Shown: piece after piece, positions 1 to 64,000 of the stretch
Layout of the letters: each line of letters starts with the position of its first letter
Position numbering within the stretch: position 1 is the stretch's first letter
Assembly: GCF_014205275.1 (NCBI RefSeq)
Contig: NZ_JACHND010000001.1
Coordinates: 4,216,001-4,280,000, forward strand
DNA length: 64,000 nucleotides
Origin: Sphaerisporangium siamense
GTDB taxonomy: Bacteria > Actinomycetota > Actinomycetes > Streptosporangiales > Streptosporangiaceae
Direction: 5' to 3'
Notes under the pieces: generated by a model
The model's database searches: none
Told to the model about the DNA's origin: nothing
Seen by the model: only the letters and a program-made list of their open reading frames with translations
Translations under genes and position numbers: made by a program

Positions 1-1021
1 TGAAGACGCAGTCCATCTGGCCCTGGACGGTGCCGATCGTGAGGGCGCCACGGGCGATGGTCTTGCCGTAGGAGTTGGTCACGACGACCGGGGTGCCCTC
101 CTTGATATCGGTGTTGGGGCCGCTCTTGACGCTGCAGTTCTGGCCGTTGCTGATGTTGATGATGTTCGGGTCGCCCTTGACGGTGATCTCGCCGCCCACG
201 TTGACCACCGCGTACGTCGGCGACGGCGACGCGGAGGCGGTGGTGACGCCGACGCCGTTCATGGAGGCGACGAAGTAGCCGCCCGCGCCCAGCAGCACCA
301 CGGGCAGGCCGACCGCGAGGAGCCAGAACATCGGGCCGCGCTTGCGCTTGGAGGCGCCGTCCGTGGCGGTGTCGTCCTGGTTCGGCTTGTCGTACAGGGA
401 CGAGCTGTAGAGCGATTGGCCGTAGTGGGACGCCGGGCCGTAGAGGGCGGGGCCCTGGGCGGACTGATCCTGGGACGACTGGTCCTGGGCGGGCCAGCCG
501 AAGGCGGACGGGTTCTCGGCCGGCCCGCCGAACGGGGACGGAGTCTCGGCCGGGCCGCCGAACGGGGACGGAGTCTCGGCCGGGCCGCCGAACGGGGACT
601 GGGGCTCGGCCGGGCCGCCGAAGCTCTCGGCCGATCGGCCGTAGGGCGACTGGGGCTCCGAGGTGCGGCCGTACGAGGACTGGCCCTGCGACGGCTGCCC
701 GTAGTCCTCGGCGGGCCAGCCGTAGGGGGACTGGCCCTGGGAGGGCTGCCCGTAGGGAGGCTGTTCCTGGGACGAGCGGCCGTAGGGAGATTGGTTGTCG
801 GGCGGCATCCCATAAGGCGATTGGGTATGGGACGGCTGCCCGTAAGGGCTCTCGGACGGCTGGCCGTAAGGGGACTGGTTGTCCGCGGACTGGCCGTATG
901 GAGATTGGCCGTGGGAAGGCCGGGCGTACGGGGACTCACTCTGGGATGGCTCACCGTACGGGGACTGGTTTTCCGGGGAAACGTCGTAGGGGGATTGGCG
1001 GGGGCCGTTCTGGTACGCCAT
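1..1021 (-). CDS. SPYG-repeat single-pass membrane protein (partial)
   Basis: The reading frame opens at an ATG at 1021 and runs off the left edge, so the C-terminus is missing. Residues 1 to about 200 are a low-complexity cytoplasmic tail of SPYG/SPFG units alternating with Gln-, Ser- and Pro-rich spacers. A basic KRKRG stretch then precedes one hydrophobic helix at about residues 231-252. The part after the helix is polar, with short beta-like stretches and two cysteines about 26 residues apart, and would lie outside the cell. Many actinomycetes have such proteins, with a Pro/Gln-rich tail, one helix and a small external domain; their function is unknown. No enzymatic motif is visible. The topology (N-terminus inside) is inferred from the positive charges before the helix. 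Confidence 0.75.
   Translation of the reverse strand, partial: MAYQNGPRQSPYDVSPENQSPYGEPSQSESPYARPSHGQSPYGQSADNQSPYGQPSESPYGQPSHTQSPYGMPPDNQSPYGRSSQEQPPYGQPSQGQSPYGWPAEDYGQPSQGQSSYGRTSEPQSPYGRSAESFGGPAEPQSPFGGPAETPSPFGGPAETPSPFGGPAENPSAFGWPAQDQSSQDQSAQGPALYGPASHYGQSLYSSSLYDKPNQDDTATDGASKRKRGPMFWLLAVGLPVVLLGAGGYFVASMNGVGVTTASASPSPTYAVVNVGGEITVKGDPNIINISNGQNCSVKSGPNTDIKEGTPVVVTNSYGKTIARGALTIGTVQGQMDCVF
440..1010 (-). repeat. SPYG/SPFG-encoding tandem repeats
   Basis: About sixteen degenerate units encode SPYG or SPFG followed by a Pro-, Ser- or Glu-containing spacer. The closest copies lie around 519-600, where a 36-base unit occurs almost unchanged. The repeats stay in frame inside the membrane-protein gene, so they expand or contract its cytoplasmic tail. 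Confidence 0.75.
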
Positions 1022-1381
1022 CGTTGGTCTCCGTGGTGGGCCGAGATTGGTGCCGTAAAGACAAGCAGCACACCTTAGCCCGGATCCTCCCCGCGCAGGA
1101 CGCGATCGGGTCGTTAATAGGTCACGGGACGATATCTTGGCGGTCACCTGCGCTTCATGGGGCCGGAGACCGCCGCGTGGGGTCTGGACGGGTCCGCGCG
1201 GGCCGGTTCCGGCCTGTCGGCCGGCATGTCGCGCGGGCGTGCTCAGTGACATCACGTGCGGCGACAATTCGATTACTCATGGGAATCGAATTGCTCCGTC
1301 CCGGCCGGTCACGGTGAGATGGGCGGTGCTCGCGCGAAGGCCGGCGGTCGCCGATACTTTCCAATTGTGACGGGGGACTTG
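1022..1381. promoter_or_regulatory. Divergent intergenic region
   Basis: This 360-base gap separates two divergent genes and should hold both promoters. No convincing -35/-10 pair, operator or RNA gene was recognised. Short frames crossing it have no family signature. Confidence 0.35.
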
Positions 1382-2143
1382 ATGCGGGTCGCGTACGCCA
1401 CGGCGCCGGGAACTCCCGGGCGCCGTAATGAGGATTTCGTCATCGCGGGTCCCGACTGGGTCGTGGTCCTCGACGGCGCCACCGCGCCCGCGGGCGTGGA
1501 ATCCGGCTGCGTTCACGACGTGCCGTGGCTGGTGGCGCGGCTGGCCGCCGCCCTGGCCCGTGGTCTCGTGCTCGACCGCGGCGCGAGCCTGCAGGACATC
1601 CTCGGCGGGGCGATCGGCGCGACGATGAAGGCGCACGTCGACACGTGTGACCTGGCGAACCCCGATTCCCCGTCGTCCACCGTCGCGATGCTCCGCCGGC
1701 GCGGGGAGAGCGTCGACTATCTGGTGCTCTGCGATTCGCCGGTCGTACTGGCGACCGGGGACGGCGGCGTCGAGGTGGTCCACGACGACAGGACCGAACA
1801 CCTGCCCGGCGGCCGGCCGTACAGTTTCGAACTGGTCCGGTCGACGCGTAACCGGCCGGGCGGGTTCTGGGTCGCCTCCACCGATCCGGGCGCCGCGCAC
1901 GAGGCGCTGACCGGGTCGGTCGCGGCGTCGGACCTCGACGGGGCGCTCGTGCTCACCGACGGCGTGACACGGCTGGTGGAGTGGTTCGGGTATTCGTGGG
2001 AGACGCTGCGCCGCGTCGCCGAGGAGCAAGGCCCCGCCCGCCTGATTTCCCTGGTGAGGGAGGAGGAAGGGAAGACCGTCGTCCCGCGCCCGGGGAAACC
2101 TCACGATGACGCGACGGCGGCGTGGGTCTCGTTCGCGGAGTAG
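1382..2143 (+). CDS. PP2C-like serine/threonine phosphatase
   Basis: The 253-residue protein has the spaced acidic motifs of the PP2C fold: RNED near the N-terminus, VVLDGAT at about residue 35, LTDGVTRLVE at about residue 192, and DDATAAW close to the C-terminus. These Asp residues normally bind the catalytic metal ions, so the predicted role is metal-dependent dephosphorylation of a phosphoprotein. It is at the short end for the family and has no regulatory domain or membrane segment. The ATG at 1382 follows a G-rich stretch and starts directly at the conserved core. A GTG at 1367 in the same frame is the alternative. The substrate is unknown. Confidence 0.72.
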   Translation: MRVAYATAPGTPGRRNEDFVIAGPDWVVVLDGATAPAGVESGCVHDVPWLVARLAAALARGLVLDRGASLQDILGGAIGATMKAHVDTCDLANPDSPSSTVAMLRRRGESVDYLVLCDSPVVLATGDGGVEVVHDDRTEHLPGGRPYSFELVRSTRNRPGGFWVASTDPGAAHEALTGSVAASDLDGALVLTDGVTRLVEWFGYSWETLRRVAEEQGPARLISLVREEEGKTVVPRPGKPHDDATAAWVSFAE

Positions 2144-2271
2144 CGCGCCACGCCCGGCCCGGACGCGGGATTTCCCCCACGGTGGCCGTGCGCCGTGCGC
2201 GCCGGTGTCCGCTCGATACCGTGCTGCCCCGCCGGGATGTAGCGTGCCGGGTGAGGGAGGTCGGACGACGC

Positions 2272-2565
2272 ATGACAGACAAGCCGCCCACCACGATAGG
2301 CGCGTGCTACGCGTGCAAACGCGGGTTCGCCTACGACCCGCAGACGGTCACCCTGTTCCCCGTCGATCCCGAGACCGGGCTGCCCCCGGGGATGACGGTG
2401 CTGGGCTCGACGCGGGAGCCGTCCCCGGAGGCGCTGGCCAGGGCCGTGCGCAAGCCCGTGTGCCCGGACTGCGTCCGCAGGGCCGAGCAGTTCAAGGAGG
2501 CCTCAGAACGGGTGGCCGACCCGTCGGCGGGCTGGAAGTCCTGGCCCCCGGGCGGCGACGGCTGA
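2272..2565 (+). CDS. Small CxxC...CxxC zinc-ribbon-like protein
   Basis: This 97-residue protein has CYAC near the N-terminus and CPDC about 53 residues later, spacing that suits a structural zinc site. The ATG at 2272 follows a GGAGG-like ribosome site. The frame stays open further upstream, but that sequence looks like non-coding Arg-rich translation. The C-terminal part is polar and has no recognisable domain. Function is unknown. Confidence 0.65.
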   Translation: MTDKPPTTIGACYACKRGFAYDPQTVTLFPVDPETGLPPGMTVLGSTREPSPEALARAVRKPVCPDCVRRAEQFKEASERVADPSAGWKSWPPGGDG

Positions 2566-2655
2566 TCTCGGCGGGCCTCTCCGAGCCGGATGTCGGGATG
2601 CGCCTGGTTTGGGTAGGACACGCGTGACGGGCTCCACGACGTCGAAAGGATCACG

Positions 2656-3915
2656 ATGGGCGCTCCTGAGGATGTGCTCGCCCACATCCCCCCGGGCGCG
2701 GACCTGATCGTCCCGAATGCCGCGGGCGAGCCGGTCACGCTGCTCGACACCCTGGAGGCGCACGCCGGCCGTCTGGAAGGGGTGCGGATCCACCGGATGG
2801 ATCCCCGCCGCGAGCGCGCCTACATCCGCGGCGAGTTCGGGGACCGGCTGCGGCACGTGGACTACTTCCTCGGGCCCGGGTCCCGGCGGGCGTACTGGGA
2901 CGGCGGCTGCGACCTGGTGCCGGTCCACTTCAGCGAGGCCGCGATGCTCATGCGCGCCACCACCAAGTGCACGCTGGCGATCGCGACGGTCAGCCCTCCC
3001 GACCGGCACGGGTACGTGAGCATGGGCACCAACGCCGACTACACCGCCTCGTTCATCGGCGACATCCCGTTCTTCGTCGAGGTGAACCCCAACATGCCGT
3101 ACACCTCCGGGGAGAACCAGATCAAGCTCGCCGACGTCGCGGGCTGGTGCCGTTCCGAGGCGCCGCTGCCCGAACTGGAGCGCACACGGCCGGACGAGCG
3201 GGACACGGCGATCGCCGCCTACATCGCCGAGCGCGTCCCGGACGGCGCGTGCCTGCAGATCGGGGTCGGCCGCGTGCCGAGCGCGCTGCCCGCCGCCCTG
3301 TCGGGCCACCGCGACCTCGGCGTGCACACCGAGGTGCTGTCCGACGGCATCATGGAGCTGGTCGAGAAGGGCGTGGTCACCGGCGCGCGCAAGCGCCACT
3401 TCCGCAACAAGCACGTCGCGACGTTCGCGGTCGGCACCCGCCGCCTGTACGACTGGCTGGACCACAACGGCGCCGTCGCGATGATGCCGGCGGCCTGGGT
3501 GAACAGCCCGCGGACGGTCGCGCGCGAGCCCGGCACGGTGTCGGTCAACGCCACCAGCGAGGTGGACCTGCTGGGACAGGCCGCCAGCGAGACGATCGCG
3601 GGACGCTACTGGTCGGGGTCCGGCGGGCAGAGCGACTTCGCGCGCGGCGCCATGTACTCCGAGGGCGGCCAGGGGTTCCTGGTCCTGCACGCGACGACCG
3701 GCGACGGGAGGAGCCGCGTCAACCTGAGGCTGACCCCGGGCAGCGTCGTCACCACGCTGAAGAACACGGTGGACAACGTCGTGACCGAGTACGGCGTCGC
3801 CGAGCTGCGCGGCCGGACGATGGCCGAGCGGGCCGCGGCGCTCATCAGGATCGCCCACCCCGGCCACAGGGACCGCCTGCGCCACGAGGCCCGCCACGCG
3901 GGACTGATGACCTGA
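2656..3915 (+). CDS. Acetyl-CoA hydrolase/transferase family protein
   Basis: The 419-residue protein matches the length and layout of 4-hydroxybutyrate/acetyl-CoA CoA-transferases. The N-terminal half has the VPVHFSE and SPPDRHGYVSMG blocks. The C-terminal half has the conserved LHTEVLSDG block, the SGGQSDFARGA glycine-rich loop and the NVVTEYGVAELRG block. Such enzymes move CoA between a short-chain acyl-CoA and a carboxylate through a glutamyl-CoA intermediate. The exact acyl substrate cannot be read from sequence. A GAAAGGA ribosome site precedes the ATG. A strong hairpin follows before the convergent NADAR gene, so this is probably a single-gene unit. Confidence 0.88.
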   Translation: MGAPEDVLAHIPPGADLIVPNAAGEPVTLLDTLEAHAGRLEGVRIHRMDPRRERAYIRGEFGDRLRHVDYFLGPGSRRAYWDGGCDLVPVHFSEAAMLMRATTKCTLAIATVSPPDRHGYVSMGTNADYTASFIGDIPFFVEVNPNMPYTSGENQIKLADVAGWCRSEAPLPELERTRPDERDTAIAAYIAERVPDGACLQIGVGRVPSALPAALSGHRDLGVHTEVLSDGIMELVEKGVVTGARKRHFRNKHVATFAVGTRRLYDWLDHNGAVAMMPAAWVNSPRTVAREPGTVSVNATSEVDLLGQAASETIAGRYWSGSGGQSDFARGAMYSEGGQGFLVLHATTGDGRSRVNLRLTPGSVVTTLKNTVDNVVTEYGVAELRGRTMAERAAALIRIAHPGHRDRLRHEARHAGLMT

Positions 3916-3936
3916 CGCCACGCGGGACGTCTCGCG

Positions 3937-3967
3937 CCGGCGACGGGCGGACGCGCCCGCCCGCCGG
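3937..3967. terminator. Hairpin between convergent genes
   Basis: A two-part stem (CCGGCG with CGCCGG outside, CGGGCG with CGCCCG inside, separated by small bulges) lies between two converging genes. There is no T-tract, so it would act as a GC-rich bidirectional terminator. Confidence 0.5.
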
Positions 3968-3979
3968 AGACCGGGAGGA

Positions 3980-4549
3980 CTAAGCCTCCGCGAGGACGTC
4001 CCGGGCCTTCATCAGGGCGAACCCGAGCAGGTTCAGCCCCTGCCATCGCTCCGCCGAGGCGGCGCGTTCGTCGGAGGCCGTCAGGCCGATGCCCCAGACG
4101 CGGTCGTGGGGGCTGGCCTCGACGAGGACGTGGTCGCGCGTGGCCAGCAGGTATTCCGCGAGCTCGGGGCGGGCGCCGAACTTGGCGACGTTGCCCCGGA
4201 CCACGATGGCGAACCGGTGCGCCGCCCACGTCTCCTCGGAGAAGCCGCGGACGGCGCGGCCGAGGGCCTTGGCCTCGCCGGGGTGCGCCGCGGCGAGGAT
4301 CGCGGACGCGGTCTCGTCGTCGCCGGACAGCCACGCCTTGTGGGCCATCATGTAGTGCTCCGCGGACCGGTACAGGCGCCCGTCCTCGGTGAACTCGACC
4401 GGCCACCACTGGCTCAGGGCGCCGGGGCCGATCTGTCCGTCGCGCCGTGGGCGGTGTCCCCAGAAGTACAGGTAGCGAGGGCGCATACCGGAACGCTCGG
4501 CGGCGACGGCCTCGGCGACCGAATACGGGTGATCATGGAGCGTGGGCAT
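3980..4549 (-). CDS. NADAR family N-glycosidase (YbiA-like)
   Basis: The 189-residue protein carries the NADAR hallmarks: a YLYFWGHRP-type opening, the YRSAEHYMMAHKAWL block around residue 60, and a C-terminal VWGIGL...WQGLNLLGFALM block. Family members cleave N-glycosidic bonds, either in early riboflavin intermediates (YbiA) or in ADP-ribosyl-guanine adducts of nucleic acids. Which activity applies here cannot be told from the sequence. The ATG at 4549 is chosen because the fold begins immediately after it. The long upstream extension of the frame is Arg/Pro-rich and unlikely to be translated. The gene stands alone. Confidence 0.85.
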   Translation of the reverse strand: MPTLHDHPYSVAEAVAAERSGMRPRYLYFWGHRPRRDGQIGPGALSQWWPVEFTEDGRLYRSAEHYMMAHKAWLSGDDETASAILAAAHPGEAKALGRAVRGFSEETWAAHRFAIVVRGNVAKFGARPELAEYLLATRDHVLVEASPHDRVWGIGLTASDERAASAERWQGLNLLGFALMKARDVLAEA

Positions 4550-5003
4550 CGTCCTAGGGTGACATGTCCGGACGAGGGGTCGCCATCGCTTATTGGGTGT
4601 CTGCCGCAGGGGATTCTCGGGCGGGCCCGGAAACGGCGATTGAGGAGGCGCGTACGGGAAGGGAAGGCGTTCGGGACGGGAACCGAATACGGCGAGGTTA
4701 TTGCACGGAGTCAAGGATTCCCATGGCGGGCGTGAAATGGTCGGTCCTCTTTCTTTGGATGTGACATCCGAAATGGGGGCGTGGCATGGGTGGGCGGGGG
4801 TGCCGCCCTGGCCTGGGTGCGCTCCCACGCGCCGGCGGCGCGGCGCGCCGGCCTGGGTTTGAGCAGGTGAATCCGGGCCGCACCGACCGTCCCGCGAGGC
4901 GTGTCCCTATTCGTAAGTTCGCGGCGGCGCATGGTCCCGGTTGAACCACGAATATGATTCGTGTAATGACAGCCTTGACAAAACACCTATAAGATCCCCC
5001 ATC
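4550..5003. other. Intergenic region upstream of the GPP34 gene
   Basis: A 454-base divergent gap with no supported gene. It holds an operator-like inverted repeat (4947-4963), a TTGACA at 4975-4980 and a TATAAG-like element at 4988-4993. The last two are too close together to be a normal -35/-10 pair, so the true promoter is unresolved. Confidence 0.4.
4947..4963. promoter_or_regulatory. Perfect inverted repeat CACGAAT-N3-ATTCGTG
   Basis: Two perfect 7-base arms flank a 3-base centre, 41 bases before the GTG start of the GPP34 gene and just upstream of promoter-like hexamers. The geometry suits a dimeric repressor or activator. The regulator is unknown. Confidence 0.5.
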
Positions 5004-5672
5004 GTGGCTGAAGTCGCTCTTCCCGGTCTCCGGTTGGCCGATGACCTGTTCTTCGGGATGCATTACGACATAACCGGTCGAATGCGACTGCACGCCCGGT
5101 TGACCGGCCTCGGTCTCGCCGCGGCGCTGCTGGGCGAGCTGATGCTCGCCGAACGGATCGCCGTCCACAAGGTCCAGGGCGAGACACGGCTCCAGGCCGG
5201 CGCGCCCCGCCAGGGTGAGGGCGCCGGCGCGGGACACCCCGAGCACGGGCGGGACATGGTCACCCGCGCCGTCCTCGACCACATCGTCGCCGAGCCGTCC
5301 CACCCCTTCCGCACCTGGCTGCAGTTCATCGCGCGGACGGCCCACGCCGACATCGCGACCCGGATGACCGCCGCCGGCCTGCTGCGCCCCCAGCGGATGC
5401 GCCTGTCCTCCCGGTACCTGCCGGTCGACGCCAACCAGGCGGCGTGGCCGGTCGGACGGCTCAACCTGGCGGTGCGGCGCAGGGAACCCCTGAACACCCA
5501 GGACCGCGTCCTGCTCGGCCTGCTGGTCGCGACGGGCGTCGGCAGGCACGTGCTGTGGGAGCACAACGCGGCGTACCTGGCGCAGTCGGCGGCCGGGCTC
5601 ACGGCCCCGCTCCAGGAACTGCTCGCGCAGACCGAGGCCGCCGTCGGAGACGCCGTCATCAGCCGCCGGTGA
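5004..5672 (+). CDS. GPP34 (GOLPH3-like) family protein
   Basis: The 222-residue, mostly helical protein opens with the LADDLFFGMHYD block typical of bacterial GPP34 proteins, followed by LGLAAALLGELMLAERI and a C-terminal helix-rich region. Eukaryotic relatives (GOLPH3/Vps74) bind phosphatidylinositol-4-phosphate. Actinobacteria often have several copies with no known function. The GTG at 5004 puts the conserved block about ten residues from the start. An upstream ATG at 4941 is possible but would overlap promoter-like sequence. The permease gene begins 46 bases downstream. Confidence 0.75.
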   Translation: MAEVALPGLRLADDLFFGMHYDITGRMRLHARLTGLGLAAALLGELMLAERIAVHKVQGETRLQAGAPRQGEGAGAGHPEHGRDMVTRAVLDHIVAEPSHPFRTWLQFIARTAHADIATRMTAAGLLRPQRMRLSSRYLPVDANQAAWPVGRLNLAVRRREPLNTQDRVLLGLLVATGVGRHVLWEHNAAYLAQSAAGLTAPLQELLAQTEAAVGDAVISRR

Positions 5673-5718
5673 CCTCGCTTCCGGCCTCCTCCCTTCCCCT
5701 CGTCACAAGGAGTTCCGG

Positions 5719-7191
5719 TTGTCCCTGACAGAACAGAGGGCCGGCGCCGTCTCGGCGGCGCTGGCCGAAGATCGCCTCGGCGTGCCGTCGGTGGTCTTCT
5801 TCGTCATATCGGCGGCGGCGCCGCTGACCGTCGTCGCGGGAGTGGTCGGCACCGCCTACGCGGTGACCGGCGTGACCGGGGTGCCGCTGGCGTTCCTCGT
5901 GCTCGGCGCGATCCTCGCCGTGTTCGCCGTCGGGTACGTGACCATGGCCCGCCACGTCGTCAACGCGGGCGCGTTCTACGCCTACACCGCCCAGGGGCTC
6001 GGCCGCCCGTTCGGCGTGGCCACCGCGTGGGTCGCGCTGCTGGCCTACAACGCGCTGCAGGTCGGCCTGTACGGCGTGATCGCCTCCGCGGTGAACCCGT
6101 TGCTCGCGGAGTGGTTCGGCGTCAGCCTCGACTGGTGGGTCGTGGCCCTGGCCGCCTGGGCGGTCACTGGCGCGCTCGGGCTGATGCGGGTGGACGTCAA
6201 CGGCAGGGTGCTGTCGGTGCTGCTGATGGCCGAGATCGCGGTCGTGGTCGTCTTCGACATCGCCGACCTGGCCAACCCGGCGGCGTCCGGCTACTCCATG
6301 GAAGGGTTCGCCCCGTCGAGCCTCGTCGTGCCCGGGATGGGCGCGCTGGTGGCGGTGTGCGTCGCGGCCTTCTCCGGCTTCGAGTCCTCGGTGGTGTTCT
6401 CCGAGGAGACCAAGGACCCCCGGCGCACGGTGCCGATCGCCACGTACGTCGCCCTCGCCGTCATCTCGGGCCTCTACGCCGTCTCGTCGTGGACGGTGAG
6501 CGTGGCCGTGGGCCCGGACAAGGTGGTCGAGGCGTCCAGGAGCCAGGGCCCCGGCCTCATCTTCGGCCTGGCCGGGCAGCACATGGGCTCGGCCGTGGCG
6601 ACGCTCGGCTCGGTGCTGTTCGTGACGAGCATCGTGGCGGCGCTCATCGCCTTCCACAACACGATCTCCCGGTACATCTTCGCCCTCGGCAGGGAGAGGG
6701 TGCTGCCCGCCGTGTTCGGCCGCACCTCCCCGCCGACCGGGGCCCCGGTGACCGGCTCGGTCGCGCAGAGCGTCATCGGGCTGGCCGTGATCGCCGTCTA
6801 CGCGTTCGCCGGCCTGGACCCGGTGGTGCACCTGTTCTTCACGATCGGCTCGTTCGGCGGGTTCGGGGTGCTGCTGCTGCTCGCGGGCACCTCGGTCGCG
6901 GTGCTGTGCTACTTCGCCAAGAACCCCGGCACGGAGAACGCCTGGCGTACCAAGGTGGCGCCCGCCGTCGCCTCGGTGCTGCTGTTCGTCGTGCTGGGGC
7001 TCGCCCTGTCCAACTTCGACGTCGTGCTCGGCGTCGAGCCGTCCTCTCCGCTGCGCTGGATCCTGCCCGGCGTCTACCTCGCCGCCGTCGCGCTCGGCGT
7101 CCTGTGGGGGCTGACTCTGCGGGCGAGCAGGCCGGACGTCTACGCCAACATAGGCCTGGGAGCCCGGGCGGCGATCGGAGGCCGGAGATGA
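5719..7191 (+). CDS. APC-superfamily amino acid permease
   Basis: The 490-residue protein has about twelve hydrophobic helices and the APC N-terminal signature (VFFVISAAAPLTVVAGVVG in helix 1). A long hydrophilic loop holds the conserved FSGFESSVVFSEET block near residue 220. It should move an amino acid or amine across the membrane by proton coupling. The substrate is not predictable. The TTG at 5719 is chosen because AAGGAG lies at the correct spacing before it. The stop overlaps the start of the acetyltransferase gene by ATGA, so the two are translationally coupled. Confidence 0.87.
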   Translation: MSLTEQRAGAVSAALAEDRLGVPSVVFFVISAAAPLTVVAGVVGTAYAVTGVTGVPLAFLVLGAILAVFAVGYVTMARHVVNAGAFYAYTAQGLGRPFGVATAWVALLAYNALQVGLYGVIASAVNPLLAEWFGVSLDWWVVALAAWAVTGALGLMRVDVNGRVLSVLLMAEIAVVVVFDIADLANPAASGYSMEGFAPSSLVVPGMGALVAVCVAAFSGFESSVVFSEETKDPRRTVPIATYVALAVISGLYAVSSWTVSVAVGPDKVVEASRSQGPGLIFGLAGQHMGSAVATLGSVLFVTSIVAALIAFHNTISRYIFALGRERVLPAVFGRTSPPTGAPVTGSVAQSVIGLAVIAVYAFAGLDPVVHLFFTIGSFGGFGVLLLLAGTSVAVLCYFAKNPGTENAWRTKVAPAVASVLLFVVLGLALSNFDVVLGVEPSSPLRWILPGVYLAAVALGVLWGLTLRASRPDVYANIGLGARAAIGGRR

Positions 7192-7781
7192 CCGAGATCA
7201 TCGACCTGGGGGCCGAACCCGGGGCCGCGAGAATCGCCGGGGCCGTGGTCGGCGAGTCCTTCCACGCCCTGCAGGTCTCGCTGTGGACCATTCCACCGGA
7301 GGACGACCGCCGCGCGCTCCTGCCCGGCTTCTTCGCCCTGCACGCCGCGCACGCCCTCACCCACGGCGAGATCGCCGCCACCGCCGACCGGACGGCGGTC
7401 GCGGTCTGGTTCGACAACCGCAATCCGCCCCTGCCGCCCGTGCCGGGCCTGGAGGAGTACGTGGGGGAGATGAAGCCCGACTACGCCGAGCGCTTCATGG
7501 CCCTCGGCGAGGAGATGGAGCGGCGCCACCCCGGCACGCCGCACCACTACCTGGCGCTGCTCGCCGTTCTTCCCGGCCACCAGGGGCACGGGCTCGGCAG
7601 CCTGCTGCTGGAGCGGCACCACCGCAGGCTGGACGCCGAAGGGATCGCCGCGTACCTGGAGGCCAGTAATGTCAACAGCCGGCGCCTCTACCTGCGGCAC
7701 GGCTACGAGGACCTGGGCGAGCCGCTGCGCCTTCCCGGCGGCCCGCCGATGTTCCCGATGTGGCGCCCGCCGAAGCCCTGA
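7188..7781 (+). CDS. GNAT family N-acetyltransferase
   Basis: The 197-residue protein has the GNAT acetyl-CoA binding motif (LAVLPGHQGHGLGSLLLE, about residues 124-141) and the C-terminal EASNVNSRRLYLRHGYE block. It should acetylate a small amine using acetyl-CoA. Coupling to the permease by ATGA suggests the imported compound, or a toxic analogue, is its substrate. This is inference. Confidence 0.85.
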   Translation: MTEIIDLGAEPGAARIAGAVVGESFHALQVSLWTIPPEDDRRALLPGFFALHAAHALTHGEIAATADRTAVAVWFDNRNPPLPPVPGLEEYVGEMKPDYAERFMALGEEMERRHPGTPHHYLALLAVLPGHQGHGLGSLLLERHHRRLDAEGIAAYLEASNVNSRRLYLRHGYEDLGEPLRLPGGPPMFPMWRPPKP

Positions 7782-7794
7782 CCGCGGTCGCGGC

Positions 7795-7818
7795 GCGCGT
7801 CACACCTTGGTGACGCGC
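7795..7818. terminator. Hairpin between convergent genes
   Basis: A perfect 9-base stem (GCGCGTCAC with GTGACGCGC, 6-base loop) overlaps the stop codon of the glycoside hydrolase gene and follows the acetyltransferase gene. It is placed to end transcription in both directions. Confidence 0.55.
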
Positions 7819-9845
7819 ACCGCGTCCGCGACGACGTAGCCGGTCGTGGACGTCCAGCGGCTGACACCGACCACGTCCCGCGCGCCCGCCGCGAGCGGGA
7901 AGACGCCGAGGTCGCGCCACCGGCCGCCGCCGGAGCGCTGGTCGACGGCGACGACCCGGTCGCCCGAGGCCGTGGCCACGATGTACGGCGTGGCGGAGTT
8001 GTAGCCGGGGTCGGCCGGGTACCGCGCCTCGACCCGGTAGGAGCCCGCCTCCGGCACCGTCACGCGGAACCACGCCGGGTCGCTCGCCGCGACGGGGCTC
8101 GCGAACCGGTAGTCCGCGCCGTACCGCTGGGACGAGTACGACGAGGTGCCCCAGGCGGCGCTCGCGGTGAAGCCCGGGCCGGCGTTGTCGACGACCACGC
8201 TGAACGGGGCGCCGGTCCCGGTCACCGTACGGCCGGGGCTCGCGGCGCTCTCGTGGTGGGTGCGGTCCAGGGCCGAGACGTAGTAGGTGGAGGTCCCGGT
8301 GGCCGAGGCGGTGGTGTCGGTGAACGTGGCCGCGCGGGTGGTGGCGAGCAGGTGCCGGGCGTCGGCGAACCGGCACGGGTCCGCGCCGGGGGAGCCGTCG
8401 ACCCGGTAGACGGCGTAGGAGGCCGTGGCCGCGGAGCCGGGCCGCCACGCCAGCGCGACGCCGCCCGCGACGCGCGCCGCCGAGGTGATCGACGGCGCCG
8501 ACGGCGCGGACGCCTGGCCGTACGCGGGCGCCAGCGCGGGCCTGGAGTAGTGGTCGGTCACGACGCGGCTCATCGCGCCGATGCGGTCGGCGCGGACGTC
8601 CTTGGCGCTGAAGTACACGTCGCCGAGGATCTCCGGGTGCTTCCGGTTCTCCAGCAGGTGGTTCGACAGCTCGGCCGGCTGCTGCCAGGCCGGGTCCTGC
8701 CCGGAGACCCCGGCGCGGTAGGCGGCCTGGCCGGCGTAGAGCTGGACGGGGGTGCCGCGCACGGTCTCCGCCCACCAGGCGGCGAGGACGGCGTAGTCGG
8801 CGGCGGGGAAGCCGATGTGCCAGTAGATCTGCGGCGCGATGTAGTCGATCCAGCCCTGCCGCACCCACAGCCGGGTGTCGGCGTAGATGGCGTCGTACGA
8901 CTGCAGGCCTGAGGTGCGCGAGCCGAGCGGGTCGGTGGAGGCGTTGCGCCAGATGCCGAAGGGGCTCACGCCGAACCGCACCCACGGCTTGGCCTGGTGG
9001 ACGCGCCCGCCGAGCTCGCGGATCAGCAGGTTGACGTTGTCGCGCCGCCAGTCGCCGATGTCGGTGTGGCCGCCGCCGTACCGCTCGAAGGCGTCCTGGT
9101 CGGGGATGGTCTCGCCGCTGACCGGATACGGGTAGAAGTAGTCGTCGAGGTGGACGGCGTCGATGTCGTAGCGGGTCACGGCGTCCATGACGGCGTTCTC
9201 GATGAAGCTCCGCACGGCGGGGATGCCGGGGTTGTAGTACATCTTGCCGCCGTAGGCGAAGCGCCAGTCAGGGTTGCGCCGCGCGGGGTGGTCCGCCGCC
9301 AGGCGGGTGGGGTCGATGTGGTTGGCGACGCGGTACGGGTTGAACCACGCGTGGAACTCCAGGTCGCGGGCGTGGGCCTCGGCGACCATGAAGGCCAGCG
9401 GGTCGTAGCCGGGGTCGGCGCCCTGGGTGCCGGTCAGCCACTCCGACCACGGCTCGTAGGGGGAGGGCCAGAACGCGTCGGCGGTCGGCCTGACCTGCAC
9501 GACGACGGCGTTCATGCGGTCGCGGACGGCGAGGTCGAGCCAGGCGCGGAACTCGGCCTGCTGGGCCGCCACGTCGAGCCCGGGGCGGCTCGGCCAGTCG
9601 ATGTTGGCGACGCTCGCCACCCACATGGCGCGCGCCCGGCGCTTGGGCGTGGCCGGGTCGGTGGGGCAGGACGTCTGCGGGGCGGGCGTGGCGGCGGCCG
9701 GGGGGCCGGGGGCGGCGTTCGCGGCGGCGGGGGTGAGGGCGCTGATGAGCACCAGGGTAAGCGCCGTCGCGGCGGCGCGGGCGAGACGCCGGTGGGCGGG
9801 GGCTGCGGCGGGCCGCCGGGCGCGGCTCGCTGGGTGGGGGGTCAC
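7800..9845 (-). CDS. Secreted GH10-like (GHL10/YngK) glycoside hydrolase
   Basis: The 681-residue protein begins with a signal peptide (basic start, hydrophobic core, ANA cleavage region near residue 45). A GHL10 catalytic domain follows (about 60-400), with the RAMWVASVANIDWPSRPG opening, FHAWFNPYRVANH, and the DAVHLDDYFYPYP strand that carries acidic active-site residues. A fibronectin-like region lies at about 440-540. The final 130 residues are a golvesin-like domain ending in VVADAVRVTKV. It probably attacks a cell-wall or environmental polysaccharide; the substrate is unknown. The divergent amidase shares the same terminal domain, so both may dock to the same envelope polymer. Confidence 0.85.
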   Translation of the reverse strand: MTPHPASRARRPAAAPAHRRLARAAATALTLVLISALTPAAANAAPGPPAAATPAPQTSCPTDPATPKRRARAMWVASVANIDWPSRPGLDVAAQQAEFRAWLDLAVRDRMNAVVVQVRPTADAFWPSPYEPWSEWLTGTQGADPGYDPLAFMVAEAHARDLEFHAWFNPYRVANHIDPTRLAADHPARRNPDWRFAYGGKMYYNPGIPAVRSFIENAVMDAVTRYDIDAVHLDDYFYPYPVSGETIPDQDAFERYGGGHTDIGDWRRDNVNLLIRELGGRVHQAKPWVRFGVSPFGIWRNASTDPLGSRTSGLQSYDAIYADTRLWVRQGWIDYIAPQIYWHIGFPAADYAVLAAWWAETVRGTPVQLYAGQAAYRAGVSGQDPAWQQPAELSNHLLENRKHPEILGDVYFSAKDVRADRIGAMSRVVTDHYSRPALAPAYGQASAPSAPSITSAARVAGGVALAWRPGSAATASYAVYRVDGSPGADPCRFADARHLLATTRAATFTDTTASATGTSTYYVSALDRTHHESAASPGRTVTGTGAPFSVVVDNAGPGFTASAAWGTSSYSSQRYGADYRFASPVAASDPAWFRVTVPEAGSYRVEARYPADPGYNSATPYIVATASGDRVVAVDQRSGGGRWRDLGVFPLAAGARDVVGVSRWTSTTGYVVADAVRVTKV

Positions 9846-10028
9846 GGAGATTATCTTCAGTGCCGATCAGGGTGAGCGCAATAGTCTTCAGCGTGTCGGT
9901 CAGGTTGATCTTGACCGACGGTCGGGTGGCCGGAAATCTTCGTGCAGGTGAAAAGTAATGTCAATCATCGACATTCGATCGAAGATTTTCTACTGTGCAG
10001 CCGTCGGCCCCTCCACTGAGGAGTTCTC
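9846..10028. promoter_or_regulatory. Divergent promoter region, hydrolase/amidase pair
   Basis: This 183-base gap is clearly AT-richer than its surroundings and separates two divergent secreted-enzyme genes, so it should hold both promoters. A GAGGAG-type ribosome site precedes the amidase ATG. No single -35/-10 pair stands out. Confidence 0.45.
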
Positions 10029-11546
10029 ATGACATCCCCCCACCCCCGGGCGACCACGGCGGCCGGCCGGCTGCTCACCGCCCTCCTCGCCTGCTCCTTC
10101 CTCGCCCTCGCCGTCAGCCCGGCTCACGCCGCCGCTCCCGTCTCCCTGGCGGACGCGTTCGCGCGCGCCGCCGCCGCGCACGAGGTGCCCCGCGACCTGC
10201 TCGTCGCCCTCGCCTACGCCGAGACCCACCTCGACGGCCACGGCGGCAGGCCCAGCGCCGACGGCGGGTACGGCGTCATGCACCTGGTCAGCAACCCCAC
10301 CACCCACACCCTCGAACGCGCGGCCGAACTCACCGGCCTGCCCGCGGACACGCTGCGCGCCGACACCGCGGCCAACGTCCTCGGCGGCGCCGCCGTCCTG
10401 CGTGCCCACGCCGACCGGGCCGGCCTTGACGCCGCGGCGCGCCGGGACATCGGACGCTGGTACCCGGCCGTGGCCGCGTACGCCGGCGCCTCGACTCCCG
10501 CGGTCGCCCGGCTCTACGCCGACGCCGTCTACGAGTTCCTCGGCCGCGGGATCAAGGCCGCCGGCGTGACCGTGGCCCCGCGGGAGGTCACCGCCGACCG
10601 CGGCGACTACACCCGCGCGCTCGACCTCAACGCGGCCGCCGCCCCCGACTACCCGGACGGGAGCTGGGTGGCGGCCGGTTCCGGCAACTACACCGCCTCC
10701 AGCCGTCCGTCGAGCTACGCCATCGACCGCGTGGTGATCCACATCACCCAGGGCTCGTACGCCGGCACGATCTCGTGGTTCCAGAACCCGAGCGCGCAGG
10801 TCTCCGCGCACTACGTGGTGCGTTCCTCCGACGGCGCCGTCACCCAGATGGTGCGCGACAAGGACGTCGCCTGGCACGCCGGGAACTGGGACTACAACAC
10901 CCGGTCCATCGGCATCGAACACGAGGGCTACGTCACCGACGCCTCCTGGTACACCGACGCGATGTACCGGGGCTCGGCGGCGCTGACCCGCTACATCTGC
11001 GACAAGTACGGCATCCCCAAGGACCGCGCCCACATCGTCGGGCACTCCGAGGTCCCCGGCGCCACCCACACCGACCCCGGCCCGTACTGGAACTGGACCA
11101 CCTACATGGGGTACGTGACCGGCGGCGGCGCCCCCTCCTGGTCGACGACGATCGACAACGCCACCGCGGGACGGTTCACCGCGAGCGCCGGCTGGGGCAC
11201 CTCCGCCTATTCGGCCCAGCGCCACGGCGCCGACTACCGCTTCGCCGCCCCCGTCGCGGCCGGCGACCCCGCCTGGTACAAGGCCGCCATCCCCGGCGCG
11301 GGTAGCTACCGCGTCGAGGTCTGGCACCCCGCCGACCCCGGCTACAACAGCTCCGCGCCGTACATCGTCGCGGCCTCGGGCGGCAACCAGACCGTCTACC
11401 TCGACCAGCGGACCGGCGGCGGGACGTGGCGGACCCTCGGCACCTTCACCCTCGCCGCCGGCGACCGTGACGTGGTCGCCGTGAGCCGGTGGACCGCGGG
11501 CACCGGCCTGGTCGTCGCCGACGCGGTGCGGATCTCGCGCGTCTGA
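10029..11546 (+). CDS. Secreted N-acetylmuramoyl-L-alanine amidase with lysozyme-like and golvesin-like domains
   Basis: The 505-residue protein starts with a signal peptide ending near AHA (about residue 35). Residues 40-180 resemble a lysozyme-like or transglycosylase fold (AYAETHLDG, GGYGVMHL). Residues about 230-365 are an Amidase_2 domain with the metal-ligand histidines in VIHITQG, the central IGIEHEG strand, and IVGHSEVPGATHTDPG. The final 130 residues are the golvesin-like domain also found on the divergent hydrolase. It should cut the amide bond between muramic acid and the stem peptide. Two catalytic folds plus a binding domain suggest a complete wall-remodelling or lytic enzyme. 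A T-tailed terminator follows. Confidence 0.88.
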   Translation: MTSPHPRATTAAGRLLTALLACSFLALAVSPAHAAAPVSLADAFARAAAAHEVPRDLLVALAYAETHLDGHGGRPSADGGYGVMHLVSNPTTHTLERAAELTGLPADTLRADTAANVLGGAAVLRAHADRAGLDAAARRDIGRWYPAVAAYAGASTPAVARLYADAVYEFLGRGIKAAGVTVAPREVTADRGDYTRALDLNAAAAPDYPDGSWVAAGSGNYTASSRPSSYAIDRVVIHITQGSYAGTISWFQNPSAQVSAHYVVRSSDGAVTQMVRDKDVAWHAGNWDYNTRSIGIEHEGYVTDASWYTDAMYRGSAALTRYICDKYGIPKDRAHIVGHSEVPGATHTDPGPYWNWTTYMGYVTGGGAPSWSTTIDNATAGRFTASAGWGTSAYSAQRHGADYRFAAPVAAGDPAWYKAAIPGAGSYRVEVWHPADPGYNSSAPYIVAASGGNQTVYLDQRTGGGTWRTLGTFTLAAGDRDVVAVSRWTAGTGLVVADAVRISRV

Positions 11547-11569
11547 CCCGCCCGCGCACCCTCGAATAC

Positions 11570-11609
11570 GGCACGACCCACGTCGCAGGCGTGGGCCGTG
11601 CCATCTTTT
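11570..11609 (+). terminator. Rho-independent terminator after the amidase gene
   Basis: A 13-base stem (GGCACGACCCACG with CGTGGGCCGTGCC, one mismatch, 7-base loop) is followed at once by ATCTTTT. This is the clearest intrinsic terminator in the window. It isolates the upstream gene from the apoprotein gene. Confidence 0.8.
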
Positions 11610-11837
11610 GGGCCCCGGCCCAATACGAGCTCACACCGGTTTCCCATTCCGTGACCGCGCCGGTACCGCCGGTAGCGCATACACCATGTGTATCGGGTTC
11701 GCCACCCTCCGGTTGACAATTAGTTGCCGATCGGCTGACAACATGCTGAATCCGAACCCTCTGTGCCGGACTCCCGCAATGACTCATAGTTTGTATTGCA
11801 AGTCATTGACCAACCCCACCGAATAAGGGAGACGGAA
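11610..11837 (+). promoter_or_regulatory. Promoter region of the apoprotein gene
   Basis: This leader is AT-richer than its surroundings. A perfect TTGACA lies at 11713-11718, but no good TANNNT element sits 17-19 bases downstream. AAGGGAGA precedes the ATG at 11838. Because a terminator closes the upstream gene, transcription of the apoprotein must start here. Confidence 0.4.
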
Positions 11838-12266
11838 ATGAAGAAGGCTGGAATCCTCGCGAAGCTCGGTGTCGGCGCCGCCCTGGCGTTCGGTGTGGCC
11901 GCCGCGATGGCGCCCGGCGCCCAGGCCGCGGCGCCGTCCTTCACCGCGAGCCCGAACACGGGTCTGAGCGACGGTTCCGTCGTCACGGTGTCGGTCTCCG
12001 GCGCCGCGGCGAACGAGACCTACAGCATCGCCGAGTGCGCCGACCTGGCGGCCGGCGTCCTGGCCTGTGACGAGACCAGTGGCGCGTCGTTCACCACGGA
12101 CGCGAACGGCTCCGCCACCTTCCCGTTGACGGTGCGCAAGACCTTCGAGGGCAAGACCTACGAGGGCACCACCGTCGGCACCGCGAACTGCGCGGTCGAC
12201 GCCTGCTACCTCGGCGCCGGCAACAACAACCTGGTTCTCGGCCAGGTGGCGCTCTCCTTCAACTGA
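11838..12266 (+). CDS. Neocarzinostatin-family enediyne apoprotein
   Basis: The 142-residue precursor has a signal peptide with cleavage expected after AQA (residue 30), leaving about 112 residues. That is the size of mature neocarzinostatin. The mature start (AAPSFTASPNTGLSDGSVV), the first Cys pair (CADLAAGVLAC), the TADANGSA-like turn (TTDANGSATFPLTVRKTFEG), the second Cys pair (CAVDAC) and the terminal VALSFN all follow the family in order. Members are secreted seven-strand beta-sandwiches with two disulfides that hold and stabilise a nine-membered enediyne chromophore, and protect the producer. With a PKSE 38 kb away, it points to a chromoprotein-type enediyne. Orphan homologues exist, so the link to this cluster is inferred. 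Confidence 0.9.
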   Translation: MKKAGILAKLGVGAALAFGVAAAMAPGAQAAAPSFTASPNTGLSDGSVVTVSVSGAAANETYSIAECADLAAGVLACDETSGASFTTDANGSATFPLTVRKTFEGKTYEGTTVGTANCAVDACYLGAGNNNLVLGQVALSFN

Positions 12267-12319
12267 GCCGCGTGCGGGCAAGGTAACCCGATTCGCGGGT
12301 GAGCCCGCGTGGCGAGACC

Positions 12320-12377
12320 GGCCGCGCCGGCCGTGCCGTCCCCATCGTGGCGGGGAACGGTACGGCCCGGCGCGGCC
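12320..12377 (+). terminator. Long hairpin after the apoprotein gene
   Basis: About 24 bases on each side (starting GGCCGCGCCGG, ending CGGCGCGGCC) pair with few interruptions around a 7-base loop. There is no T-tract. It should end or attenuate the apoprotein transcript and may stabilise its 3' end. Confidence 0.65.
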
Positions 12378-12559
12378 TCGTCGCGTTCCGGGGCGGCGCC
12401 GGGCGGCCGGAAAATGCAATGCGCCGGTGAATATCGGCGGTTATAATGGGTATGGACAACCTTCACGTAAGAGTCCGGCTCCTGGCCGTGGCGTGAATTT
12501 CACGGTGTCCGACAATGGACTGTGAATACCGCGCGGTCCTTTTGTCAAGGGAGACGGGC

Positions 12560-13102
12560 ATGGACGAGCGGCGGCTGGTGAAGGTTTCCAAATACCTGTC
12601 CAGACACCTGCGGCATTCGCCCGGCCGCATCGGCGTCGAGCTGGACGCCCAGGGCTGGGTGCCCGTCGGCACGCTGCTGGAGGCCGCCGCCGCCCACGGC
12701 TTCCCGATCACGCGCGACGAACTGGAGCGGGTGGTCGCCGAGAACGACAAGCGGCGGTTCGAGATCGCGGGGGAGCGCATCCGCGCCGCGCAGGGCCACT
12801 CGGTGCCCGTGGATCTCGCCCTCCCGCCCGCCACCCCGCCCCCGTACCTCTACCACGGCACCGTCGCCCGCGCCGTCGCGGCCATCCGCGCCGAGGGGCT
12901 CCGGGCGATGAGCCGCCACGACGTCCACCTGTCGCCCGACCGTGAGACCGCCGCCCGGGTCGGGGCCAGGCGCGGCAGTCCGGTCGTCCTGAGCGTCGAC
13001 GCCGCGGCGATGCGCGCGGCGGGGCACGAGTTCCGGGTCAGCGCCAACGGCGTGTGGCTGGTCGCTCACGTTCCGCCGGGATTCATCCGCTTCCCCGGCT
13101 GA
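12560..13102 (+). CDS. kptA: RNA 2'-phosphotransferase (KptA/Tpt1)
   Basis: The 180-residue protein has the KptA layout: N-terminal KVSKYLSRHLRHSP, the DELERVVAENDKRRFEI helix, IRAAQGHS (the RxxxGHS motif), YHGT, and the C-terminal SANGVWLV block. These supply the Arg-His-Arg-Arg set that transfers an RNA 2'-phosphate to NAD+, giving ADP-ribose 1'',2''-cyclic phosphate. In bacteria the natural substrate is unclear; RNA repair and ADP-ribosylation of RNA ends have been proposed. The ATG at 12560 follows AAGGGAGA. A link to enediyne self-protection cannot be shown. Confidence 0.9.
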   Translation: MDERRLVKVSKYLSRHLRHSPGRIGVELDAQGWVPVGTLLEAAAAHGFPITRDELERVVAENDKRRFEIAGERIRAAQGHSVPVDLALPPATPPPYLYHGTVARAVAAIRAEGLRAMSRHDVHLSPDRETAARVGARRGSPVVLSVDAAAMRAAGHEFRVSANGVWLVAHVPPGFIRFPG

Positions 13103-13128
13103 GCCGTCCTCCCAGGCGCGGTTCTACC

Positions 13129-14259
13129 ATGGGAAGGTGTGACGCCGATCTCGTGACCGTGGCCCTCTGCGGTGACGTCATGCTCGGCAGGGGCGTCGAC
13201 CAGATCTTGCCGCACCCCGGCGACCCCGCCCTGCGCGAGCCGTCCGTCCGCGACGCCCGCGCCTACGTCGGCCTCGCCGAGGGCGTGAACGGCCCGATCC
13301 CCTGCCCTGTGCCGTTCACCTGGCCCTGGGGCGACGCCCTGCGGGTGCTGCGCGAGGCCGCCGTGCGCGTGGTCAACCTGGAGACCAGCGTCACCAGCGG
13401 CGGCGAATACTCTCCCGGCAAGGTCATCCATTATCGGATGCATCCCGCCAACCTGCCCTGCCTGGCGGCGGCCTGGCCGGACGTCTGCGTGCTCGCCAAC
13501 AACCACGTGCTCGACTTCGGCCGCCACGGCCTGGAGGAGACGCTCGGCGCCCTCGCCGGCGCGGGCCTGTCCGTGGCGGGCGCCGGGCGCGACGAGCGGG
13601 AGGCGCGGCGTCCGGCGATCGTCCCCGCGGGCGGGGGCAGGGTGCTCGTGTTCGCCGCCGGCACCGAGTCCAGCGGCGTCCCCGCGGACTGGGCGGCCAC
13701 CTCCGAACGCTCCGGCGTGGACCTGCTCCCCGACCTGTCGGAGGCCACCGCGGCCGAGGTCACCGCCCGCGTGCGGCGTGCCAAGCGGCCCGGCGACATC
13801 GCGGTGGTGTCCCTCCACTGGGGGTCGAACTGGGGGTACCACGTCCCGGCGTGCCGGATCCGCTTCGCGCACATGCTGATCGACGGCGGCGCCGACATCG
13901 TGCACGGCCACTCCTCCCACCACCCCCGGCCGGTGGAGGTGTACCAGGGCAAGCTCGTGCTGTACGGCTGCGGTGACCTCATCGACGACTACGAAGGCAT
14001 CCCCGGGTACGAGCGGTTCCGCGACGACCTGAGGCTCGTGTACCTGGCCTCGGTCGACCCGGCGTCGGGCCTGCTGGCCGGCCTGCGTCTCGTCCCCCTC
14101 GCCGCCCGCCGGATGCGCCTGGAACGGGCCGGGCCGGAGGACCGCGCCTGGCTGCGCCAGGTGCTGGAAGAGGTCAGTCGCGAGCTCGGCGAGGAGACCG
14201 GGGCGGCGGCGCCGCGGATCGGGCAGGAGGAGGACGGCGACCTGGTCCTGCGCTGGTGA
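13129..14259 (+). CDS. CapA-family metallophosphatase-like protein
   Basis: The 376-residue protein has the PGA_cap/CapA fold signatures: ALCGDVMLGRG near the N-terminus, VVNLETSVT, LANNHVLDFG, VVSLHWG, and GADIVHGHSSHHPRPVE. The Asp, Asn and His residues match a calcineurin-like dinuclear metal site. Such proteins are linked to poly-gamma-glutamate capsule synthesis, but many actinomycete copies stand alone and are uncharacterised. There is no signal peptide. The start is uncertain: ATG 13129 has a weak ribosome site, and GTG 13153 would remove eight residues. Confidence 0.82.
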   Translation: MGRCDADLVTVALCGDVMLGRGVDQILPHPGDPALREPSVRDARAYVGLAEGVNGPIPCPVPFTWPWGDALRVLREAAVRVVNLETSVTSGGEYSPGKVIHYRMHPANLPCLAAAWPDVCVLANNHVLDFGRHGLEETLGALAGAGLSVAGAGRDEREARRPAIVPAGGGRVLVFAAGTESSGVPADWAATSERSGVDLLPDLSEATAAEVTARVRRAKRPGDIAVVSLHWGSNWGYHVPACRIRFAHMLIDGGADIVHGHSSHHPRPVEVYQGKLVLYGCGDLIDDYEGIPGYERFRDDLRLVYLASVDPASGLLAGLRLVPLAARRMRLERAGPEDRAWLRQVLEEVSRELGEETGAAAPRIGQEEDGDLVLRW

Positions 14260-14283
14260 GCGCCGCGCCGGCGCCCTGACCGC

Positions 14284-14709
14284 TCAGGCCGGTTCCTCGT
14301 CGAGGCCGCCGGCGAGGACGCGGGCGGCGGCGGTGTCGTCCTCGCCCATGCCCGAGTAGCCGTCGCGCCGGTGCCGCTCGGCCTGGTCGTCGATCCAACG
14401 GGTGTGCGCCTCCCAGGCGGCCTGCTTGCTGGTGCCGAGGGCGGCGCCGATCTGCGACCAGGAGGCGCCCGAGGCGCGCGCGGCCCGGACGGCGAGCTGA
14501 CGCCCGTACCCCGCCTTCCTCGCGATCACCTCCCCGAGGGCGAGCACCTCCAGGGCCTCCTCACGGGTGAGAGGCGGAGGCGCGTCCGGGTCCGGGAGGT
14601 CGTCCTCGCCGACGGGGGCGGAGAGCGCCTCGCGGGCGCGTAGATCGTCGTAGCGGGCGGTGGCGCTGACGAGCGTGAACCGCTTTTCGAGATCTTCAGG
14701 AGTGACCAT
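14284..14709 (-). CDS. Small helix-turn-helix protein
   Basis: The 141-residue protein has an acidic middle region, then AGYGRQLAVRAARASGASWSQIG. The last part, with ALGTSKQAAWEAH, resembles a resolvase/sigma-type helix-turn-helix. It is probably a DNA-binding regulator. The ATG at 14709 lies only 14 bases from a large perfect inverted repeat, which suggests the protein controls its own promoter. This protein type recurs in actinomycetes without a known function. Confidence 0.6.
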   Translation of the reverse strand: MVTPEDLEKRFTLVSATARYDDLRAREALSAPVGEDDLPDPDAPPPLTREEALEVLALGEVIARKAGYGRQLAVRAARASGASWSQIGAALGTSKQAAWEAHTRWIDDQAERHRRDGYSGMGEDDTAAARVLAGGLDEEPA

Positions 14710-14722
14710 GACCCGAGTATCC

Positions 14723-14758
14723 GCGTCAAGCCACCCTGACGTCAAGATGGCTTGACGC
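14723..14758. promoter_or_regulatory. Perfect 11-base inverted repeat, likely operator
   Basis: GCGTCAAGCCA and TGGCTTGACGC flank a 14-base centre that contains the palindrome TGACGTCA. TCAAG half-sites occur three times. The element sits immediately upstream of the helix-turn-helix gene, overlapping where its promoter or leader must be. Autoregulation is the simplest reading. Confidence 0.6.
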
Positions 14759-14916
14759 TACGACCATGCGCACAACAGGACGAGTGGACGGAAGAGGGCG
14801 CCCCGGCCTCCGGACGGTACGGGGCGGATGACCGGAGGGCCCGGGTCGGGAAGGGGGGGACGGGTGAGGGTGCCTGGGTTCGGGACAGTACGAGGCAGGT
14901 GACCGGCGGGTCCGGC

Positions 14917-17820
14917 TTATGCGGGTGAGCCTCGGTGGAGGCGCCAGGCCGGGGCGGTCGCGTCGCCGCCGGGGTGGATGGCGAAGGCGCGCAGTTCGAA
15001 GGTGTGGCGGCCGTCCGGGGCCGGGAGCCAGACGCCCTCGGGGGAGGGCAGCATCTCGGTGACCGTCACCGGCCCGGCGGTGCGGGCCACGTGCCGGTGG
15101 AACACCTCGATCAAGTGGCGGCTCGAGAAGTCCAGCAGCAGCGGCTTCGGCTCCTCGGGAGTGCGGTAGTACACCTGCTCCGGCATCCCCGCGCGGGCAC
15201 GCCACTCGCGCGCCGCCCTGACCAGCGACCACCCCGCGAGATCCGCGTCCCACGGCAGGCCGGGCGCCTGCCAGCGCTCCCGCTGATAGACGACGCCGCC
15301 CACGGTCAGGCGCGGGGTGTGCCCCGGCAGCGTGAACGGGTGATCCTCGACCGCGGGCAGCGTGAACGCCGCCAGCGGGTCGAACCCGGGGGCGCGCTTG
15401 AGCTGCGGATGCAGCAGCAGAGGGCCGTCCTCGTCGCACAGGGCCACGCCCGCCCCGTCGCGGCGCACCCGCAGGGCGGACGCCGGCACCGCGCCGCCCG
15501 CCGCGGGCAGGTGCGGGCGCAGCTCGACCAGCGTGTCGGCCACCCGGTACGGGAAGATCTTCGTGCCGCGCCCGATCAGCACCTGGGCCACCCGCACGCC
15601 CGCGTCGGCGAACACCTTCTCCATGAGCGCGGCGATGCGGTCGGGCCTGCCCTCCTCGCGGCGGAAGTGATCCGTCGGGAACACCGACAGCAGGGCGGGC
15701 GCGTGTCCCTCGCCGACCACGATCCGGAAGTCCCCCTCGGCGAGCGCCCGTTCGTCGCGCGCCGCGATGAGCAGGTCCACCGAGGTGAACGCGGGCAGGT
15801 CCGCGCCCGGCACGGGCACGTCCGCGAGCATCTCCCGCGCCCGTGCCGCCAGGGCGATGATCTCCTCGGCCCGCAACTCGACGTGCGACTCGCCCTCACG
15901 CCCCTCCAACAGACCACGCACCAGCCCCTCGAACCGCGCGAGCGCCGTACCAGCGCCACCCGGGGCGGCGTCACCGCCCGCGCGTGTGAGGTCGTCGCGC
16001 TGCTCCGCGGGGGTGAGGCCGCCGTGCCGGTCCCCGTAAGTGAGTTCGTCGCGCCCGGCCCCGCGGGTGGCGTCGTCCTGCCGGTCCGTGCCGCTGCCGT
16101 CGCCGTGCCGGTTCGCGCGGGTGGCGTCGCCGTGCCGGTTCGCGCCGTGCCCGGCGGTCGCCGCGCGCAAGTAGGCCAGCAGCGGGGCCTCCCCCTGCGG
16201 GGCCACGGTGTCGAGCACGCGGCGGGCGCGGACCTGCTGGTCGTGGTGGCGCAGCAGCGCGGCCGTCCTCCACAACTCCAGGACGGGGACGAGCCCGTCG
16301 CCCACCCGCCGGGTCACCGGCCCACCCAGCTCGAACCGGGTCAGGTCCCCCCGGCACTCCTCGAAGACCAGCGTCCGGTCCACGTACATGCGGCCCGCAC
16401 CGCGCCGCGCGGCCTCGCCGGTGAGCGCCTCGTAGCGCTCCTCCAGCTCCCGCGCGGCCGCGACCCCTTCGGCGCGCGACTCCGCACCGCACGCCTCGAC
16501 CAGGGACGCGAGCTCGGCGGCGGTCGCCCGCCACTCACGCACCGCCTCCTCCCCGTCCTTACCGGGGTCCTGGTCCGCGACGGCGTCCAGCCACGCGATC
16601 ACCGCGTCGAGCGGACGGGCCGTATCCGGAGCCGCGAGCGGCGCATACGTCAACAGCCGCCGCCGCACCAGCGCCTCCACCCGCCCCACGACGTCCTCCA
16701 GCACGCCGCGCGCCGCACCGCCCGACGTCCGCCCGGCCTCCTCTGTGGCCGGCGTCCGCTCGGCTTCCGTCTGCGCGAGCTGCGCCCGGTCGGACTCCGC
16801 CTGTGGGAGCCGCGTGCGCTCCGTCTCTGGCTCCGTGACCGGTGTTGGCTCGGTTTCCACCTGCGTCAGCCGCGTGCGCTCCGGCTCCGGCTCCGGCGGT
16901 CGCGTCTCCTGGGTTGTTTCGCGGGACAGCTCGCGGGCCAGTTCGCGTACCGTCAGGCCGGTCGCGGACAAGGTGATCAGGCGGGCGTCCACCGGGTCCA
17001 GGGCGGTCGCGGCGCCCGTGATCTGGCTGACGGCCCTGTCGCCGGCGAACCGGTGGGTGAGCGAGGGACGGGGACGCAGGTGGCCGCGCATCCGCGGGTC
17101 GGCGCGCACGCCGTCGGAGATCGCCTCTGCCAGGCGGGCGGAGGCGAAGACGGTGCGGGTCACGGCCGACGGGTCGCGCTCGACGCGGGCCGCCGCCGGC
17201 AGGTCCGGGTTCAGCGTGCCGTAGTTGACCGGGCCGAAATGGCTGTTGGTCTCGTTCTTGGCGGCCAGCCGCTGCAGGTAGGTGACCAGCCTGCGCTCGA
17301 TCTGGCGGTTCTCCCGGTTCTGACCGGACGGCGACGCGGCGTACTTGCGCAGGCCCTCGTGGAAGGCCGGGCTGAGCAGCAGTACCGCGTCCCGCAGCAG
17401 CGGATCGCCTGCCCGGGCCTTCAGACGCGCGGAGCACCGCGCCAGTTCGGCCTCGTGGGCGGCCGACGCGCGCGTGGCCAGCTCGGCGGCCTCCGCGAGC
17501 AGGCGGTTCCACTCCACCAGCGCAGCCGCCAGCTCCGCGCCGGGGGCGGACTCGGCTCGGGGGGCGGGGACGCGCCGGCCCACCGCCGCGCGCTGCTTGC
17601 TGAGCAGCCGCCCCGCCGCCGGCTCCGCCTCGCGCGCCGCGCGCACGGCCTCGGGGAACGCCTCGCGCAGCAGGTGCTCGCGGTGGGCCTCCGCGGCACG
17701 CTCGGCGGCCAGTACGGCGTCGACGCCCGCGGCGGTGTCCGGCAGCCGCACCTCCTCCAGCGCCTCGTACGGGAAGCCCGCCGTGCGCACCACGAGGTGG
17801 TCGTGGAGAAGCCAGCTCAT
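14917..17820 (-). CDS. LanB-like peptide aminoacyl-tRNA ligase candidate (PEARL 1)
   Basis: The 967-residue protein is built on the lanthipeptide-dehydratase N-terminal domain, with FPYEALEEVRLP at the start and the AAKNETNSHFGPVNYG block at about residue 188. It ends soon after the THTFELRAF-type C-terminal block seen in all five paralogues. The C-terminal elimination domain is absent, and none is encoded separately in the window, which is the PEARL architecture. PEARLs use aminoacyl-tRNA to extend a scaffold peptide C-terminus. Two degenerate insertions (around residues 303-360 and 560-620, rich in TE/PE and in RHGD/DD repeats) explain its extra length. It is last in the leftward operon, about 500 bases past tldE, so it may have its own promoter. 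The start at 17820 opens on MSWLLHDH; the frame extends upstream without homology. Confidence 0.83.
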   Translation of the reverse strand: MSWLLHDHLVVRTAGFPYEALEEVRLPDTAAGVDAVLAAERAAEAHREHLLREAFPEAVRAAREAEPAAGRLLSKQRAAVGRRVPAPRAESAPGAELAAALVEWNRLLAEAAELATRASAAHEAELARCSARLKARAGDPLLRDAVLLLSPAFHEGLRKYAASPSGQNRENRQIERRLVTYLQRLAAKNETNSHFGPVNYGTLNPDLPAAARVERDPSAVTRTVFASARLAEAISDGVRADPRMRGHLRPRPSLTHRFAGDRAVSQITGAATALDPVDARLITLSATGLTVRELARELSRETTQETRPPEPEPERTRLTQVETEPTPVTEPETERTRLPQAESDRAQLAQTEAERTPATEEAGRTSGGAARGVLEDVVGRVEALVRRRLLTYAPLAAPDTARPLDAVIAWLDAVADQDPGKDGEEAVREWRATAAELASLVEACGAESRAEGVAAARELEERYEALTGEAARRGAGRMYVDRTLVFEECRGDLTRFELGGPVTRRVGDGLVPVLELWRTAALLRHHDQQVRARRVLDTVAPQGEAPLLAYLRAATAGHGANRHGDATRANRHGDGSGTDRQDDATRGAGRDELTYGDRHGGLTPAEQRDDLTRAGGDAAPGGAGTALARFEGLVRGLLEGREGESHVELRAEEIIALAARAREMLADVPVPGADLPAFTSVDLLIAARDERALAEGDFRIVVGEGHAPALLSVFPTDHFRREEGRPDRIAALMEKVFADAGVRVAQVLIGRGTKIFPYRVADTLVELRPHLPAAGGAVPASALRVRRDGAGVALCDEDGPLLLHPQLKRAPGFDPLAAFTLPAVEDHPFTLPGHTPRLTVGGVVYQRERWQAPGLPWDADLAGWSLVRAAREWRARAGMPEQVYYRTPEEPKPLLLDFSSRHLIEVFHRHVARTAGPVTVTEMLPSPEGVWLPAPDGRHTFELRAFAIHPGGDATAPAWRLHRGSPA

Positions 17821-18322
17821 CGTGCCGCTCCCCGGACGTGCGGGGTGGCCGACGTGGTGGGAATCGCCATTTCTCCGCCTTCTCATCCTGCGGTATCGGG
17901 TCGCACAGCAAACTCTGTGCGACCCACGCACCGCGAACCAGGCAAAGGCAGGTCAGCAAGTTGCCGAACGATATCCGCTTCCTGCCAACCAGCGGAAGAA
18001 ATGCGAGAACCACCAAGCCGACCTGCGAAGACACGCCCGGAAGCACCAGGCACGGCGACGGACGACATGAAGGGCACGAACCGCCGCCCGGAAGGGAGCG
18101 CCCGGCGATTTCTACCTCCCCGGGCCGATCGAGGACAGCCGATGTTCATGCGGCTTACCATGACGCTCGCGCTTCCGTTTGGTGTGAGGAAGGACACCTG
18201 GCGGATTCCGCCTGCCGGCCGGTCGATGTGAGCCGATGTTCATGCGGCTGACTAGGACGCTCGCGCTTCCGTCTGGGGTTAGGTAGGGCGCCTGGCGGAT
18301 TCCGGCTTTCGGCCGGTTGAGG
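17821..18322. other. Intergenic region carrying 94-base repeats
   Basis: A 502-base gap between tldE and PEARL 1, which are on the same strand. The tldE-proximal half consists of the 94-base repeats described separately. The PEARL 1-proximal part is less GC-rich and could hold a promoter. Frames crossing it have no family signature. Confidence 0.5.
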
Positions 18323-18380
18323 TCAGCCGATGTTCATGCGGCTTACCAGGATGCTTGGGCTTTCGGCTCCGGGGGCGAGG
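18137..18380. repeat. Three tandem 94-base repeats derived from the 3' end of tldE
   Basis: GATGTTCATGCGGCT recurs at 18141, 18235 and 18329, exactly 94 bases apart, and similarity extends through the unit (for example CCTGGCGGATTCCG). The copy at 18329 is the true C-terminal coding end of tldE (VSRMNIG then stop). The other two are copies lying beyond the stop. The bases just before 18141 resemble the tail of a fourth, decayed copy. Because 94 is not a multiple of three, the copies cannot extend one frame. Confidence 0.85.
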
Positions 18381-19888
18381 TGGGAATGGGACGGGTCGTC
18401 GCCGGTTGCTGTGATGGAGCGGAGCAGTTCGAATATTCCGGAGGACAGGCGTACGGGGCCGAGGGGCTCGGCGCGTTGGCCGTCGTGCACCCTCCAGCCG
18501 AGGATCACGGTCGTGAACGTGCCCCGTCGTCCCCGGATCGCGCCCGGCTGCACCACTCCGACCGCCTCTACGCCGTCGCCCATCTCGGCGCGCAGCGCGT
18601 CCAGCGACCGCTCGCCCGCGGCGAGTGAGATGCGGGACGGGCTCTCGACGGCGGGTTGGTCCGGGGCGGCGCGCCGTGCGGCGCCCGACGGGGTTACGCC
18701 GAGTTCCGCGGCGCTGGTACGGCCGGTGAGGAAGCCGCGCAGCACCCCGCCGTCCAGCAAGGTCTGACGGCGTGTCGGCGTGCCCTCGGCGTCCACGGGG
18801 CCCGAGGGATCGTCCACGAGCGTGACGGCGGGGGAGGCGATCCGCCGGCCCACCCGCTCCAGCAGCGGGCGCATGCCGGCCAGGACGTTGCCCGCGCTGA
18901 ACAGGAAGCCCAGGCTGCGGACCAGGTGGGCCGCCACTCCGGGATGGAGCAGCACCGGGAGCGGTCCCTCCTCGTCGAGCGGCCGGGGGCCCGCGAGGTG
19001 GACGGCGCGGAACTCGCGCGCGCGTGCGGCGAGGGCGTCCCACCGCAGCTCGTCGAACCGCGAGGCGGTCAGCCCGTCGACCATGTGCCCGCCGAGCCCC
19101 TCCAGCCAGTGCCAGGCGTGGTGCCCGCTCTGCTCGTACGCCACCGCCGCGCCCGTCCCGTCGACGGCGATCGTCCAGCTACGGGTGTGGACGTACTCGG
19201 CGCCGAGACCCGCCGGACCGTCCGCCGGCGCCAGCAGCCCGGCCAACAGGCCCCGGGACGTCTCGAACGGGGCCTCCGGCTCCGCCGGTGCGGGGTGCAC
19301 GGCCGTGTCCGGGAACACCGCAGAGCGGCCGTCGTGGCCGGTCGCGGACAGGAGGGGGGCGCCGTCCGGGGTCAGGCGCGGGGAGCCCTCCGGGGTCGGG
19401 GTCAGGCGCGGGGGGCCGTCCGGGGTTGGGGTCAGGGATATCAGTGGGAGGCCGTTGTCGGCGCGGGAGCGGCGGGCCAGGGCCACTGCCAGGCGGGCCA
19501 CGTCCTCGGGGGATTCCGGCGGTGCGCCCAGTAGCAGGGCCGCGGCGCCGTCGCCGGCGCGGACCCGCAGGCCCGTGGTGGTGGTCACGCCCTGGCGGGC
19601 CGCGTGGGTGCCGTCGGCGAAGACCTGCGTGGCGCGGACCGAGGTGGACACGCACTCGACGTCGGCCGCGTCCCCACCGGCCGCCGCGATGGCGTGCAGC
19701 AGCGCACGGCATCGGTCCAGCAGCACGGCCACCTCCGCCGGCGCGGCGCCTGGGACAACGCCTGGGACAACGCCTGGGACAGCATCTGGAGCAACCTTTG
19801 GGACAGCGTCTGGAGCAACGCTTGAGGGAGCGCCTGGGACAGCGTTCGGGGCAGCGTTCGGGGTGGTGCTCGGGTCTACCGTGGTCAT
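18323..19888 (-). CDS. tldE: TldE/PmbA-like protease subunit
   Basis: The 521-residue protein matches the TldE subunit of TldD/TldE proteases: a mixed alpha/beta N-terminal half (VRATQVFADG, GLRVRAGDGAAALL) and a beta-rich C-terminal half with TLVDDPSGP, LLDGGVLRGFLTGRTSA and SPSRISLAAGERS. TldE lacks the metal site and acts with TldD to degrade or trim peptides. In PEARL pathways TldD/E-type proteins release the finished product from the scaffold peptide. The first 50 residues are a PN/VPG-rich low-complexity extension not typical of the family. The start overlaps the tldD stop by ATGA. Confidence 0.82.
   Translation of the reverse strand: MTTVDPSTTPNAAPNAVPGAPSSVAPDAVPKVAPDAVPGVVPGVVPGAAPAEVAVLLDRCRALLHAIAAAGGDAADVECVSTSVRATQVFADGTHAARQGVTTTTGLRVRAGDGAAALLLGAPPESPEDVARLAVALARRSRADNGLPLISLTPTPDGPPRLTPTPEGSPRLTPDGAPLLSATGHDGRSAVFPDTAVHPAPAEPEAPFETSRGLLAGLLAPADGPAGLGAEYVHTRSWTIAVDGTGAAVAYEQSGHHAWHWLEGLGGHMVDGLTASRFDELRWDALAARAREFRAVHLAGPRPLDEEGPLPVLLHPGVAAHLVRSLGFLFSAGNVLAGMRPLLERVGRRIASPAVTLVDDPSGPVDAEGTPTRRQTLLDGGVLRGFLTGRTSAAELGVTPSGAARRAAPDQPAVESPSRISLAAGERSLDALRAEMGDGVEAVGVVQPGAIRGRRGTFTTVILGWRVHDGQRAEPLGPVRLSSGIFELLRSITATGDDPSHSHLAPGAESPSILVSRMNIG
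19740..19860 (-). repeat. Short tandem repeats in the N-terminal tldE coding region
   Basis: Twelve-base units close to GCCTGGGACAAC recur about ten times with drift, in frame. They encode an Ala/Val/Pro/Gly-rich stretch (VPGVVPG type). Length variation by slippage would change only the N-terminal extension. Confidence 0.75.
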
Positions 19889-21615
19889 GGGCCGCTCACC
19901 GTCATGCGGGCCACCCGTAGGGTGGGCTGGCCGACCGAGACCGTCACCGGGAACTGGCCCAGCTTGTTGCACTGGTAGCCGTACGGCATGAAGCGCAGGT
20001 CGTCGCCGATCATGTCGATCTCGCGCAGCACGCCGGGCCCCGTGCCCGACAGGGTCGCCTCGCGGACGGGGGCGGTCAGCCTGCCGTTCTCGATGAGCCG
20101 CCCGGCCGTCACGCGGACGCTGAACCGTCCCGAGCTCATGTCCGTCTCGCCGGACACGATCGACTCCACGTACAGGCCGTACGGCGTCGCAGCGATGATC
20201 TCTTCGGGGGACGACCGGCCTGGCGCGACGTAGGTGCAGCTCATGCGGGGCAGCGCGGGGTAGGCGTAGCCGAGGCGCCGTCCATGGCCGTGCGGCCGCA
20301 GCCCCGCCGCCGCGGCGCTGCGCCGGTCGTGCAGGTAGGAGCGCAGCACGCCGTCCTCCAGCAGCGCCACTTCCTCGGCGTGCTCGCCCTCGTCGTCGAA
20401 GTCGTACAGGCCCGCGCCGAGTGGGGCCCGCGGCGCGTCGATCAGGGTCAGGCCCGCCGGGGACAGCAGCTCGCCGAGCAGGCCGCCGTACGCGGCGCCG
20501 GGCAGCAGCGCGACGTCCGCCTCCAGCCCGTGGCCGCACACCTCGTGCAGCAGCGCGCCCGGACCGCCCGGGGCGAGCACCACGGGCATCTCGCCCAGAG
20601 GGGGCTCGACGGCGTCCAGGTCTCGGACGGCCGCCTCCGCAGCGGCCCGCGCCAGCGCCCGGACGACGTCGTCACCCGGCGCGAGCCTCAGCGGTTCTCC
20701 CGTCGCACGAGGATGGTCGCCTCGGGTCATGGGAGTCGTGAGACCCGTGGAAGCTGTAGGAGTCATGACAGCGGTACCGATCTCGGCGCCGGCGACGCGG
20801 AGGGTACGGGCGATGACGCCGTCGCGGCGCGCGGTCGCGTGGATCCTCAGTTCCAGGTGGCGGTGCGGGCCGTGGCGCAGCAACCCGTCCTCGCGGGCCA
20901 CCAGTGTGGCGCGCTCGACGAACTCGCCGGTCACCCGGGCGGTCACGACACCGGGGAAGGCGCCCTCGACTTCGTCGGCGGCGAGCGCCACCATCCGGGA
21001 CAACTCCTCCGCCGTGGCCAGTCCGGCGTCCGCGACCGCGGCGGAGCCGTACGGAGGCGGCGCGGCAGGGGAGCCGCCGGGGGGTGCGAGGGAAGGGCGG
21101 CCGGGTGGCGTGGTGGCGGAGCCGTCGTCCGCCGGGTCGCCGGGCCGCAGGTCGTGCGGGACGGTTCCGGGCGGGCCGCCGTGTCGCCCGGTGGGACGGG
21201 CGGGTGTGGGGTCGTCGGCGAGGAGGGCGGGGAGGCGGGACGGGTCGAGGTAGGGCAGGTGGCGGTGGTGGACGCCGTCCGCCGTGGTCAGCGACAGCCC
21301 GGTGCCCTCGCGGCGGCGCTGGGCCAGCCGCAGCCCGAACCGGTCGGCGACCGCGCGGGACAGCACCCACGACTCGGCGAACACCTCGGCCCGCCGCCCG
21401 GAGCCCGCCGCAGCAGCAGCGGTGCGCAGCGCGGCATCCGGGTCGATCACCGGGAAGGCCGACGAGGTGTCTCCCTCAAGGGTGGGACGGGCCGCGTGCC
21501 GGGGCCGGGCGCCGGCTCCGGGTTCGGTGCCGTGCCGGGGTTCGGGGGCCGGGGTGGGTTCGGGGCCGTGGTCGGCGTGGCTGCCGGACCCGGGGTGGGT
21601 CAGGGGCGTGCTCAC
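19885..21615 (-). CDS. tldD: TldD-like zinc metalloprotease
   Basis: The 576-residue protein contains HEVCGH at residues 357-362, the HExxxH zinc motif of TldD, followed by the FDDEGE strand, LHDRRSA, and a C-terminal GYQCNKLGQFPVTV block with the conserved Cys. TldD/TldE cleave unfolded peptides inside a hollow heterodimer and mature microcin B17. Homologues in ammosamide-type and 3-thiaglutamate clusters process the scaffold peptide. Residues 1-45 and a stretch around 170-215 are Pro/Gly-rich insertions beyond the usual length of about 480. The GTG start overlaps the upstream PEARL stop by GTGA. Confidence 0.87.
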   Translation of the reverse strand: MSTPLTHPGSGSHADHGPEPTPAPEPRHGTEPGAGARPRHAARPTLEGDTSSAFPVIDPDAALRTAAAAAGSGRRAEVFAESWVLSRAVADRFGLRLAQRRREGTGLSLTTADGVHHRHLPYLDPSRLPALLADDPTPARPTGRHGGPPGTVPHDLRPGDPADDGSATTPPGRPSLAPPGGSPAAPPPYGSAAVADAGLATAEELSRMVALAADEVEGAFPGVVTARVTGEFVERATLVAREDGLLRHGPHRHLELRIHATARRDGVIARTLRVAGAEIGTAVMTPTASTGLTTPMTRGDHPRATGEPLRLAPGDDVVRALARAAAEAAVRDLDAVEPPLGEMPVVLAPGGPGALLHEVCGHGLEADVALLPGAAYGGLLGELLSPAGLTLIDAPRAPLGAGLYDFDDEGEHAEEVALLEDGVLRSYLHDRRSAAAAGLRPHGHGRRLGYAYPALPRMSCTYVAPGRSSPEEIIAATPYGLYVESIVSGETDMSSGRFSVRVTAGRLIENGRLTAPVREATLSGTGPGVLREIDMIGDDLRFMPYGYQCNKLGQFPVTVSVGQPTLRVARMTVSGP

Positions 21616-24600
21616 GGGTGTGCGTCTCCTGGTGAGGCGGGGGCCGTGCGGACGGCGGTGAGGCGGAGCTCGGAGCAGTGCGCCCCGCCGGAGCCGTGGA
21701 GCCACAGGTCCCCGGGGCCGGGCAGCATCTCCGACACGCCGAGGTCGGCGCCCTGTTCGCTGAGATGGGCGACCAGCTCGGTGAGGAAGAGGCCCTCGGT
21801 GTCGAGGAGGACGGGCTTGCGCTCACCGGGGATCTTGACGAAGACCCAGCGGGGCAGGCCGTGCCGGCGTACGGCCTGGCGCAGCGCGACGAGCAGCGCG
21901 AACGAGGCGTCGTCGCCGCCGCGCGCCGGCTCGGGGACCAGTTCCTCGCGGGCGATCAGCCACCGCTCCCGCTGGAGCACCGTACGGCCGACGGTGACGC
22001 GGGGAGTGTGCCGGAGCCCGGCGCGCCCGAACGCCACCGGGCGCACCCGGGGCGGGGCCAGCGCGTTGTGCGCGGGCGAGTCCAGCTCGCCGTTGTAGAG
22101 CAGGAACCCGTCCTGTCCCGGGGCCGACAGCGTCAGCCGCCCGTCCCGCACCACCACGTCGACCTCGCCGACCGGGATGGTGCGCCCGTCGGCGCGGCTG
22201 CTCGGCTGGGACGCCTCCACGGTCGCGCCCGGGAACTCGAACGGCACGATCTTCGCGCGCTTCGAGGTCAGCATGTTGGCGAGGGGACGGTGGGTGTCGA
22301 GGCGGGCCAGCAGGCCGCCGATCGCGCCCTGGGTCGCGCCGGGGTCGTCCATGAACTGCAGGGCCCAGCCCCACAGCAGCACCGTGTCGTGCGACTCGGC
22401 CAGCACGAGCGTGAAGTCCCCGGCCCGCACGGCGTCCAGGTCCCTGGCCACGATCATGACGTCCGGCGAGCAGATCAGGGCCCGTCCGGCCAGCACCTCG
22501 GGATCCACGGCGACGTCCCGCGCCTCCAGCTCGACGCGTCCCGTCGCGGCCGGCGCATCGCCCGCCGTGGCCGCGTGCGTCCGGTCGCGCGGCGGGCGCG
22601 CGTATTCCGCCGCGTCCACCCGCTCGTCGATGACCGCCCGCCACATCCCCGGCGTTTCCGCCTGGTGGGGCTCCGGGTCCTCCGAGTTAGGCGCTCCGTC
22701 CGTGGGAGCGGGGCTCGGAGGGGTCAGGGTCGTGGGCCAGGAGTGGGCCAGATAGGCGGGGAGGGGGAGACGGTCGCCCTCCGCCAGGTTCAGGCCGTTC
22801 AGGGCGGTCGCGGTGAGGTGGGCGTGCACGCGCACGGCCTCGGCGGCCAGGAGGTCCAGGACGGGGGCCAGCTCGTCGGTCAGCAGGCGCAGCACGTCCT
22901 CACCGAGGTGGAGGGGCGTCACCGCGCCCAGGCACTCCTCGGTGATCACCAGCCGGTCGGCGTACAGCTGCCCGCCGGCGCGGCGGGTGTCCTGGCCGGT
23001 CAGCTCGCCGATCTGCCGCTCCAGGATCTCTAGGAGTTCGCGCCGCCGCTCGAAGCCGGAGGCCGCGAACTCCTCCTGCAGGCCGCGCAGGCCGTCGAGC
23101 CGCGACAGCCACACCTCCCGGGCGGGACAGTCGTCGGGGAGCTCGGCGACGCGGTCGCGCAGCGCCTCCAAGGCGCGCGGCTCGGTCACCGGCAGGTCCA
23201 CGCCGAAGGCGACGACGCGTCCCTTGGCCAGCCGGTCCAGCTCCGCCACCACCTCGGCGACCGGGATCCCGGTCTCGCGCGCCAGCTCGGTCGCGGTGCG
23301 CTTGCCGTCCACGAGCGGCGCCAGCGCGGCGGCGCGCCCCTTGAGGGCGAACGTGCGGGTACGGACGAGCGTCACCGCCGTGCCGTCCGGGGAGAGCCGC
23401 GCCAGCGTGGACAGGCGCGGCCGCAGGTGCGGCCGTACGTCCGGCTCCGCCGCGATCCTGTCGGCCAGCCCCCGCACCACCCAGTACGCCACATACGCAT
23501 GCCGCCGCACCACCACCCCCGCCCCGCCACCTCGGGTTTCCTCCCCCTCAACCGCAAAAGTGCGCGCACCGTGGCCCTGTCCCCGTAGCAGCAGCGCACC
23601 GGGGTCGGCCCTCGGCGCATCGGCCGTGGGTGCCTCCGACCGCGGCGCCTCGGGCGTGAGTGACGCCTCTGTGGGGAGGGACGGCTCGTGAGCCGGCGCC
23701 GCCCCGCCACCTCGCCCTTCGTCTCCCCCAACCACAAAGGCCCCTGCAGCGTGGTTCTGTCCCGGTAGTGGCGCGCCAGGTTCGGCCCTTGGCGCATCGG
23801 TCGTGGGAGCGTCCGGCTGCGGCGCCTCGGGCCTGGGGGGCGCCTCTGTGTGGAGGGACGGGGCGTGAGTCGGGGTGGGGTGGGGGGATTGGTTGGGGAG
23901 GGGGGCGGGGGCCGGGGTGGTGAAGGTGCCGTAGTTGATGGGGCCGAAGAAGCTTGTTGTTTCGTTTTTGGCGGATACGCGTTGGAGGTAGCCGGCTAGT
24001 TGGCGTTCTAGGGAGCGGGTGCGGCTGGTGCGGGCCGTTGTGACGTCGGATGCCACGTAGCCGCGCAGGCCGCGGTCGTACATCTGGGGGCTGGACAGCC
24101 AGACGGCCTCTTGGAAGCGCTCGTCGGAGGCTAGGTCGCGCAGGGCGGTGCGCCGGGCCGGCAGTTCGGCGTCGAACGTGGCGCGGGCCTCGCGTTCCGT
24201 CCGCGCGAGCCGGTCGAGGGCGCGGGCGTACTCGTCCAGCAGGGTTCTGGTTCCGGACGGCAGTCCGGCCGTCTCCGCGGGGTCCGGGAGGGGGCGGTGG
24301 CGCGACAGGGTCTTCCAGAGCTTGCGGCGTAGCTTCCCGTCGGTGACGTCCTCGGAGTCGCGTAGGTGGGCCACGGCGGCGTCGGCGGCCGCGGTGAGGG
24401 CCTCCTGGGCGTCGAGCACCGCGTCGATCCCGGCGGACGTCAGCGGGAAGGAGATCCGCTCCAGCAGTGCGAATGGGAACCCGGTACTCCGCAGGATGAA
24501 CTCGGGATGCAGGTCCCACCCCGCCCTTGCCGACTCACGCGGACCCGTCCGCGACGCCGGCCCCGGCCGCGTCGAGCTTGCCGAAGCGTCCCCGGCAGCC

Positions 24601-24860
24601 GGTCGCCCCTGCGCGGTCTGCGCCCGGCTCGGCAGGGTGGGGCCTGCCGAGGAGTCCGTCACGGTCCGCGGCGCGTGTGCCGGGCTCGGCGAGGCGGAGA
24701 CGGCGGGGGAGCCGGTTACGGTCCGCGAGGCATGTGCCGGGCTCGGCAGGGGGGAGCCTGCGGAGGGGGCCGCCACGATCTGCGGGGGGTGGGCCGGGTT
24801 CGGGGTGGTGGGGGTGGGGGTGGGATGAGAGTCGGGTGGGGCGGGGTGGGTGGGGGTCAT
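21612..24860 (-). CDS. LanB-like peptide aminoacyl-tRNA ligase candidate (PEARL 2)
   Basis: The 1082-residue protein has a Pro/Ser/Thr-rich extension (about 115 residues) before the domain opening STGFPFALLERISFPL. The hallmark SAKNETTSFFGPINYG lies at about residue 298, and the ending CSELRLTAV is shared by its paralogues. No elimination domain follows. A Pro/Ala/Glu-rich linker of about 120 residues after the hallmark is a 60-codon tandem duplication. The ATG at 24860 overlaps the glycine-oxidase-like stop by ATGA, and its own stop overlaps tldD. Predicted role: tRNA-dependent addition of one amino acid to the scaffold. The amino acid is unknown. Confidence 0.82.
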   Translation of the reverse strand: MTPTHPAPPDSHPTPTPTTPNPAHPPQIVAAPSAGSPLPSPAHASRTVTGSPAVSASPSPAHAPRTVTDSSAGPTLPSRAQTAQGRPAAGDASASSTRPGPASRTGPRESARAGWDLHPEFILRSTGFPFALLERISFPLTSAGIDAVLDAQEALTAAADAAVAHLRDSEDVTDGKLRRKLWKTLSRHRPLPDPAETAGLPSGTRTLLDEYARALDRLARTEREARATFDAELPARRTALRDLASDERFQEAVWLSSPQMYDRGLRGYVASDVTTARTSRTRSLERQLAGYLQRVSAKNETTSFFGPINYGTFTTPAPAPLPNQSPHPTPTHAPSLHTEAPPRPEAPQPDAPTTDAPRAEPGAPLPGQNHAAGAFVVGGDEGRGGGAAPAHEPSLPTEASLTPEAPRSEAPTADAPRADPGALLLRGQGHGARTFAVEGEETRGGGAGVVVRRHAYVAYWVVRGLADRIAAEPDVRPHLRPRLSTLARLSPDGTAVTLVRTRTFALKGRAAALAPLVDGKRTATELARETGIPVAEVVAELDRLAKGRVVAFGVDLPVTEPRALEALRDRVAELPDDCPAREVWLSRLDGLRGLQEEFAASGFERRRELLEILERQIGELTGQDTRRAGGQLYADRLVITEECLGAVTPLHLGEDVLRLLTDELAPVLDLLAAEAVRVHAHLTATALNGLNLAEGDRLPLPAYLAHSWPTTLTPPSPAPTDGAPNSEDPEPHQAETPGMWRAVIDERVDAAEYARPPRDRTHAATAGDAPAATGRVELEARDVAVDPEVLAGRALICSPDVMIVARDLDAVRAGDFTLVLAESHDTVLLWGWALQFMDDPGATQGAIGGLLARLDTHRPLANMLTSKRAKIVPFEFPGATVEASQPSSRADGRTIPVGEVDVVVRDGRLTLSAPGQDGFLLYNGELDSPAHNALAPPRVRPVAFGRAGLRHTPRVTVGRTVLQRERWLIAREELVPEPARGGDDASFALLVALRQAVRRHGLPRWVFVKIPGERKPVLLDTEGLFLTELVAHLSEQGADLGVSEMLPGPGDLWLHGSGGAHCSELRLTAVRTAPASPGDAHP
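23521..23880 (-). repeat. In-frame 180-base tandem duplication
   Basis: Copies start at 23521 and 23701 with the same 12 bases (GCCCCGCCACCT) and stay similar throughout, ending in GGGACGG...GTGAG. The period is 180 bases, so 60 residues of the PEARL 2 linker are duplicated without breaking the frame. Confidence 0.8.
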
Positions 24861-25954
24861 CGGGTGGGCTCGGTGGTGGGGGTGAAGGCGGTGGACCATT
24901 CGTTCTGGTCGCCGGCGACGAGGTCGGCGACGGCCAGGCCGGTGAGGGCGCCGGTGAGGATGCCCTGGCCGCCGTGGCCCGTGGCGGCGATCACGCGGTC
25001 GTCGCCGGGCAGGAAGCCGAGCAGCGGGCGGCCTCCGGGGGCGGCGGCGCGCAGGCCGCTCCACACGTCCCGCAGCGTGCCGCCGCCGAGGCGGGGCAGC
25101 GTCCTGCTGAGGAACGCGGTCAGCACCATGACCCCTTCGGGGGTGACGGTCTCGGTGAAGCCGGTCTTCTCCTCGGTGGCGCCGACGACCACGGTGCCGG
25201 ACCGGCTGGGCGCCGCGTACAGCGACCCGGAGACGACGTGCCGCAGGGTGACCGGCGCGTCCACGCGCAGCATCTGGCCGCGCAGCGGGCGGATCGGCAG
25301 CCGGGGAAGCCCCGGGACGGATCCGGACCAGGCGCCCGCCGCGAGCACGACCCGGTCGGCCTGGACGGTCCCGTCGTGGGTGGCCAGCTCGACGCCGTCG
25401 GCGGTGCGCTCCACGCCGAGGACGGGGGAGGCGAGCCGGATCCTGGCCCCGGCGGCGGTCGCGGCCTGCTGCAGCAGGCTGACGTACCCGTCGGCGTCCA
25501 TGACGAGGCCGGACGGGTCGAAGTAGGCGCCGTGCAGCTTGTCGGGGGACAGCAGCGGCTCGATGTCGGGGAGCCCGGGGGCGTCGTACCAGGTGCCGAG
25601 GTAACCGGGGTGGGCGGTGGCGGCGTTCTCCAGCTCCTCGCGCTGCTGGGGCGTGCGGACGAGCCGGATGACGCCGGCCTCGGTGCGCAGCCGTCCCGGG
25701 TCGCCGCCGGTGATCTCGTCCAGGTCGGTGAAGAGCTGCTTGCGGCCCGCCTCGGCGAAGGACAGCATCAGCGGGTCGGCGAGCAGCCGCACGGACGGCA
25801 CCCCCACCCCGGCCGCCGCGCGGGACCCGCGCCCGCCGAGCCCGTGGGCGTCGAGGGCGATGACGGAGGCGCCCTGCGCGGCCAGACGGCGGGCTGCGGA
25901 CGCGCCGACGACTCCCGCGCCGATGACGGCGACGTCGTATCGGTTCTGTGCCAT
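24857..25954 (-). CDS. ThiO/glycine-oxidase-like FAD enzyme
   Basis: The 365-residue protein has the DAO-family dinucleotide motif VIGAGVVGASAARRL near the N-terminus, a SRAAAGVG block, PLRGQMLRVD, GTVVVGATEEKTGF, and the C-terminal IAATGHGGQGILTGALTG FAD/substrate block. This pattern fits glycine oxidase (ThiO) rather than a generic oxidoreductase. In the Bha pathway a glycine-oxidase homologue removes glyoxylate from a glycine that a PEARL delivered from glycyl-tRNA, leaving an amine. The same role is inferred here. It sits between two PEARL genes and is coupled by ATGA to PEARL 2, which supports action on a scaffold-bound intermediate. Confidence 0.82.
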   Translation of the reverse strand: MAQNRYDVAVIGAGVVGASAARRLAAQGASVIALDAHGLGGRGSRAAAGVGVPSVRLLADPLMLSFAEAGRKQLFTDLDEITGGDPGRLRTEAGVIRLVRTPQQREELENAATAHPGYLGTWYDAPGLPDIEPLLSPDKLHGAYFDPSGLVMDADGYVSLLQQAATAAGARIRLASPVLGVERTADGVELATHDGTVQADRVVLAAGAWSGSVPGLPRLPIRPLRGQMLRVDAPVTLRHVVSGSLYAAPSRSGTVVVGATEEKTGFTETVTPEGVMVLTAFLSRTLPRLGGGTLRDVWSGLRAAAPGGRPLLGFLPGDDRVIAATGHGGQGILTGALTGLAVADLVAGDQNEWSTAFTPTTEPTR

Positions 25955-25978
25955 TGGTGTTCCTTCCGGTCCTGCGCC

Positions 25979-28426
25979 TCAGAGGCGGGTGATGTAGGTC
26001 ATCCGTAGCTCGGTGCTGTAGGAGCCCCGGTCGTCGGCCAGCCACCAGCCGGACGGGTCCGGCAGCAGCTCGCTCAGCCGCAGCGGCCCGCCCGCCGGGC
26101 GGACCATGTGCGTGAGGTGTTCGAGGCTCAGCGGCTCGGCGAGGTCGGCGTAGAAGGGCTTGCGCTCGCCGGGCACGCGCGCGAAGACGCGGGACGGCAG
26201 CCCGTGCGCCGCGCGCAGCCGGTCGGCGGCGAGCAGCGCCTCCGACGGCCCGCGGGCGTCGAGCAGGGGCGCCAGGGTCTCGGGGGGCAGCTCCCAGCCG
26301 CGGCGCCAGACCACCGCGCCGCCGAGCCGCACGCGCGGGGTGCCGCCGGGCAGGCGCAGCGGCGGCAGCACGACGGGCGGCGGGCCGAACAGCCAGCTCG
26401 ACGCGGCCCTCGGGTCGCGGGGGCGCGGGAACAGGTCGCCCGCCTCGGGGTGGCGCAGCCGCAGCCGTCCCCCGGCGAGGACGACGGACAGGTCGGCGGC
26501 GCGCATCCGGTGCTCGGCCGGCTTGGCGGACCGGCCGAGCACCTCGATGTCGAGGCCGGGTAGGTCGCGCTCGAACGCCTTGCCCTGGGTGCGGCGGTGC
26601 ACGAGGGCGGCGGGCGTGCGCCCGTCCAGCTCCAGCAGCGCGGCCAGTTCGGCCGCGTAGGCGTCGCGGCCGGGCACCAGGGCGGTCAGGTGCGTCCAGA
26701 CCTGGACGCCGTGGTGGATCTCGCCCACGATCACGTCCAGGTCGCCGTCCCGCAGGGCGTCCTCGGACGGCGCGGCGAGGAAGACGTCGGGGGAGACGGC
26801 GAGGCCGGGGGGCAGCGGGCGCAGCAGCGGCGCGACGTCGGCCGCGTCCAGGTCGGCGGCGCCGTCGCGGGCGCGGTCGCGGACGATGCCCGCGAGCCGG
26901 TCGAGGAAGGCCGCCACGGGCGGGTCGGCGGTCAGCTCGTCCACTTGGACGCGCCGGTCCAGCTCGGCGATGAAGGGAAGGAAGCCGGCCCGCGCGCCGC
27001 CGCCGGCGAGTTCGGCGTGCAGGGCGACGGCCCGGGTGTGGACGGCCTCGGCGAGCGTGAGCGCGTAGCTCGCCGACAGCCGCAGCACCGGGTCGAGCCG
27101 CTCGGACAGCAGGGCGAGCAGCGGCCCGCCGACGGCGGCGTCCACGACGTCGCCCCGGCAGTCCTCGGTGACGATGAGCCGGTCGGCGTAGATGGTGCCG
27201 GCCGCGCGGCGGGCCTCGGCCCCGGTCAGCTCGGTGAAGCGCCGCTCGGCCTCCCGCAGCGCCTCGGCCTTGCCGTCCGGCCCGGCCTCGGCGAACGCCC
27301 GCACGGCCCCTTCGAAGGCGCCGATCCCGGCGAGCGCGGCGGGCGGTTCCTCGGCGGGGTCGAACAGACCGGTCAACGCGTCGCTCAGCCAGGCGAGCGG
27401 ATCGTCCACGGTGGTCGGGATCTGCGGGTCGCGGCGGATCACGCCCCGGGCGAGCAGCCGCGCGGCGGCGGCCGACTCCTCGGCGGTCGCCTTCTCCTCG
27501 AACTCGGCCAGGGTCAGGCCGCGGTCGCAGGCCACGAGCGCGGCGCGGGACGCCTCGTCCAGGCGCGCCCTGCGGCCGTCGGGCAGGGTCAGCACGCGCC
27601 CGTCCGCGGTGGCGGCGAAGCCGGGGGCGAGCCTGAGGGGCAGCCGCGCCTGGACGTCCGGGTCGGCGGCGAGCCGCGCGCCGAGCGCCTCGGCCGCCCA
27701 GTGCGCGGCGCGCGGCCACCGCCGCAGCAGCGTGCCCGGCGCCCGTTCCAGCCGCAGCGACTCCGGGGACGCGGGGTCGACCCGCACCGCGTCCACGGGG
27801 CCGAAGAAGCTGACCGACTCGTTCTTGGCGCAGAACCGCTGCAGGTAGGCGTACAGCAGGCCCTCGTCGCGGCGGGCCCTGGCGTTGCGGGACGCGGCGG
27901 GGACGCCGGTCGCGCCGTGCAGCACCCGCTCGTAGGCGCCGGGGTTGGACAGCAGGACGGCTTCGCGGAACGGCGCGCTCGTGGCCGCCTCCCACAGCGC
28001 GGCGCGCGCGCCGTCGAGGGCACGGCCAGCGGCCTCGTCCAGTTCGGCGGCGCGGGCGTCCAGCTCGGCGACGGCGGCGCGCAGGCGGGCGGCCCACGCG
28101 GCCGTGCCGGGGCCGAGCGCCTCGACGTCGGCCAGTGCCCGCGCGGGCGGCGCCTCGGCGCGCCCGGCCGCCTTGCGCACCCGGTACAGCGCCTTGAACG
28201 CCGGGGCGGGCGCGCCCGCGGCCTCCTGCTCGCGCACCGCGGCGGGGAACACCTCGGCGGTGAACTCCGCGCACGCCGCGGCCAGATCCTCCCCGGCGGC
28301 CCGACGCGCCGCCACCGCCCGCGCCACCTCGTCCCGGGTGAGCCGGCCGAGCCATTCGAACGGGAACCCGGTGCGCCGCAGCAACGCCAGCGGCGCCGGA
28401 CGCCACCGGCCCGGATCAGCCGTCAC
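25979..28426 (-). CDS. LanB-like peptide aminoacyl-tRNA ligase candidate (PEARL 3)
   Basis: The 815-residue protein is the compact form of the family. It opens with RRTGFPFEWLGRLTRDEV, has CAKNESVSFFGPVDAV at about residue 201, an IYADRLIVTEDCRGDV block near 505, and ends STELRMTYITRL. It lacks the elimination domain. The GTG at 28426 is chosen because its GTGA overlaps the stop of a 21-residue ORF that has a good ribosome site. The frame stays open to 28840, but that part has no family similarity. It is the first full-length gene of the leftward operon, 24 bases before the flavoenzyme gene. Confidence 0.84.
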   Translation of the reverse strand: MTADPGRWRPAPLALLRRTGFPFEWLGRLTRDEVARAVAARRAAGEDLAAACAEFTAEVFPAAVREQEAAGAPAPAFKALYRVRKAAGRAEAPPARALADVEALGPGTAAWAARLRAAVAELDARAAELDEAAGRALDGARAALWEAATSAPFREAVLLSNPGAYERVLHGATGVPAASRNARARRDEGLLYAYLQRFCAKNESVSFFGPVDAVRVDPASPESLRLERAPGTLLRRWPRAAHWAAEALGARLAADPDVQARLPLRLAPGFAATADGRVLTLPDGRRARLDEASRAALVACDRGLTLAEFEEKATAEESAAAARLLARGVIRRDPQIPTTVDDPLAWLSDALTGLFDPAEEPPAALAGIGAFEGAVRAFAEAGPDGKAEALREAERRFTELTGAEARRAAGTIYADRLIVTEDCRGDVVDAAVGGPLLALLSERLDPVLRLSASYALTLAEAVHTRAVALHAELAGGGARAGFLPFIAELDRRVQVDELTADPPVAAFLDRLAGIVRDRARDGAADLDAADVAPLLRPLPPGLAVSPDVFLAAPSEDALRDGDLDVIVGEIHHGVQVWTHLTALVPGRDAYAAELAALLELDGRTPAALVHRRTQGKAFERDLPGLDIEVLGRSAKPAEHRMRAADLSVVLAGGRLRLRHPEAGDLFPRPRDPRAASSWLFGPPPVVLPPLRLPGGTPRVRLGGAVVWRRGWELPPETLAPLLDARGPSEALLAADRLRAAHGLPSRVFARVPGERKPFYADLAEPLSLEHLTHMVRPAGGPLRLSELLPDPSGWWLADDRGSYSTELRMTYITRL

Positions 28427-28488
28427 GCCGTGGCCTCGCGGGGGCCGGGAAGCCGGCGGGAGGCGGCCGCGTCGGCGGGTCTGCGCAT
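28423..28488 (-). CDS. Predicted 21-residue peptide coupled to PEARL 3
   Basis: ATG at 28488 is preceded six bases away by GGAAGGA, one of the better ribosome sites in the block. The stop overlaps the PEARL 3 GTG as GTGA. The peptide begins MRRPADAAAS and ends REATA; it is basic and has no Cys or aromatic residue. It may be a leader that couples translation of PEARL 3, or a tiny second substrate. No homologue is recognised. Confidence 0.4.
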   Translation of the reverse strand: MRRPADAAASRRLPGPREATA

Positions 28489-28928
28489 GGGCGTTCCTTC
28501 CCGGAGGCGGCACAGGATCGACGCCCACGGTAATTACGCACGGCCGCCGCTCCATCTTCCAGATTGCGCAGTCGGCGGGACCCTTCCGCAGGCGGGTGCG
28601 CCCGGCGCGGGGAGGAAGGAGGGCGCGCAGCGCTGACGCCCTGATCAGCGGCTTTCCGCACGCCTGTGGGACGGCCTGAGAGCCCGGCCGCGGCCCGCCG
28701 GGACCGGGCCGCGGCGGCGGAAGGTCAGCACGTCCGAAGAAGACAACGCGATCGTTGCTGCTGAAGGATCGGGGGGAAAGCAGGGCCGTGACCCTGTGAC
28801 CATCGGCGCGTGTCCGGCGTGCCCCGCCGGGGGCGCGCACGGGGGTCAGGGCGGCACGGCGGAGACGAGGGAAAGCGCGGTGACACGGTTCCGCGTGTCA
28901 CCGGGCGCCTTTCGAGAGGAGACCCTGG
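28489..28928. promoter_or_regulatory. Shared divergent promoter region of the PEARL operons
   Basis: This 440-base gap separates the leftward operon (PEARL 3 to tldE) from the rightward operon starting with the acidic peptide. Both promoters should lie here. A perfect 10-base hairpin precedes the peptide gene, and CAACG-N4-CGTTG lies at 28744-28757. No clear -35/-10 pair was found. Frames through it look like GC-driven noise. Confidence 0.5.
28878..28903 (+). promoter_or_regulatory. Perfect 10-base inverted repeat before the acidic peptide gene
   Basis: CGGTGACACG and CGTGTCACCG flank a 6-base loop. It ends 25 bases before the ATG and 10 bases before the GAGGAG ribosome site. It could be an operator, a 5' stem that protects the transcript, or an attenuator. 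Confidence 0.5.
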
Positions 28929-29060
28929 ATGGCCGACGAAGAGATCACCGAGACCGGCGCTGCGGAGGAGACCGATCTCGACGGCGACGAGCTCGGCGAC
29001 CTCGACGACATGGAATTCCTGCTCGAAGAGATCGAGAACCGCATCGCCCCCCTCGCCTGA
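28929..29060 (+). CDS. Acidic scaffold/precursor peptide of the PEARL pathway
   Basis: This 43-residue ORF has 17 Asp/Glu and one Arg, no Cys, Ser or Trp, and only three Thr, all in its first half. The second half (LDDMEFLLEEIENRIAPLA) looks like a helical RiPP leader and is the end of the protein, so there is no core that could become a lanthipeptide. This is what a PEARL scaffold should look like: residues are added after the encoded C-terminal Ala. GAGGAG lies nine bases before the ATG. It starts the rightward operon and is divergent to PEARL 3. The scaffold role is inferred from context and composition; no direct homologue is claimed. Confidence 0.8.
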   Translation: MADEEITETGAAEETDLDGDELGDLDDMEFLLEEIENRIAPLA

Positions 29061-29292
29061 CCCGGGCGAGCGGAGACGGTCCACCTCTGATTCACCGACA
29101 TCCGACCTTCTCGACCTGAGCGACGCGTCCATGTGATCCGCGGCGGCCAAGCCGGGGCCACGTGTGCCGCCGGAGCGGATTCGGGGCGACGTGAGCCCTC
29201 GAACCGCCGACGGCAGGGCCGCGGGCCCGCGGGGACCGGTTGAGAAGGCTTCATTCATCAAACCGACGGGATCGATGGGAGTTCAGGTACGA

Positions 29293-31182
29293 ATGGCCGT
29301 GAACACACTGGTGGAGTTGCCGCGGGACGCGGTGGTCGTCCTCGCCGATGACCCGTCGTCTCCGCCGGCCGGCCCGGCGCCCGTCGTGGTGGACGCCGGC
29401 ACCCGGCTTCCCGTCGCGTTCTCGTCCCTGCGGGCCGTGATCGCCGCGCTCGCCGGCCTCGTCCCCGACGCGGTGGACGAGGTCGCGCGGCGCCGCAGGC
29501 CCGAGTGGAACTGGCTGTTCCCCGGCACCTTCCCGGACGCGCCGCTGCTGGCGGACCTCGCGGGAACGCCGTCGGAGCGCCGCCTGCACGCCGAGTCCGA
29601 GCAGGTCTTCCGGGTGCTCGACACCGCCGCCGAGGCGATCGCCGCCGGTCTGGTGGCCACCGGCCGTCCCTTGCTGCTGCGCGGCACCGCCCACGCCGAC
29701 ATCGTCAGCCTGCGCGCGCTGCCGAGGCTCGTGGAGCGGCTCACGCTGAGCGAGCCGCCCGCCGGCGTGCGCGTGGAGCTGGCCGACGTCACCCCTGCCG
29801 AGCCGGGGCCGGCCACGCTGGCCGCCGACATCCGGCGCCGCACGCTGGCCTCCGTCCTCGACCGGCTCGGCCTGACCGCGCCCGCCGCCTCCGCCGGGTA
29901 CGTCCCGGGCACCGTGCCGGGCCCGGCGGCGGGGGACGTCGCCGAGCACCGCCAGCTCACCGAGGCGTTCGAGGCCCCCGACGTCGAGCCGGAGCGCGCT
30001 GTCGCCGCCGCCCTGCTCGCCGTACGCTCCTGCTTCTTCAGCGCCAACTACGAAGGCGCGGTGCTCGCCGCCGAACTGCTGCTCGAACGGCTCGACGCCG
30101 CGCCCGCCCTGGACGTCGCCGAGGTCGCCGAGCACTTCGCGGCCCTGGACCCCGGCGACGGCACCCCCGCGATCGGCATCTACGCCGAGGTCGCCGAGTC
30201 GCCCGCGCACCTGCGCGCCCTGGCGATCCGGTGCGTCGGCGTCGTGCGCGCCCTCGTGCAGGACCTGGAAGGGGCCCGCGAGGAGTTCACCCGCGCGCTC
30301 GCCGAGGCCCCCGACCCGGTCAGCGAGGCCCGCATCCTGCTGCTGCGCGCGCTGCTCGCCGTCAAGAGGTCCGGCACCCTGCCGGAGGGCATCGCCGACA
30401 TCGAGCACGGCCTGACCCGGCTCGCCGAGGTCAAGAGCCCGGTCTCGGCCGTGGAGCAGGCGTGGCTGCGCAACGTGCGCGCGCTGGCCCACGTCCGGGC
30501 CAAGGAGGCCGGGCCCGCCATGCGCGAGGAGAAGCTCGCCGTCGGGCTCATCTCCAAGCTGCACTCGGCCGACGCCACCCACCTCAAGATCAACCTGATC
30601 TCGAACATCAGCGTGCTGCAGGAGATGGGCAAGAAGTACGAGCTGGCCTCCGCGACGTGGGACCACTTCGCGAAGATCAGCTCCGAGTGGGGCGACAGCT
30701 TCTTCAAGCACCACCACTACCGGGCGGCCGGGCTCAGCTACCTGGCCGGGGACGCCGAGCAGGCCCTGGCCGGGTTCGACGCCGTCTACGACCTGGCGAG
30801 CAAGCTGGACGACCACTTCCACCAGCAGATCGTCGCCACCGAGGTCGGCGGCCTGCTGCTCGACCTCGGCGAGCCCGCCCGCGCCGCCGAGTGGTACGCC
30901 CGCGCCGAGGCCGCCGCGTCCGTCATGCAGGACCCGTACTACCTGGCGCTCGCCACCACCGGGCGCGCCATCGCGGCGGGCGGCGCGCCGGGCCCGGTCG
31001 TCAGGGAGCTGGCCTCCCGCAGCCTGGCCTTCCGCCCGGAGGCCGCCAAGCTGATCGCCGCCCTCGACGCGGCGGCGGCCGGCGGCGACCCGTCCGCGCT
31101 CGCCGCCGCGCTGCCCCGGCCCACCACCAAGCTGAACCGTCCGTTCCGGCTCATCGCGCTCGACCTGGCACCGTCGGCATGA
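29293..31182 (+). CDS. TPR-like helical protein of the PEARL operon
   Basis: The 629-residue protein has an alpha/beta N-terminal third and then a long run of helix pairs resembling tetratricopeptide repeats (for example AIRCVGVVRALVQDLEGA, AGLSYLAGDAEQALAGF and LLDLGEPARAAEWYARAE). The N-terminal part has an ATPase-like rhythm but no Walker A motif. TPR arrays usually hold partners together, so a scaffold for PEARLs, peptide or tRNA is plausible but unproven. The start is uncertain: 29293 is preferred, and ATG 29275 is possible. The stop overlaps PEARL 4 by ATGA. A 232-base gap follows the peptide gene. Confidence 0.6.
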   Translation: MAVNTLVELPRDAVVVLADDPSSPPAGPAPVVVDAGTRLPVAFSSLRAVIAALAGLVPDAVDEVARRRRPEWNWLFPGTFPDAPLLADLAGTPSERRLHAESEQVFRVLDTAAEAIAAGLVATGRPLLLRGTAHADIVSLRALPRLVERLTLSEPPAGVRVELADVTPAEPGPATLAADIRRRTLASVLDRLGLTAPAASAGYVPGTVPGPAAGDVAEHRQLTEAFEAPDVEPERAVAAALLAVRSCFFSANYEGAVLAAELLLERLDAAPALDVAEVAEHFAALDPGDGTPAIGIYAEVAESPAHLRALAIRCVGVVRALVQDLEGAREEFTRALAEAPDPVSEARILLLRALLAVKRSGTLPEGIADIEHGLTRLAEVKSPVSAVEQAWLRNVRALAHVRAKEAGPAMREEKLAVGLISKLHSADATHLKINLISNISVLQEMGKKYELASATWDHFAKISSEWGDSFFKHHHYRAAGLSYLAGDAEQALAGFDAVYDLASKLDDHFHQQIVATEVGGLLLDLGEPARAAEWYARAEAAASVMQDPYYLALATTGRAIAAGGAPGPVVRELASRSLAFRPEAAKLIAALDAAAAGGDPSALAAALPRPTTKLNRPFRLIALDLAPSA

Positions 31183-33596
31183 CCGCCTTCCGGATGCTGG
31201 ACTCCTTCGTGCTGCGGCGCGCGGGGTTCGCCCTGAGCCTGATCGACGGACTCGGCTGCCCCCGCACCGCCGCCGCGCTGCGCGAGGCCCACCTGTGGGA
31301 CGAGCGCGCCGAGGAGGCCCGCGCCCGCCTGCTGCGGCAGGTCGTCCCCGAGGAGGTCGCGCGGCTGCGCGCCTCCGGGGACCCCGGGGAGCAGGGAAGC
31401 AGGGCCGCGCTGCGCGCGCTGTCCCGGCTGCGCAGCAGGCTCGGCCGCCGCACGCGGGCCGCGCTGCCGCCGGGAGACTGGTCGCCCGCCCTGACCGGCG
31501 GGCACCGGGCCTGGACCGAGGCGCTGGAGGCCGCCGACCGGGAGGTCGCCCGCGCGGGCGGCCTCCTGGCCGAGGAGGAACCCGAGGCGGCGGCCCGGCT
31601 GCTCGCCCTCACCGGGCGCGCCGACGTCCGCGAGGCGATCTTCCTGCTGTCGCCGGACTTCCTGGAGGCCCTCGTGCGCCGGGACCTGGGCGCGGAGTCC
31701 CAGCCCGGCCGCACGGCGCGCGACCGCGCCCTGGAGCGCCGCGTCTACGCCTTCGCGCAGCGGCTCGCCGCCAAGAACGAGACCACCAGCTTCTTCGGCC
31801 CCATCTGCTTCGGCCGCGTCGACCCGGAGGCGGACACGGTCGGGCGTTCGCCCGAGACGCCGTCGGGCGTCGTGCACCGGGCGGCGTTCTTCGCCTTCTG
31901 GGCCGCGGCGGCGTGGGGAAAGGCAGCGGCCCAGATCCCGGCCGTCCGCCGCGCGCTGCCGCCGCGCCGGCTGCCCGTCGCGGTGGTCGAGGACACCCGG
32001 GCCACCATCCCCGGCCGCCCGCCCGTCGAACTGGACGCCACCGCGGTGGCGCTGCTGCGCGCCGCCGACGGCACCCGCACCCCCGGCGAGCTGTCCGCCG
32101 TCCTCGGCGTCACACCGGAGGAGACCGCGCGCCGGATCACCGCCCTCGAACGCGCGCTGCTGCTGCGCCGCGACCTGGAGCCCAGCTCCACCACCGTCCA
32201 CCCCCTGCGCGACGTGGTCGCCCGCCTGCCCGACGTGCCCGAGGCGCGGCGCTTCGTCACCGCCGCCGCCGACATGGAGGCGCTGCTGGAGCGCTTCGCC
32301 GAGGAGACGGCCGTCCCCCGGCGCACCAAGATCCTCGCCGCGGCCGAGGAGCTGTTCGAGTCCGTCACCGGCGTGCCCGCGCGGCGCAACCAGGGCCGCA
32401 CGTACGCCGACCGCTTCATCCTCTTCGAGGACTGCCGCGCCGACGACGAGCCCCTCGTCTGGCCCGCCCCGATCGCCCGCCGCGTCGAGAACGCCCTGGA
32501 CCCGGTGCTCAGGCTCGGCCTCACCGGCGGGCGCACCCAGCGCGACGGCCTGCGCGCCATCGCCGCCGAGGTGCTGGCCGGCGCGGGCGGCTCGCTGCCG
32601 TTCCTGGAGTTCGCCGACGCCCTCGCCACACGCCTCGCCGACGGGGTCTTCGAGCCCGTGCTCGACACGTGGGGACGGTGGCGCACCGCGCTGCTCGACC
32701 GCTTCCTCGCCGTCTCCGACGGCCGCCGCGCCCACCTGGACCCGCACCAGGTCGAGGACCTCATCGACGCGCCCGAGGGGTCGTTCTTCGTCAGCCCCGA
32801 CGTCATGCTGCAGAAGGACGGCGACGCGCCGCTCGTCCTCGGCGAGATCCACCCCTACGTCTTCGCCTGGGGCCTTCAGGGCGTCTTCGCGCCCGACCCC
32901 GACCGGCTCGCCCGCGACGTCGCGCCCGTCCTGGACGTCTGGGGCGGCACCGGGCGCGCCGCGACCGTCCTGCACCGCCGCCAGCACAAGGGCCTGGTCG
33001 GCGAGGCCTACCCGGGCCGTTTCATCGAGGTCGCCGGGCGCGCGGGCACCGGTCCCGAGCGGCGGCTCGCCGTCGGCGACCTGCGGGCCGTGCTCCGGGA
33101 CGGCGAACCCGAGCTGGTCGGGCCGCACGGGCCGATCTCGCTGTACGTCGGCGAGGACGACCACCCCCACCTGCGCGTCTTCGCCCCCGTGCCGGTGGAC
33201 TTCCCCCGGCTGCGCGCGGGCGCGCACACCCCGCGCCTCGTGCTCGGCGACCTGGTCGTGCAGCGTGAGCGGTGGGACCTGCCCGTGGGCGCGCTCGCGG
33301 ACATCGTGGCCGCCGAGGGACGGCTGGAGCTGTTCCGCGCCGTCACCGCCGCCCGCGAGCGCCTCGGCTGGCCCCGGCACGTCTTCGCCCTCAGCCCCTC
33401 GGAGACCAAACCGGTGTACCTCGACCTCGACGTCCCCCAGGCGCAGGAGCAGCTCCGCGTGCTCGCGGCGGCGGGCCCGCTCGCGGTCTCGGAGATGCTC
33501 CCGGGCCCGGGCGAGCTGTGGCTGGACCGCTCGGACGGCCCGCACACCAGCGAGTTCCGCGTAGCCCTGGTCGGCCACGTGCAGGCCACCCCATGA
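31179..33596 (+). CDS. LanB-like peptide aminoacyl-tRNA ligase candidate (PEARL 4)
   Basis: The 805-residue protein opens with VLRRAGFALSLIDGLG, has AAKNETTSFFGPICFG at about residue 199 and a TYADRFILFEDCRADD block near 405. It ends after VSEMLPGPGELWL and HTSEFRVALVG. It lacks both an elimination domain and the low-complexity linkers seen in PEARLs 1 and 2. It is coupled by ATGA at both ends, to the TPR protein and to the radical-SAM-like protein, so all three should be made in similar amounts. Confidence 0.84.
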   Translation: MTAFRMLDSFVLRRAGFALSLIDGLGCPRTAAALREAHLWDERAEEARARLLRQVVPEEVARLRASGDPGEQGSRAALRALSRLRSRLGRRTRAALPPGDWSPALTGGHRAWTEALEAADREVARAGGLLAEEEPEAAARLLALTGRADVREAIFLLSPDFLEALVRRDLGAESQPGRTARDRALERRVYAFAQRLAAKNETTSFFGPICFGRVDPEADTVGRSPETPSGVVHRAAFFAFWAAAAWGKAAAQIPAVRRALPPRRLPVAVVEDTRATIPGRPPVELDATAVALLRAADGTRTPGELSAVLGVTPEETARRITALERALLLRRDLEPSSTTVHPLRDVVARLPDVPEARRFVTAAADMEALLERFAEETAVPRRTKILAAAEELFESVTGVPARRNQGRTYADRFILFEDCRADDEPLVWPAPIARRVENALDPVLRLGLTGGRTQRDGLRAIAAEVLAGAGGSLPFLEFADALATRLADGVFEPVLDTWGRWRTALLDRFLAVSDGRRAHLDPHQVEDLIDAPEGSFFVSPDVMLQKDGDAPLVLGEIHPYVFAWGLQGVFAPDPDRLARDVAPVLDVWGGTGRAATVLHRRQHKGLVGEAYPGRFIEVAGRAGTGPERRLAVGDLRAVLRDGEPELVGPHGPISLYVGEDDHPHLRVFAPVPVDFPRLRAGAHTPRLVLGDLVVQRERWDLPVGALADIVAAEGRLELFRAVTAARERLGWPRHVFALSPSETKPVYLDLDVPQAQEQLRVLAAAGPLAVSEMLPGPGELWLDRSDGPHTSEFRVALVGHVQATP

Positions 33597-35188
33597 CCCG
33601 CGATAGCCGAGGCGACGGCGCCGGGCCGGGCGTGGTCGTGATCGTGCCGCCGCTCGGCGACGTCACCGTGAGCGCCGAGTGGACGGCGGGACCGCACCGG
33701 CTCCTCGACCCCGGACGCCGGTTCATCGCCCGTATCCTGGCCACGGCCCCCGCCCTCGCCGAGGACGAAGCCACGCATGACGGCTCCGCGCGCTCCGCCG
33801 GGGACGGCGCGGACGGCCAGGGGGATCGTGTCGTGCGGCTGCGCGCGGGGGTGGCCGTGCTCGCCGATCCGGCCGGGCCGATGGCGCGGCTGCGCGCCGC
33901 CGGGCTGCTGGTCCCCGCCGTCACCGAGACCCACCCTGGTTCGGCCGTCGACCTGGTCCTGGACGACCTGGAGCTGCGGGACGGCACCACGGAGGACGCG
34001 GCGGCGGCGTCGCGCGCCTCCGCGGGCCCGGCGCCGTACGACCCGGAACTGGAGGAGGCCCTCGCCGCGGTGGGCCCGGAGGACGAGGTCTGGCTGGTCC
34101 TGGAACGCGACCAGCAACTGCCCGCCACCCTCGCGCTCGCCGCTCGCCTGCCGGGCCCGGTCCACGTCACGGGCCGGTACGCCCACCAGCACTGGACCGT
34201 CCTCGCCCGCCTTTCCCCCTTGAGCACCGCACGCCTCGCCACCCCGCCCTCCCCACTGCGGTGGCGCGTCACCGGCCTCCCCGACGCCACACCTGAAGGG
34301 GAGACAGAGGTCTACTGGCGGGAGCGGGCGGCGGACCCCGTGCCGCCGGGACCGTGGGCCGGCCGGGTGAGCCTGCGCCAGGCCGTGGAGGCCCCCGGTG
34401 AGCTGGTCGCCGCCGGATGCGTGACCGCCGTCCTCGGGCTGTGCGCCGCCGACCACGAGTTCGCCGGCCGCGGCGGCTCGGTGTGGCCCGCGGAGAAGGC
34501 GCGCGCCGCCCTGGACGTCCTGCGCGCGTCCGGTGTCACCGTGCTGGCGGAACTGTGGCTCGGCGCCCCCGGCGTCCCCGCCGCCCGCGTCCGCGCCGCC
34601 GTGGAGACCCTCACCGCGCCCGGCGGCCCGGTCGGCCGTCTCGTCGGCTTGCGGCCGTTCGACTGGCCCACCCACTGGGACGACCCCCGCTGGGGTGAGG
34701 CCCGCGTGCGCTGGACCGCGAACGAGGACCGCGCGCCCGAAGAGGCCGCCACGGACGCGGGACGGCGCGAGCTCGCGCGGCACCGCGAGTTCCTCGCCGA
34801 AGGGACGCTGAGCCGTGCGGAGGTCCAGGAGCTGGTGTCCGAGATCGGCCCGGCGCTCGCGCGCGCCGGCATGCTGATCCCGGCGCGCGTCGCCGCTGCC
34901 TACCTGGCCGCCGGCTCCCCGGACGAGGGCGCGGACGGCCCGAACGGTGAGGGGGTGGCGCTGGCGGCGGACACGGTGGTGGTGCCCGGCCCCGCCGCGT
35001 CCGGCCAGTGGTACGCGGTGGACCTGCGCGCGGGCCGGATCGTCCGGCTCGACCCGCGCGTGGCGAGCCGCCTGCGGATCGGACGCCGCCCCGTGCCCGA
35101 GGCCGAGGCGCTGCCCGGCGTCGCGCCCGCGACGCGCGCCCGTGTGCTGGACGCCCTCGCCGGCGGCGGCCTGCTGATCCGGCGCTGA
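33593..35188 (+). CDS. Degenerate radical-SAM-like protein lacking the iron-sulfur cysteines
   Basis: The 531-residue protein has no clear family. Its order of elements resembles B12-binding radical-SAM proteins: an N-terminal Rossmann-like part (VWLVLERDQQLPATLALAARL), then LVAAGCVTAVLGLCAADHEF followed by ALDVLRASGVTVLAELWLGAPG, which mimics the second half of a radical-SAM barrel. There is no CxxxCxxC motif; only two cysteines occur near that block. It is therefore either a non-catalytic relative or an unrelated barrel. Its position between PEARL 4 (ATGA overlap) and PEARL 5 makes a role in the pathway likely. The function is unknown. Confidence 0.55.
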   Translation: MTRDSRGDGAGPGVVVIVPPLGDVTVSAEWTAGPHRLLDPGRRFIARILATAPALAEDEATHDGSARSAGDGADGQGDRVVRLRAGVAVLADPAGPMARLRAAGLLVPAVTETHPGSAVDLVLDDLELRDGTTEDAAAASRASAGPAPYDPELEEALAAVGPEDEVWLVLERDQQLPATLALAARLPGPVHVTGRYAHQHWTVLARLSPLSTARLATPPSPLRWRVTGLPDATPEGETEVYWRERAADPVPPGPWAGRVSLRQAVEAPGELVAAGCVTAVLGLCAADHEFAGRGGSVWPAEKARAALDVLRASGVTVLAELWLGAPGVPAARVRAAVETLTAPGGPVGRLVGLRPFDWPTHWDDPRWGEARVRWTANEDRAPEEAATDAGRRELARHREFLAEGTLSRAEVQELVSEIGPALARAGMLIPARVAAAYLAAGSPDEGADGPNGEGVALAADTVVVPGPAASGQWYAVDLRAGRIVRLDPRVASRLRIGRRPVPEAEALPGVAPATRARVLDALAGGGLLIRR

Positions 35189-35219
35189 TGGGGCGTCGGG
35201 CTTGGAGGAGGAAGAACAG

Positions 35220-37559
35220 GTGAATCGACCCGGCGGCACGTCACCGTGGACGCTCGCCCCCGTCTTCGTGCTGCGGCACGCGGGGCTGCCCTTCGACTGG
35301 GTGGAGTCGCTCGGCGCCGCCCCCGCGGTCCTCGCCGCCTGCGAGGAGGTGCTGGACGTCGAGGAGGAGCTCGGCAACGCGCTCGGCGCCGCCGCGCCGG
35401 CCGTGGTCGCCACCCTGGCCGCCGGAGGCGCCCCCTCGGTGCCGCGCGGCGCCCGCGAGATCGTCGCGCGCTGGCGGGCCGCCTACGACCGCCTGGCCGC
35501 CGCGCACGCCGGGGACCTGCCCGCGCTGCGCCGCAAGCTGCGCGACCACGCGGCCACGCCGGCGTTCAGGGACGCGGTGTTCACCTCCAACCCCGGCATG
35601 TACGAAGGGATGGTGGCCCGCTACCTGGAGCTGGACGAGGCGCCCGACGCCGCCAAGCACCGCCGCGTGGAACGCCAGCTCTACACCTACCTGCAGCGCT
35701 TCTGCGGCAAGAACGAGACGGCCAGCGCGTACGGGCCGATGGGGTACGGGCAGGTCACCGACGGGGACGGCTTCACCGTCGAGAAGGTGGCGAACCCGGC
35801 GCGGCGCGCCTTCCTCGCGTACTGGGCGGTCATCGAGCTCGCCCGCGCCGCGGCACGGGACAGGACGCTGGCCCCGCACGTGCCGATCCGCCTCAGCCTG
35901 CTCGCCCGCCGCTCCGGCGACGCCGTCGAGGTGGACGGGCTGGAGGAGCCGCTGCGGCCGGGAGCCGACGCGCTGCGGCTGGTCGCCCTCCTGGAGGAGA
36001 GGCCGGCCGGGTTCGCGGGGCTGGCCAAGGCGGCCGGCGTCCCCGCGCGCGCCGCCGTCGAGGCGCTGCGGCCGCTGCTGGCGGCGGGCGCGCTGGTCAG
36101 AGGCCTGGACGTGCCAGGGGAGCGGGTGGACCCGCTGCCCGGCCTGCGCGCGTCGCTGTCCGCGCTCCCCGCCTCCGAGGCCCGCGACGGCTGGGTGCGG
36201 CGGCTGGACGGCCTGGCGTCCCTGTGCGACCGGTTCAGCGTGGCGGCGGGCGACGTGGACGCCCGGCGCGCCGTGCTCGCCGAGCTGGAGTCCACGTTCA
36301 CCGAGCTCACGGGCGTGCCGGCCCGGCGCGGCGCGGGCGCGGTGTACGCCGACAGGCTCGTGCTGTTCGAGGAGGCCGCGTCCCCGTTCCGGCTCGTCGT
36401 CGGCCGTGACGCCGCCGCGCGCCTGGAGGCCGCGCTCGCCCCCGCGCTCGAACTGTCCGCCGCCTTCGGCGACCAGGTGCAGGGCGCGCACCGCGACGAG
36501 ATGGCGGAGATCGTCCGTCAGGCGGGCGGCGCGCTGGGATTCGCCGCGTACGCCGCCCGCGCGCGGCCGGAGCACCAGGAGGGCAGCCGGTTCTCGCCCG
36601 TCCGGCCCGTGACCGTCCCGGCGGGCGACGGGGAACCCGTGCGGCTGAGCCCGGACGCGCTCGGCCCGTCCGGCGGGGAGGCGCGGTACGCGCTGCCGGA
36701 CGTGTGCCTGGCCATGGCGTCGCCCCAGGAGGGCGCCGACGGCACCTGGCGGGTGCTGCTCGCCCGGGTCCACCACCACCTGCTGCTCACCGGCTGGCTG
36801 ACCACCTTCCACCCCGACCCCGCGGCGTTCGACCGCGCCGCCGCGGACTGGCTGGACGGCGACGGGCGGGACGTGGTCGCCCTGGCCACGAGCCGGCGCA
36901 ACAAGGGGTTCTACCGGTTCCCCGGCCCCCGGCTGGTCTTCAACGCCGCCGACCCCGACGCGCGCGAGGACAACCTGGCCGCGGCGGAGTGCGCGGTCGA
37001 GCTGCGGGACGGGCGGCCCGTGCTCGTGGACGCCGCCGGACGCGTCCGTGAGCTGTACCCGATGCTCAACGACCTCACCACCTACCCGCCGTTCGCGGCG
37101 CTGTCCCCGCCGTCGGTGCTGCACGCGCCCGTACGCGGGACGTACGGGCATCTCGGCAGGGTGACGATCGGCGACGCCTGCTACCAGCGGGAACGCTGGG
37201 CCCTGGGCACGGGCGAGCTGCCCGCGGGCGGGCGCGGCCCCTCGGCGCTGCTGGCCCTGCGCCGGCTCGCGCGCCGGCACGGCCTTCCCCGGTTCGTGTT
37301 CGCCCGTGTCGAGGCCGAGCGCAAGCCCGTCCTCGTCGACACGGCCTCTCCGTTCGCCGCCGAGTTGCTCGGCCACCTGCGCGGTGACGAGGCCGGGCCC
37401 GAGGGAGGGCAGGTGCTGGTCGAGGAGATGTACCCCGGCCCCGGCGACCTGTGGCTCCGCGACGAGTCCGGCCGCTACACCTGCGAACTCCGCATGCAAC
37501 TCACCCGCCCCGCCACCGCCCGCACCCCACCCCCTCCCACGTACGCGGAGGCCCGATGA
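35220..37559 (+). CDS. LanB-like peptide aminoacyl-tRNA ligase candidate (PEARL 5)
   Basis: The 779-residue protein opens with VLRHAGLPFDWVESLG and carries CGKNETASAYGPMGYG at about residue 164, a variant in which the usual FF is replaced by AY. It has VYADRLVLFEEAASPF near 378 and ends YTCELRMQL with a short Pro-rich tail. It has no elimination domain. The GTG at 35220 follows GGAGGAGGAAGA. A TTG at 35202 would place that ribosome site inside the gene. The changed hallmark makes it the most divergent paralogue, possibly with a different donor or acceptor. Its stop overlaps the next small ORF by ATGA. Confidence 0.82.
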   Translation: MNRPGGTSPWTLAPVFVLRHAGLPFDWVESLGAAPAVLAACEEVLDVEEELGNALGAAAPAVVATLAAGGAPSVPRGAREIVARWRAAYDRLAAAHAGDLPALRRKLRDHAATPAFRDAVFTSNPGMYEGMVARYLELDEAPDAAKHRRVERQLYTYLQRFCGKNETASAYGPMGYGQVTDGDGFTVEKVANPARRAFLAYWAVIELARAAARDRTLAPHVPIRLSLLARRSGDAVEVDGLEEPLRPGADALRLVALLEERPAGFAGLAKAAGVPARAAVEALRPLLAAGALVRGLDVPGERVDPLPGLRASLSALPASEARDGWVRRLDGLASLCDRFSVAAGDVDARRAVLAELESTFTELTGVPARRGAGAVYADRLVLFEEAASPFRLVVGRDAAARLEAALAPALELSAAFGDQVQGAHRDEMAEIVRQAGGALGFAAYAARARPEHQEGSRFSPVRPVTVPAGDGEPVRLSPDALGPSGGEARYALPDVCLAMASPQEGADGTWRVLLARVHHHLLLTGWLTTFHPDPAAFDRAAADWLDGDGRDVVALATSRRNKGFYRFPGPRLVFNAADPDAREDNLAAAECAVELRDGRPVLVDAAGRVRELYPMLNDLTTYPPFAALSPPSVLHAPVRGTYGHLGRVTIGDACYQRERWALGTGELPAGGRGPSALLALRRLARRHGLPRFVFARVEAERKPVLVDTASPFAAELLGHLRGDEAGPEGGQVLVEEMYPGPGDLWLRDESGRYTCELRMQLTRPATARTPPPPTYAEAR

Positions 37560-37663
37560 GGGCGGCGCTCCGCGACGACACCCCGCCCCCGGACCCGGTG
37601 AAGACGCCCACCCCGAACGCGATCACGCCGGACGCCTCCACACGACCAGGAGGAGACCCATGA
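37556..37663 (+). CDS. Predicted 35-residue Pro/Thr-rich peptide
   Basis: The small ORF is coupled at both ends: its ATG overlaps the PEARL 5 stop and its TGA overlaps the MFS start, each as ATGA. The product begins MRAALRDDTPPPDP and ends STRPGGDP, rich in Pro, Thr and Asp, with no Cys. It contains the GGAGGA that serves as ribosome site for the MFS gene, so it may simply be a translational bridge. A second substrate peptide is the alternative. Confidence 0.4.
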   Translation: MRAALRDDTPPPDPVKTPTPNAITPDASTRPGGDP

Positions 37664-38898
37664 GCACCGACGCCGAGATCGGACAGGACGCCCACGAGGC
37701 CCCCGTCACCGGCATGGCACGCTACCTGCGGCTCGCCGCGACCCCGGGCGCCGTGCCCATGACCGTGGCGGCGCTGGTGGGACGGCTGCCGAGCGGCATG
37801 GCGGGCCTGCTGCTCGTCACCGGCTTCGTCCAGAGCAACGGCTCCTACGCCCAGGCGGGAATCGCCGCCGCCTGCTACGCGGTCGGCGTGGGCGTGTCGG
37901 GCCCGCTGCGGGGCCGCGCGGTGGACCGGCGGGGCGCCAGGGGCGTGCTGCTGGTCGCCGGGGCCGGCCAGGCGCTCGCGTTCCTCGCGCTGCTGGCCGC
38001 CCTGGCCGCGGAGACGCCCGCGGTGGTGCCGCTGGTGTTGTCGTTCGTGGTCGGCGCGCTGCTGCCGCCGATCGGCCCGGTGATGCGGACGATGTGGAGC
38101 CGTTCGCTGACCGACCAGGGCCTGCGGTCGGCGGCCTTCGCCCTGGAGTCCGTCATCGTGGACGCGGTGTTCATCGTCGGCCCGTCGATCGTGGCCCTGC
38201 TGCTCGCGGTGTCGAACTCCGGGGTGGCCATCGGGGTGACGGCCGCGTTCACCGCCGTGGGGTGCTTCGCGCTGGCCGGGGCCCCGGCGATCGGCGCGCT
38301 GCGGCCGGTCGAGGGCGCGGCGCGCGACTGGCGCGGCCCGCTGCGCGTGGCCGGGGTGCGCTGGATGCTGCCGGTCGGGCTGCTGGCCACGGGCAGCATC
38401 ACCGGCGTGGAGGTCGCGCTGCTGGCCACGGCGGACGCCCAGGGGCACGCCGACCTCGGCGGCCTGCTGATCGCCGCGTTCTCGGTGGGCAGCGTGTTCG
38501 GCGGGTTCGCCTACGGCGCGGTGAAGCTGCGCGGCACCAGCGCGGGGCATCTCGGCGTCTTCCTCGCCGTGCTCGCCGCCGGGTACGCCGTGGCGCTCGC
38601 CGTGACGAACCTGTGGCTGCTGGCGGTGGTGTTCGCGGTGGCGGGCGTCGCGCTCGCCCCGATGATGACGGCGCAGTACACGGCGATGGAGGAGGTCGCG
38701 CCGGAGGACGCGATGACCGAGTCGTTCGCGTGGCTGAACGCCCTCGGGCAGGGCGGCGGCGCGCTGGCGGCCACGGCCGCGGGGGCGCTGGCCGCGGACG
38801 GACGCCCGGGCGGCGGGTTCCTGGTGGCCGCCGCGATGGCGGTCGCCGCGGCCCTGCTGACCCTCGCACTGCGCCGTCCCCGGGCGGTTTCCGCATGA
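37660..38898 (+). CDS. MFS transporter
   Basis: The 412-residue protein has about twelve hydrophobic helices with the short charged loops of the major facilitator superfamily (GRAVDRRGARGVLLVAGAG after helix 2, FGGFAYGAVKLRG in the second half). It is probably a proton-driven exporter, and being last in the PEARL operon suggests export of that pathway's product and self-protection. The ATG at 37660 follows AGGAGGAGA. A small hairpin spans the stop codon. Confidence 0.82.
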   Translation: MSTDAEIGQDAHEAPVTGMARYLRLAATPGAVPMTVAALVGRLPSGMAGLLLVTGFVQSNGSYAQAGIAAACYAVGVGVSGPLRGRAVDRRGARGVLLVAGAGQALAFLALLAALAAETPAVVPLVLSFVVGALLPPIGPVMRTMWSRSLTDQGLRSAAFALESVIVDAVFIVGPSIVALLLAVSNSGVAIGVTAAFTAVGCFALAGAPAIGALRPVEGAARDWRGPLRVAGVRWMLPVGLLATGSITGVEVALLATADAQGHADLGGLLIAAFSVGSVFGGFAYGAVKLRGTSAGHLGVFLAVLAAGYAVALAVTNLWLLAVVFAVAGVALAPMMTAQYTAMEEVAPEDAMTESFAWLNALGQGGGALAATAAGALAADGRPGGGFLVAAAMAVAAALLTLALRRPRAVSA

Positions 38899-38904
38899 AA
38901 CCGC
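38884..38904 (+). terminator. Hairpin at the end of the rightward PEARL operon
   Basis: GCGGTTT and AAACCGC pair around a 7-base loop that holds the MFS stop codon. The stem is short and has no T-tract, so it may only weaken read-through into the ligase gene. Confidence 0.35.
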
Positions 38905-39017
38905 TCATAAGCCGCAGCCTTCGGCGAGTGCCCACGGGGTCCGGGATGGATGGGTAGCTTGGCTTCGTCCGTACGCCGGCCGCCGGGCCGCGCGGCAGAG
39001 TGAAGGTGGGGGTGGGC

Positions 39018-40187
39018 ATGACGGTCACCGTGCAGTCGCCGGAGGCGGTGCCGTTCGACGCGATCTGTCCTCTCATGGGGGTGGAGGAGGAGTACTTCGT
39101 CGTCGATCCGGCGACGCGCGCCGCCATGCCGCGCGGCGCGGAGGTGGTCCGGCGCGCCGGGAACCGGTTGCACGACCGGGTCAGCCTGGAGTTCACCATG
39201 TTCCAGATGGAGGCCAAGACGCCGCCGTGCGCCGGGCTGCCCGAGCTGGAGCGCGAGCTGCGGCGCATGCGCGCGGAGGTCGCCGCGGCGGCCCGCGAGG
39301 AAGGGCTGGCCCCGGTGGCGACGGGCACCGCCGTGCTCGGCGACTACGTGCCGCCGCTCATCCACGAGGACCCCCGGTACGCGGTCGGCATCGCCAACTA
39401 CCGTTCCCTGCACGACGAGGCCGCCATCTGCGCCGGGCACGTCCACGTCCACCTGCCCGACCGCGAGCGGGCCGTGCTGGTCAGCAACCACCTGCGGCCG
39501 TGGCTGCCCGTGCTCATCGCCCTGATGTCCAACTCGCCGTTCTGGCAGGGGCACGACACCGGCTACGCCTCCTACCGCACCCTCACCTGGGGCAAGTGGC
39601 CCGTCGCGGGCCCGCCGCCGTACTTCTCCTCGCTGGCCGAGTACGAGGAGGTGGTCGCCGCGCTCGGCGAGTCCGGCGCGCTCGTGGACCCCGGCACGAT
39701 CTTCTGGGACATCAGGCCCTCCGCCCACCTGCCCACGCTGGAGGTCAGGGTCACCGACGTCGCCGGCACGGCGGGGGAGTCGGCGCTGCTGGCCGCGATC
39801 GTGCGCGCGCTGGTGGTGGTCTCCCTGGAGCGGGTCGAGCGCGGCGACCACGGCCCGCGCCTGTCGGGCGAGCGGCTGCGGGTGGCGTACTGGCGCGCCT
39901 GCCGCGACGGCCTGGACGGGCACGGCATCGACCCGCTCACCGGGCGCCTGCGCCCGGCGGCTGAGCTGGCCGGCACGCTGCTCGCGCACATCAGGCCGTC
40001 CCTGGCCCGCACCGGCGACCTCGCCGTGGTGACCCGGCGGCTGGAGCGCCTGCTGGCCGAGGGGAGCGGCGCGGCCCGCCAGCGCGCCGCCTTCGCCGCG
40101 CGCGGACGGGCCGCGGACGTAGTGGACCACCTGGTGGCGTCCTACATCGGTTCCGAGGATCGAGAGGAGCCGGAGGAGCACGCCTGA
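39018..40187 (+). CDS. YbdK-type carboxylate-amine ligase (GCS2 family)
   Basis: The 389-residue protein has the family opening MGVEEEYFVVD, the LEFTMFQMEAKTP strand, the HVHVHLPD metal/substrate strand, the YASYRTLTWGKWPVAGPPP loop and IFWDIRPSAHLPTLEVRV. The fold matches glutamate-cysteine ligase 2, which makes an amide from a carboxylate, an amine and ATP. YbdK homologues show weak glutamyl-cysteine synthesis. In a biosynthetic locus the enzyme could cap or join a small acid and an amine. It is 119 bases from the MFS gene on the same strand, so it may belong to the PEARL block. The ATG at 39018 follows a G-rich ribosome site. Confidence 0.85.
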   Translation: MTVTVQSPEAVPFDAICPLMGVEEEYFVVDPATRAAMPRGAEVVRRAGNRLHDRVSLEFTMFQMEAKTPPCAGLPELERELRRMRAEVAAAAREEGLAPVATGTAVLGDYVPPLIHEDPRYAVGIANYRSLHDEAAICAGHVHVHLPDRERAVLVSNHLRPWLPVLIALMSNSPFWQGHDTGYASYRTLTWGKWPVAGPPPYFSSLAEYEEVVAALGESGALVDPGTIFWDIRPSAHLPTLEVRVTDVAGTAGESALLAAIVRALVVVSLERVERGDHGPRLSGERLRVAYWRACRDGLDGHGIDPLTGRLRPAAELAGTLLAHIRPSLARTGDLAVVTRRLERLLAEGSGAARQRAAFAARGRAADVVDHLVASYIGSEDREEPEEHA

Positions 40188-40232
40188 CGGGCGCCGGGCC
40201 CGCCCGGCCGGGTCCGCTCAAGCCGGGCCGCC

Positions 40233-41792
40233 TCAGGGGGCGAGGTGCTCGCTCAGGAAGCGGCGCAGCGGCTCGACGTGCCGGACGGGGTCGCGCCACT
40301 GCGCCTGGAGGTCCTCCAGCAGGTGCCGCTCGGCGACCTGTTCGCCGCGCCGCCACACTCGGACGACCGGGTGCAGGAACGCGCTCTCGTCGGCGCGGCC
40401 GGGCGTCGGGTGCCTCTGGATGGCGAACACGTCGCCGTAGTCGCGGCGGCCCCAGCGCAGCGTGACCGTGAACAGCAGGTCCTCGCCGGCGAACCGCTCG
40501 GCGGCGTAGTCCTCGGGCAGATCCTCGTACCGGTGGAAGTGCCCGGACGCCGGGTCGCGCACGTAGGCGTCGGCCAGGTACTCGAACTGCGTCCACAGCG
40601 CCGAGCTGTAGTTGACCCGCTCCAGCATGGTGAAGGTCAGCTCGCCGGCGTCGGGCACCACGGGGTGCCGGGGGAGCGGGGTGTCCTCGTAGCGCTCGGC
40701 GAGCAGCGCGGCCAGCGTGCGCAGGTTGTAGCGGAAGCCGTCGATGAACGCCGAGGACGCCTGCTTGAAGTCGCGGGCCTGCATCAGCGTCCCGGCGAAG
40801 TACAGGCCGTCCACGTTCGGCGACCGGAAGTCGGGCCGGATCGCGGGCAGGCGCCCGTCCCGGAGGGTCTCGGGCGCGCAGGAGGCGTCGAAGATGCCCG
40901 TGTCCATGGTGAAGCCGGTGCAGCGCACCACCGCGTCGTACTCCAGCAGCGCCTGCTCCCCCTCGGCCAGGGTGTAGGTGATGGCGGCCTTGTAGTGGTC
41001 ACCCTCGCGCCAGAGGCGGTCGATGGTGCATTCGAGCACGCCGTGCAGGGTCTTGAACCAGTAGCTGTCGAGCAGCGCGCCGTACTGGCCGCGCACGTGC
41101 CCGGGGTGCTTGCTCGTCCAGGCGAGCCGCGTCGGGCTGGGGCTGGCCATGTGGATGATCGCGGCGTGCGGCAGCATGGCGTGGGCGGTCTCGAACGCCG
41201 AGTTGCCCTTGCCGATGATCAGTACGCGCTTGCCGGTGAAGTCCTCGCCGGACGCGCTGACGTCCTCGTAGCCGACGGCCAGCTCGATGCCCGGGATATC
41301 GGGGATGTACGGCCCGCCCCAGCCGATGGCGACGATGACGCACTCGGCGTGGAACACCTCGCCGCCCGCGTGCACGGTGAAGCGTCCCCCGGACTTCTCC
41401 ACGCGCTCGACGGCGGCGCCGTACCGGACGTTCAGCGCGTGCTCGCGCTGGAAGTCGGCCAGGTAGCGCACCAGGTCGTCGGCGGAGGGGAAGTACTCGC
41501 GCGAGTACCGGGGGAACTGCAGGGCCGGGGAGTCGTTGAGCAGCGAGTTCCAGTCCCAGCGCAGCAGGATCTCGGGGTCCTTCTCGGTGGTGTTCACCTT
41601 GTTGAGCGAGATCAGCCGGCGGTGGCGGGGGAACCTGCGGAAGAAGCCGCCCGGCGCGTCCCCGCGTTCCAGCGTGACGTAGTCGAGGCCGGCGCGGCCG
41701 AGGAAGTAGCTGAGCTGCAGTCCGGCGGGGCCGGCTCCGATGATCAGGTAGCGGTGCGTGTGCGCGCGTGCCGCCGGGGCGGTCGGGGGCAT
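40233..41792 (-). CDS. Flavin-dependent monooxygenase-like protein
   Basis: The 519-residue protein has an N-terminal FAD motif (IIGAGPAGLQLSYFLG) and a second dinucleotide motif (VLIIGKGNSAFETAH, about residue 190) for NADPH, with CTGFTMDTGIF later. This layout matches class B flavoprotein monooxygenases and FOXRED2-like proteins, which hydroxylate or oxidise small molecules. GGAGGA precedes the ATG. It is last in a leftward three-gene run with the membrane protein and AhpD-like gene 1. The substrate could be an enediyne or scaffold-bound intermediate, but this is not shown. Confidence 0.8.
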   Translation of the reverse strand: MPPTAPAARAHTHRYLIIGAGPAGLQLSYFLGRAGLDYVTLERGDAPGGFFRRFPRHRRLISLNKVNTTEKDPEILLRWDWNSLLNDSPALQFPRYSREYFPSADDLVRYLADFQREHALNVRYGAAVERVEKSGGRFTVHAGGEVFHAECVIVAIGWGGPYIPDIPGIELAVGYEDVSASGEDFTGKRVLIIGKGNSAFETAHAMLPHAAIIHMASPSPTRLAWTSKHPGHVRGQYGALLDSYWFKTLHGVLECTIDRLWREGDHYKAAITYTLAEGEQALLEYDAVVRCTGFTMDTGIFDASCAPETLRDGRLPAIRPDFRSPNVDGLYFAGTLMQARDFKQASSAFIDGFRYNLRTLAALLAERYEDTPLPRHPVVPDAGELTFTMLERVNYSSALWTQFEYLADAYVRDPASGHFHRYEDLPEDYAAERFAGEDLLFTVTLRWGRRDYGDVFAIQRHPTPGRADESAFLHPVVRVWRRGEQVAERHLLEDLQAQWRDPVRHVEPLRRFLSEHLAP

Positions 41793-41942
41793 GGACGGTC
41801 CTCCTGCGAAGGGTGGCGCCGCGCTCGCGGCATGGGCAGGCCCCGCCTCGCGTGGGCGAGGCGGGGTGGTCGTCGCGTGCCGGAGCGCCGGGCGGACGGA
41901 CGCGTCACGGGCTCCGCGCTCCGGCGGTCACGCCCGTCATGC

Positions 41943-42506
41943 TCACGCGGAGGAGGCCGCGCAGCGGCAGCTCATCGCGGCGCGTTCGGCGGTGTTCGGC
42001 CTGCGGTGCAGCCACATGGCCACCACCATGGGCGCGAACACGACCGCGTTGTAGAACAGGTGCAGTTCCACGCGCGGGACCACGAGCTGCAGCACGCTGG
42101 TCGGCACGGGCTTGCCGAGCAGGTACAGGCCGGTCACCTTCTGGCCGAGCAGCAGCAGGTGCTCGAAGTGGTGCCAGACCTGGATGCCGAGCGAGATGTT
42201 CCACCAGGTGCGCGACCTGCCGGTGAAGCCCTTGCGCAGCAGGATCAGCCCGATGAGCATGAGCAGCGCGTAGCCGTAGTGCATCCACTCGGAGGTCACG
42301 AGCCAGGGGAAGGGCCCGCCGAGCACGCCGCGGGCCTCGGGCAGCGGCCAGCCGAGGGCGTAGATCTGGATCGCCTGGGCGACGTGCTCGGCCCAGTGGG
42401 CGAGCACGATGAACAGGAAGACGTTGAGGCCGAGCCGGTGGTGGTCGGTGTTGATCGAGCCGATCAGGCTCGCGCGCGGGGGTAACGCGCCGGAGTGTGT
42501 CGCCAT
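41943..42506 (-). CDS. Histidine-rich membrane protein
   Basis: The 187-residue protein has about four hydrophobic helices with histidines at their ends: FIVLAHWAEHVAQ, SEWMHYGYALL, GIQVWHHFEHLLLLG and ELHLFYNAVVF. This resembles a membrane-embedded metal site such as a di-iron hydroxylase or cytochrome, but no family could be named. It lies between AhpD-like gene 1 and the flavin monooxygenase on the same strand, suggesting a redox role in the same unit. Confidence 0.6.
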   Translation of the reverse strand: MATHSGALPPRASLIGSINTDHHRLGLNVFLFIVLAHWAEHVAQAIQIYALGWPLPEARGVLGGPFPWLVTSEWMHYGYALLMLIGLILLRKGFTGRSRTWWNISLGIQVWHHFEHLLLLGQKVTGLYLLGKPVPTSVLQLVVPRVELHLFYNAVVFAPMVVAMWLHRRPNTAERAAMSCRCAASSA

Positions 42507-42571
42507 CGCCTGTGCTCCAGTCTTTCGTCGGACGCGGCGGCCGCGCGCGGGGGACGGTGGCGCGCCGGAGG

Positions 42572-43129
42572 TCAGTGCTCGGGGGTTCGGGCCGGCAGGC
42601 CCAGGTAGCCGTCCGCGGCGACGTGCCCGGCCCGCGCCGCGTACATGGCGGGGTCGTCGGGCACGGACGTCGCCAGGCCGTCGACGTAGCGGTTCACCAT
42701 GCAGAACGCGGCCGCGAGCAGCACGGTGTCGTGGATCTCCCGGTCCGTGGCGCCCGCGGCGCGCGCCGCGGACACGTGGGCCTCGGTGACGTTCTCGCCG
42801 CCCTTCTGGACGGCCGTGGCGATGCCGAGCGGGGCGCGCATCCGGTCCGGCACGGGGGCGGCGCCCGGGTCGGCGCGGACGCGTTCGACGAGGTCCATGC
42901 CTTGGGGGAGCTGGGCGGCGGCGTTGGCGGCGTGGGAGCGGTAGCAGAAGTCGCAGTCGTTGAGCGCCGAGACGTGGGCGGCGATGAGCTCGCGCTCGCC
43001 GTGGGTCAGGGGGCTCTCTCCGCGCAGCATCACCTCGGCCAGCTCGATGAGCGGGCGCGCGGTCTCCGGGCGGTACCGGAAGAGGCCGCGGACTCCGGGC
43101 TCGTCGTTGCCGAGGGCGATGTGGGGCAT
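42572..43129 (-). CDS. AhpD-like (carboxymuconolactone decarboxylase fold) protein 1
   Basis: The 185-residue helical protein has CDFCYRSH (Cys59, Cys62, His66), the CxxC-and-His pattern of AhpD-like peroxidase-related proteins. Such proteins act in thiol-disulfide or peroxide chemistry. The ATG at 43129 follows AAGGAG at ideal spacing, and upstream frame sequence is not conserved. It begins the leftward run to the flavin monooxygenase. It is a close paralogue of the gene at 43872-44567, sharing HIALG, EPGVRGLF-type and VNRYVDGLAT-type blocks. Confidence 0.83.
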   Translation of the reverse strand: MPHIALGNDEPGVRGLFRYRPETARPLIELAEVMLRGESPLTHGERELIAAHVSALNDCDFCYRSHAANAAAQLPQGMDLVERVRADPGAAPVPDRMRAPLGIATAVQKGGENVTEAHVSAARAAGATDREIHDTVLLAAAFCMVNRYVDGLATSVPDDPAMYAARAGHVAADGYLGLPARTPEH

Positions 43130-43396
43130 GGGGCTCCTTGTCGCACGAGGAAGGGCGCCGCGCGGCCTGGCGAGAACCGTCCGACGACTGTTCATGCTCG
43201 TCATGGTTTTGGCCGGTGTCAATGGTCCGATTTACCGCGTGTTATGTACGTCCAAGTCCGTAATTACGGTCACCCCTATTGGCGCATGGCCGGTAGGTAA
43301 GTGTGTCCTAACTCCCTTTTGTCTGTCCTGATCTCCTCGCGTAGCGTCGCCGTCGCGCCCTCAGAAAGATCCGCACCGTTTCATGAGGAGACCGTA
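43130..43396. promoter_or_regulatory. Divergent promoter region with a 12-base palindrome
   Basis: The gap between AhpD-like gene 1 and the SnoaL-like gene is AT-richer than its surroundings. It contains the perfect palindrome CCGTAATTACGG at 43258-43269, midway between the genes. A GAGGAG ribosome site precedes the SnoaL-like GTG. The palindrome is a good candidate operator for both genes. Confidence 0.5.
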
Positions 43397-43792
43397 GTGT
43401 CAGAGCATTCCGACATCAGCGCGGCCCGTGCGAGTTACGAGTCGATCACCAAGGGGGACCTCGACTACATCCGCGACGACCTGCTCGCCGACGACGTGGT
43501 CTTCCACGTCCCCGGGCACGGCTCCCTCGCCGGCGAGTACCGGGGCAAGGCCGACGTGATCGGGTACCTGTCCCGGCTCGTCGACGTCACCGGCAACACC
43601 ATGCGCTACGAGCCGGAGGCCTTCCTGTCCGGTGACGGGCACATCGCGGTGTTCCTGCGCATCCGCGGGGACCGCGCCGGCAAGGAGCTCGACGAGCGCG
43701 GCGTCCACGTGTTCCGCGTCGCCGACGGCAAGATCGCCGAGCGCTGGAGCTTCCCGCAGGACTCCTACGCCGTGGACGAGTTCTTCTCCTAG
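43397..43792 (+). CDS. SnoaL/NTF2-like protein
   Basis: The 131-residue protein has the NTF2-like pattern: an N-terminal helix, DLLADDVVFHVPGHG, GEYRGKADVIGYLSRL, and a beta-sheet ending in RVADGKIAERWSFPQDSYAVDEFF. Members include SnoaL cyclases and ketosteroid-isomerase-like proteins, which catalyse cyclisation, isomerisation or hydration in polyketide pathways. A generic role is all that can be assigned. The GTG at 43397 has GAGGAG eight bases before it. It is divergent to AhpD-like gene 1 and convergent with AhpD-like gene 2. Confidence 0.78.
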   Translation: MSEHSDISAARASYESITKGDLDYIRDDLLADDVVFHVPGHGSLAGEYRGKADVIGYLSRLVDVTGNTMRYEPEAFLSGDGHIAVFLRIRGDRAGKELDERGVHVFRVADGKIAERWSFPQDSYAVDEFFS

Positions 43793-43803
43793 GCCGCGGG
43801 GCC

Positions 43804-43820
43804 CGGCTCCGGGGGAGCCG
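43804..43820. terminator. Hairpin between convergent genes
   Basis: A perfect 7-base stem (CGGCTCC with GGAGCCG, 3-base loop) lies 12 bases after the SnoaL-like stop and 52 bases from the convergent AhpD-like gene 2. It is short but well placed for bidirectional termination. Confidence 0.45.
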
Positions 43821-43871
43821 CCCGGCCTGTGCCGAGACCGCCGCGCGGGCCGGGGACCGCGCCGGGCTCCG

Positions 43872-44567
43872 TCAGGACGCCCGGCGCAGCTGCTCGCCGT
43901 TCACCGCCACGTATCCGCCGGTCATGCTCGCCCGCGCCGCGTAGACGGCCGGGTCGTCCGGCGTGAACGTCGCCAGGCCGTCGACGTAGCGGTTGTACAT
44001 GCAGAACGCCGCCGCGATCAGCACGGTGTCGTGGATCTCCACGTCCGTGGCGCCGACCTCGCGCGCGGCGTCCACCAGCTCGCCGGTCACCTGCCTGCCG
44101 TCCTGCTGCACGGTGCCGGCGATGCGCAGCAACGCCCGCAGCTTGGCCGTGACCGGCGCCGAGTCGAGGTCCTCGCACACCTGCTCCACCAGCGTCATGC
44201 CCTCGGGGGCCCGCACCGCCGCGAACGCCGCGTGGGTGTAGAAGCAGAACCGGCACTGGTTCCTCGCCGACACGTACGCCGCGATCAGTTCCCGATCACC
44301 GCGGCTCAGCGTGCTCTCCCCGCACAGCAGCACCTCCGACAGGAGGATGAGGGGATGCGCGGTCTCGGGGCGGTACTGGAAAAGCGCCCGTATTCCGGGT
44401 TCGTTGGTGCCGAGCGCGATATGCGGGCCGGAATCCCGGCGGTCACCGAGAGAAACCGACGGGGGACGCTGCGGCCATTTCAGGTGCGATGAAATGTCCT
44501 CGGACGCGCTCGCGTCCGCCACGTCGCCGGCGGGCCGGGGCGCCGGGTGGGTCACCGAGGTCGTCAT
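43872..44567 (-). CDS. AhpD-like (carboxymuconolactone decarboxylase fold) protein 2
   Basis: The 231-residue protein has the same core as AhpD-like protein 1, with CRFCFYTH as the CxxC-His site, plus an N-terminal extension of about 45 polar residues. The start at 44567 (MTTSVTHPAPRP) is the most plausible; the frame is open further upstream without homology. Close similarity to the neighbour suggests local duplication. It is divergent to the acyl-CoA carboxylase epsilon gene. Confidence 0.8.
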   Translation of the reverse strand: MTTSVTHPAPRPAGDVADASASEDISSHLKWPQRPPSVSLGDRRDSGPHIALGTNEPGIRALFQYRPETAHPLILLSEVLLCGESTLSRGDRELIAAYVSARNQCRFCFYTHAAFAAVRAPEGMTLVEQVCEDLDSAPVTAKLRALLRIAGTVQQDGRQVTGELVDAAREVGATDVEIHDTVLIAAAFCMYNRYVDGLATFTPDDPAVYAARASMTGGYVAVNGEQLRRAS

Positions 44568-44810
44568 GATGTCCGAAGCCTTTCTCGCGTCATCTCGCCG
44601 TTTCGGCGCAGTTGCCACTGTGCGTCGCCCGGCGGCGCGGAAACAGGGCCGCGCGCTTTCATGAAGCTGCGGGCGCGCGTCCGGTTGCTGACGCCCGCGC
44701 CGGTTGACAGGCGCCCTTTCCGCGCGTCGCGCGACTCGGCAAGCGAGAAGTTGTCCCCGGCCGCCGCGCGGGGCGACGCTGGACGTCGGACGAGTGATCG
44801 GGGGTGTGCG

Positions 44811-45044
44811 GTGGCGCCGGAATGGTACCTGACGGTGGTCCGCGGCGATCCGAGCCCCGAGGAACTGGCCGCGCTCATCGTGGCGCTCGCCGCCCGTGCC
44901 GCCTCCGCCGCGGACGCCGAGGACCCCCAGGCCTCTGGGGACCCCGCGGAACCCCCCGCCCGGCGCCGCTGGCGCGACGCCGCCCGCCGCGCCCCGGCCC
45001 CCGGCGGCGACCCCGGCGCCTGGCGCGTGAGCGGCTGGGCCTGA
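44811..45044 (+). CDS. accE: Acyl-CoA carboxylase epsilon subunit
   Basis: The 77-residue protein matches AccE: an N-terminal LTVVRGDPSPEELAALIVAL block, an acidic then basic linker, and a C-terminal GAWRVSGWA tail. In actinomycetes this small subunit binds the carboxyltransferase (AccD) and raises acetyl- or propionyl-CoA carboxylase activity, supplying malonyl-CoA. No alpha or beta subunit lies in the window. Its place before the enediyne core suggests a boost of malonyl-CoA for the PKSE. The GTG start is set by the conserved block. Confidence 0.8.
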   Translation: MAPEWYLTVVRGDPSPEELAALIVALAARAASAADAEDPQASGDPAEPPARRRWRDAARRAPAPGGDPGAWRVSGWA

Positions 45045-45117
45045 CGGGAAACGCGCGAAATTCCCGAATCCGGATGGTACCGCAATACGGGAGATGTAAC
45101 TCGCGGATCGCACATAT

Positions 45118-45166
45118 GACCATGAAATGGTCGAGCTGATGTGAGTAACCGTCATCGGCTGACGGT
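45118..45166 (+). promoter_or_regulatory. Two inverted repeats upstream of the enediyne core operon
   Basis: GACCAT-N3-ATGGTC (45118-45132) and ACCGTCA-N5-TGACGGT (45148-45166) lie in the leader of the first unbL gene, the second ending 17 bases before the ATG. They may be an operator pair or a stem near the ribosome site. The operon promoter should lie in 45045-45183. Confidence 0.45.
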
Positions 45167-45183
45167 GAAACGTGAGGAGCATT

Positions 45184-46176
45184 ATGCCTACCCTGTTCGG
45201 TTCGCTGCGCAGACTCCTGTTGACGCCGTCGCTGGCCGAGGTGACTTTCGGCGAGCGGGGTTTTCCCGTCACCCCGACGGATGCCACACGGCGGCTTGAG
45301 GCCATTCCCCAGGCGGTGATCTGCGGATTCGAGTGGGGAATCGACGCGCGCGACCAGTGGGAGGTCGAGCGCCGCCTGAGCCTCGTGGACCCCGAGCACC
45401 GCGGTTTCGCCTACGAGGGCGCGACGATGGCCTTCACCGTGGTGGACGCGATGGGCGGCGGACGCGGGCACCGCACCCGTGACCTCCTCCTCGGCCCCGG
45501 GCAGCCGCACATATTCCTCACCTACATCGGCATCGGCTTCGCCATGGCCCGCCTGCCGCGGCCGCTCTGGAAGAAGGTCATGCCCGACCTCAGCGGCTCG
45601 GCGTACTACCCGACCATGAGCTGGCTCGCCGTGGACGGCTACGGCTTCGACCGCGCCTACTTCGAGACCCGGCGCTGGGTGGACGAGCAGCGCGTGCCGG
45701 CCGCCTATTCGTGGGAGGGGTCCCCGGACTACTTCCTGCGCGCGGTGGACCAGGGCATCGGCAGGGCGCTGTGGTTCATCCACGGCGGCCAGGCCGCCGA
45801 CGTGGCCGCGCACGTGCGCGCGTTCGCCTCGCACCGGCAGGCCGACCTGTGGGGCGGCGTCGGCCTCGCCGCGACCTTCGCCGGCGGCGCCGAGCCCGAG
45901 GTCCTCGCGATCCTGCGCGCCGAGGCCGGCGAGTACCGGCCCGAGGTGGCCCAGGGCGCGGTCTTCGCGGCCAAGGCCCGCGACTTCGCCGGGTTCGTTC
46001 CCCCGCACACCGAGGTCGCCACCTCGGTCCTCGCCGGCCTCACCGTCCGCGGCGCCGTGGCGCTCGCCGACGACGCGGCCGTGACCGCGCCGGCCTCCGG
46101 CGTCCCCGCCTACGAGCTGTGGCGGCGCGGCGTGCGGGCGCGTTTCGTCTCCGAGGGCACGCCCGTCGCGGGCTGA
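45184..46176 (+). CDS. unbL: UnbL-type DUF1702 enediyne core protein, copy 1
   Basis: The 330-residue protein is a DUF1702 member, the UnbL (E3) family conserved in enediyne clusters. It shows FRGFAYEG-like (HRGFAYEGATMAF), a YIGIGFAMARLPRPLW strand, WLAVDGYGFDRAYF, DQGIGRALWF and a C-terminal VPAYELWRRGV block. Its biochemical role is unknown; UnbL, UnbV and UnbU are linked to early processing of the polyketide toward the enediyne. GAGGAG precedes the ATG. A gap of 209 bases separates it from a second copy. Confidence 0.87.
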   Translation: MPTLFGSLRRLLLTPSLAEVTFGERGFPVTPTDATRRLEAIPQAVICGFEWGIDARDQWEVERRLSLVDPEHRGFAYEGATMAFTVVDAMGGGRGHRTRDLLLGPGQPHIFLTYIGIGFAMARLPRPLWKKVMPDLSGSAYYPTMSWLAVDGYGFDRAYFETRRWVDEQRVPAAYSWEGSPDYFLRAVDQGIGRALWFIHGGQAADVAAHVRAFASHRQADLWGGVGLAATFAGGAEPEVLAILRAEAGEYRPEVAQGAVFAAKARDFAGFVPPHTEVATSVLAGLTVRGAVALADDAAVTAPASGVPAYELWRRGVRARFVSEGTPVAG

Positions 46177-46385
46177 AGCCCTTTTTCATAGCGGAAATTC
46201 GCCGGTCGCTTCTTCGCGGGCGGATATTCATTGCAAGGCGCGCCGGCTCCGGCATGCCGGGAAACGGGTTCCCGCGCGGACGCGGTTGAGCAAGTCCGAA
46301 GTGGGTCCGGTGTCGATGCCGATGGTTACATTTGACCAAACACGACCCCTGGACAAGGGGAAACTCCCGCGGGAGGGAGAGGTAA

Positions 46386-47369
46386 TTGCCCAGCCTTCTT
46401 CGGTCGCTAAGGCGCCGTATTCTCACACCCAACGTCTCGGAGACGAAACTTTCGACGCGTGGATTCCACGTGAAAAACGAGGAATCACGTGACCTGCTGG
46501 AGACGGTCGGGGAGATGTTCCTCACCGGATTCGCGTACGCGGTGGAGTCACGTACCACCGCCGAGGCCGAGGAGCGGTTGGAGACGCTCCCTCTGAGGTT
46601 CCGCGGATTCGCCTACGAGGGCGCGGGGATGGGGTTCGCGATCCTCGACGCCATGCCGTTCACCAGTGGCCGCAAGGTCGCCGAGTTCCTCGCGGGCCCG
46701 CGCGGGGAGGCCCAGACCGACCTGATCTACGTCGGTGTCGGCTGGGCCATGGCGCGGCTGCCCAAGTTCCTGTGGTCGCGCCTCCACGCGCCCGACCCGC
46801 TGCTGCGGTGGCTCGCGCTGGACGGATACGGCTTCCACCAGGCGTACTTCCAGACCGAGAAGTACGTGCGGCAGCAGTACCAGGACCCCGCGTTCCCGTG
46901 GCCCGCCGGTGGCCCTCCCGGTTACGCCAACCGCGTCATCGACCAGGGCATCGGGCGGGCCATGTGGTTCGTCGGCGGCACCGACGTCGACGTCGTCGCC
47001 GACCTGATCGAGACCTTCCCCGAGCGCCGCAGGGCGGACCTGTTCGCCGGGAGCGGCCTGGCCGCGACCTACGCCTGCGGCGTCGAGGAGGACGAGCTGC
47101 GCAGGTTCAGGGAGCGCGCGGGCCAGTACCGCCCGCAGCTCGCGCAGGGGTCGGCGTTCGCCGCCGAGGCGCGGTACCGGCCCGGCCTGGTCGTGCCGTC
47201 CACCGAGCTCGCGACGAGCGTCTTCTGCGGCACGACGGCCGAACGGGCGGCGATGGTCTGCTACGAGACCATTCCCGACCAGCCGGACCAGGGCGATGTG
47301 CCCGCCTACGAGGTGTGGCGCCGGCGCATCGCCGACCAACTTGTAACTCTTGGAGGTGTTACCCAGTGA
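46386..47369 (+). CDS. unbL: UnbL-type DUF1702 enediyne core protein, copy 2
   Basis: The 327-residue protein follows copy 1 motif by motif (FRGFAYEGAGMGF, YVGVGWAMARLPKFLW, WLALDGYGFHQAYF, DQGIGRAMWF, VPAYEVWRRRI). The TTG at 46386 follows GGGAGAGG and gives the same start point as copy 1. The stop overlaps the unbV start by GTGA, so this copy, not copy 1, is directly coupled to the rest of the core. Two adjacent copies suggest duplication with possible division of function. Confidence 0.87.
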   Translation: MPSLLRSLRRRILTPNVSETKLSTRGFHVKNEESRDLLETVGEMFLTGFAYAVESRTTAEAEERLETLPLRFRGFAYEGAGMGFAILDAMPFTSGRKVAEFLAGPRGEAQTDLIYVGVGWAMARLPKFLWSRLHAPDPLLRWLALDGYGFHQAYFQTEKYVRQQYQDPAFPWPAGGPPGYANRVIDQGIGRAMWFVGGTDVDVVADLIETFPERRRADLFAGSGLAATYACGVEEDELRRFRERAGQYRPQLAQGSAFAAEARYRPGLVVPSTELATSVFCGTTAERAAMVCYETIPDQPDQGDVPAYEVWRRRIADQLVTLGGVTQ

Positions 47370-49336
47370 CCACGACCTTTGGCTGGCTTCGCAGACAGCT
47401 TCCGGGAGTCGTCGCTCTCGTGCTGGTCACGAGCGTCTTCTTGATCGCCCGTCTGCCCAGCTACTCGTCCGCCGAGGCGGCGACCATCGCGCAGAAGTTC
47501 GCGTTCAAGCCCCTGTCGATCGCGCTGCCCAGCGGATACCCACAGAAGTCGATCCGCCAGGTGAACAAGGACTACAAGCACATCGACGCCTGGATCTCCT
47601 CGGTCGGCGCCGCCGTCGCGATGAACGACCTCGACGGCGACGGGCTGTCCAACGACATCTGCCTCGTGGACACGCGCATCGACCAGGTCGTGATCACCCC
47701 GGCCCCGGGCGCCAAGTCCACCCGGTACGCGCCGTTCGCGCTGAAGAGCACGCTGCCGATGAACGACGTCATGGCCCCGATGGGCTGCGTCCCCGGCGAC
47801 TACAACGAGGACGGCCGCGTCGACCTGCTCGTCTACATGTGGGGCCGCACGCCGATCATCTACCTGGCCCAGCCCGGCGCCACCAAGCTGGACGTGAGCG
47901 CCTACCGGTCGGTCGAGCTGGTGCCCGGCCCGAACGCCGCGGGCGGCAAGTACACCGGCCCGCAGTGGAACACCAACGCCGCGACCGTCGCCGACTTCGA
48001 CGGTGACGGGCACGACGACATCTTCATCGGCAACTACTTCGCCGACGGCCCCGTCCTGGACCCGAAGGTCGCGGGCGGCGTCCACATGAACCACTCGATG
48101 TCGGCCGCGCACAACGGCGGCGAGGACTACTTCTTCCGCTTCACCGGCCTGCAGAGCGGCACGCCCGCCTACGAGTGCCAGGACGACGTCCTGCCCAAGG
48201 ACGAGTCCAAGGGCTGGGAGCTCGCCGCCGCGGCCAACGACCTGGACGGCGACCTGCTGCCCGAGCTGTACCTGGCCAACGACTTCGGCCCGGACCGCAT
48301 GTACTACAACCGGTCCACCCCCGGCACCATCAAGCTGGCGCTGGTGGAGGGCGTGCGCTCGCCGCTGGTCCCCAAGTCCAAGGCGGTCGGCCGCGACTCC
48401 TTCAAGGGCATGGGCGTCGACTTCGGCGACCTGGACCACGACGGCATCTACGACATGTTCGTCAGCAACATCACCACCTCGTGGGGCATCGAGGAGAGTA
48501 ACTTCCAGTTCGTCTCGACCGCCAAGAACCAGGAGGACCTGCGCGCCCAGCTCCGTGACGGCGTCGCCCCCTGGAAGGACGAGAGCGGCCCGGCGGGCAC
48601 CGCCTGGTCCGGCTGGGGCTGGGACGTCAAGATCGAGGACTTCAACAACGGCGGTGAGCTGCAGATCGCCCAGGCCACCGGCTTCGTCAAGGGACAGACC
48701 GACCGCTGGCCGCAGCTCCAGGAGCTCGCCACCGCCAACGACGAGATGCTGCAGAACCCGTTCTGGTGGCCGAACGCCACTGCGGGCGACGACATCGGCG
48801 GCAACCAGACGCTGCACTTCTTCGTGAAGGGCCCCTCCGGGCGCTACGTCGACCTCGCCAAGGAGCTCGGCCTGGCCATCCCGGTGCCGACGCGCGGCAT
48901 CGCCACCGGTGACGCCGACGGCGACGGCCGCCTGGACTTCGCGGTCGCCCGCCAGTGGGAGGCCCCGGTCTTCTACCAGAACCAGAGCCCGGACGCCGGC
49001 GCCTTCGTCGGCCTGCGCCTGACCCACGAGACCTCCGCCGCGAAGGGCAAGGCCGCCAAGGGCGCGCTCGCCGCCCCCGGCTCGCCGGTCACCGGCGCCC
49101 AGGTCTGCGTGACGACCCCGGACGGCCGCAAGTTCGTCGCCCGCGTCGACGGCAGCAGCGGCCACTCCGGCCGGCGCAGCACCGACGTCCACATCGGCCT
49201 CGGTCCGAACGTCGCGGGCCCGCTGAAGGCGGAGATCAAGTGGCGTGACCGCACCGGCAAGCCGCACAAGCAGGAACTCCAGCTCACCCCTGGCTGGCAC
49301 TCCCTCACACTCGGCCAGCAGGCCAAGGAGAAGTGA
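47366..49336 (+). CDS. unbV: UnbV enediyne core protein (FG-GAP/ASPIC)
   Basis: The 656-residue protein has an N-terminal membrane anchor or uncleaved signal (LPGVVALVLVTSVFLIARL), then an FG-GAP/VCBS beta-propeller-like region with calcium-type loops (DLDGDGLSND, DYNEDGRVD, DFDGDGHDD, DLDHDGIYD, DADGDGRLD). It ends in the ASPIC/UnbV domain with a VTGAQVCVTTPDG and VHIGLG tail. It should work outside the membrane. The exact reaction is unknown; the family is conserved in nine- and ten-membered enediyne cores. The GTG start overlaps the unbL copy 2 stop. Confidence 0.9.
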   Translation: MTTTFGWLRRQLPGVVALVLVTSVFLIARLPSYSSAEAATIAQKFAFKPLSIALPSGYPQKSIRQVNKDYKHIDAWISSVGAAVAMNDLDGDGLSNDICLVDTRIDQVVITPAPGAKSTRYAPFALKSTLPMNDVMAPMGCVPGDYNEDGRVDLLVYMWGRTPIIYLAQPGATKLDVSAYRSVELVPGPNAAGGKYTGPQWNTNAATVADFDGDGHDDIFIGNYFADGPVLDPKVAGGVHMNHSMSAAHNGGEDYFFRFTGLQSGTPAYECQDDVLPKDESKGWELAAAANDLDGDLLPELYLANDFGPDRMYYNRSTPGTIKLALVEGVRSPLVPKSKAVGRDSFKGMGVDFGDLDHDGIYDMFVSNITTSWGIEESNFQFVSTAKNQEDLRAQLRDGVAPWKDESGPAGTAWSGWGWDVKIEDFNNGGELQIAQATGFVKGQTDRWPQLQELATANDEMLQNPFWWPNATAGDDIGGNQTLHFFVKGPSGRYVDLAKELGLAIPVPTRGIATGDADGDGRLDFAVARQWEAPVFYQNQSPDAGAFVGLRLTHETSAAKGKAAKGALAAPGSPVTGAQVCVTTPDGRKFVARVDGSSGHSGRRSTDVHIGLGPNVAGPLKAEIKWRDRTGKPHKQELQLTPGWHSLTLGQQAKEK

Positions 49337-49338
49337 TC

Positions 49339-50325
49339 ATGTCTGACCAGAAGCCAAGCGCTCCGCCGCGGCACGACCCCAAGGTCGTCATCGCGCTGCG
49401 CAACTTCGCGTTGTCCATCACGGTGTTCAACATCGTCGGCTACACGATCCTCGGATTCGAGCAGCCGTGGCTGTGGCCCTTCATCGCGCTCGCGGTCGGC
49501 TACGCCACCGAGATCGGCCTGGAGAAGATCGGCGCGAAGGTCGAGGGACGCACCCCCCGCTACATGGGCAACGGCTTCCGCGGCCTGCGCGAGTTCCTGT
49601 ACCCGGCGCACATCACCAGCCTCGCCATGAACATGCTGATCTACGTCAACGACCAGGTGATGGTGCTGGTGTTCGGCGTCGTGGTGGCCGTCGGCGCCAA
49701 GTGGGTGCTCCGCGCCCCGGTCAAGGGCCGCATGCGCCACTACATGAACCCCTCGAACTTCGGCATCGCCGTGATCCTGCTGGTGTTCCCGTGGGCGAGC
49801 ATCGCGCCGCCCTACCACTTCACCGAGAACATCGACACCTGGGCCGACTGGCTGATTCCCGGCCTGATCATCGTCGGCGGCACCATGCTGAACGGCAAGC
49901 TCACCGGCCGCATGCCGCTGATCGCCGGCTGGGTCGGCGTCTTCGCCCTCCAGGCCGTCGTCCGCGGCATCTTCTTCGGCACGTCCATCTCGGCCGCGCT
50001 CGCCATGATGACCGGTGTCGCGTTCGTCCTGTACAGCAACTACATGGTCACCGACCCCGGCACCAGCCCGTCCAAGCCGTGGTCCCAGTTCGCCTTCGGC
50101 GGCGGTGTCGCCCTGATGTACGGGCTGCTGACCGCCGTGCACATCTCCTACGCGCTCTTCTTCGCCACCGCCGGCATCTGCGCCATCCGCGGCGGCTTCT
50201 TCTGGGCGCTGCACTTCGTCAACAAGGCCCGCGAGCAGCGCGAGGCGGCCACGGCTCCCCAGCCCCTTCCGCCCCTGCCCGTCGACGCGATCTCGCCGAA
50301 CGGTAAAGAGGTCGCCGCCGTATGA
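49339..50325 (+). CDS. unbU: UnbU enediyne core membrane protein
   Basis: The 328-residue protein has about eight hydrophobic segments and resembles RnfD/NqrB-type membrane subunits, notably RHYMNPSNFGIAVILLVFPWASIAPPYHF and VTDPGTSPSKPW, where Rnf proteins carry flavin. It may move electrons across the membrane to UnbV, but this is inference. ATG 49339 is preferred because AAGGAG is eight bases before it; GTG 49333 would be too close. The stop overlaps the PKSE start by ATGA. Confidence 0.9.
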   Translation: MSDQKPSAPPRHDPKVVIALRNFALSITVFNIVGYTILGFEQPWLWPFIALAVGYATEIGLEKIGAKVEGRTPRYMGNGFRGLREFLYPAHITSLAMNMLIYVNDQVMVLVFGVVVAVGAKWVLRAPVKGRMRHYMNPSNFGIAVILLVFPWASIAPPYHFTENIDTWADWLIPGLIIVGGTMLNGKLTGRMPLIAGWVGVFALQAVVRGIFFGTSISAALAMMTGVAFVLYSNYMVTDPGTSPSKPWSQFAFGGGVALMYGLLTAVHISYALFFATAGICAIRGGFFWALHFVNKAREQREAATAPQPLPPLPVDAISPNGKEVAAV

Positions 50326-53300
50326 CCAGGATCGCGATCGTCGGCATGGCGTGCCGGTACCCGGACGCCACGTCGCCGAGAGAGCTCTGGGAGAACGCTC
50401 TCGCCGGTCGCCGCGCCTTCCGAAGACTGCCCGACGTGCGCATGCGCCTTGAGGACTACTGGGATCCCGATCCGGCGACCCCGGACACGTTCTACGCGCG
50501 CACGGCGGCGGTCATCGAGGGCTACGAGTTCGACCGGGTCCGCTACAAGATCGCCGGTAGCACGTACCGCTCCACCGACCTGACCCACTGGCTCGCCCTC
50601 GACATGGCGGGCCAGGCGCTGGCGGACGCGGGATTCCCCGGGGCGGAAGGCCTGCCCCGGGAGCGCACCGGCGTGGTGGTGGGCAACACCCTCACCGGCG
50701 AGTTCACCAGGGCGAACGTCATGCGGCTGCGCTGGCCGTACGTCCGCCGCACCGTGGCCGCGGTCCTCAAGGAACAGGGCTGGGACGACGACCGTCTCGC
50801 CACGTTCCTCGCCGACCTGGAGGTCACCTACAAGAACCCGTTCCCGCCCGTCGACGAGGACACCCTGGCCGGTGGCCTCTCCAACACGATCGCCGGGCGG
50901 ATCTGCAACCACTTCGACCTGAACGGCGGCGGCTACACCGTCGACGGCGCGTGCTCCTCGTCGCTGCTGTCGGTGACCACCGCCTGCAAGGGCCTGATCG
51001 ACGGCGACATCGACGTGGCGATCGCGGGCGGGGTGGACCTGTCCATCGACCCGTTCGAGATCATCGGCTTCGCCAAGACCGGCGCCCTGGCCAAGGGCGA
51101 GTTCCGCCTGTACGACCGGCACTCCAACGGCTTCTGGCCGGGCGAGGGCTGCGGCATGGTCGTGCTGATGCGCGAGGAGGACGCCCTCGCCGCCCGGCAC
51201 CGGATCTACGCCACCATCGCCGGCTGGGGCATCTCCTCCGACGGCAAGGGCGGCATCACCCGGCCCGAGGTGGGCGGTTACAAGCTCGCGCTGCGCCGCG
51301 CCTACGACCGCGCCGGGTTCGGCATCGAGAGCGTCGAGCTGTTCGAGGGCCACGGCACGGGCACGGCGGTCGGCGACAAGACCGAGCTGACCGCCCTGTC
51401 CGAGGCCCGCGCCGAGGCCGGCGCGGACGTGCCGGCCGCGGTCACCTCGATCAAGGGCATGATCGGCCACGCCAAGGCGGCGGCCGGCGTCGCGGGGCTC
51501 ATCAAGACCGCGATGGCCGTGCACGAGCAGGTGCTGCCGCCGACCATCGGCTGCGTCGACCCGCAGGACATCCTCACCTCCGAGTCGGCCACGCTGCGCG
51601 CCCTGCGCAAGGCGGAGCCCTGGCCCACCGGCACGCCCGTGCGCGCCGGCGTCACCGCCATGGGCTTCGGCGGCATCAACACCCACGTCGTGCTGGAGAA
51701 GACCGGCCCGCGCAAGCGCGTGCTGTCCACGCGCACCCGGCAGCTCGCCGCCTCCTCCCAGGACGCCGAACTGCTGCTCGCCGACGCCGCCTCGCCGCAG
51801 GCCCTGCGCGACCGGCTCGCCGAGCTGGCCGACTTCGTGATCACGGTGTCGTACGGCCAGGTCGCCGACCTCGCGGCCACGCTGCAGCGCGAGCTGCGCG
51901 ACCTGCCGTTCCGCGCCGCCGTGGTCGCGACCTCGCCCGAGGACGCCGAGCGGCAGTTGCGCCGCGCGATCGACGCCCTCGACGCGGGCGAGACCACGCT
52001 GATCACGCCGGACGGCCGGGCGTTCCTCGGCCACGCCGACGGGCCCGGCCGGGTGGGCTTCCTGTTCCCCGGCCAGGGGTCGGGGCGCGGCACCAGCGGC
52101 GGCGCGCTGCGCCGCAGGTTCTCCGAGGTCGAGGAGATCTACCTGCGGGCGGACCTGCCGGTCTCCGGCGACATGGTGGCGACCGCGGTCGCCCAGCCGC
52201 GCATCGTCACCGGCTCGATCGCGGGCCTGCGCGCGCTGTCCCTCATCGGCGTGGAGGCCGAGGTCGCCGTCGGGCACAGCCTCGGCGAGATCTCGGCCCT
52301 GCACTGGGCCGGCGCGCTCGACGAGGACGCCCTGCTGCGCGTGGCCGCGGTCCGCGGCCGGGCCATGACCGAGCGCAGCAGCGCCACGGGCACCATGGCC
52401 GGCGTCCGCGCGACCCCGGACGCGGTGATCCAGCTCCTCGGCGACCTGCCCGTCGTCATCGCCGGGTACAACGGCCCCGAGCAGACCGTGGTCGCCGGGA
52501 CGGTCGAGGCGGTCGAGGCGTTCGGCGCCAAGGCCACCGCCGCGGGCCTGAAGTGGACCCGCCTCGCGGTGTCCCACGCCTTCCACTCGCCGCTGGTCGC
52601 CCCGGCCGCCGAGCAGTTCGGCGCCGCCCTCGACGAGGAGGAGTTCGGCCCCGTCGGACGGCGGATCGTCTCCACCGTCACCGGGGAGACGCTGGCCTCG
52701 TCCACCGACGTCCGCGTCCTGCTGCGCGACCAGATCACCGACCCGGTGCTGTTCACCCAGGCGGTCGAGCGCGCGGCCAAGGACATCGACCTGTTCGTCG
52801 AGGTCGGCCCCGGCCGGGTGCTGAGCGGCCTGGCCGCGTCGGTGACCGACGTCCCCGCCGTGCCGCTGGACACCGACGACGAGTCGCTGACCGGGCTGCT
52901 GCGCGTGGCCGGCGCCGCGTACGTCTCGGGCGTCCCGGTCGTGCACGAGGAGCTGTTCCACGGGCGGCTGCTGCGCCCGCTGGAGGTCGGGACGGAGTTC
53001 TCGTTCTTCCAGAGCCCCGTCGAGCAGGCGCCGCAGGTCAGCGTCACCGGCACGGTCCGCCGCGAGGCGGCCGCCGCGGCCCCGGCCGTCGCCGAGCCCG
53101 CGGCTCCGGCGGCGACCGGCTCGGAGTCGAGCATCGACCTGCTGCGCCGCCTGGCGGCCGAGCGGGCCGAGCTCCCGCTGGAGATGGTGAGCGAGGACGC
53201 CAGGCCCCTGGACGAGCTGCACCTCAGCTCGGTCACGGTGATGCACATCATCGACCAGGCCAGCCAGCGGCTCGGCGTCCCGGCGTCCAACGCGCCGACC

Positions 53301-56114
53301 AACCTCGCCACGGCGAGCCTGCGCGAGCTGTCGGAGGCGCTGGACGCGCTCGCCGCGGACGCCAGGAGCGCCGAGGCGGCCGGCCCCGCGATCGTCGCGG
53401 GCGCCGCGCCCTGGTCGCGGCCGTTCGCGGTCGACCTGGACGAGCTGCCGCTTCCCGCGCGCACCTCTCCCCAGGAGAACGGCCGCTGGCGGCTCTTCGC
53501 GCCCGAGGGCACCGCGCTCGCCGGGTCGCTGCACCAGGCGCTCGAAACGGGCGGCGTCGGCTCCGGCCTGGTCGTGGTGCTGCCCGAGGGACGCGCCGAG
53601 GCGCACCTGGAGCACGCGCTGCGCGCCGCGAAGGAGGCGGTCGCCAGCGAGCCGGGCACCCGCTTCGTCGCCGTCCAGCACGGCGCCGGCGCGGCCGGCC
53701 TCGCCAAGACCCTCCAGCTGGAGGCGCCGCACCTGCGCACCACCATCGTCCACCTGCCCCCCGGCCCCGACGCGGTCGCCCGCGTCGTGGACGAGGTCGC
53801 CGCGACCACCCGGTTCTCCGAGGTGTTCTACGACGACCGGGGCACGCGCCGGGTGCCGACCCTGCGCGTGCTGCCGGTGCGGGCCGCCCGCACCGACCGG
53901 CCGCTCGGCGCCGGCGACGTGCTGCTGGTGACCGGCGGCGGCAAGGGCATCACCGCCGAGTGCGCGCTCGCGGTGGCCGCCGACTCCGGGGCCAAGCTGG
54001 CCGTGCTCGGCCGCTCGGACCCGGCGGCCGACCAGGAGCTGTCGGACAACCTGCGGCGGATGGCCGACTCCGGCGTCACGGTGCGCTACGCCCGCGCCGA
54101 CGTCACCGACGCCGCCCAGGTGCGGGCCGCGGTGGCCGGGCTGGCGGCCGAGCTCGGGCAGGTCACCGCCGTCCTGCACGGCGCGGGCCGCAACGAGCCC
54201 GCCGCGCTGACCGGCCTGGACATGGGCGCGTTCCGGCGCACCTTCGCCCCGAAGGTCGACGGCCTGCGCAACGTCCTGGACGCGGTCGACCCCGGCGCGC
54301 TGCGCCTGCTGGTCACGTTCGGCAGCATCATCGGCCGGGCCGGCCTGCAGGGCGAGGCGCACTACTCCACCGCCAACGACTGGATGGCGGAGATCACCCG
54401 CGAGGTGGGGGAGACCCACCCCGGCTGCCGGGCGATCTGCATGGAGTGGTCGGTCTGGTCCGAGGTCGGCATGGGCGAGAAGCTCTCGGTGGTCGACGCG
54501 CTCGGCCGCATGGGCGTCACCGCCATCACGCCCGAGCAGGGCGTGCAGATCATGCGCAGGCTCGTCACCGACCCCGACGTCCCCGCCACCGTGGTGATCA
54601 GCGGCCGTACGCAGGGCATCGACACCGCCCGCTACGACCTGCCCGAGCTGCCGCTGCTGCGGTTCGTCGACAAGCCCCTCGTCCACTACCACGGCGTCGA
54701 GCTCGTCACCGAGGTGGAGATGAACGCGGGCACCGACCTGTACCTCGCCGACCACCTGCTCGACGGCAACCTGCTGTTCCCCGCCGTCTTCGGCATGGAG
54801 GCGATGGCGCAGGTCGCCGGTGCGGTCACCGGTCGCGAGACCGCACCGGTCATCGAGGACGCGGAGTTCGTCCGGCCCATCATCGTGCCGCCCGCGGGCA
54901 GCACGACGATCCGGGTCGCGGCCACCGTCGTCGACGGCGACCAGGACGGCGAGACCGTCGCGGTCGCGATCCGCAGCGCGGAGACCGGCTTCGAGGTGGA
55001 CCACTTCCGCGCGACCGTGCGGTTCACCGGGGACCCGGTGCCGCAGGGCCCGCCGGAGCAGGTCGCCGAGGGCCTGCCGGTCGTGCCGCTGGACCCGGCC
55101 ACCGAGATGTACGGCGACGTGCTGTTCCAGGGCGGACGGTTCCACCGCCTGCGCCGTTACCACCGCGCCGCCGCACGTCACGTCGACGCCGAGGTGGCCG
55201 CGCTGGACGCGCGCGACTGGTTCGCCGGGTTCCTGCCCGGCGAGCTGCGGCTCGCCGACCCGGGCATGCGCGACGCGCTCATGCACGGCAACCAGGTCTG
55301 CGTCCCCGACGCGACCCTGCTGCCGACCGGCATCGAGCGGGTGCACGCGGGCGGGTCCGCGCTCACCGGCACGGAGGGTCTGCGTTACTGCGCCACCGAG
55401 CGCCTGCGCGACGGCGACACCTACATCTACGACATCGCCGTCCGCACGCCCGCCGGCGAGGTGGTCGAGCGGTGGGAGGGGCTGCGCCTGCAGGCCGTCC
55501 GCAAGAAGGACGGCCGGGGACCGTGGGTCACCCCGCTGCTCGGCTCGTACGTGGAGCGGACGCTGGAGGACCTGGTCGGCGCCCGTGTCGCGGTCGCCGT
55601 CGAACCCCGCCTCGGCGACGCCGGCGACCCCGGCGACGAGGCGCGGACGGCCGTCGCGGCCGGGCGCGCCGCCGGACGCCCGGTCACGCTGCGCGCGCGG
55701 CCGGACGGGCGGCACGAGGTCGAGGGCGGCCCGGTGGTCTCCGCGGCCCACGGCGCCGGGCTCACGCTGGTCGTCCTCACCGACGGCAAGGCGGGCACCG
55801 GCGTGGCCGAGGTCGCCGAGCGCACCGAGGCCGAGTGGAAGAAGGTGCTCGGCGCCCGCCTGCCGCTGGCCAAGGAGGTCTCCGCCCGCACCGGCGAGGG
55901 CCTCGGCACCGCGGCGGCCCGCGTGCAGGCCGCCGTGGCGAGCATGCGCGAGGCCGGGCTGTCCGCCCGTGCGCGGCTCACCTTCCACGAGGGGAGCGGC
56001 GAGGCGTGGGCGGTGTTCGCCTCCGGCGAGACGCGCGTCGCGACGCTGGCCACCACGCTGCGGGACGCGCCGGCGCCGGTGGTCCTCGCGGTGCTCACCG
56101 AAGGGAGGCCGTAG
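50322..56114 (+). CDS. pksE: Enediyne iterative type I polyketide synthase (PKSE)
   Basis: The 1930-residue synthase has the PKSE order KS-AT-ACP-KR-DH-PPT. The KS triad is Cys211 (DGACSSS), His344 (HGTGT) and His383 (GHAKAAAG). The AT has GHSLGEIS with Ser653. The ACP has ELHLSSV with the phosphopantetheine Ser at 969 or 970. The KR opens with LLVTGGGKGITAE near 1200. The DH has His1478 (ADHLLDGN). A C-terminal phosphopantetheinyl-transferase-like segment (EWKKVLG, GEGLGTAAARV, about 1837-1870) should activate its own ACP. It uses malonyl-CoA and NADPH to make the linear polyene from which the enediyne is built. Length and motifs are complete, with no frameshift. Coupled to unbU. Confidence 0.96.
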   Translation: MTRIAIVGMACRYPDATSPRELWENALAGRRAFRRLPDVRMRLEDYWDPDPATPDTFYARTAAVIEGYEFDRVRYKIAGSTYRSTDLTHWLALDMAGQALADAGFPGAEGLPRERTGVVVGNTLTGEFTRANVMRLRWPYVRRTVAAVLKEQGWDDDRLATFLADLEVTYKNPFPPVDEDTLAGGLSNTIAGRICNHFDLNGGGYTVDGACSSSLLSVTTACKGLIDGDIDVAIAGGVDLSIDPFEIIGFAKTGALAKGEFRLYDRHSNGFWPGEGCGMVVLMREEDALAARHRIYATIAGWGISSDGKGGITRPEVGGYKLALRRAYDRAGFGIESVELFEGHGTGTAVGDKTELTALSEARAEAGADVPAAVTSIKGMIGHAKAAAGVAGLIKTAMAVHEQVLPPTIGCVDPQDILTSESATLRALRKAEPWPTGTPVRAGVTAMGFGGINTHVVLEKTGPRKRVLSTRTRQLAASSQDAELLLADAASPQALRDRLAELADFVITVSYGQVADLAATLQRELRDLPFRAAVVATSPEDAERQLRRAIDALDAGETTLITPDGRAFLGHADGPGRVGFLFPGQGSGRGTSGGALRRRFSEVEEIYLRADLPVSGDMVATAVAQPRIVTGSIAGLRALSLIGVEAEVAVGHSLGEISALHWAGALDEDALLRVAAVRGRAMTERSSATGTMAGVRATPDAVIQLLGDLPVVIAGYNGPEQTVVAGTVEAVEAFGAKATAAGLKWTRLAVSHAFHSPLVAPAAEQFGAALDEEEFGPVGRRIVSTVTGETLASSTDVRVLLRDQITDPVLFTQAVERAAKDIDLFVEVGPGRVLSGLAASVTDVPAVPLDTDDESLTGLLRVAGAAYVSGVPVVHEELFHGRLLRPLEVGTEFSFFQSPVEQAPQVSVTGTVRREAAAAAPAVAEPAAPAATGSESSIDLLRRLAAERAELPLEMVSEDARPLDELHLSSVTVMHIIDQASQRLGVPASNAPTNLATASLRELSEALDALAADARSAEAAGPAIVAGAAPWSRPFAVDLDELPLPARTSPQENGRWRLFAPEGTALAGSLHQALETGGVGSGLVVVLPEGRAEAHLEHALRAAKEAVASEPGTRFVAVQHGAGAAGLAKTLQLEAPHLRTTIVHLPPGPDAVARVVDEVAATTRFSEVFYDDRGTRRVPTLRVLPVRAARTDRPLGAGDVLLVTGGGKGITAECALAVAADSGAKLAVLGRSDPAADQELSDNLRRMADSGVTVRYARADVTDAAQVRAAVAGLAAELGQVTAVLHGAGRNEPAALTGLDMGAFRRTFAPKVDGLRNVLDAVDPGALRLLVTFGSIIGRAGLQGEAHYSTANDWMAEITREVGETHPGCRAICMEWSVWSEVGMGEKLSVVDALGRMGVTAITPEQGVQIMRRLVTDPDVPATVVISGRTQGIDTARYDLPELPLLRFVDKPLVHYHGVELVTEVEMNAGTDLYLADHLLDGNLLFPAVFGMEAMAQVAGAVTGRETAPVIEDAEFVRPIIVPPAGSTTIRVAATVVDGDQDGETVAVAIRSAETGFEVDHFRATVRFTGDPVPQGPPEQVAEGLPVVPLDPATEMYGDVLFQGGRFHRLRRYHRAAARHVDAEVAALDARDWFAGFLPGELRLADPGMRDALMHGNQVCVPDATLLPTGIERVHAGGSALTGTEGLRYCATERLRDGDTYIYDIAVRTPAGEVVERWEGLRLQAVRKKDGRGPWVTPLLGSYVERTLEDLVGARVAVAVEPRLGDAGDPGDEARTAVAAGRAAGRPVTLRARPDGRHEVEGGPVVSAAHGAGLTLVVLTDGKAGTGVAEVAERTEAEWKKVLGARLPLAKEVSARTGEGLGTAAARVQAAVASMREAGLSARARLTFHEGSGEAWAVFASGETRVATLATTLRDAPAPVVLAVLTEGRP

Positions 56115-56117
56115 GCC

Positions 56118-56546
56118 TTGAGCAAGTACTACGAGTATCTGCACACGGTCGGCTTCGAGGAGACCAACCTCGTCGGCAACGTGTACTACGTGAACTACCT
56201 GCGGTGGCAGGGCCGCTGCAGGGAGATGTTCCTGAAGGAGAGAGCCACCGAGGTGCTCGCCGACATGCAGGACGACCTGAAGCTGTTCACGCTGAAGGTC
56301 GACTGCGAGTTCTTCGCCGAGATCACCGCCTTCGACGAGCTCTCGATCCGGATGCGGCTGGTGGAGCTGGCCAAGACGCAGGTCGAGTTCAGCTTCGACT
56401 ACGTCCGGCTGGACCGGGGCGGCGGCGAGACGCTCGTCGCCCGCGGACGGCAGCGGGTGGCCTGCATGCGCGGGCCCAACACCCGCACGGTTCCCGCCAG
56501 GGTCCCCGACGCCCTGGCGCAGGCGCTCGAACCCTACGCGTCATAG
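56118..56546 (+). CDS. Enediyne hotdog thioesterase (TEBC/E10 type)
   Basis: The 142-residue protein matches the enediyne thioesterase family, with VGFEETNLVGNVYYVNYLRW and QGRCREMFL in the first third and VEFSFDYVRLD in the central strand. It releases the polyketide from the PKSE as a polyene such as heptaene. The TTG at 56118 begins four bases after the PKSE stop and sets the conserved YYEYLHTVG start. Confidence 0.93.
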   Translation: MSKYYEYLHTVGFEETNLVGNVYYVNYLRWQGRCREMFLKERATEVLADMQDDLKLFTLKVDCEFFAEITAFDELSIRMRLVELAKTQVEFSFDYVRLDRGGGETLVARGRQRVACMRGPNTRTVPARVPDALAQALEPYAS

Positions 56547-56578
56547 GCGCGGACCCGAACAGTGAGCAGGAGACCAGC

Positions 56579-57118
56579 GTGAACGTCGACAACTCCGCGC
56601 CACCCCGCCCGGCGACCGAGGCGAAGTCACTGCGGCGGGCGTTCGGGGCCTTCGCCACCGGCGTCACCGTGGTGACGACCGGCGGCGACGTCCCGCACGC
56701 CATGACCGCCAACTCCTTCACCTCGGTGTCGCTCGATCCGCCGCTCCTGCTGGTCTGCGTCGACCGCGGCGCGCTGATGCACCAGTACCTCAGCGCGTCG
56801 CGGTTCTTCGGGGTGTCGGTGCTCGCCTCGCACCAGGAGGCGGAGGCGATGCACTTCGCCGACCGCCACCGCACGCTCGGGGCCGCCCAGTTCGAGCGCG
56901 TCGACTGGTACCCCGGACGCCTGACCGGCGTGCCGCTGCTCGGCGGCACGCTGGCGAGCTTCGAGTGCGAGATGTGGCGCGCCTACGACGGCGGGGACCA
57001 CACCATCTTCATCGGCGAGGTCTTGAACCTGCACCAGCCCACCGACAGGGAAGCGCTGCTCGTCTTCAAGGCCAAGATCCGCCAGCTCAGTCCCGATTGG
57101 AGTGAGGTGCCGGCGTGA
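56579..57118 (+). CDS. NAD(P)H:flavin reductase (SgcE6-like)
   Basis: The 179-residue protein belongs to the flavin-reductase (DIM6/NTAB) family: RRAFGAFATGVTVVTT, the AMTANSFTSVSLDPPLLLVC block, SRFFGVSVLA, and a C-terminal DHTIFIGEV strand with the family His. It supplies reduced flavin to a partner monooxygenase. Nine-membered enediyne clusters carry such a reductase (E6). AGCAGGAG precedes the GTG, and the stop overlaps the P450 start by GTGA. Confidence 0.87.
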   Translation: MNVDNSAPPRPATEAKSLRRAFGAFATGVTVVTTGGDVPHAMTANSFTSVSLDPPLLLVCVDRGALMHQYLSASRFFGVSVLASHQEAEAMHFADRHRTLGAAQFERVDWYPGRLTGVPLLGGTLASFECEMWRAYDGGDHTIFIGEVLNLHQPTDREALLVFKAKIRQLSPDWSEVPA

Positions 57119-58509
57119 CCCTGACCGGACCCAAGGCCACGGCGGCGTCCGGGGGAACCTCCCCGGGCGCCCGCCGGGTGCCGCCCGGCCCGCCCCTGTG
57201 GGCCGGGCCGAGCCTGTTCAAGAAGCTCGCCACCGACCGCCTGGCCCTGATGGAGCAGGCCGCGACCTACGGCGACGCGGCGAAGCTGACCATCGGCCCC
57301 AAGAAGCTGTACTTCTTCAACCATCCCGACCACGCCAAGCACGTGCTCGCCGACAACAGCGGCAACTACCACAAGGGCGTGGGCCTGGTCCAGGCGCGGC
57401 GCGCCATCGGCGACGGCCTGCTGACCAGCGAGGGCGAGCTGTGGCGCAAACAGCGCCGCATGATCCAGCCGGTGTTCCAGAACAAGCGGATCTCCCAGCA
57501 GGCCGGGGTCATCGCCGCGGAGGCGGCGAACCTGGTCGAGCGGCTGCGCGCCAAGGGGCGCCAGGGACCGGTCGACGTCGTCCAGGAGATGACGTGGCTG
57601 AGCCTCGGCGTGCTCGGCCGCACGCTGCTGGACGCCGACCTCGGCGCGTTCGACCGGATCGGCCAGGACTTCGAGGCCGTCCAGGACCAGGCGATGTTCG
57701 AGCTGGTCACGCTGAGCAAGGTGCCGATGTGGGTGCCGCTGCCCAAGCAGCTCCGCTTCCGCCGCGCCCGCAACGACCTGCAGCGCATCGTCGACCACCT
57801 GGAGGCCGAGCGGCTGCGCACGGGCATCGACGGCGACGACGTCGTCTCGCGGCTCATCGGCTCGACGCGGGAGGAGTCCGACCACCGTGTCGGGCGGCAG
57901 CGCATGCGCGACGAGCTCGTCACGCTGCTGCTGGCCGGGCACGAGACCACGGCGAGCACCCTGTCGTGGACGTTCCACCTCATCGACGGGCACCCGGAGG
58001 TGCGCGAGCGGCTGCACGCCGAGGCCGTCGAGGTGCTCGGCGACCGGCTGCCGGTCTACGAGGACCTGAGCCGGCTGACGTACACCGCGATGGTGGTGGA
58101 GGAGGTCATGCGCCTCTACCCGCCGGTGTGGATGCTGCCCCGCGAGGCCCAGGGCGACGACGAGGTGGGCGGCTACCACGTGCCCGCGGGCGCCGACGTG
58201 CTGATCAGCCCCTACACGCTGCACCGGCACCCGGCGTTCTGGGACAGGCCCGAGGTGTTCGACCCCGAGCGGTTCGACCCGGGACGCCCCTCGGGACGCC
58301 CCCGGTACGCCTACATCCCCTTCGGCGCCGGACCACGGTTCTGCGTCGGCAACCACCTCGGCATGATGGAGGCCACGTTCGTGATCGCCATGGTGGCGCG
58401 CGACCTGCGGCTGGCCAAGGTGCCGGGGTACGAGGTGGTCCCCGAGCCGATGCTGTCGCTGCGGGTGCGCGGCGGCCTGCCCATGACGGTGCACGCCGCC
58501 GGGGCCTGA
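57115..58509 (+). CDS. Cytochrome P450
   Basis: The 464-residue protein has all P450 signatures: I-helix LLLAGHETTAST, K-helix VVEEVMRLYPP (ExxR), the DPERF meander, and the heme loop FGAGPRFCVGNHLG with the thiolate Cys410. There is no membrane anchor, so it is soluble. A P450 beside the flavin reductase is usual in nine-membered enediyne cores (E7 type) and should oxidise the core. Transcription ends at a strong hairpin just past the stop. Confidence 0.93.
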   Translation: MTLTGPKATAASGGTSPGARRVPPGPPLWAGPSLFKKLATDRLALMEQAATYGDAAKLTIGPKKLYFFNHPDHAKHVLADNSGNYHKGVGLVQARRAIGDGLLTSEGELWRKQRRMIQPVFQNKRISQQAGVIAAEAANLVERLRAKGRQGPVDVVQEMTWLSLGVLGRTLLDADLGAFDRIGQDFEAVQDQAMFELVTLSKVPMWVPLPKQLRFRRARNDLQRIVDHLEAERLRTGIDGDDVVSRLIGSTREESDHRVGRQRMRDELVTLLLAGHETTASTLSWTFHLIDGHPEVRERLHAEAVEVLGDRLPVYEDLSRLTYTAMVVEEVMRLYPPVWMLPREAQGDDEVGGYHVPAGADVLISPYTLHRHPAFWDRPEVFDPERFDPGRPSGRPRYAYIPFGAGPRFCVGNHLGMMEATFVIAMVARDLRLAKVPGYEVVPEPMLSLRVRGGLPMTVHAAGA

Positions 58510-58525
58510 GCGGAAGACCCCTCCA

Positions 58526-58560
58526 CCCGCCGGCGCCGGGCGCATCCCGGTGCCGGCGGG
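58526..58560 (+). terminator. Terminator of the enediyne core operon
   Basis: A 15-base stem (starting CCCGCCGGCGCCGGG) with a single G-T pair and a 5-base loop begins 17 bases after the P450 stop. It is strong and GC-rich, with no T-tract. Confidence 0.7.
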
Positions 58561-58948
58561 CGGGGCCCTCGCGCGCGGGATCGTGGCCGGCTTTCCCGCG
58601 CGCAACAGGGGTCACATTCGCCTGCCCCTTAAGGGAGGCATTCCCTTTTCCGGGCACGGCGGATTTCCGCGCCGACGCGGTGGGGGCCGTGTCAGGGGGC
58701 GCGGAAGATGATCTGGGGTGGCGGCGGCATGCCGTCGTGAACGACGATGGTCCCGTTCCGGGGGACTCATCGTCACGCCGTGTTCCGCCATTACGCGGGC
58801 ACGGCGCCGTTCTCATATTCCCGGAATCACGCGTCCCGCGCGGCACGCCGGGGCGCCATTCGCGTATGCGATTCTTTTCCGCGGGCCCGTGGCTTTTTCC
58901 GGGCGCGCCGCGCGCGTCCGCCGGAGAAGCGGGCCGGCAAAGTGAAAA
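58561..58948. other. Intergenic stretch between convergent genes
   Basis: This 388-base stretch lies between the P450 terminator and the hairpins of the AraC gene. Frames through it have poor composition and no homology. No RNA gene or repeat was recognised. Confidence 0.45.
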
Positions 58949-59003
58949 GGACGGGCCTGGCCGGGGCCCGTCCGCCGCCGTGCGCCGCGCGGGGTGCGGC
59001 GCA
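58949..59003 (-). terminator. Two hairpins downstream of the AraC-family gene
   Basis: TGCGCCGC with GCGGCGCA (58981-59003) starts three bases after the stop, and GGACGGGCC with GGCCCGTCC (58949-58973, 7-base loop) follows. Both stems are perfect. They should end the regulator transcript and block read-through from the opposite side. Confidence 0.6.
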
Positions 59004-59006
59004 GGC

Positions 59007-59777
59007 TCAGTGGGTGAGCTGGGGAACGCCGTCCGAGAGCAGGTCGCGCAGGGCGAGCAGGACGGGCGGGTCTAGGGGGCGGATGGGGCGGAGTCGCAGG
59101 TGGGCGAGCCGCAGCTCGGTGCCGGGCCGGACCGTGATGGGCCCGTGGCGGCCGATGCACAGACCCTCGTCCCCTCCGGCCGGGTGGGGGACGACGTCCT
59201 CCCTGCCGGGGGCGACGGACTGCGCCATCAGGTGCCATTCGCCCTGCGGGACGTCCTCCAGGACGAAGGGTCCCGGCCTGCGCAGGATCGTGTAGCGGAC
59301 GGGCTTGCCTTCGAGAATTCTGTCGGGGAACAGCCCGGCGAAGATGGGCTGGTCCTTGAGAGGGGACGAGATGTCGCCCCTGATGGTGGTCACCGGCCTC
59401 CCTCGCCCGTCGCCGGCCACGGCGTCGGGCGGCATCTGCGGTGTGATGCTCTTGAGCTGCCGGTACTTCGTGGGGGAGAGCCCCACGCTCGCGGTGAACC
59501 GCGAGCTGAAGGTCCCCACGCTGGAATAGCCCACGCGGTGGCTGATGTCGGTGACCGTCAGCGAGGTGGTCGTGAGCAGGCGCTTGGCCTCCTGGATCCG
59601 CACCGCCGAAAGGAACCGGCCAGGCGACAACCCGGTGACCCGCTGGAACACCCGGGAGAAGTGGAACTTGCTGAACATCGCGGTACGCGCCATGTCGTTG
59701 ATGGTCAGCTGCTCACCGAGGTTCTCGTGCATGCTCTTGACGACCCGTAGGACGGCTTGCTCGATCGCGTTTTCCAT
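59007..59777 (-). CDS. AraC-family transcriptional regulator
   Basis: The 256-residue protein has its AraC DNA-binding domain at the N-terminus (about residues 5-105): two helix-turn-helices with FSKFHFSRVFQRVTGLSPGRF and DISHRVGYSSVGTFSSRFTASVG. About 150 C-terminal residues form a beta-rich domain of unknown ligand. GGGAGGAG precedes the ATG at 59777. It lies between the enediyne core and the DUF5987/GMC operon and is divergent to the latter, so it may control it and possibly the whole cluster. Confidence 0.87.
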   Translation of the reverse strand: MENAIEQAVLRVVKSMHENLGEQLTINDMARTAMFSKFHFSRVFQRVTGLSPGRFLSAVRIQEAKRLLTTTSLTVTDISHRVGYSSVGTFSSRFTASVGLSPTKYRQLKSITPQMPPDAVAGDGRGRPVTTIRGDISSPLKDQPIFAGLFPDRILEGKPVRYTILRRPGPFVLEDVPQGEWHLMAQSVAPGREDVVPHPAGGDEGLCIGRHGPITVRPGTELRLAHLRLRPIRPLDPPVLLALRDLLSDGVPQLTH

Positions 59778-60252
59778 GGCTCCTCCCGTGCGCTGGAGGC
59801 GCTGTGATAATTGACCCCGAATTGACACGGGAGGACTCGTCATCGTGAGCCTCCGTCATCTGCTCACACCCCGAAGCGGCGAATGCAAGCCACTCCGCTG
59901 CGGTGTGATTTCAGGAATGAACGACGCCCGACGACGACACATCGACGGCACTTGGCCATGGCATCAGAATTGGGTGCGGCACCTGCCGCGACAACCCCTA
60001 TCCGCCCCCTGCCTGCCCATATCCGGCAGACGCCGCGCGGGAATCCCCCCGATCCTTTGCGCCGAATGACGCCCGTCCCCGGCATTGCGCACGCGCGTTC
60101 ACCGGCCAGAATCCACGTCCCCGTGGCACCGATGTCGGGGGTTAGGGGGGTGTTCGTCCGGAATGCGAAAGCAACTCAGGAGATGCACCTATCCAGGCGA
60201 TGCCGTTCCATGAACTGGTCAGCAGCCCTCCTGGACGAGCGAGGATACGCGT
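59778..60252. promoter_or_regulatory. Divergent promoter region, AraC / DUF5987
   Basis: A 475-base gap with TTGACCCCGAATTGACAC close to the AraC start, which could supply -35 elements. Long frames inside are Arg/His-rich and unsupported. A GAGGAT ribosome site precedes the DUF5987 ATG. AraC-family sites usually lie in such gaps, but no clear direct repeat was found. Confidence 0.4.
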
Positions 60253-60822
60253 ATGCGACCGCCATCCACAGATGTAGACGACACCAGGACGATGACGCTG
60301 GAGGCGTTCGCGGACACGATCGTCCCCGGCGAGAAGCGCTCACCGGACGACCGGGCCATCGCCGGCGCCACCACCGGAGGCGGCGCGGTGCAGGCCGGAG
60401 CACTTGAACTGCTCGGATGGGACGCGACCGGGCTGACCGAGGGGCTGGACGGCTTCGCCACCGCCCTCACCGGCCACGCCACGGCGTACGCCCTGGAGCA
60501 CGGCCTGGACCTGGACCCGGCCGTCCCGCCGTTCGTGTCCCTCGCCTTCGAGCACCGCACCGCGCTGGTGCGGCGGCTCACCACGCCCGGCCACCCCGAG
60601 AAGGAGCTCTGGGTCAGCCTCGCCCTGTTCTGCAACATGGCCTTCGACTCCGCCGCGCACATGAGCACCGCCGACGCCATCGCCCAGGGACACCCGGGCC
60701 TGCTGGCCATGGGCATCGAGAAGCCCGACGCCGACGGCCGGTGGAGGTTCCCGAACTTCTCCTACGGCCGGCCCCTGGCCCGTCTGCACCCGGACACGAC
60801 CCCCACAGGGAGTCCCTCATGA
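60253..60822 (+). CDS. DUF5987 family protein
   Basis: The 189-residue protein begins with MTLEAFADTIVPGEKRSPDDRAI about 13 residues in. This resembles the small subunit of membrane-bound dehydrogenases (gluconate 2-dehydrogenase subunit 3), but without a signal peptide. The rest is helical, with FVSLAFEHRTALVRRLT. Such proteins pair with GMC oxidoreductases, and the gene is coupled to one by ATGA. It is probably a partner or chaperone for that flavoenzyme in late enediyne oxidation. Confidence 0.75.
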   Translation: MRPPSTDVDDTRTMTLEAFADTIVPGEKRSPDDRAIAGATTGGGAVQAGALELLGWDATGLTEGLDGFATALTGHATAYALEHGLDLDPAVPPFVSLAFEHRTALVRRLTTPGHPEKELWVSLALFCNMAFDSAAHMSTADAIAQGHPGLLAMGIEKPDADGRWRFPNFSYGRPLARLHPDTTPTGSPS

Positions 60823-62474
60823 CCAGCACGGAACGCACCGACGTCCTCGTGGTCGGCAGCGGCTTCGGCGGCGCGATCGCGGCCTACCACCTCGCCGCGG
60901 GCGGGGCCCGGGTCGTCATCCTCGAACGCGGCCCCTGGCTGACCGGCCAGGACTTCGACCACGACTTCAAGCTCGGCTCGTCCTACACCCGGGCCTTCGA
61001 CTTCACCGTCGGCGACGGCATGAGCATCCTCGGCGGCAACTGCGTCGGCGGCGGCAGCGTCGTCTACTTCGCCGCGATGCCGCGCGCCCCCCGGTTCGTC
61101 TTCGAGCGGCACGGCGGCATCGGCCGCCGCATGTGGCCGGCCTCCGTCAGCCGCGACACCCTCGACCCCTGGTACGACCGGGTGGCCGAGTCCATCCCGA
61201 TCACCCAGCAGAACTGGGACGACGTCACCTACGCCGGCGGGCTGTGGGCCGCGGCCTGCGACCACGCGGGCCGCACCGCCAACCCCGTCCCGGCGGCCAT
61301 CGACCGGAGCAAGTGCGTCAACTGCAACTGGATGATGGCCGGGTGCCACTTCGACGCCAAGCAGTCGCTGCTGCTCAACTACCTGCCCGCGGCCGTCGCG
61401 CACGGCGCCGAGATCCGCCCGCTGCACGAGGTGCAGCAGATCTCGCGCACCGACGACGGCGGCTACCGCGTGCACTACGACGTCATGGACGACGAGGACT
61501 ACCGCCTGCGCGGCGAGAGCGGCACGATCGACGCCAAGATCGTCGTGATCGCCGCGGGCGCCGGCGCCACCCCCGTCATCCTCCAGCGCAGCGAGGCCAC
61601 GCTCGGCGCCATGCCCCACGCCGTCGGCCGGTACTTCTCCGGCAACGGCGAGCGCCTCAACACCGCGATCATCAACGAGGACAAGGTGCGCGAGGTGCTC
61701 GGCCTCGAACGCGAGAACGGCCTGGCGTACGCGGCGAACCAGATCGGCAAGGGCCCGGTCGTCGCCAGCTGGGACCGGCTCGACGGCTCGCTGCCGGAGT
61801 TCGAGCGCTTCTCGCTGGAGCAGCTCTACTTCCCGCCCGGCCTCGGCACGATCCTCGCCGAGGTGCCCGGCGCGACCGGCCCGAGCTGGTTCGGCGTCGA
61901 CAAGAAGGAGATCCTCAAGCGCTGGCAGTCCTGGCTCATCATCTTCCAGATGATCGAGGACAACAACGAGGGCGTCTTCGGCCCGCCGCCGGCCAAGGGC
62001 AACGCCGACCGGCTCTCCCAGCAGATGCTCGGCGTCGGCCGCCTCAAGTACGACCCCACCCCGCAGACGCTGCGCGCCTGGGCGCTGGCGGACGCCGAGG
62101 TCAAGGACATCCTGGAGCGCGACGGCCTCGCCGAGGTCGCCGCCTGGACCAACGACGTGGTCGGCGCCTACACCGTCCACCCGCTGTCGTCCTGCCGTAT
62201 CGGCGACGACCCGGCCACCTCCGCGCTGGACGACCGCAACGAGCTGCGCGGCCACCCGGGCATCTTCGTCACCGACGGCTCGGCCGTGCCCGGCGCGCTC
62301 ACCGTCAACCCGGCGATGACCATCTCGGCCCTGGCCGAGCGGGCCATCCCCGGCATCGTCGCCGCCGCCCGCGAGCGCGGCGTCGACGTCACCTACGGAG
62401 CCCCGGCCCCCGACGGCTCGACCAGCGGACGGCGCGGCGTCGCCCCGCTGATCCCGAGCCTCTCGCGCCGGTAA
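60819..62474 (+). CDS. GMC-family FAD oxidoreductase (enediyne E9 type)
   Basis: The 551-residue protein has the N-terminal FAD motif VVGSGFGGAIAAYHLA, the GGNCVGGGSVVYFAA block, a Cys cluster KCVNCNWMMAGCHFDAK near residue 168, and a C-terminal VHPLSSCRIG...HPGIFVTDGSAVPGALTVNPAMTISALAER stretch typical of cholesterol-oxidase-like GMC enzymes. It should oxidise an alcohol or saturated bond on the enediyne core. Similar enzymes (E9) occur in nine-membered enediyne clusters. It is coupled to the DUF5987 gene and followed after 14 bases by an AhpD-like gene. Confidence 0.88.
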   Translation: MTSTERTDVLVVGSGFGGAIAAYHLAAGGARVVILERGPWLTGQDFDHDFKLGSSYTRAFDFTVGDGMSILGGNCVGGGSVVYFAAMPRAPRFVFERHGGIGRRMWPASVSRDTLDPWYDRVAESIPITQQNWDDVTYAGGLWAAACDHAGRTANPVPAAIDRSKCVNCNWMMAGCHFDAKQSLLLNYLPAAVAHGAEIRPLHEVQQISRTDDGGYRVHYDVMDDEDYRLRGESGTIDAKIVVIAAGAGATPVILQRSEATLGAMPHAVGRYFSGNGERLNTAIINEDKVREVLGLERENGLAYAANQIGKGPVVASWDRLDGSLPEFERFSLEQLYFPPGLGTILAEVPGATGPSWFGVDKKEILKRWQSWLIIFQMIEDNNEGVFGPPPAKGNADRLSQQMLGVGRLKYDPTPQTLRAWALADAEVKDILERDGLAEVAAWTNDVVGAYTVHPLSSCRIGDDPATSALDDRNELRGHPGIFVTDGSAVPGALTVNPAMTISALAERAIPGIVAAARERGVDVTYGAPAPDGSTSGRRGVAPLIPSLSRR

Positions 62475-62488
62475 GGAGGGAGCGGGCG

Positions 62489-63592
62489 ATGGGCAGGATG
62501 CTCAGCCGTGCGACGCTGCCGGGGACGCTGTCCCACGTCCGGCACGTCACCCCGGTACGACCCCGTACCGCGCCGGACCTCGTCGCGAAGGTCTACGCGC
62601 AGGTGGAGCGCGACTTCGGCATGCTGGCGCCGCCGATGCTCCTGCACTCACCCGCTCCCGTCACCCTCGCGGCGTCGTGGACGATGCTGCGGGAATCCCT
62701 CCTGGCCGCCGGGACCGCCGCCCGGCCGCTGAAGGAGGCGGTCGCGACCGCCGTGTCGCGCGGGAACGCCTGCCCCTACTGCGTCGACGTGCACCAGGCC
62801 ACGATGGACGGCCTGGTGCGCGGCGGCCACGCCGCGCTGGTCGCGGCCGGCCGGGACGACGAGATCGACGACCCCGGCGTGCGCCGGGTGGCGTCGTGGG
62901 CGCGGGCGATCGGGACGCGCGACGCGGCGGCGCGGCACGAGCCGCCGCTCCCGGCCGAGCCGCTGCGCGAGCTGGTCGCGGTGGCGGTGACCTTCCACTA
63001 CCTCAACCGCATGGTGAACGTGTTCCTCACCGAGTCGCCGCTGCCGCCGGAGGTGCCCACCGGCGCCCGCGGCACGCTGCTGCGGCTGTTCGGCCTGGTC
63101 ATGCGGCGCTACGCCCGCCGCGCGGCCACGCCGGGCGACGCGCTCGTCCTGCTGCCTGCCGCCCCGCCGCCCGCCGACCTGGCGTGGGCGCAGGGGTCGC
63201 CGGGCCTGGCCGCCGCGTTCGCCCGCGCCGCCGCCGCCATCGACGAGGCCGGCGCCCGCTCGGTGCCGGGCCCGGTCCGCGACCTGGTGGCGGAGCGGCT
63301 GGCCGGGTGGGACGGCGCGCCCACCGGGATCAGCCGGGCCTGGGTGGCGGAGGCCGTGACCGCGCTGCCGCGGGACCTGCGCCCGGCCGGACGGCTGGCG
63401 CTGCTCACCGCGATGGCCTCCTACCAGGTCGACGACGGGCTCGTCGCCGACTTCCGCGAGGGAACGCCGGACGACCGCGCGCTGGTCGAGCTCACCTCGT
63501 GGGCGAGCATGGCGGCGGCGCGCAGGATCGGCTCCTGGAGCACGGCACGCCCCCAGACGGCGCCCCCAGCCATTCGAATTAGCCGCCCTTGA
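62489..63592 (+). CDS. AhpD-like (carboxymuconolactone decarboxylase fold) protein 3
   Basis: The 367-residue protein has the CxxC-His site CPYCVDVH near residue 93 and a second, degenerate helical half (about 230-350). It is therefore roughly twice the length of a single AhpD-like domain. AAGGAGGG precedes the ATG. It shares an operon with the GMC oxidoreductase, so a redox or peroxide-handling role near the reactive enediyne is likely but unproven. Confidence 0.75.
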   Translation: MGRMLSRATLPGTLSHVRHVTPVRPRTAPDLVAKVYAQVERDFGMLAPPMLLHSPAPVTLAASWTMLRESLLAAGTAARPLKEAVATAVSRGNACPYCVDVHQATMDGLVRGGHAALVAAGRDDEIDDPGVRRVASWARAIGTRDAAARHEPPLPAEPLRELVAVAVTFHYLNRMVNVFLTESPLPPEVPTGARGTLLRLFGLVMRRYARRAATPGDALVLLPAAPPPADLAWAQGSPGLAAAFARAAAAIDEAGARSVPGPVRDLVAERLAGWDGAPTGISRAWVAEAVTALPRDLRPAGRLALLTAMASYQVDDGLVADFREGTPDDRALVELTSWASMAAARRIGSWSTARPQTAPPAIRISRP

Positions 63593-63839
63593 TTTTCCGG
63601 GTCAACGGAATTGCAAATCGATAGTAAGACGAAGGCACTCACGGAGAAGACACCCGAATTCGCCTGATGCATGCTTGGTTCGTGGCGGACGCGACGTGCT
63701 AATTCCGTCTCCGTCGAATCGACATTCATTTTCAGATGCCTCCTGAGCTGGGCGGCAGCGATCGATAAGGCGCGCGCACGCGGGCCGAAAACGGTTTTCA
63801 TTCGTTCGACAAGGTTATTTCAGTGAGAGGACTGCAGGC
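63593..63839. promoter_or_regulatory. AT-richer intergenic region
   Basis: This 247-base region is less GC-rich than the flanking genes and precedes the last gene, so it should hold its promoter. A reverse-strand frame crosses it but has no support. No hairpin or operator was found. Confidence 0.35.
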
Positions 63840-64000
63840 GTGAGCGAGCTTGATGAGGTGCTGCGGGCGCTGACCGAAGAAGGCGAGGAGCTCGACCGTG
63901 TGGTCGCCGGGCTCGAGCCTTCGCAGTGGAACCTGCCCACCCCCGCCCCCGGATGGACGATCGCCGACCAGGTCGCGCACCTGACCTTCATCTTCGGCCT
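63840..64000 (+). CDS. TIGR03084/DinB-like mycothiol-dependent family protein (partial)
   Basis: Only the first 53 codons are present. They show VLRALTEEGEELDRVVAGL and then PTPAPGWTIADQVAHLTFI, the opening of the TIGR03084 / maleylpyruvate-isomerase N-terminal domain. These four-helix proteins carry a metal site whose first His is in this block, and some use mycothiol. Function here is unknown. The GTG at 63840 follows GAGAGGACTG. Confidence 0.7.
   Translation, partial: MSELDEVLRALTEEGEELDRVVAGLEPSQWNLPTPAPGWTIADQVAHLTFIFG

What the first reader, a model, noticed from the sequence alone, without database searches (positions are those of the whole stretch)
14917..38898. A five-PEARL scaffold-peptide pathway inside a chromoprotein enediyne locus
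Five LanB-like proteins, all without an elimination domain, sit with TldD/TldE, a glycine-oxidase-like enzyme, an exporter and an acidic Ala-ended peptide. This is the gene set of PEARL pathways (ammosamide, Bha and 3-thiaglutamate are known cases). Here it lies between a neocarzinostatin-type apoprotein and a complete enediyne PKS core. I know of no described enediyne that uses a peptide-scaffold, aminoacyl-tRNA-dependent route. The PEARL product could be the side group that anchors the chromophore in the apoprotein, or a separate alkaloid.
Basis: partly seen in the sequence, partly recalled or inferred. Interest (0 to 1): 0.92.

Follow-up and report, generated by a model that had tools for sequence, protein, structure and literature searches.

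The report
Alkaloid gene cluster beside enediyne cluster
Two antibiotic-type gene clusters, one that probably builds an alkaloid on the end of a small helper peptide and one for an enediyne, sit side by side in this bacterium; relatives carry each without the other, so they look like neighbours rather than one joint pathway.

Summary
The window (close to Sphaerisporangium album) has five LanB-like PEARLs without an elimination domain, TldD/TldE, a glycine-oxidase-like enzyme, an MFS exporter and an acidic scaffold peptide (NCBIfam Amm_Lyn leader, above cut-off). They lie between a curated enediyne chromoprotein gene and an enediyne PKS core. The 'TPR' gene beside the peptide is a homologue of the AmmC1/BhaC1 tryptophan trihydroxylase, so this is an ammosamide/lymphostin/Bha-type pearlin cluster. 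pksE is in 11 of 11 genus genomes, but the block lies beside it in 3 (one clade); in a fourth the whole block sits 2.2 Mb from pksE. Three Streptomyces carry the same kind of block, with no enediyne marker found in those genomes. Across 341 family genomes peptide and enediyne marker are unassociated (6 of 11 against 178 of 341). New is a subtype: its peptide ends ..IAPLA, three residues short of the Trp of BhaA-Ala-Trp, and it has two PEARL lineages not seen in the ammosamide-type loci read. I infer, untested, that these rebuild the missing Leu-Ala. In passing: contigs of another family genome (G045) carry NRPS-type PEARLs beside enediyne genes.

The parts
11838..12266 (+). Enediyne chromoprotein apoprotein (neocarzinostatin/C-1027 family); start may be 11796
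   Evidence: NF040680 131.7 bits, cut-off 86; PF00960 3.5e-23; C-1027 apoprotein 2e-31
14917..17820 (-). PEARL1: lineage not seen in the ammosamide-type loci read here
   Evidence: PF04738 2e-17; P1 clade SH-aLRT 99 (quick tree)
18323..19732 (-). TldE-like protease subunit (Amm12/13-type pair)
   Evidence: PF19289 9.5e-42
19885..21384 (-). TldD-like protease subunit
   Evidence: PF19289 5.9e-56; NCBIfam TldD models 198 and 150 bits, below cut-off
21612..24530 (-). PEARL2: groups with the AmmB2 (Trp-adding) lineage; start uncertain
   Evidence: PF04738 5.8e-19; joint clade SH-aLRT 82 and 94, with one Anoxybacillus row added 98 and 93
24857..25954 (-). Glycine-oxidase-like FAD enzyme (Amm14/BhaG type)
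   Evidence: PF01266 2.9e-61; TIGR02352 174 bits, below cut-off
25979..28384 (-). PEARL3: second lineage not seen in the ammosamide-type loci read here
   Evidence: alignment; P3 clade SH-aLRT 100; no Pfam hit
28929..29060 (+). Scaffold peptide, 43 aa, ends ..DMEFLLEEIENRIAPLA
   Evidence: NF033737 42.5 bits, cut-off 30; orthologues
29293..31182 (+). AmmC1/BhaC1-like TPR protein (FMN tryptophan trihydroxylase family)
   Evidence: 33-38% to the equivalent gene in the 15 IAPLALA-type loci; residues at the places of AmmC1 Lys350/Asn432/Lys602 kept as K358/N438/K613 (matched through S. uncialis by position)
31179..33596 (+). PEARL4: AmmB1 (Amm8, Leu-tRNA) orthologue
   Evidence: PF04738 4.5e-19; clade 100
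33632..35188 (+). Amm10-like protein (radical-SAM-like without the cysteine motif in Amm10; function unknown)
   Evidence: 29-40% to 13 of the 17 other rows, those outside Sphaerisporangium and S. huiliensis
35268..37559 (+). PEARL5: AmmB3 (Amm11, Gly-tRNA) orthologue
   Evidence: PF04738 9.4e-16; 39-42% to 7 orthologues of other genera of the family; clade 100
37660..38898 (+). MFS exporter, right end of the pearlin block
   Evidence: PF07690 2.2e-18; kept in G001, G004, G007 and in the three Streptomyces
39000..45172 (.). Genes that go with the enediyne core, not with the pearlin block: GCS2, FAD/NAD oxidoreductase, 187-aa protein, two CMD proteins, SnoaL
   Evidence: most are beside the core in G002, G003, G005, G006, G009 without PEARLs (GCS2 not seen in G006, 187-aa gene not in G009); not seen in the stretches held of G007, G008, G010
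45172..58509 (+). Enediyne core: DUF1702 x2, UnbV-type, 330-aa protein, PKS, thioesterase, flavin reductase, P450
   Evidence: pksE in 11 of 11 genus genomes

Best explanation
14917-38898 is a self-contained pearlin cluster of the ammosamide/lymphostin/Bha (pyrroloiminoquinone) kind, next to but independent of an enediyne cluster. Proposed working: PEARL2 (AmmB2-like) adds Trp from Trp-tRNA to the peptide; the C1 flavoprotein oxidises the indole to a hydroxyquinone; PEARL5 (AmmB3 orthologue) adds Gly to the quinone; the glycine oxidase releases glyoxylate and leaves an aromatic amine; PEARL4 (AmmB1 orthologue) brings a second nitrogen; TldD/TldE release the product; the MFS protein exports it. 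Gene identities are shown by homology; every reaction is transferred from the amm/bha pathways. Special to this subtype: the peptide ends at ..IAPLA, while BhaA-Ala-Trp reads ..VAPLALAW, so I infer that PEARL1 and PEARL3 first add Leu and Ala (this part alone about 0.4). The confidence given is for 'self-contained pyrroloiminoquinone-type pearlin cluster, not part of the enediyne pathway'.
For: Peptide family hit. AmmC1/BhaC1-like gene with the three modelled substrate-contact residues kept (residues from PMC9850906). PEARL4 and PEARL5 fall in the AmmB1 and AmmB3 clades, PEARL2 with AmmB2 more weakly. The plus-strand half (peptide, C1, PEARL4, Amm10-like, PEARL5) keeps the order of the S. uncialis ammosester locus except that the AmmB2-like gene is on the other strand (Amm8, 9, 11, 18 named as LanB-like in PMC8210675). 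Independence: G007 block 2.2 Mb from pksE; same kind of block in 3 Streptomyces without PF08012; peptide against PF08012 in 341 genomes 6 of 11 against 178 of 341, hypergeometric P 0.56; the three linked genomes are one pksE clade and G007 lies elsewhere. Subtype: 7 of 7 actinobacterial ..IAPLA loci have both P1 and P3 lineages; 0 of 15 ..IAPLALA loci show a P1 or P3 best hit within the stretch held.
Against: No quinone reductase (Amm17/BhaH type) was found in the window; the only hit in the genome is weak (30% identity, 1.4e-5) and about 4 Mb away. The AmmB4 (Arg) lineage, needed in amm for TldD/E release, is missing from the window and from G007 but present in G004, S. huiliensis and I05A-00742, and by position in G001. 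The Leu-Ala idea is confounded by ancestry (the seven ..IAPLA loci are one lineage in each PEARL clade), and Saccharothrix, whose peptide ends ..IAPLGL and lacks only one residue, also has sisters of both extra lineages. The apoprotein is found in exactly the three genus genomes in which block and core are adjacent, which is compatible with a link.
Confidence: 0.85

Rival explanations
1. The PEARL product is the side group of the enediyne chromophore: the released aromatic amine is joined to the enediyne and anchors it in the apoprotein.
For: Adjacency of block and core in 3 genus genomes, 101 bp from the MFS gene to the first enediyne-side gene in the window and in G004. The apoprotein is found only in those three of 11.
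Against: Blocks separate in G007 and in 3 Streptomyces. In 7 of 11 genus genomes pksE is present and the peptide not found. The right arm of the enediyne cluster has candidate side-group genes of its own: sugar genes, glycosyltransferase, Trp dioxygenase, kynureninase-like protein, AMP-ligase, two acyltransferases. The three linked genomes are one clade.
Confidence: 0.05
2. PEARL1 and PEARL3 do not rebuild Leu-Ala but add residues after Trp, or carry out other amine transfers, and the C1 enzyme of this subtype accepts Trp closer to its recognition site.
For: In amm and bha other PEARLs add Leu, Arg or Asn (PMC12424672; PMC11117183). Saccharothrix has both lineages with only one residue missing. 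The AmmB4 lineage is absent in the window, so another ligase might do the release-marking step.
Against: BhaC1 did not accept substrates with the residues before Trp deleted, and bha already uses a PEARL to supply a missing Ala (PMC9850906). The segment DMEFLLEEIENRIAPLA lines up with DIDFDLEEIEDKVAPLA without a gap.
Confidence: 0.45
3. Two independent products that are made together: adjacency was kept by selection because the compounds act together or share export or regulation.
For: Adjacency kept in three species (pksE identity 98 and 88% to the window) although right-arm enediyne genes of the window were not found in the stretch of G001 held.
Against: Those three are one clade; G001's adjacent apoprotein copy carries a stop near its end; none of the block's 12 genes looks like a regulator.
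Confidence: 0.1

Closest known systems
Ammosamide (amm), ammosester (ame) and lymphostin (lym) clusters
   Same: Amm_Lyn scaffold peptide, AmmC1-type TPR flavoprotein, orthologues of AmmB1, AmmB3 and (weaker) AmmB2, Amm10, glycine oxidase, TldD/E
   Different: Peptide ends at IAPLA instead of reaching IAPLALA; two extra PEARL lineages; no AmmB4, quinone reductase, halogenase or methyltransferase seen in the block; genes split on two strands around the peptide. S. uncialis and Salinispora loci were compared, the amm cluster itself was not held
bha cluster of Alkalihalobacillus halodurans
   Same: Scaffold peptide with a very similar acidic recognition segment; a PEARL supplies the residue before Trp (PMC9850906)
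   Different: BhaA stops one residue short of PLALA, the window peptide two; bha enzymes were not compared here, only an Anoxybacillus relative (L117)
Unnamed pearlin blocks of Streptomyces huiliensis, S. buecherae and Streptomyces sp. I05A-00742
   Same: Same gene set around the same peptide end; same order in the first two
   Different: No enediyne marker found. S. huiliensis adds an AmmB4-type PEARL and a 184-aa gene; S. buecherae adds a quinone-reductase-like gene; I05A-00742 is split over two contigs and has further PEARLs
Chromoprotein enediyne clusters (C-1027, neocarzinostatin, kedarcidin)
   Same: Curated chromoprotein apoprotein and enediyne PKS core
   Different: A pearlin block and several unrelated genes lie between apoprotein and core; these clusters are recalled, only their apoproteins were compared
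SnaE, NRPS-linked PEARL-like enzyme (PMC11212132, passages read)
   Same: PF04738-only ligase in a non-RiPP cluster, like the two G045 genes
   Different: The window's PEARLs come with a scaffold peptide and belong to other clades than the G045 genes; SnaE itself was not aligned

Membership tests
Pyrroloiminoquinone-type pearlin cluster | Scaffold peptide of the Amm/Lyn family | tested here: met
   NF033737 42.5 bits, cut-off 30
Pyrroloiminoquinone-type pearlin cluster | PEARLs: LanB glutamylation-type domain without elimination domain | tested here: met
   PF04738 in 4 of 5, the fifth by alignment and tree; PF14028 in 0 of 5
Pyrroloiminoquinone-type pearlin cluster | AmmC1/BhaC1-type Trp trihydroxylase | tested here: met
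   homologue beside the peptide, contact residues kept; activity not tested
Pyrroloiminoquinone-type pearlin cluster | Orthologues of the Gly-adding and Trp-adding PEARLs and a glycine oxidase | tested here: met
   PEARL5 in the AmmB3 clade (100), PEARL2 with AmmB2 (82-94, weaker), DAO protein
Pyrroloiminoquinone-type pearlin cluster | TldD/TldE pair | tested here: met
   PF19289 in both
Pyrroloiminoquinone-type pearlin cluster | Accessory, not defining: quinone reductase (Amm17/BhaH) in the block | tested here: not met
   none in the window; one weak hit elsewhere in the genome
Pyrroloiminoquinone-type pearlin cluster | Product is a Trp-derived aminoquinone alkaloid | not testable with these tools
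   needs metabolite analysis
Chromoprotein enediyne cluster | Enediyne PKS core | tested here: met
   pksE at 75-98% identity in the 10 other genus genomes
Chromoprotein enediyne cluster | Chromoprotein apoprotein that belongs to this cluster | tested here: inconclusive
   equivalog met, but 27 kb from the GCS2 gene and present in only 3 of 11 genus genomes with pksE
Enediyne pathway that uses a scaffold-peptide, aminoacyl-tRNA route | PEARL block inherited together with the enediyne core | tested here: not met
   separate in G007 and in 3 Streptomyces; no genome-level association

The most novel reading that the evidence does not exclude
In this Sphaerisporangium clade the two clusters have been joined: the PEARL-made aminoquinone is attached to, or carried with, the enediyne in the chromoprotein, making the first enediyne that depends on aminoacyl-tRNA and a scaffold peptide. 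Not excluded, because block, core and apoprotein are adjacent in the same three species, and in none of the other eight genus genomes searched.
Probability: 0.05. Interest if true: 0.88.

Novelty: new variant of a known kind. Interest (0 to 1): 0.45.

Why it matters
It extends the few characterised pearlin clusters with a subtype found in Sphaerisporangium and Streptomyces, and predicts a measurable chemistry: a scaffold peptide that is finished by tRNA-dependent ligases before the working Trp is added. That would turn 'which PEARL adds which residue' into a matching problem between peptide ends and ligase lineages. It also warns that adjacency of two clusters, even in three species, can be one historical event. 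The G045 contigs give a better candidate for a real enediyne-PEARL link.

Tried and rejected
Rejected: (1) PEARL block as part of the enediyne pathway: fails separability. (2) My first reading that the block lacked an AmmC1-type hydroxylase and held an unrelated TPR protein: wrong, because PMC9850906 describes BhaC1/AmmC1 as TPR flavoproteins. (3) My early guess that the 201-aa gene of other loci is AmmC1: it hits NADPH-dependent FMN reductase, read here as the Amm17/BhaH-type quinone reductase. (4) Four stretches were first scanned in a non-coding frame (18279-19043, 21823-22644, 23548-24519; 31295-33268); the coding frames were scanned. (5) A careful tree with bootstraps did not finish; the trees reported are quick ones with SH-aLRT only. 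The trees use 14 of the 50 loci besides the genus genomes. For one search I dropped 30 of the 74 rows: 15 (L089, L109, L103, L122) were replaced by rows from longer stretches, 15 (L104, L111, L118 and one Anoxybacillus row) were not. One search dropped two long I05A rows. (6) Solved structures gave little for the PEARLs: best hit a lantibiotic dehydratase domain protein at 1.5e-4. (7) Structure prediction and fold search were not used.

Limits: the listings were cut, so the enediyne-PEARL linkage check across 341 genomes covers only the rows listed and was done by eye. Loci carry at most 10 kb on each side, so a missing gene there may lie outside. Contigs of several genus genomes end near the loci. 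Completeness of the three Streptomyces genomes is not told.


Full report
What is there. The window is G000:C1:4216001-4280000, in an 8.5 Mb genome of 2 contigs. Genus mate G001 has a contig of the same length and content as Sphaerisporangium album NZ_QOIL01000022.1, so the window is Sphaerisporangium or very close. The finding's genes are real: five PEARLs, TldE, TldD, a glycine-oxidase-like enzyme, an exporter and a 43-aa acidic peptide. The peptide passes the curated cut-off of NF033737, the ammosamide/lymphostin leader family. To the left is a curated enediyne chromoprotein gene, closest to the C-1027 apoprotein among solved chains. To the right is an enediyne PKS core; genes typical of such clusters run on for about 40 kb beyond the window, among them sugar genes, an epoxide hydrolase, a UvrA-like protein, Trp dioxygenase, a kynureninase-like protein, an AMP-ligase and two acyltransferases. 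That these belong to the enediyne is my reading.

What the block is. 29293-31182 has weak TPR hits only, but PMC9850906 (passages read) describes BhaC1/AmmC1 as a TPR-containing FMN enzyme that trihydroxylates a C-terminal Trp, and the window protein is a homologue of the gene next to the peptide in all seven clusters outside the genus that one search found in the family (35-39%). The S. uncialis residues nearest in number to AmmC1 Lys350, Asn432 and Lys602 are K349, N431 and K599, and the window has K358, N438 and K613 in the same alignment columns; AmmC1 itself was not aligned. 33632-35188 is an Amm10 homologue. PMC12424672 (two parts of five and passages read) calls Amm10 conserved, radical-SAM-like without the cysteine motif, and of unclear role.

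PEARL assignments. In quick maximum-likelihood trees (74 rows; 68 rows; SH-aLRT only) PEARL5 falls with the S. uncialis gene in the Amm11/AmmB3 position (Gly-tRNA; support 100), PEARL4 with the Amm8/AmmB1 position (Leu-tRNA; 100), and PEARL2 next to the Amm9/AmmB2 position (Trp-tRNA; 82 and 94). The match of S. uncialis genes to Amm numbers is mine, from gene order and from PMC8210675 (passages read) naming Amm8, 9, 11 and 18 as LanB-like and Amm9 as AmmB2. The Amm18/AmmB4 lineage (Arg-tRNA) is present in G004, S. huiliensis and I05A-00742, and G001 has an 863-codon open frame in the same place; it is absent from the window and from G007. PEARL1 and PEARL3 form two lineages with no member from the five IAPLALA-type loci in the tree.

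The short peptide. BhaA-Ala-Trp ends DIDFDLEEIEDKVAPLALAW (PMC9850906); its last Ala and Trp are added by PEARLs. The window peptide ends DMEFLLEEIENRIAPLA, with no gap needed, so it lacks the residues that correspond to Leu, Ala and Trp. BhaC1 did not accept substrates with the residues before Trp deleted. In 15 of the 50 loci I read a peptide with IAPLALA: five end there and ten run on for a few residues. In these fifteen no gene had PEARL1 or PEARL3 as best hit within the stretch held. All seven actinobacterial loci whose peptide ends IAPLA (window, G004, G001, G007, S. huiliensis, S. buecherae, I05A-00742) have both. An Anoxybacillus peptide also ends IAPLA; its PEARLs could not be matched to P1 or P3. 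I infer that PEARL1 and PEARL3 add Leu and Ala. Against this, the two classes are also two lineages, and Saccharothrix (..IAPLGL) has sisters of both extra PEARLs although it would need only one residue.

Does it belong to the enediyne? pksE occurs in 11 of 11 genus genomes searched. The PEARL block is next to it in 3 (window, G004, G001); in 7 the peptide was not found, though some of these have other LanB-like genes elsewhere. In G007 the whole block, peptide included, lies at 154-176 kb while pksE is at 2.38 Mb on the same 7.5 Mb contig. The genes between the block and the core (GCS2, oxidoreductase, CMD, SnoaL) stay with the core in five genomes without the block, one or two of them missing in G006 and G009; they were not seen beside the core in the stretches held of G007, G008 and G010. 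In G003 homologues of the window's left-flank genes are followed by other ORFs and then by GCS2 and the core, without apoprotein or PEARLs. On a pksE tree the three linked genomes are one clade and G007 lies elsewhere, with G010, so the linkage counts as one event.

Wider tests. In 341 genomes of the family the peptide is in 11, the enediyne marker PF08012 in 178, both in 6, as expected by chance (P 0.56). The count treats genomes as independent, and PF08012 includes weaker hits that may not be enediynes. By contrast, all 26 genomes with a strong PF00960 hit (57 bits or more; my cut) have PF08012 (P 2e-8, same caveat); of the other 50 genomes with weaker PF00960 hits (76 in all), some have no PF08012. 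So the apoprotein family does go with enediynes. Of 7 genomes behind pearlin loci, PF08012 was found in 2, S. uncialis and Saccharothrix, each on another contig than the pearlin genes, and not in S. huiliensis, S. buecherae, I05A-00742, Anoxybacillus or Myxococcus. S. uncialis makes an enediyne and ammosesters (PMC8210675, passages read).

Print. Searches for enediyne with PEARL or aminoacyl-tRNA ligase (20 of 52 listed), with lantibiotic dehydratase and apoprotein (25 of 36 listed), with Sphaerisporangium, and with lantibiotic dehydratase, NRPS and aminoacyl-tRNA listed no paper that I could see joining the two; I judged from listings and abstract starts except where passages are named. Two searches on pearlins showed no account of this subtype in the listings. 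PMC11212132 mentions enediyne only in a reference title. PMC11117183 and PMC11962472 were read as passages, PMC12550832 as its first part of four. Subscription papers are mostly not held.

An exception worth following. In G045 (81% complete, 6% contaminated) a PF04738-only ligase ends 71 bp upstream of a DUF1702 gene that is 69% identical to the window's, after a carrier-protein fragment and a condensation domain. A second contig of G045 has an NRPS, another such ligase, a DUF1702 gene and a P450 fragment 70% identical to the window's. These ligases form their own clade with one from G063 and resemble the NRPS-linked type described for SnaE. A search of 394 class genomes found relatives of the first ligase in 12; none of the 17 short loci returned showed DUF1702.

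Verdict. The remaining interest is the short-peptide subtype and the G045 contigs.

Noticed in passing
L150:2112-5554 and L151:1490-18139 (G045 contigs C503 and C553): NRPS-type PEARL-like ligases sit beside enediyne DUF1702 genes, one of them ending 71 bp upstream on the same strand: a candidate for an enediyne pathway that really uses an aminoacyl-tRNA ligase.
   Followed up: partly
G001:C15:113017-113334(-), in L027: The apoprotein copy next to the block in S. album has a stop near its end and lacks one of the window's cysteines; G001 has a second PF00960 copy on contig C45.
   Followed up: partly
window 37559-37660: The AmmB4-type (Arg) PEARL that stands here in G004 and, by position, G001 is absent in the window and in G007.
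   Followed up: partly
L105:1810-1989: The Actinomadura craniellae scaffold peptide encodes a Trp directly after IAPLALA (..IAPLALAWAEASR), the position that PEARLs fill elsewhere.
   Followed up: no
L090-L098, L100-L102, L125 (Myxococcus, Pyxidicoccus, Archangium and kin): A PEARL5-like gene at 43-46% identity sits with an AmmB2-like PEARL, an Amm10-like protein and a glycine-oxidase-like gene, and in 11 of these 13 loci a C1-like gene; no scaffold peptide was found with my pattern in the seven loci searched for one.
   Followed up: partly
window 12515-13102: A KptA/Tpt1 RNA 2'-phosphotransferase gene follows the apoprotein in the window, G004 and G001.
   Followed up: no
window 7800-11546: Two neighbouring proteins share a Golvesin C-terminal domain, one with GHL10, one with an amidase.
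   Followed up: no
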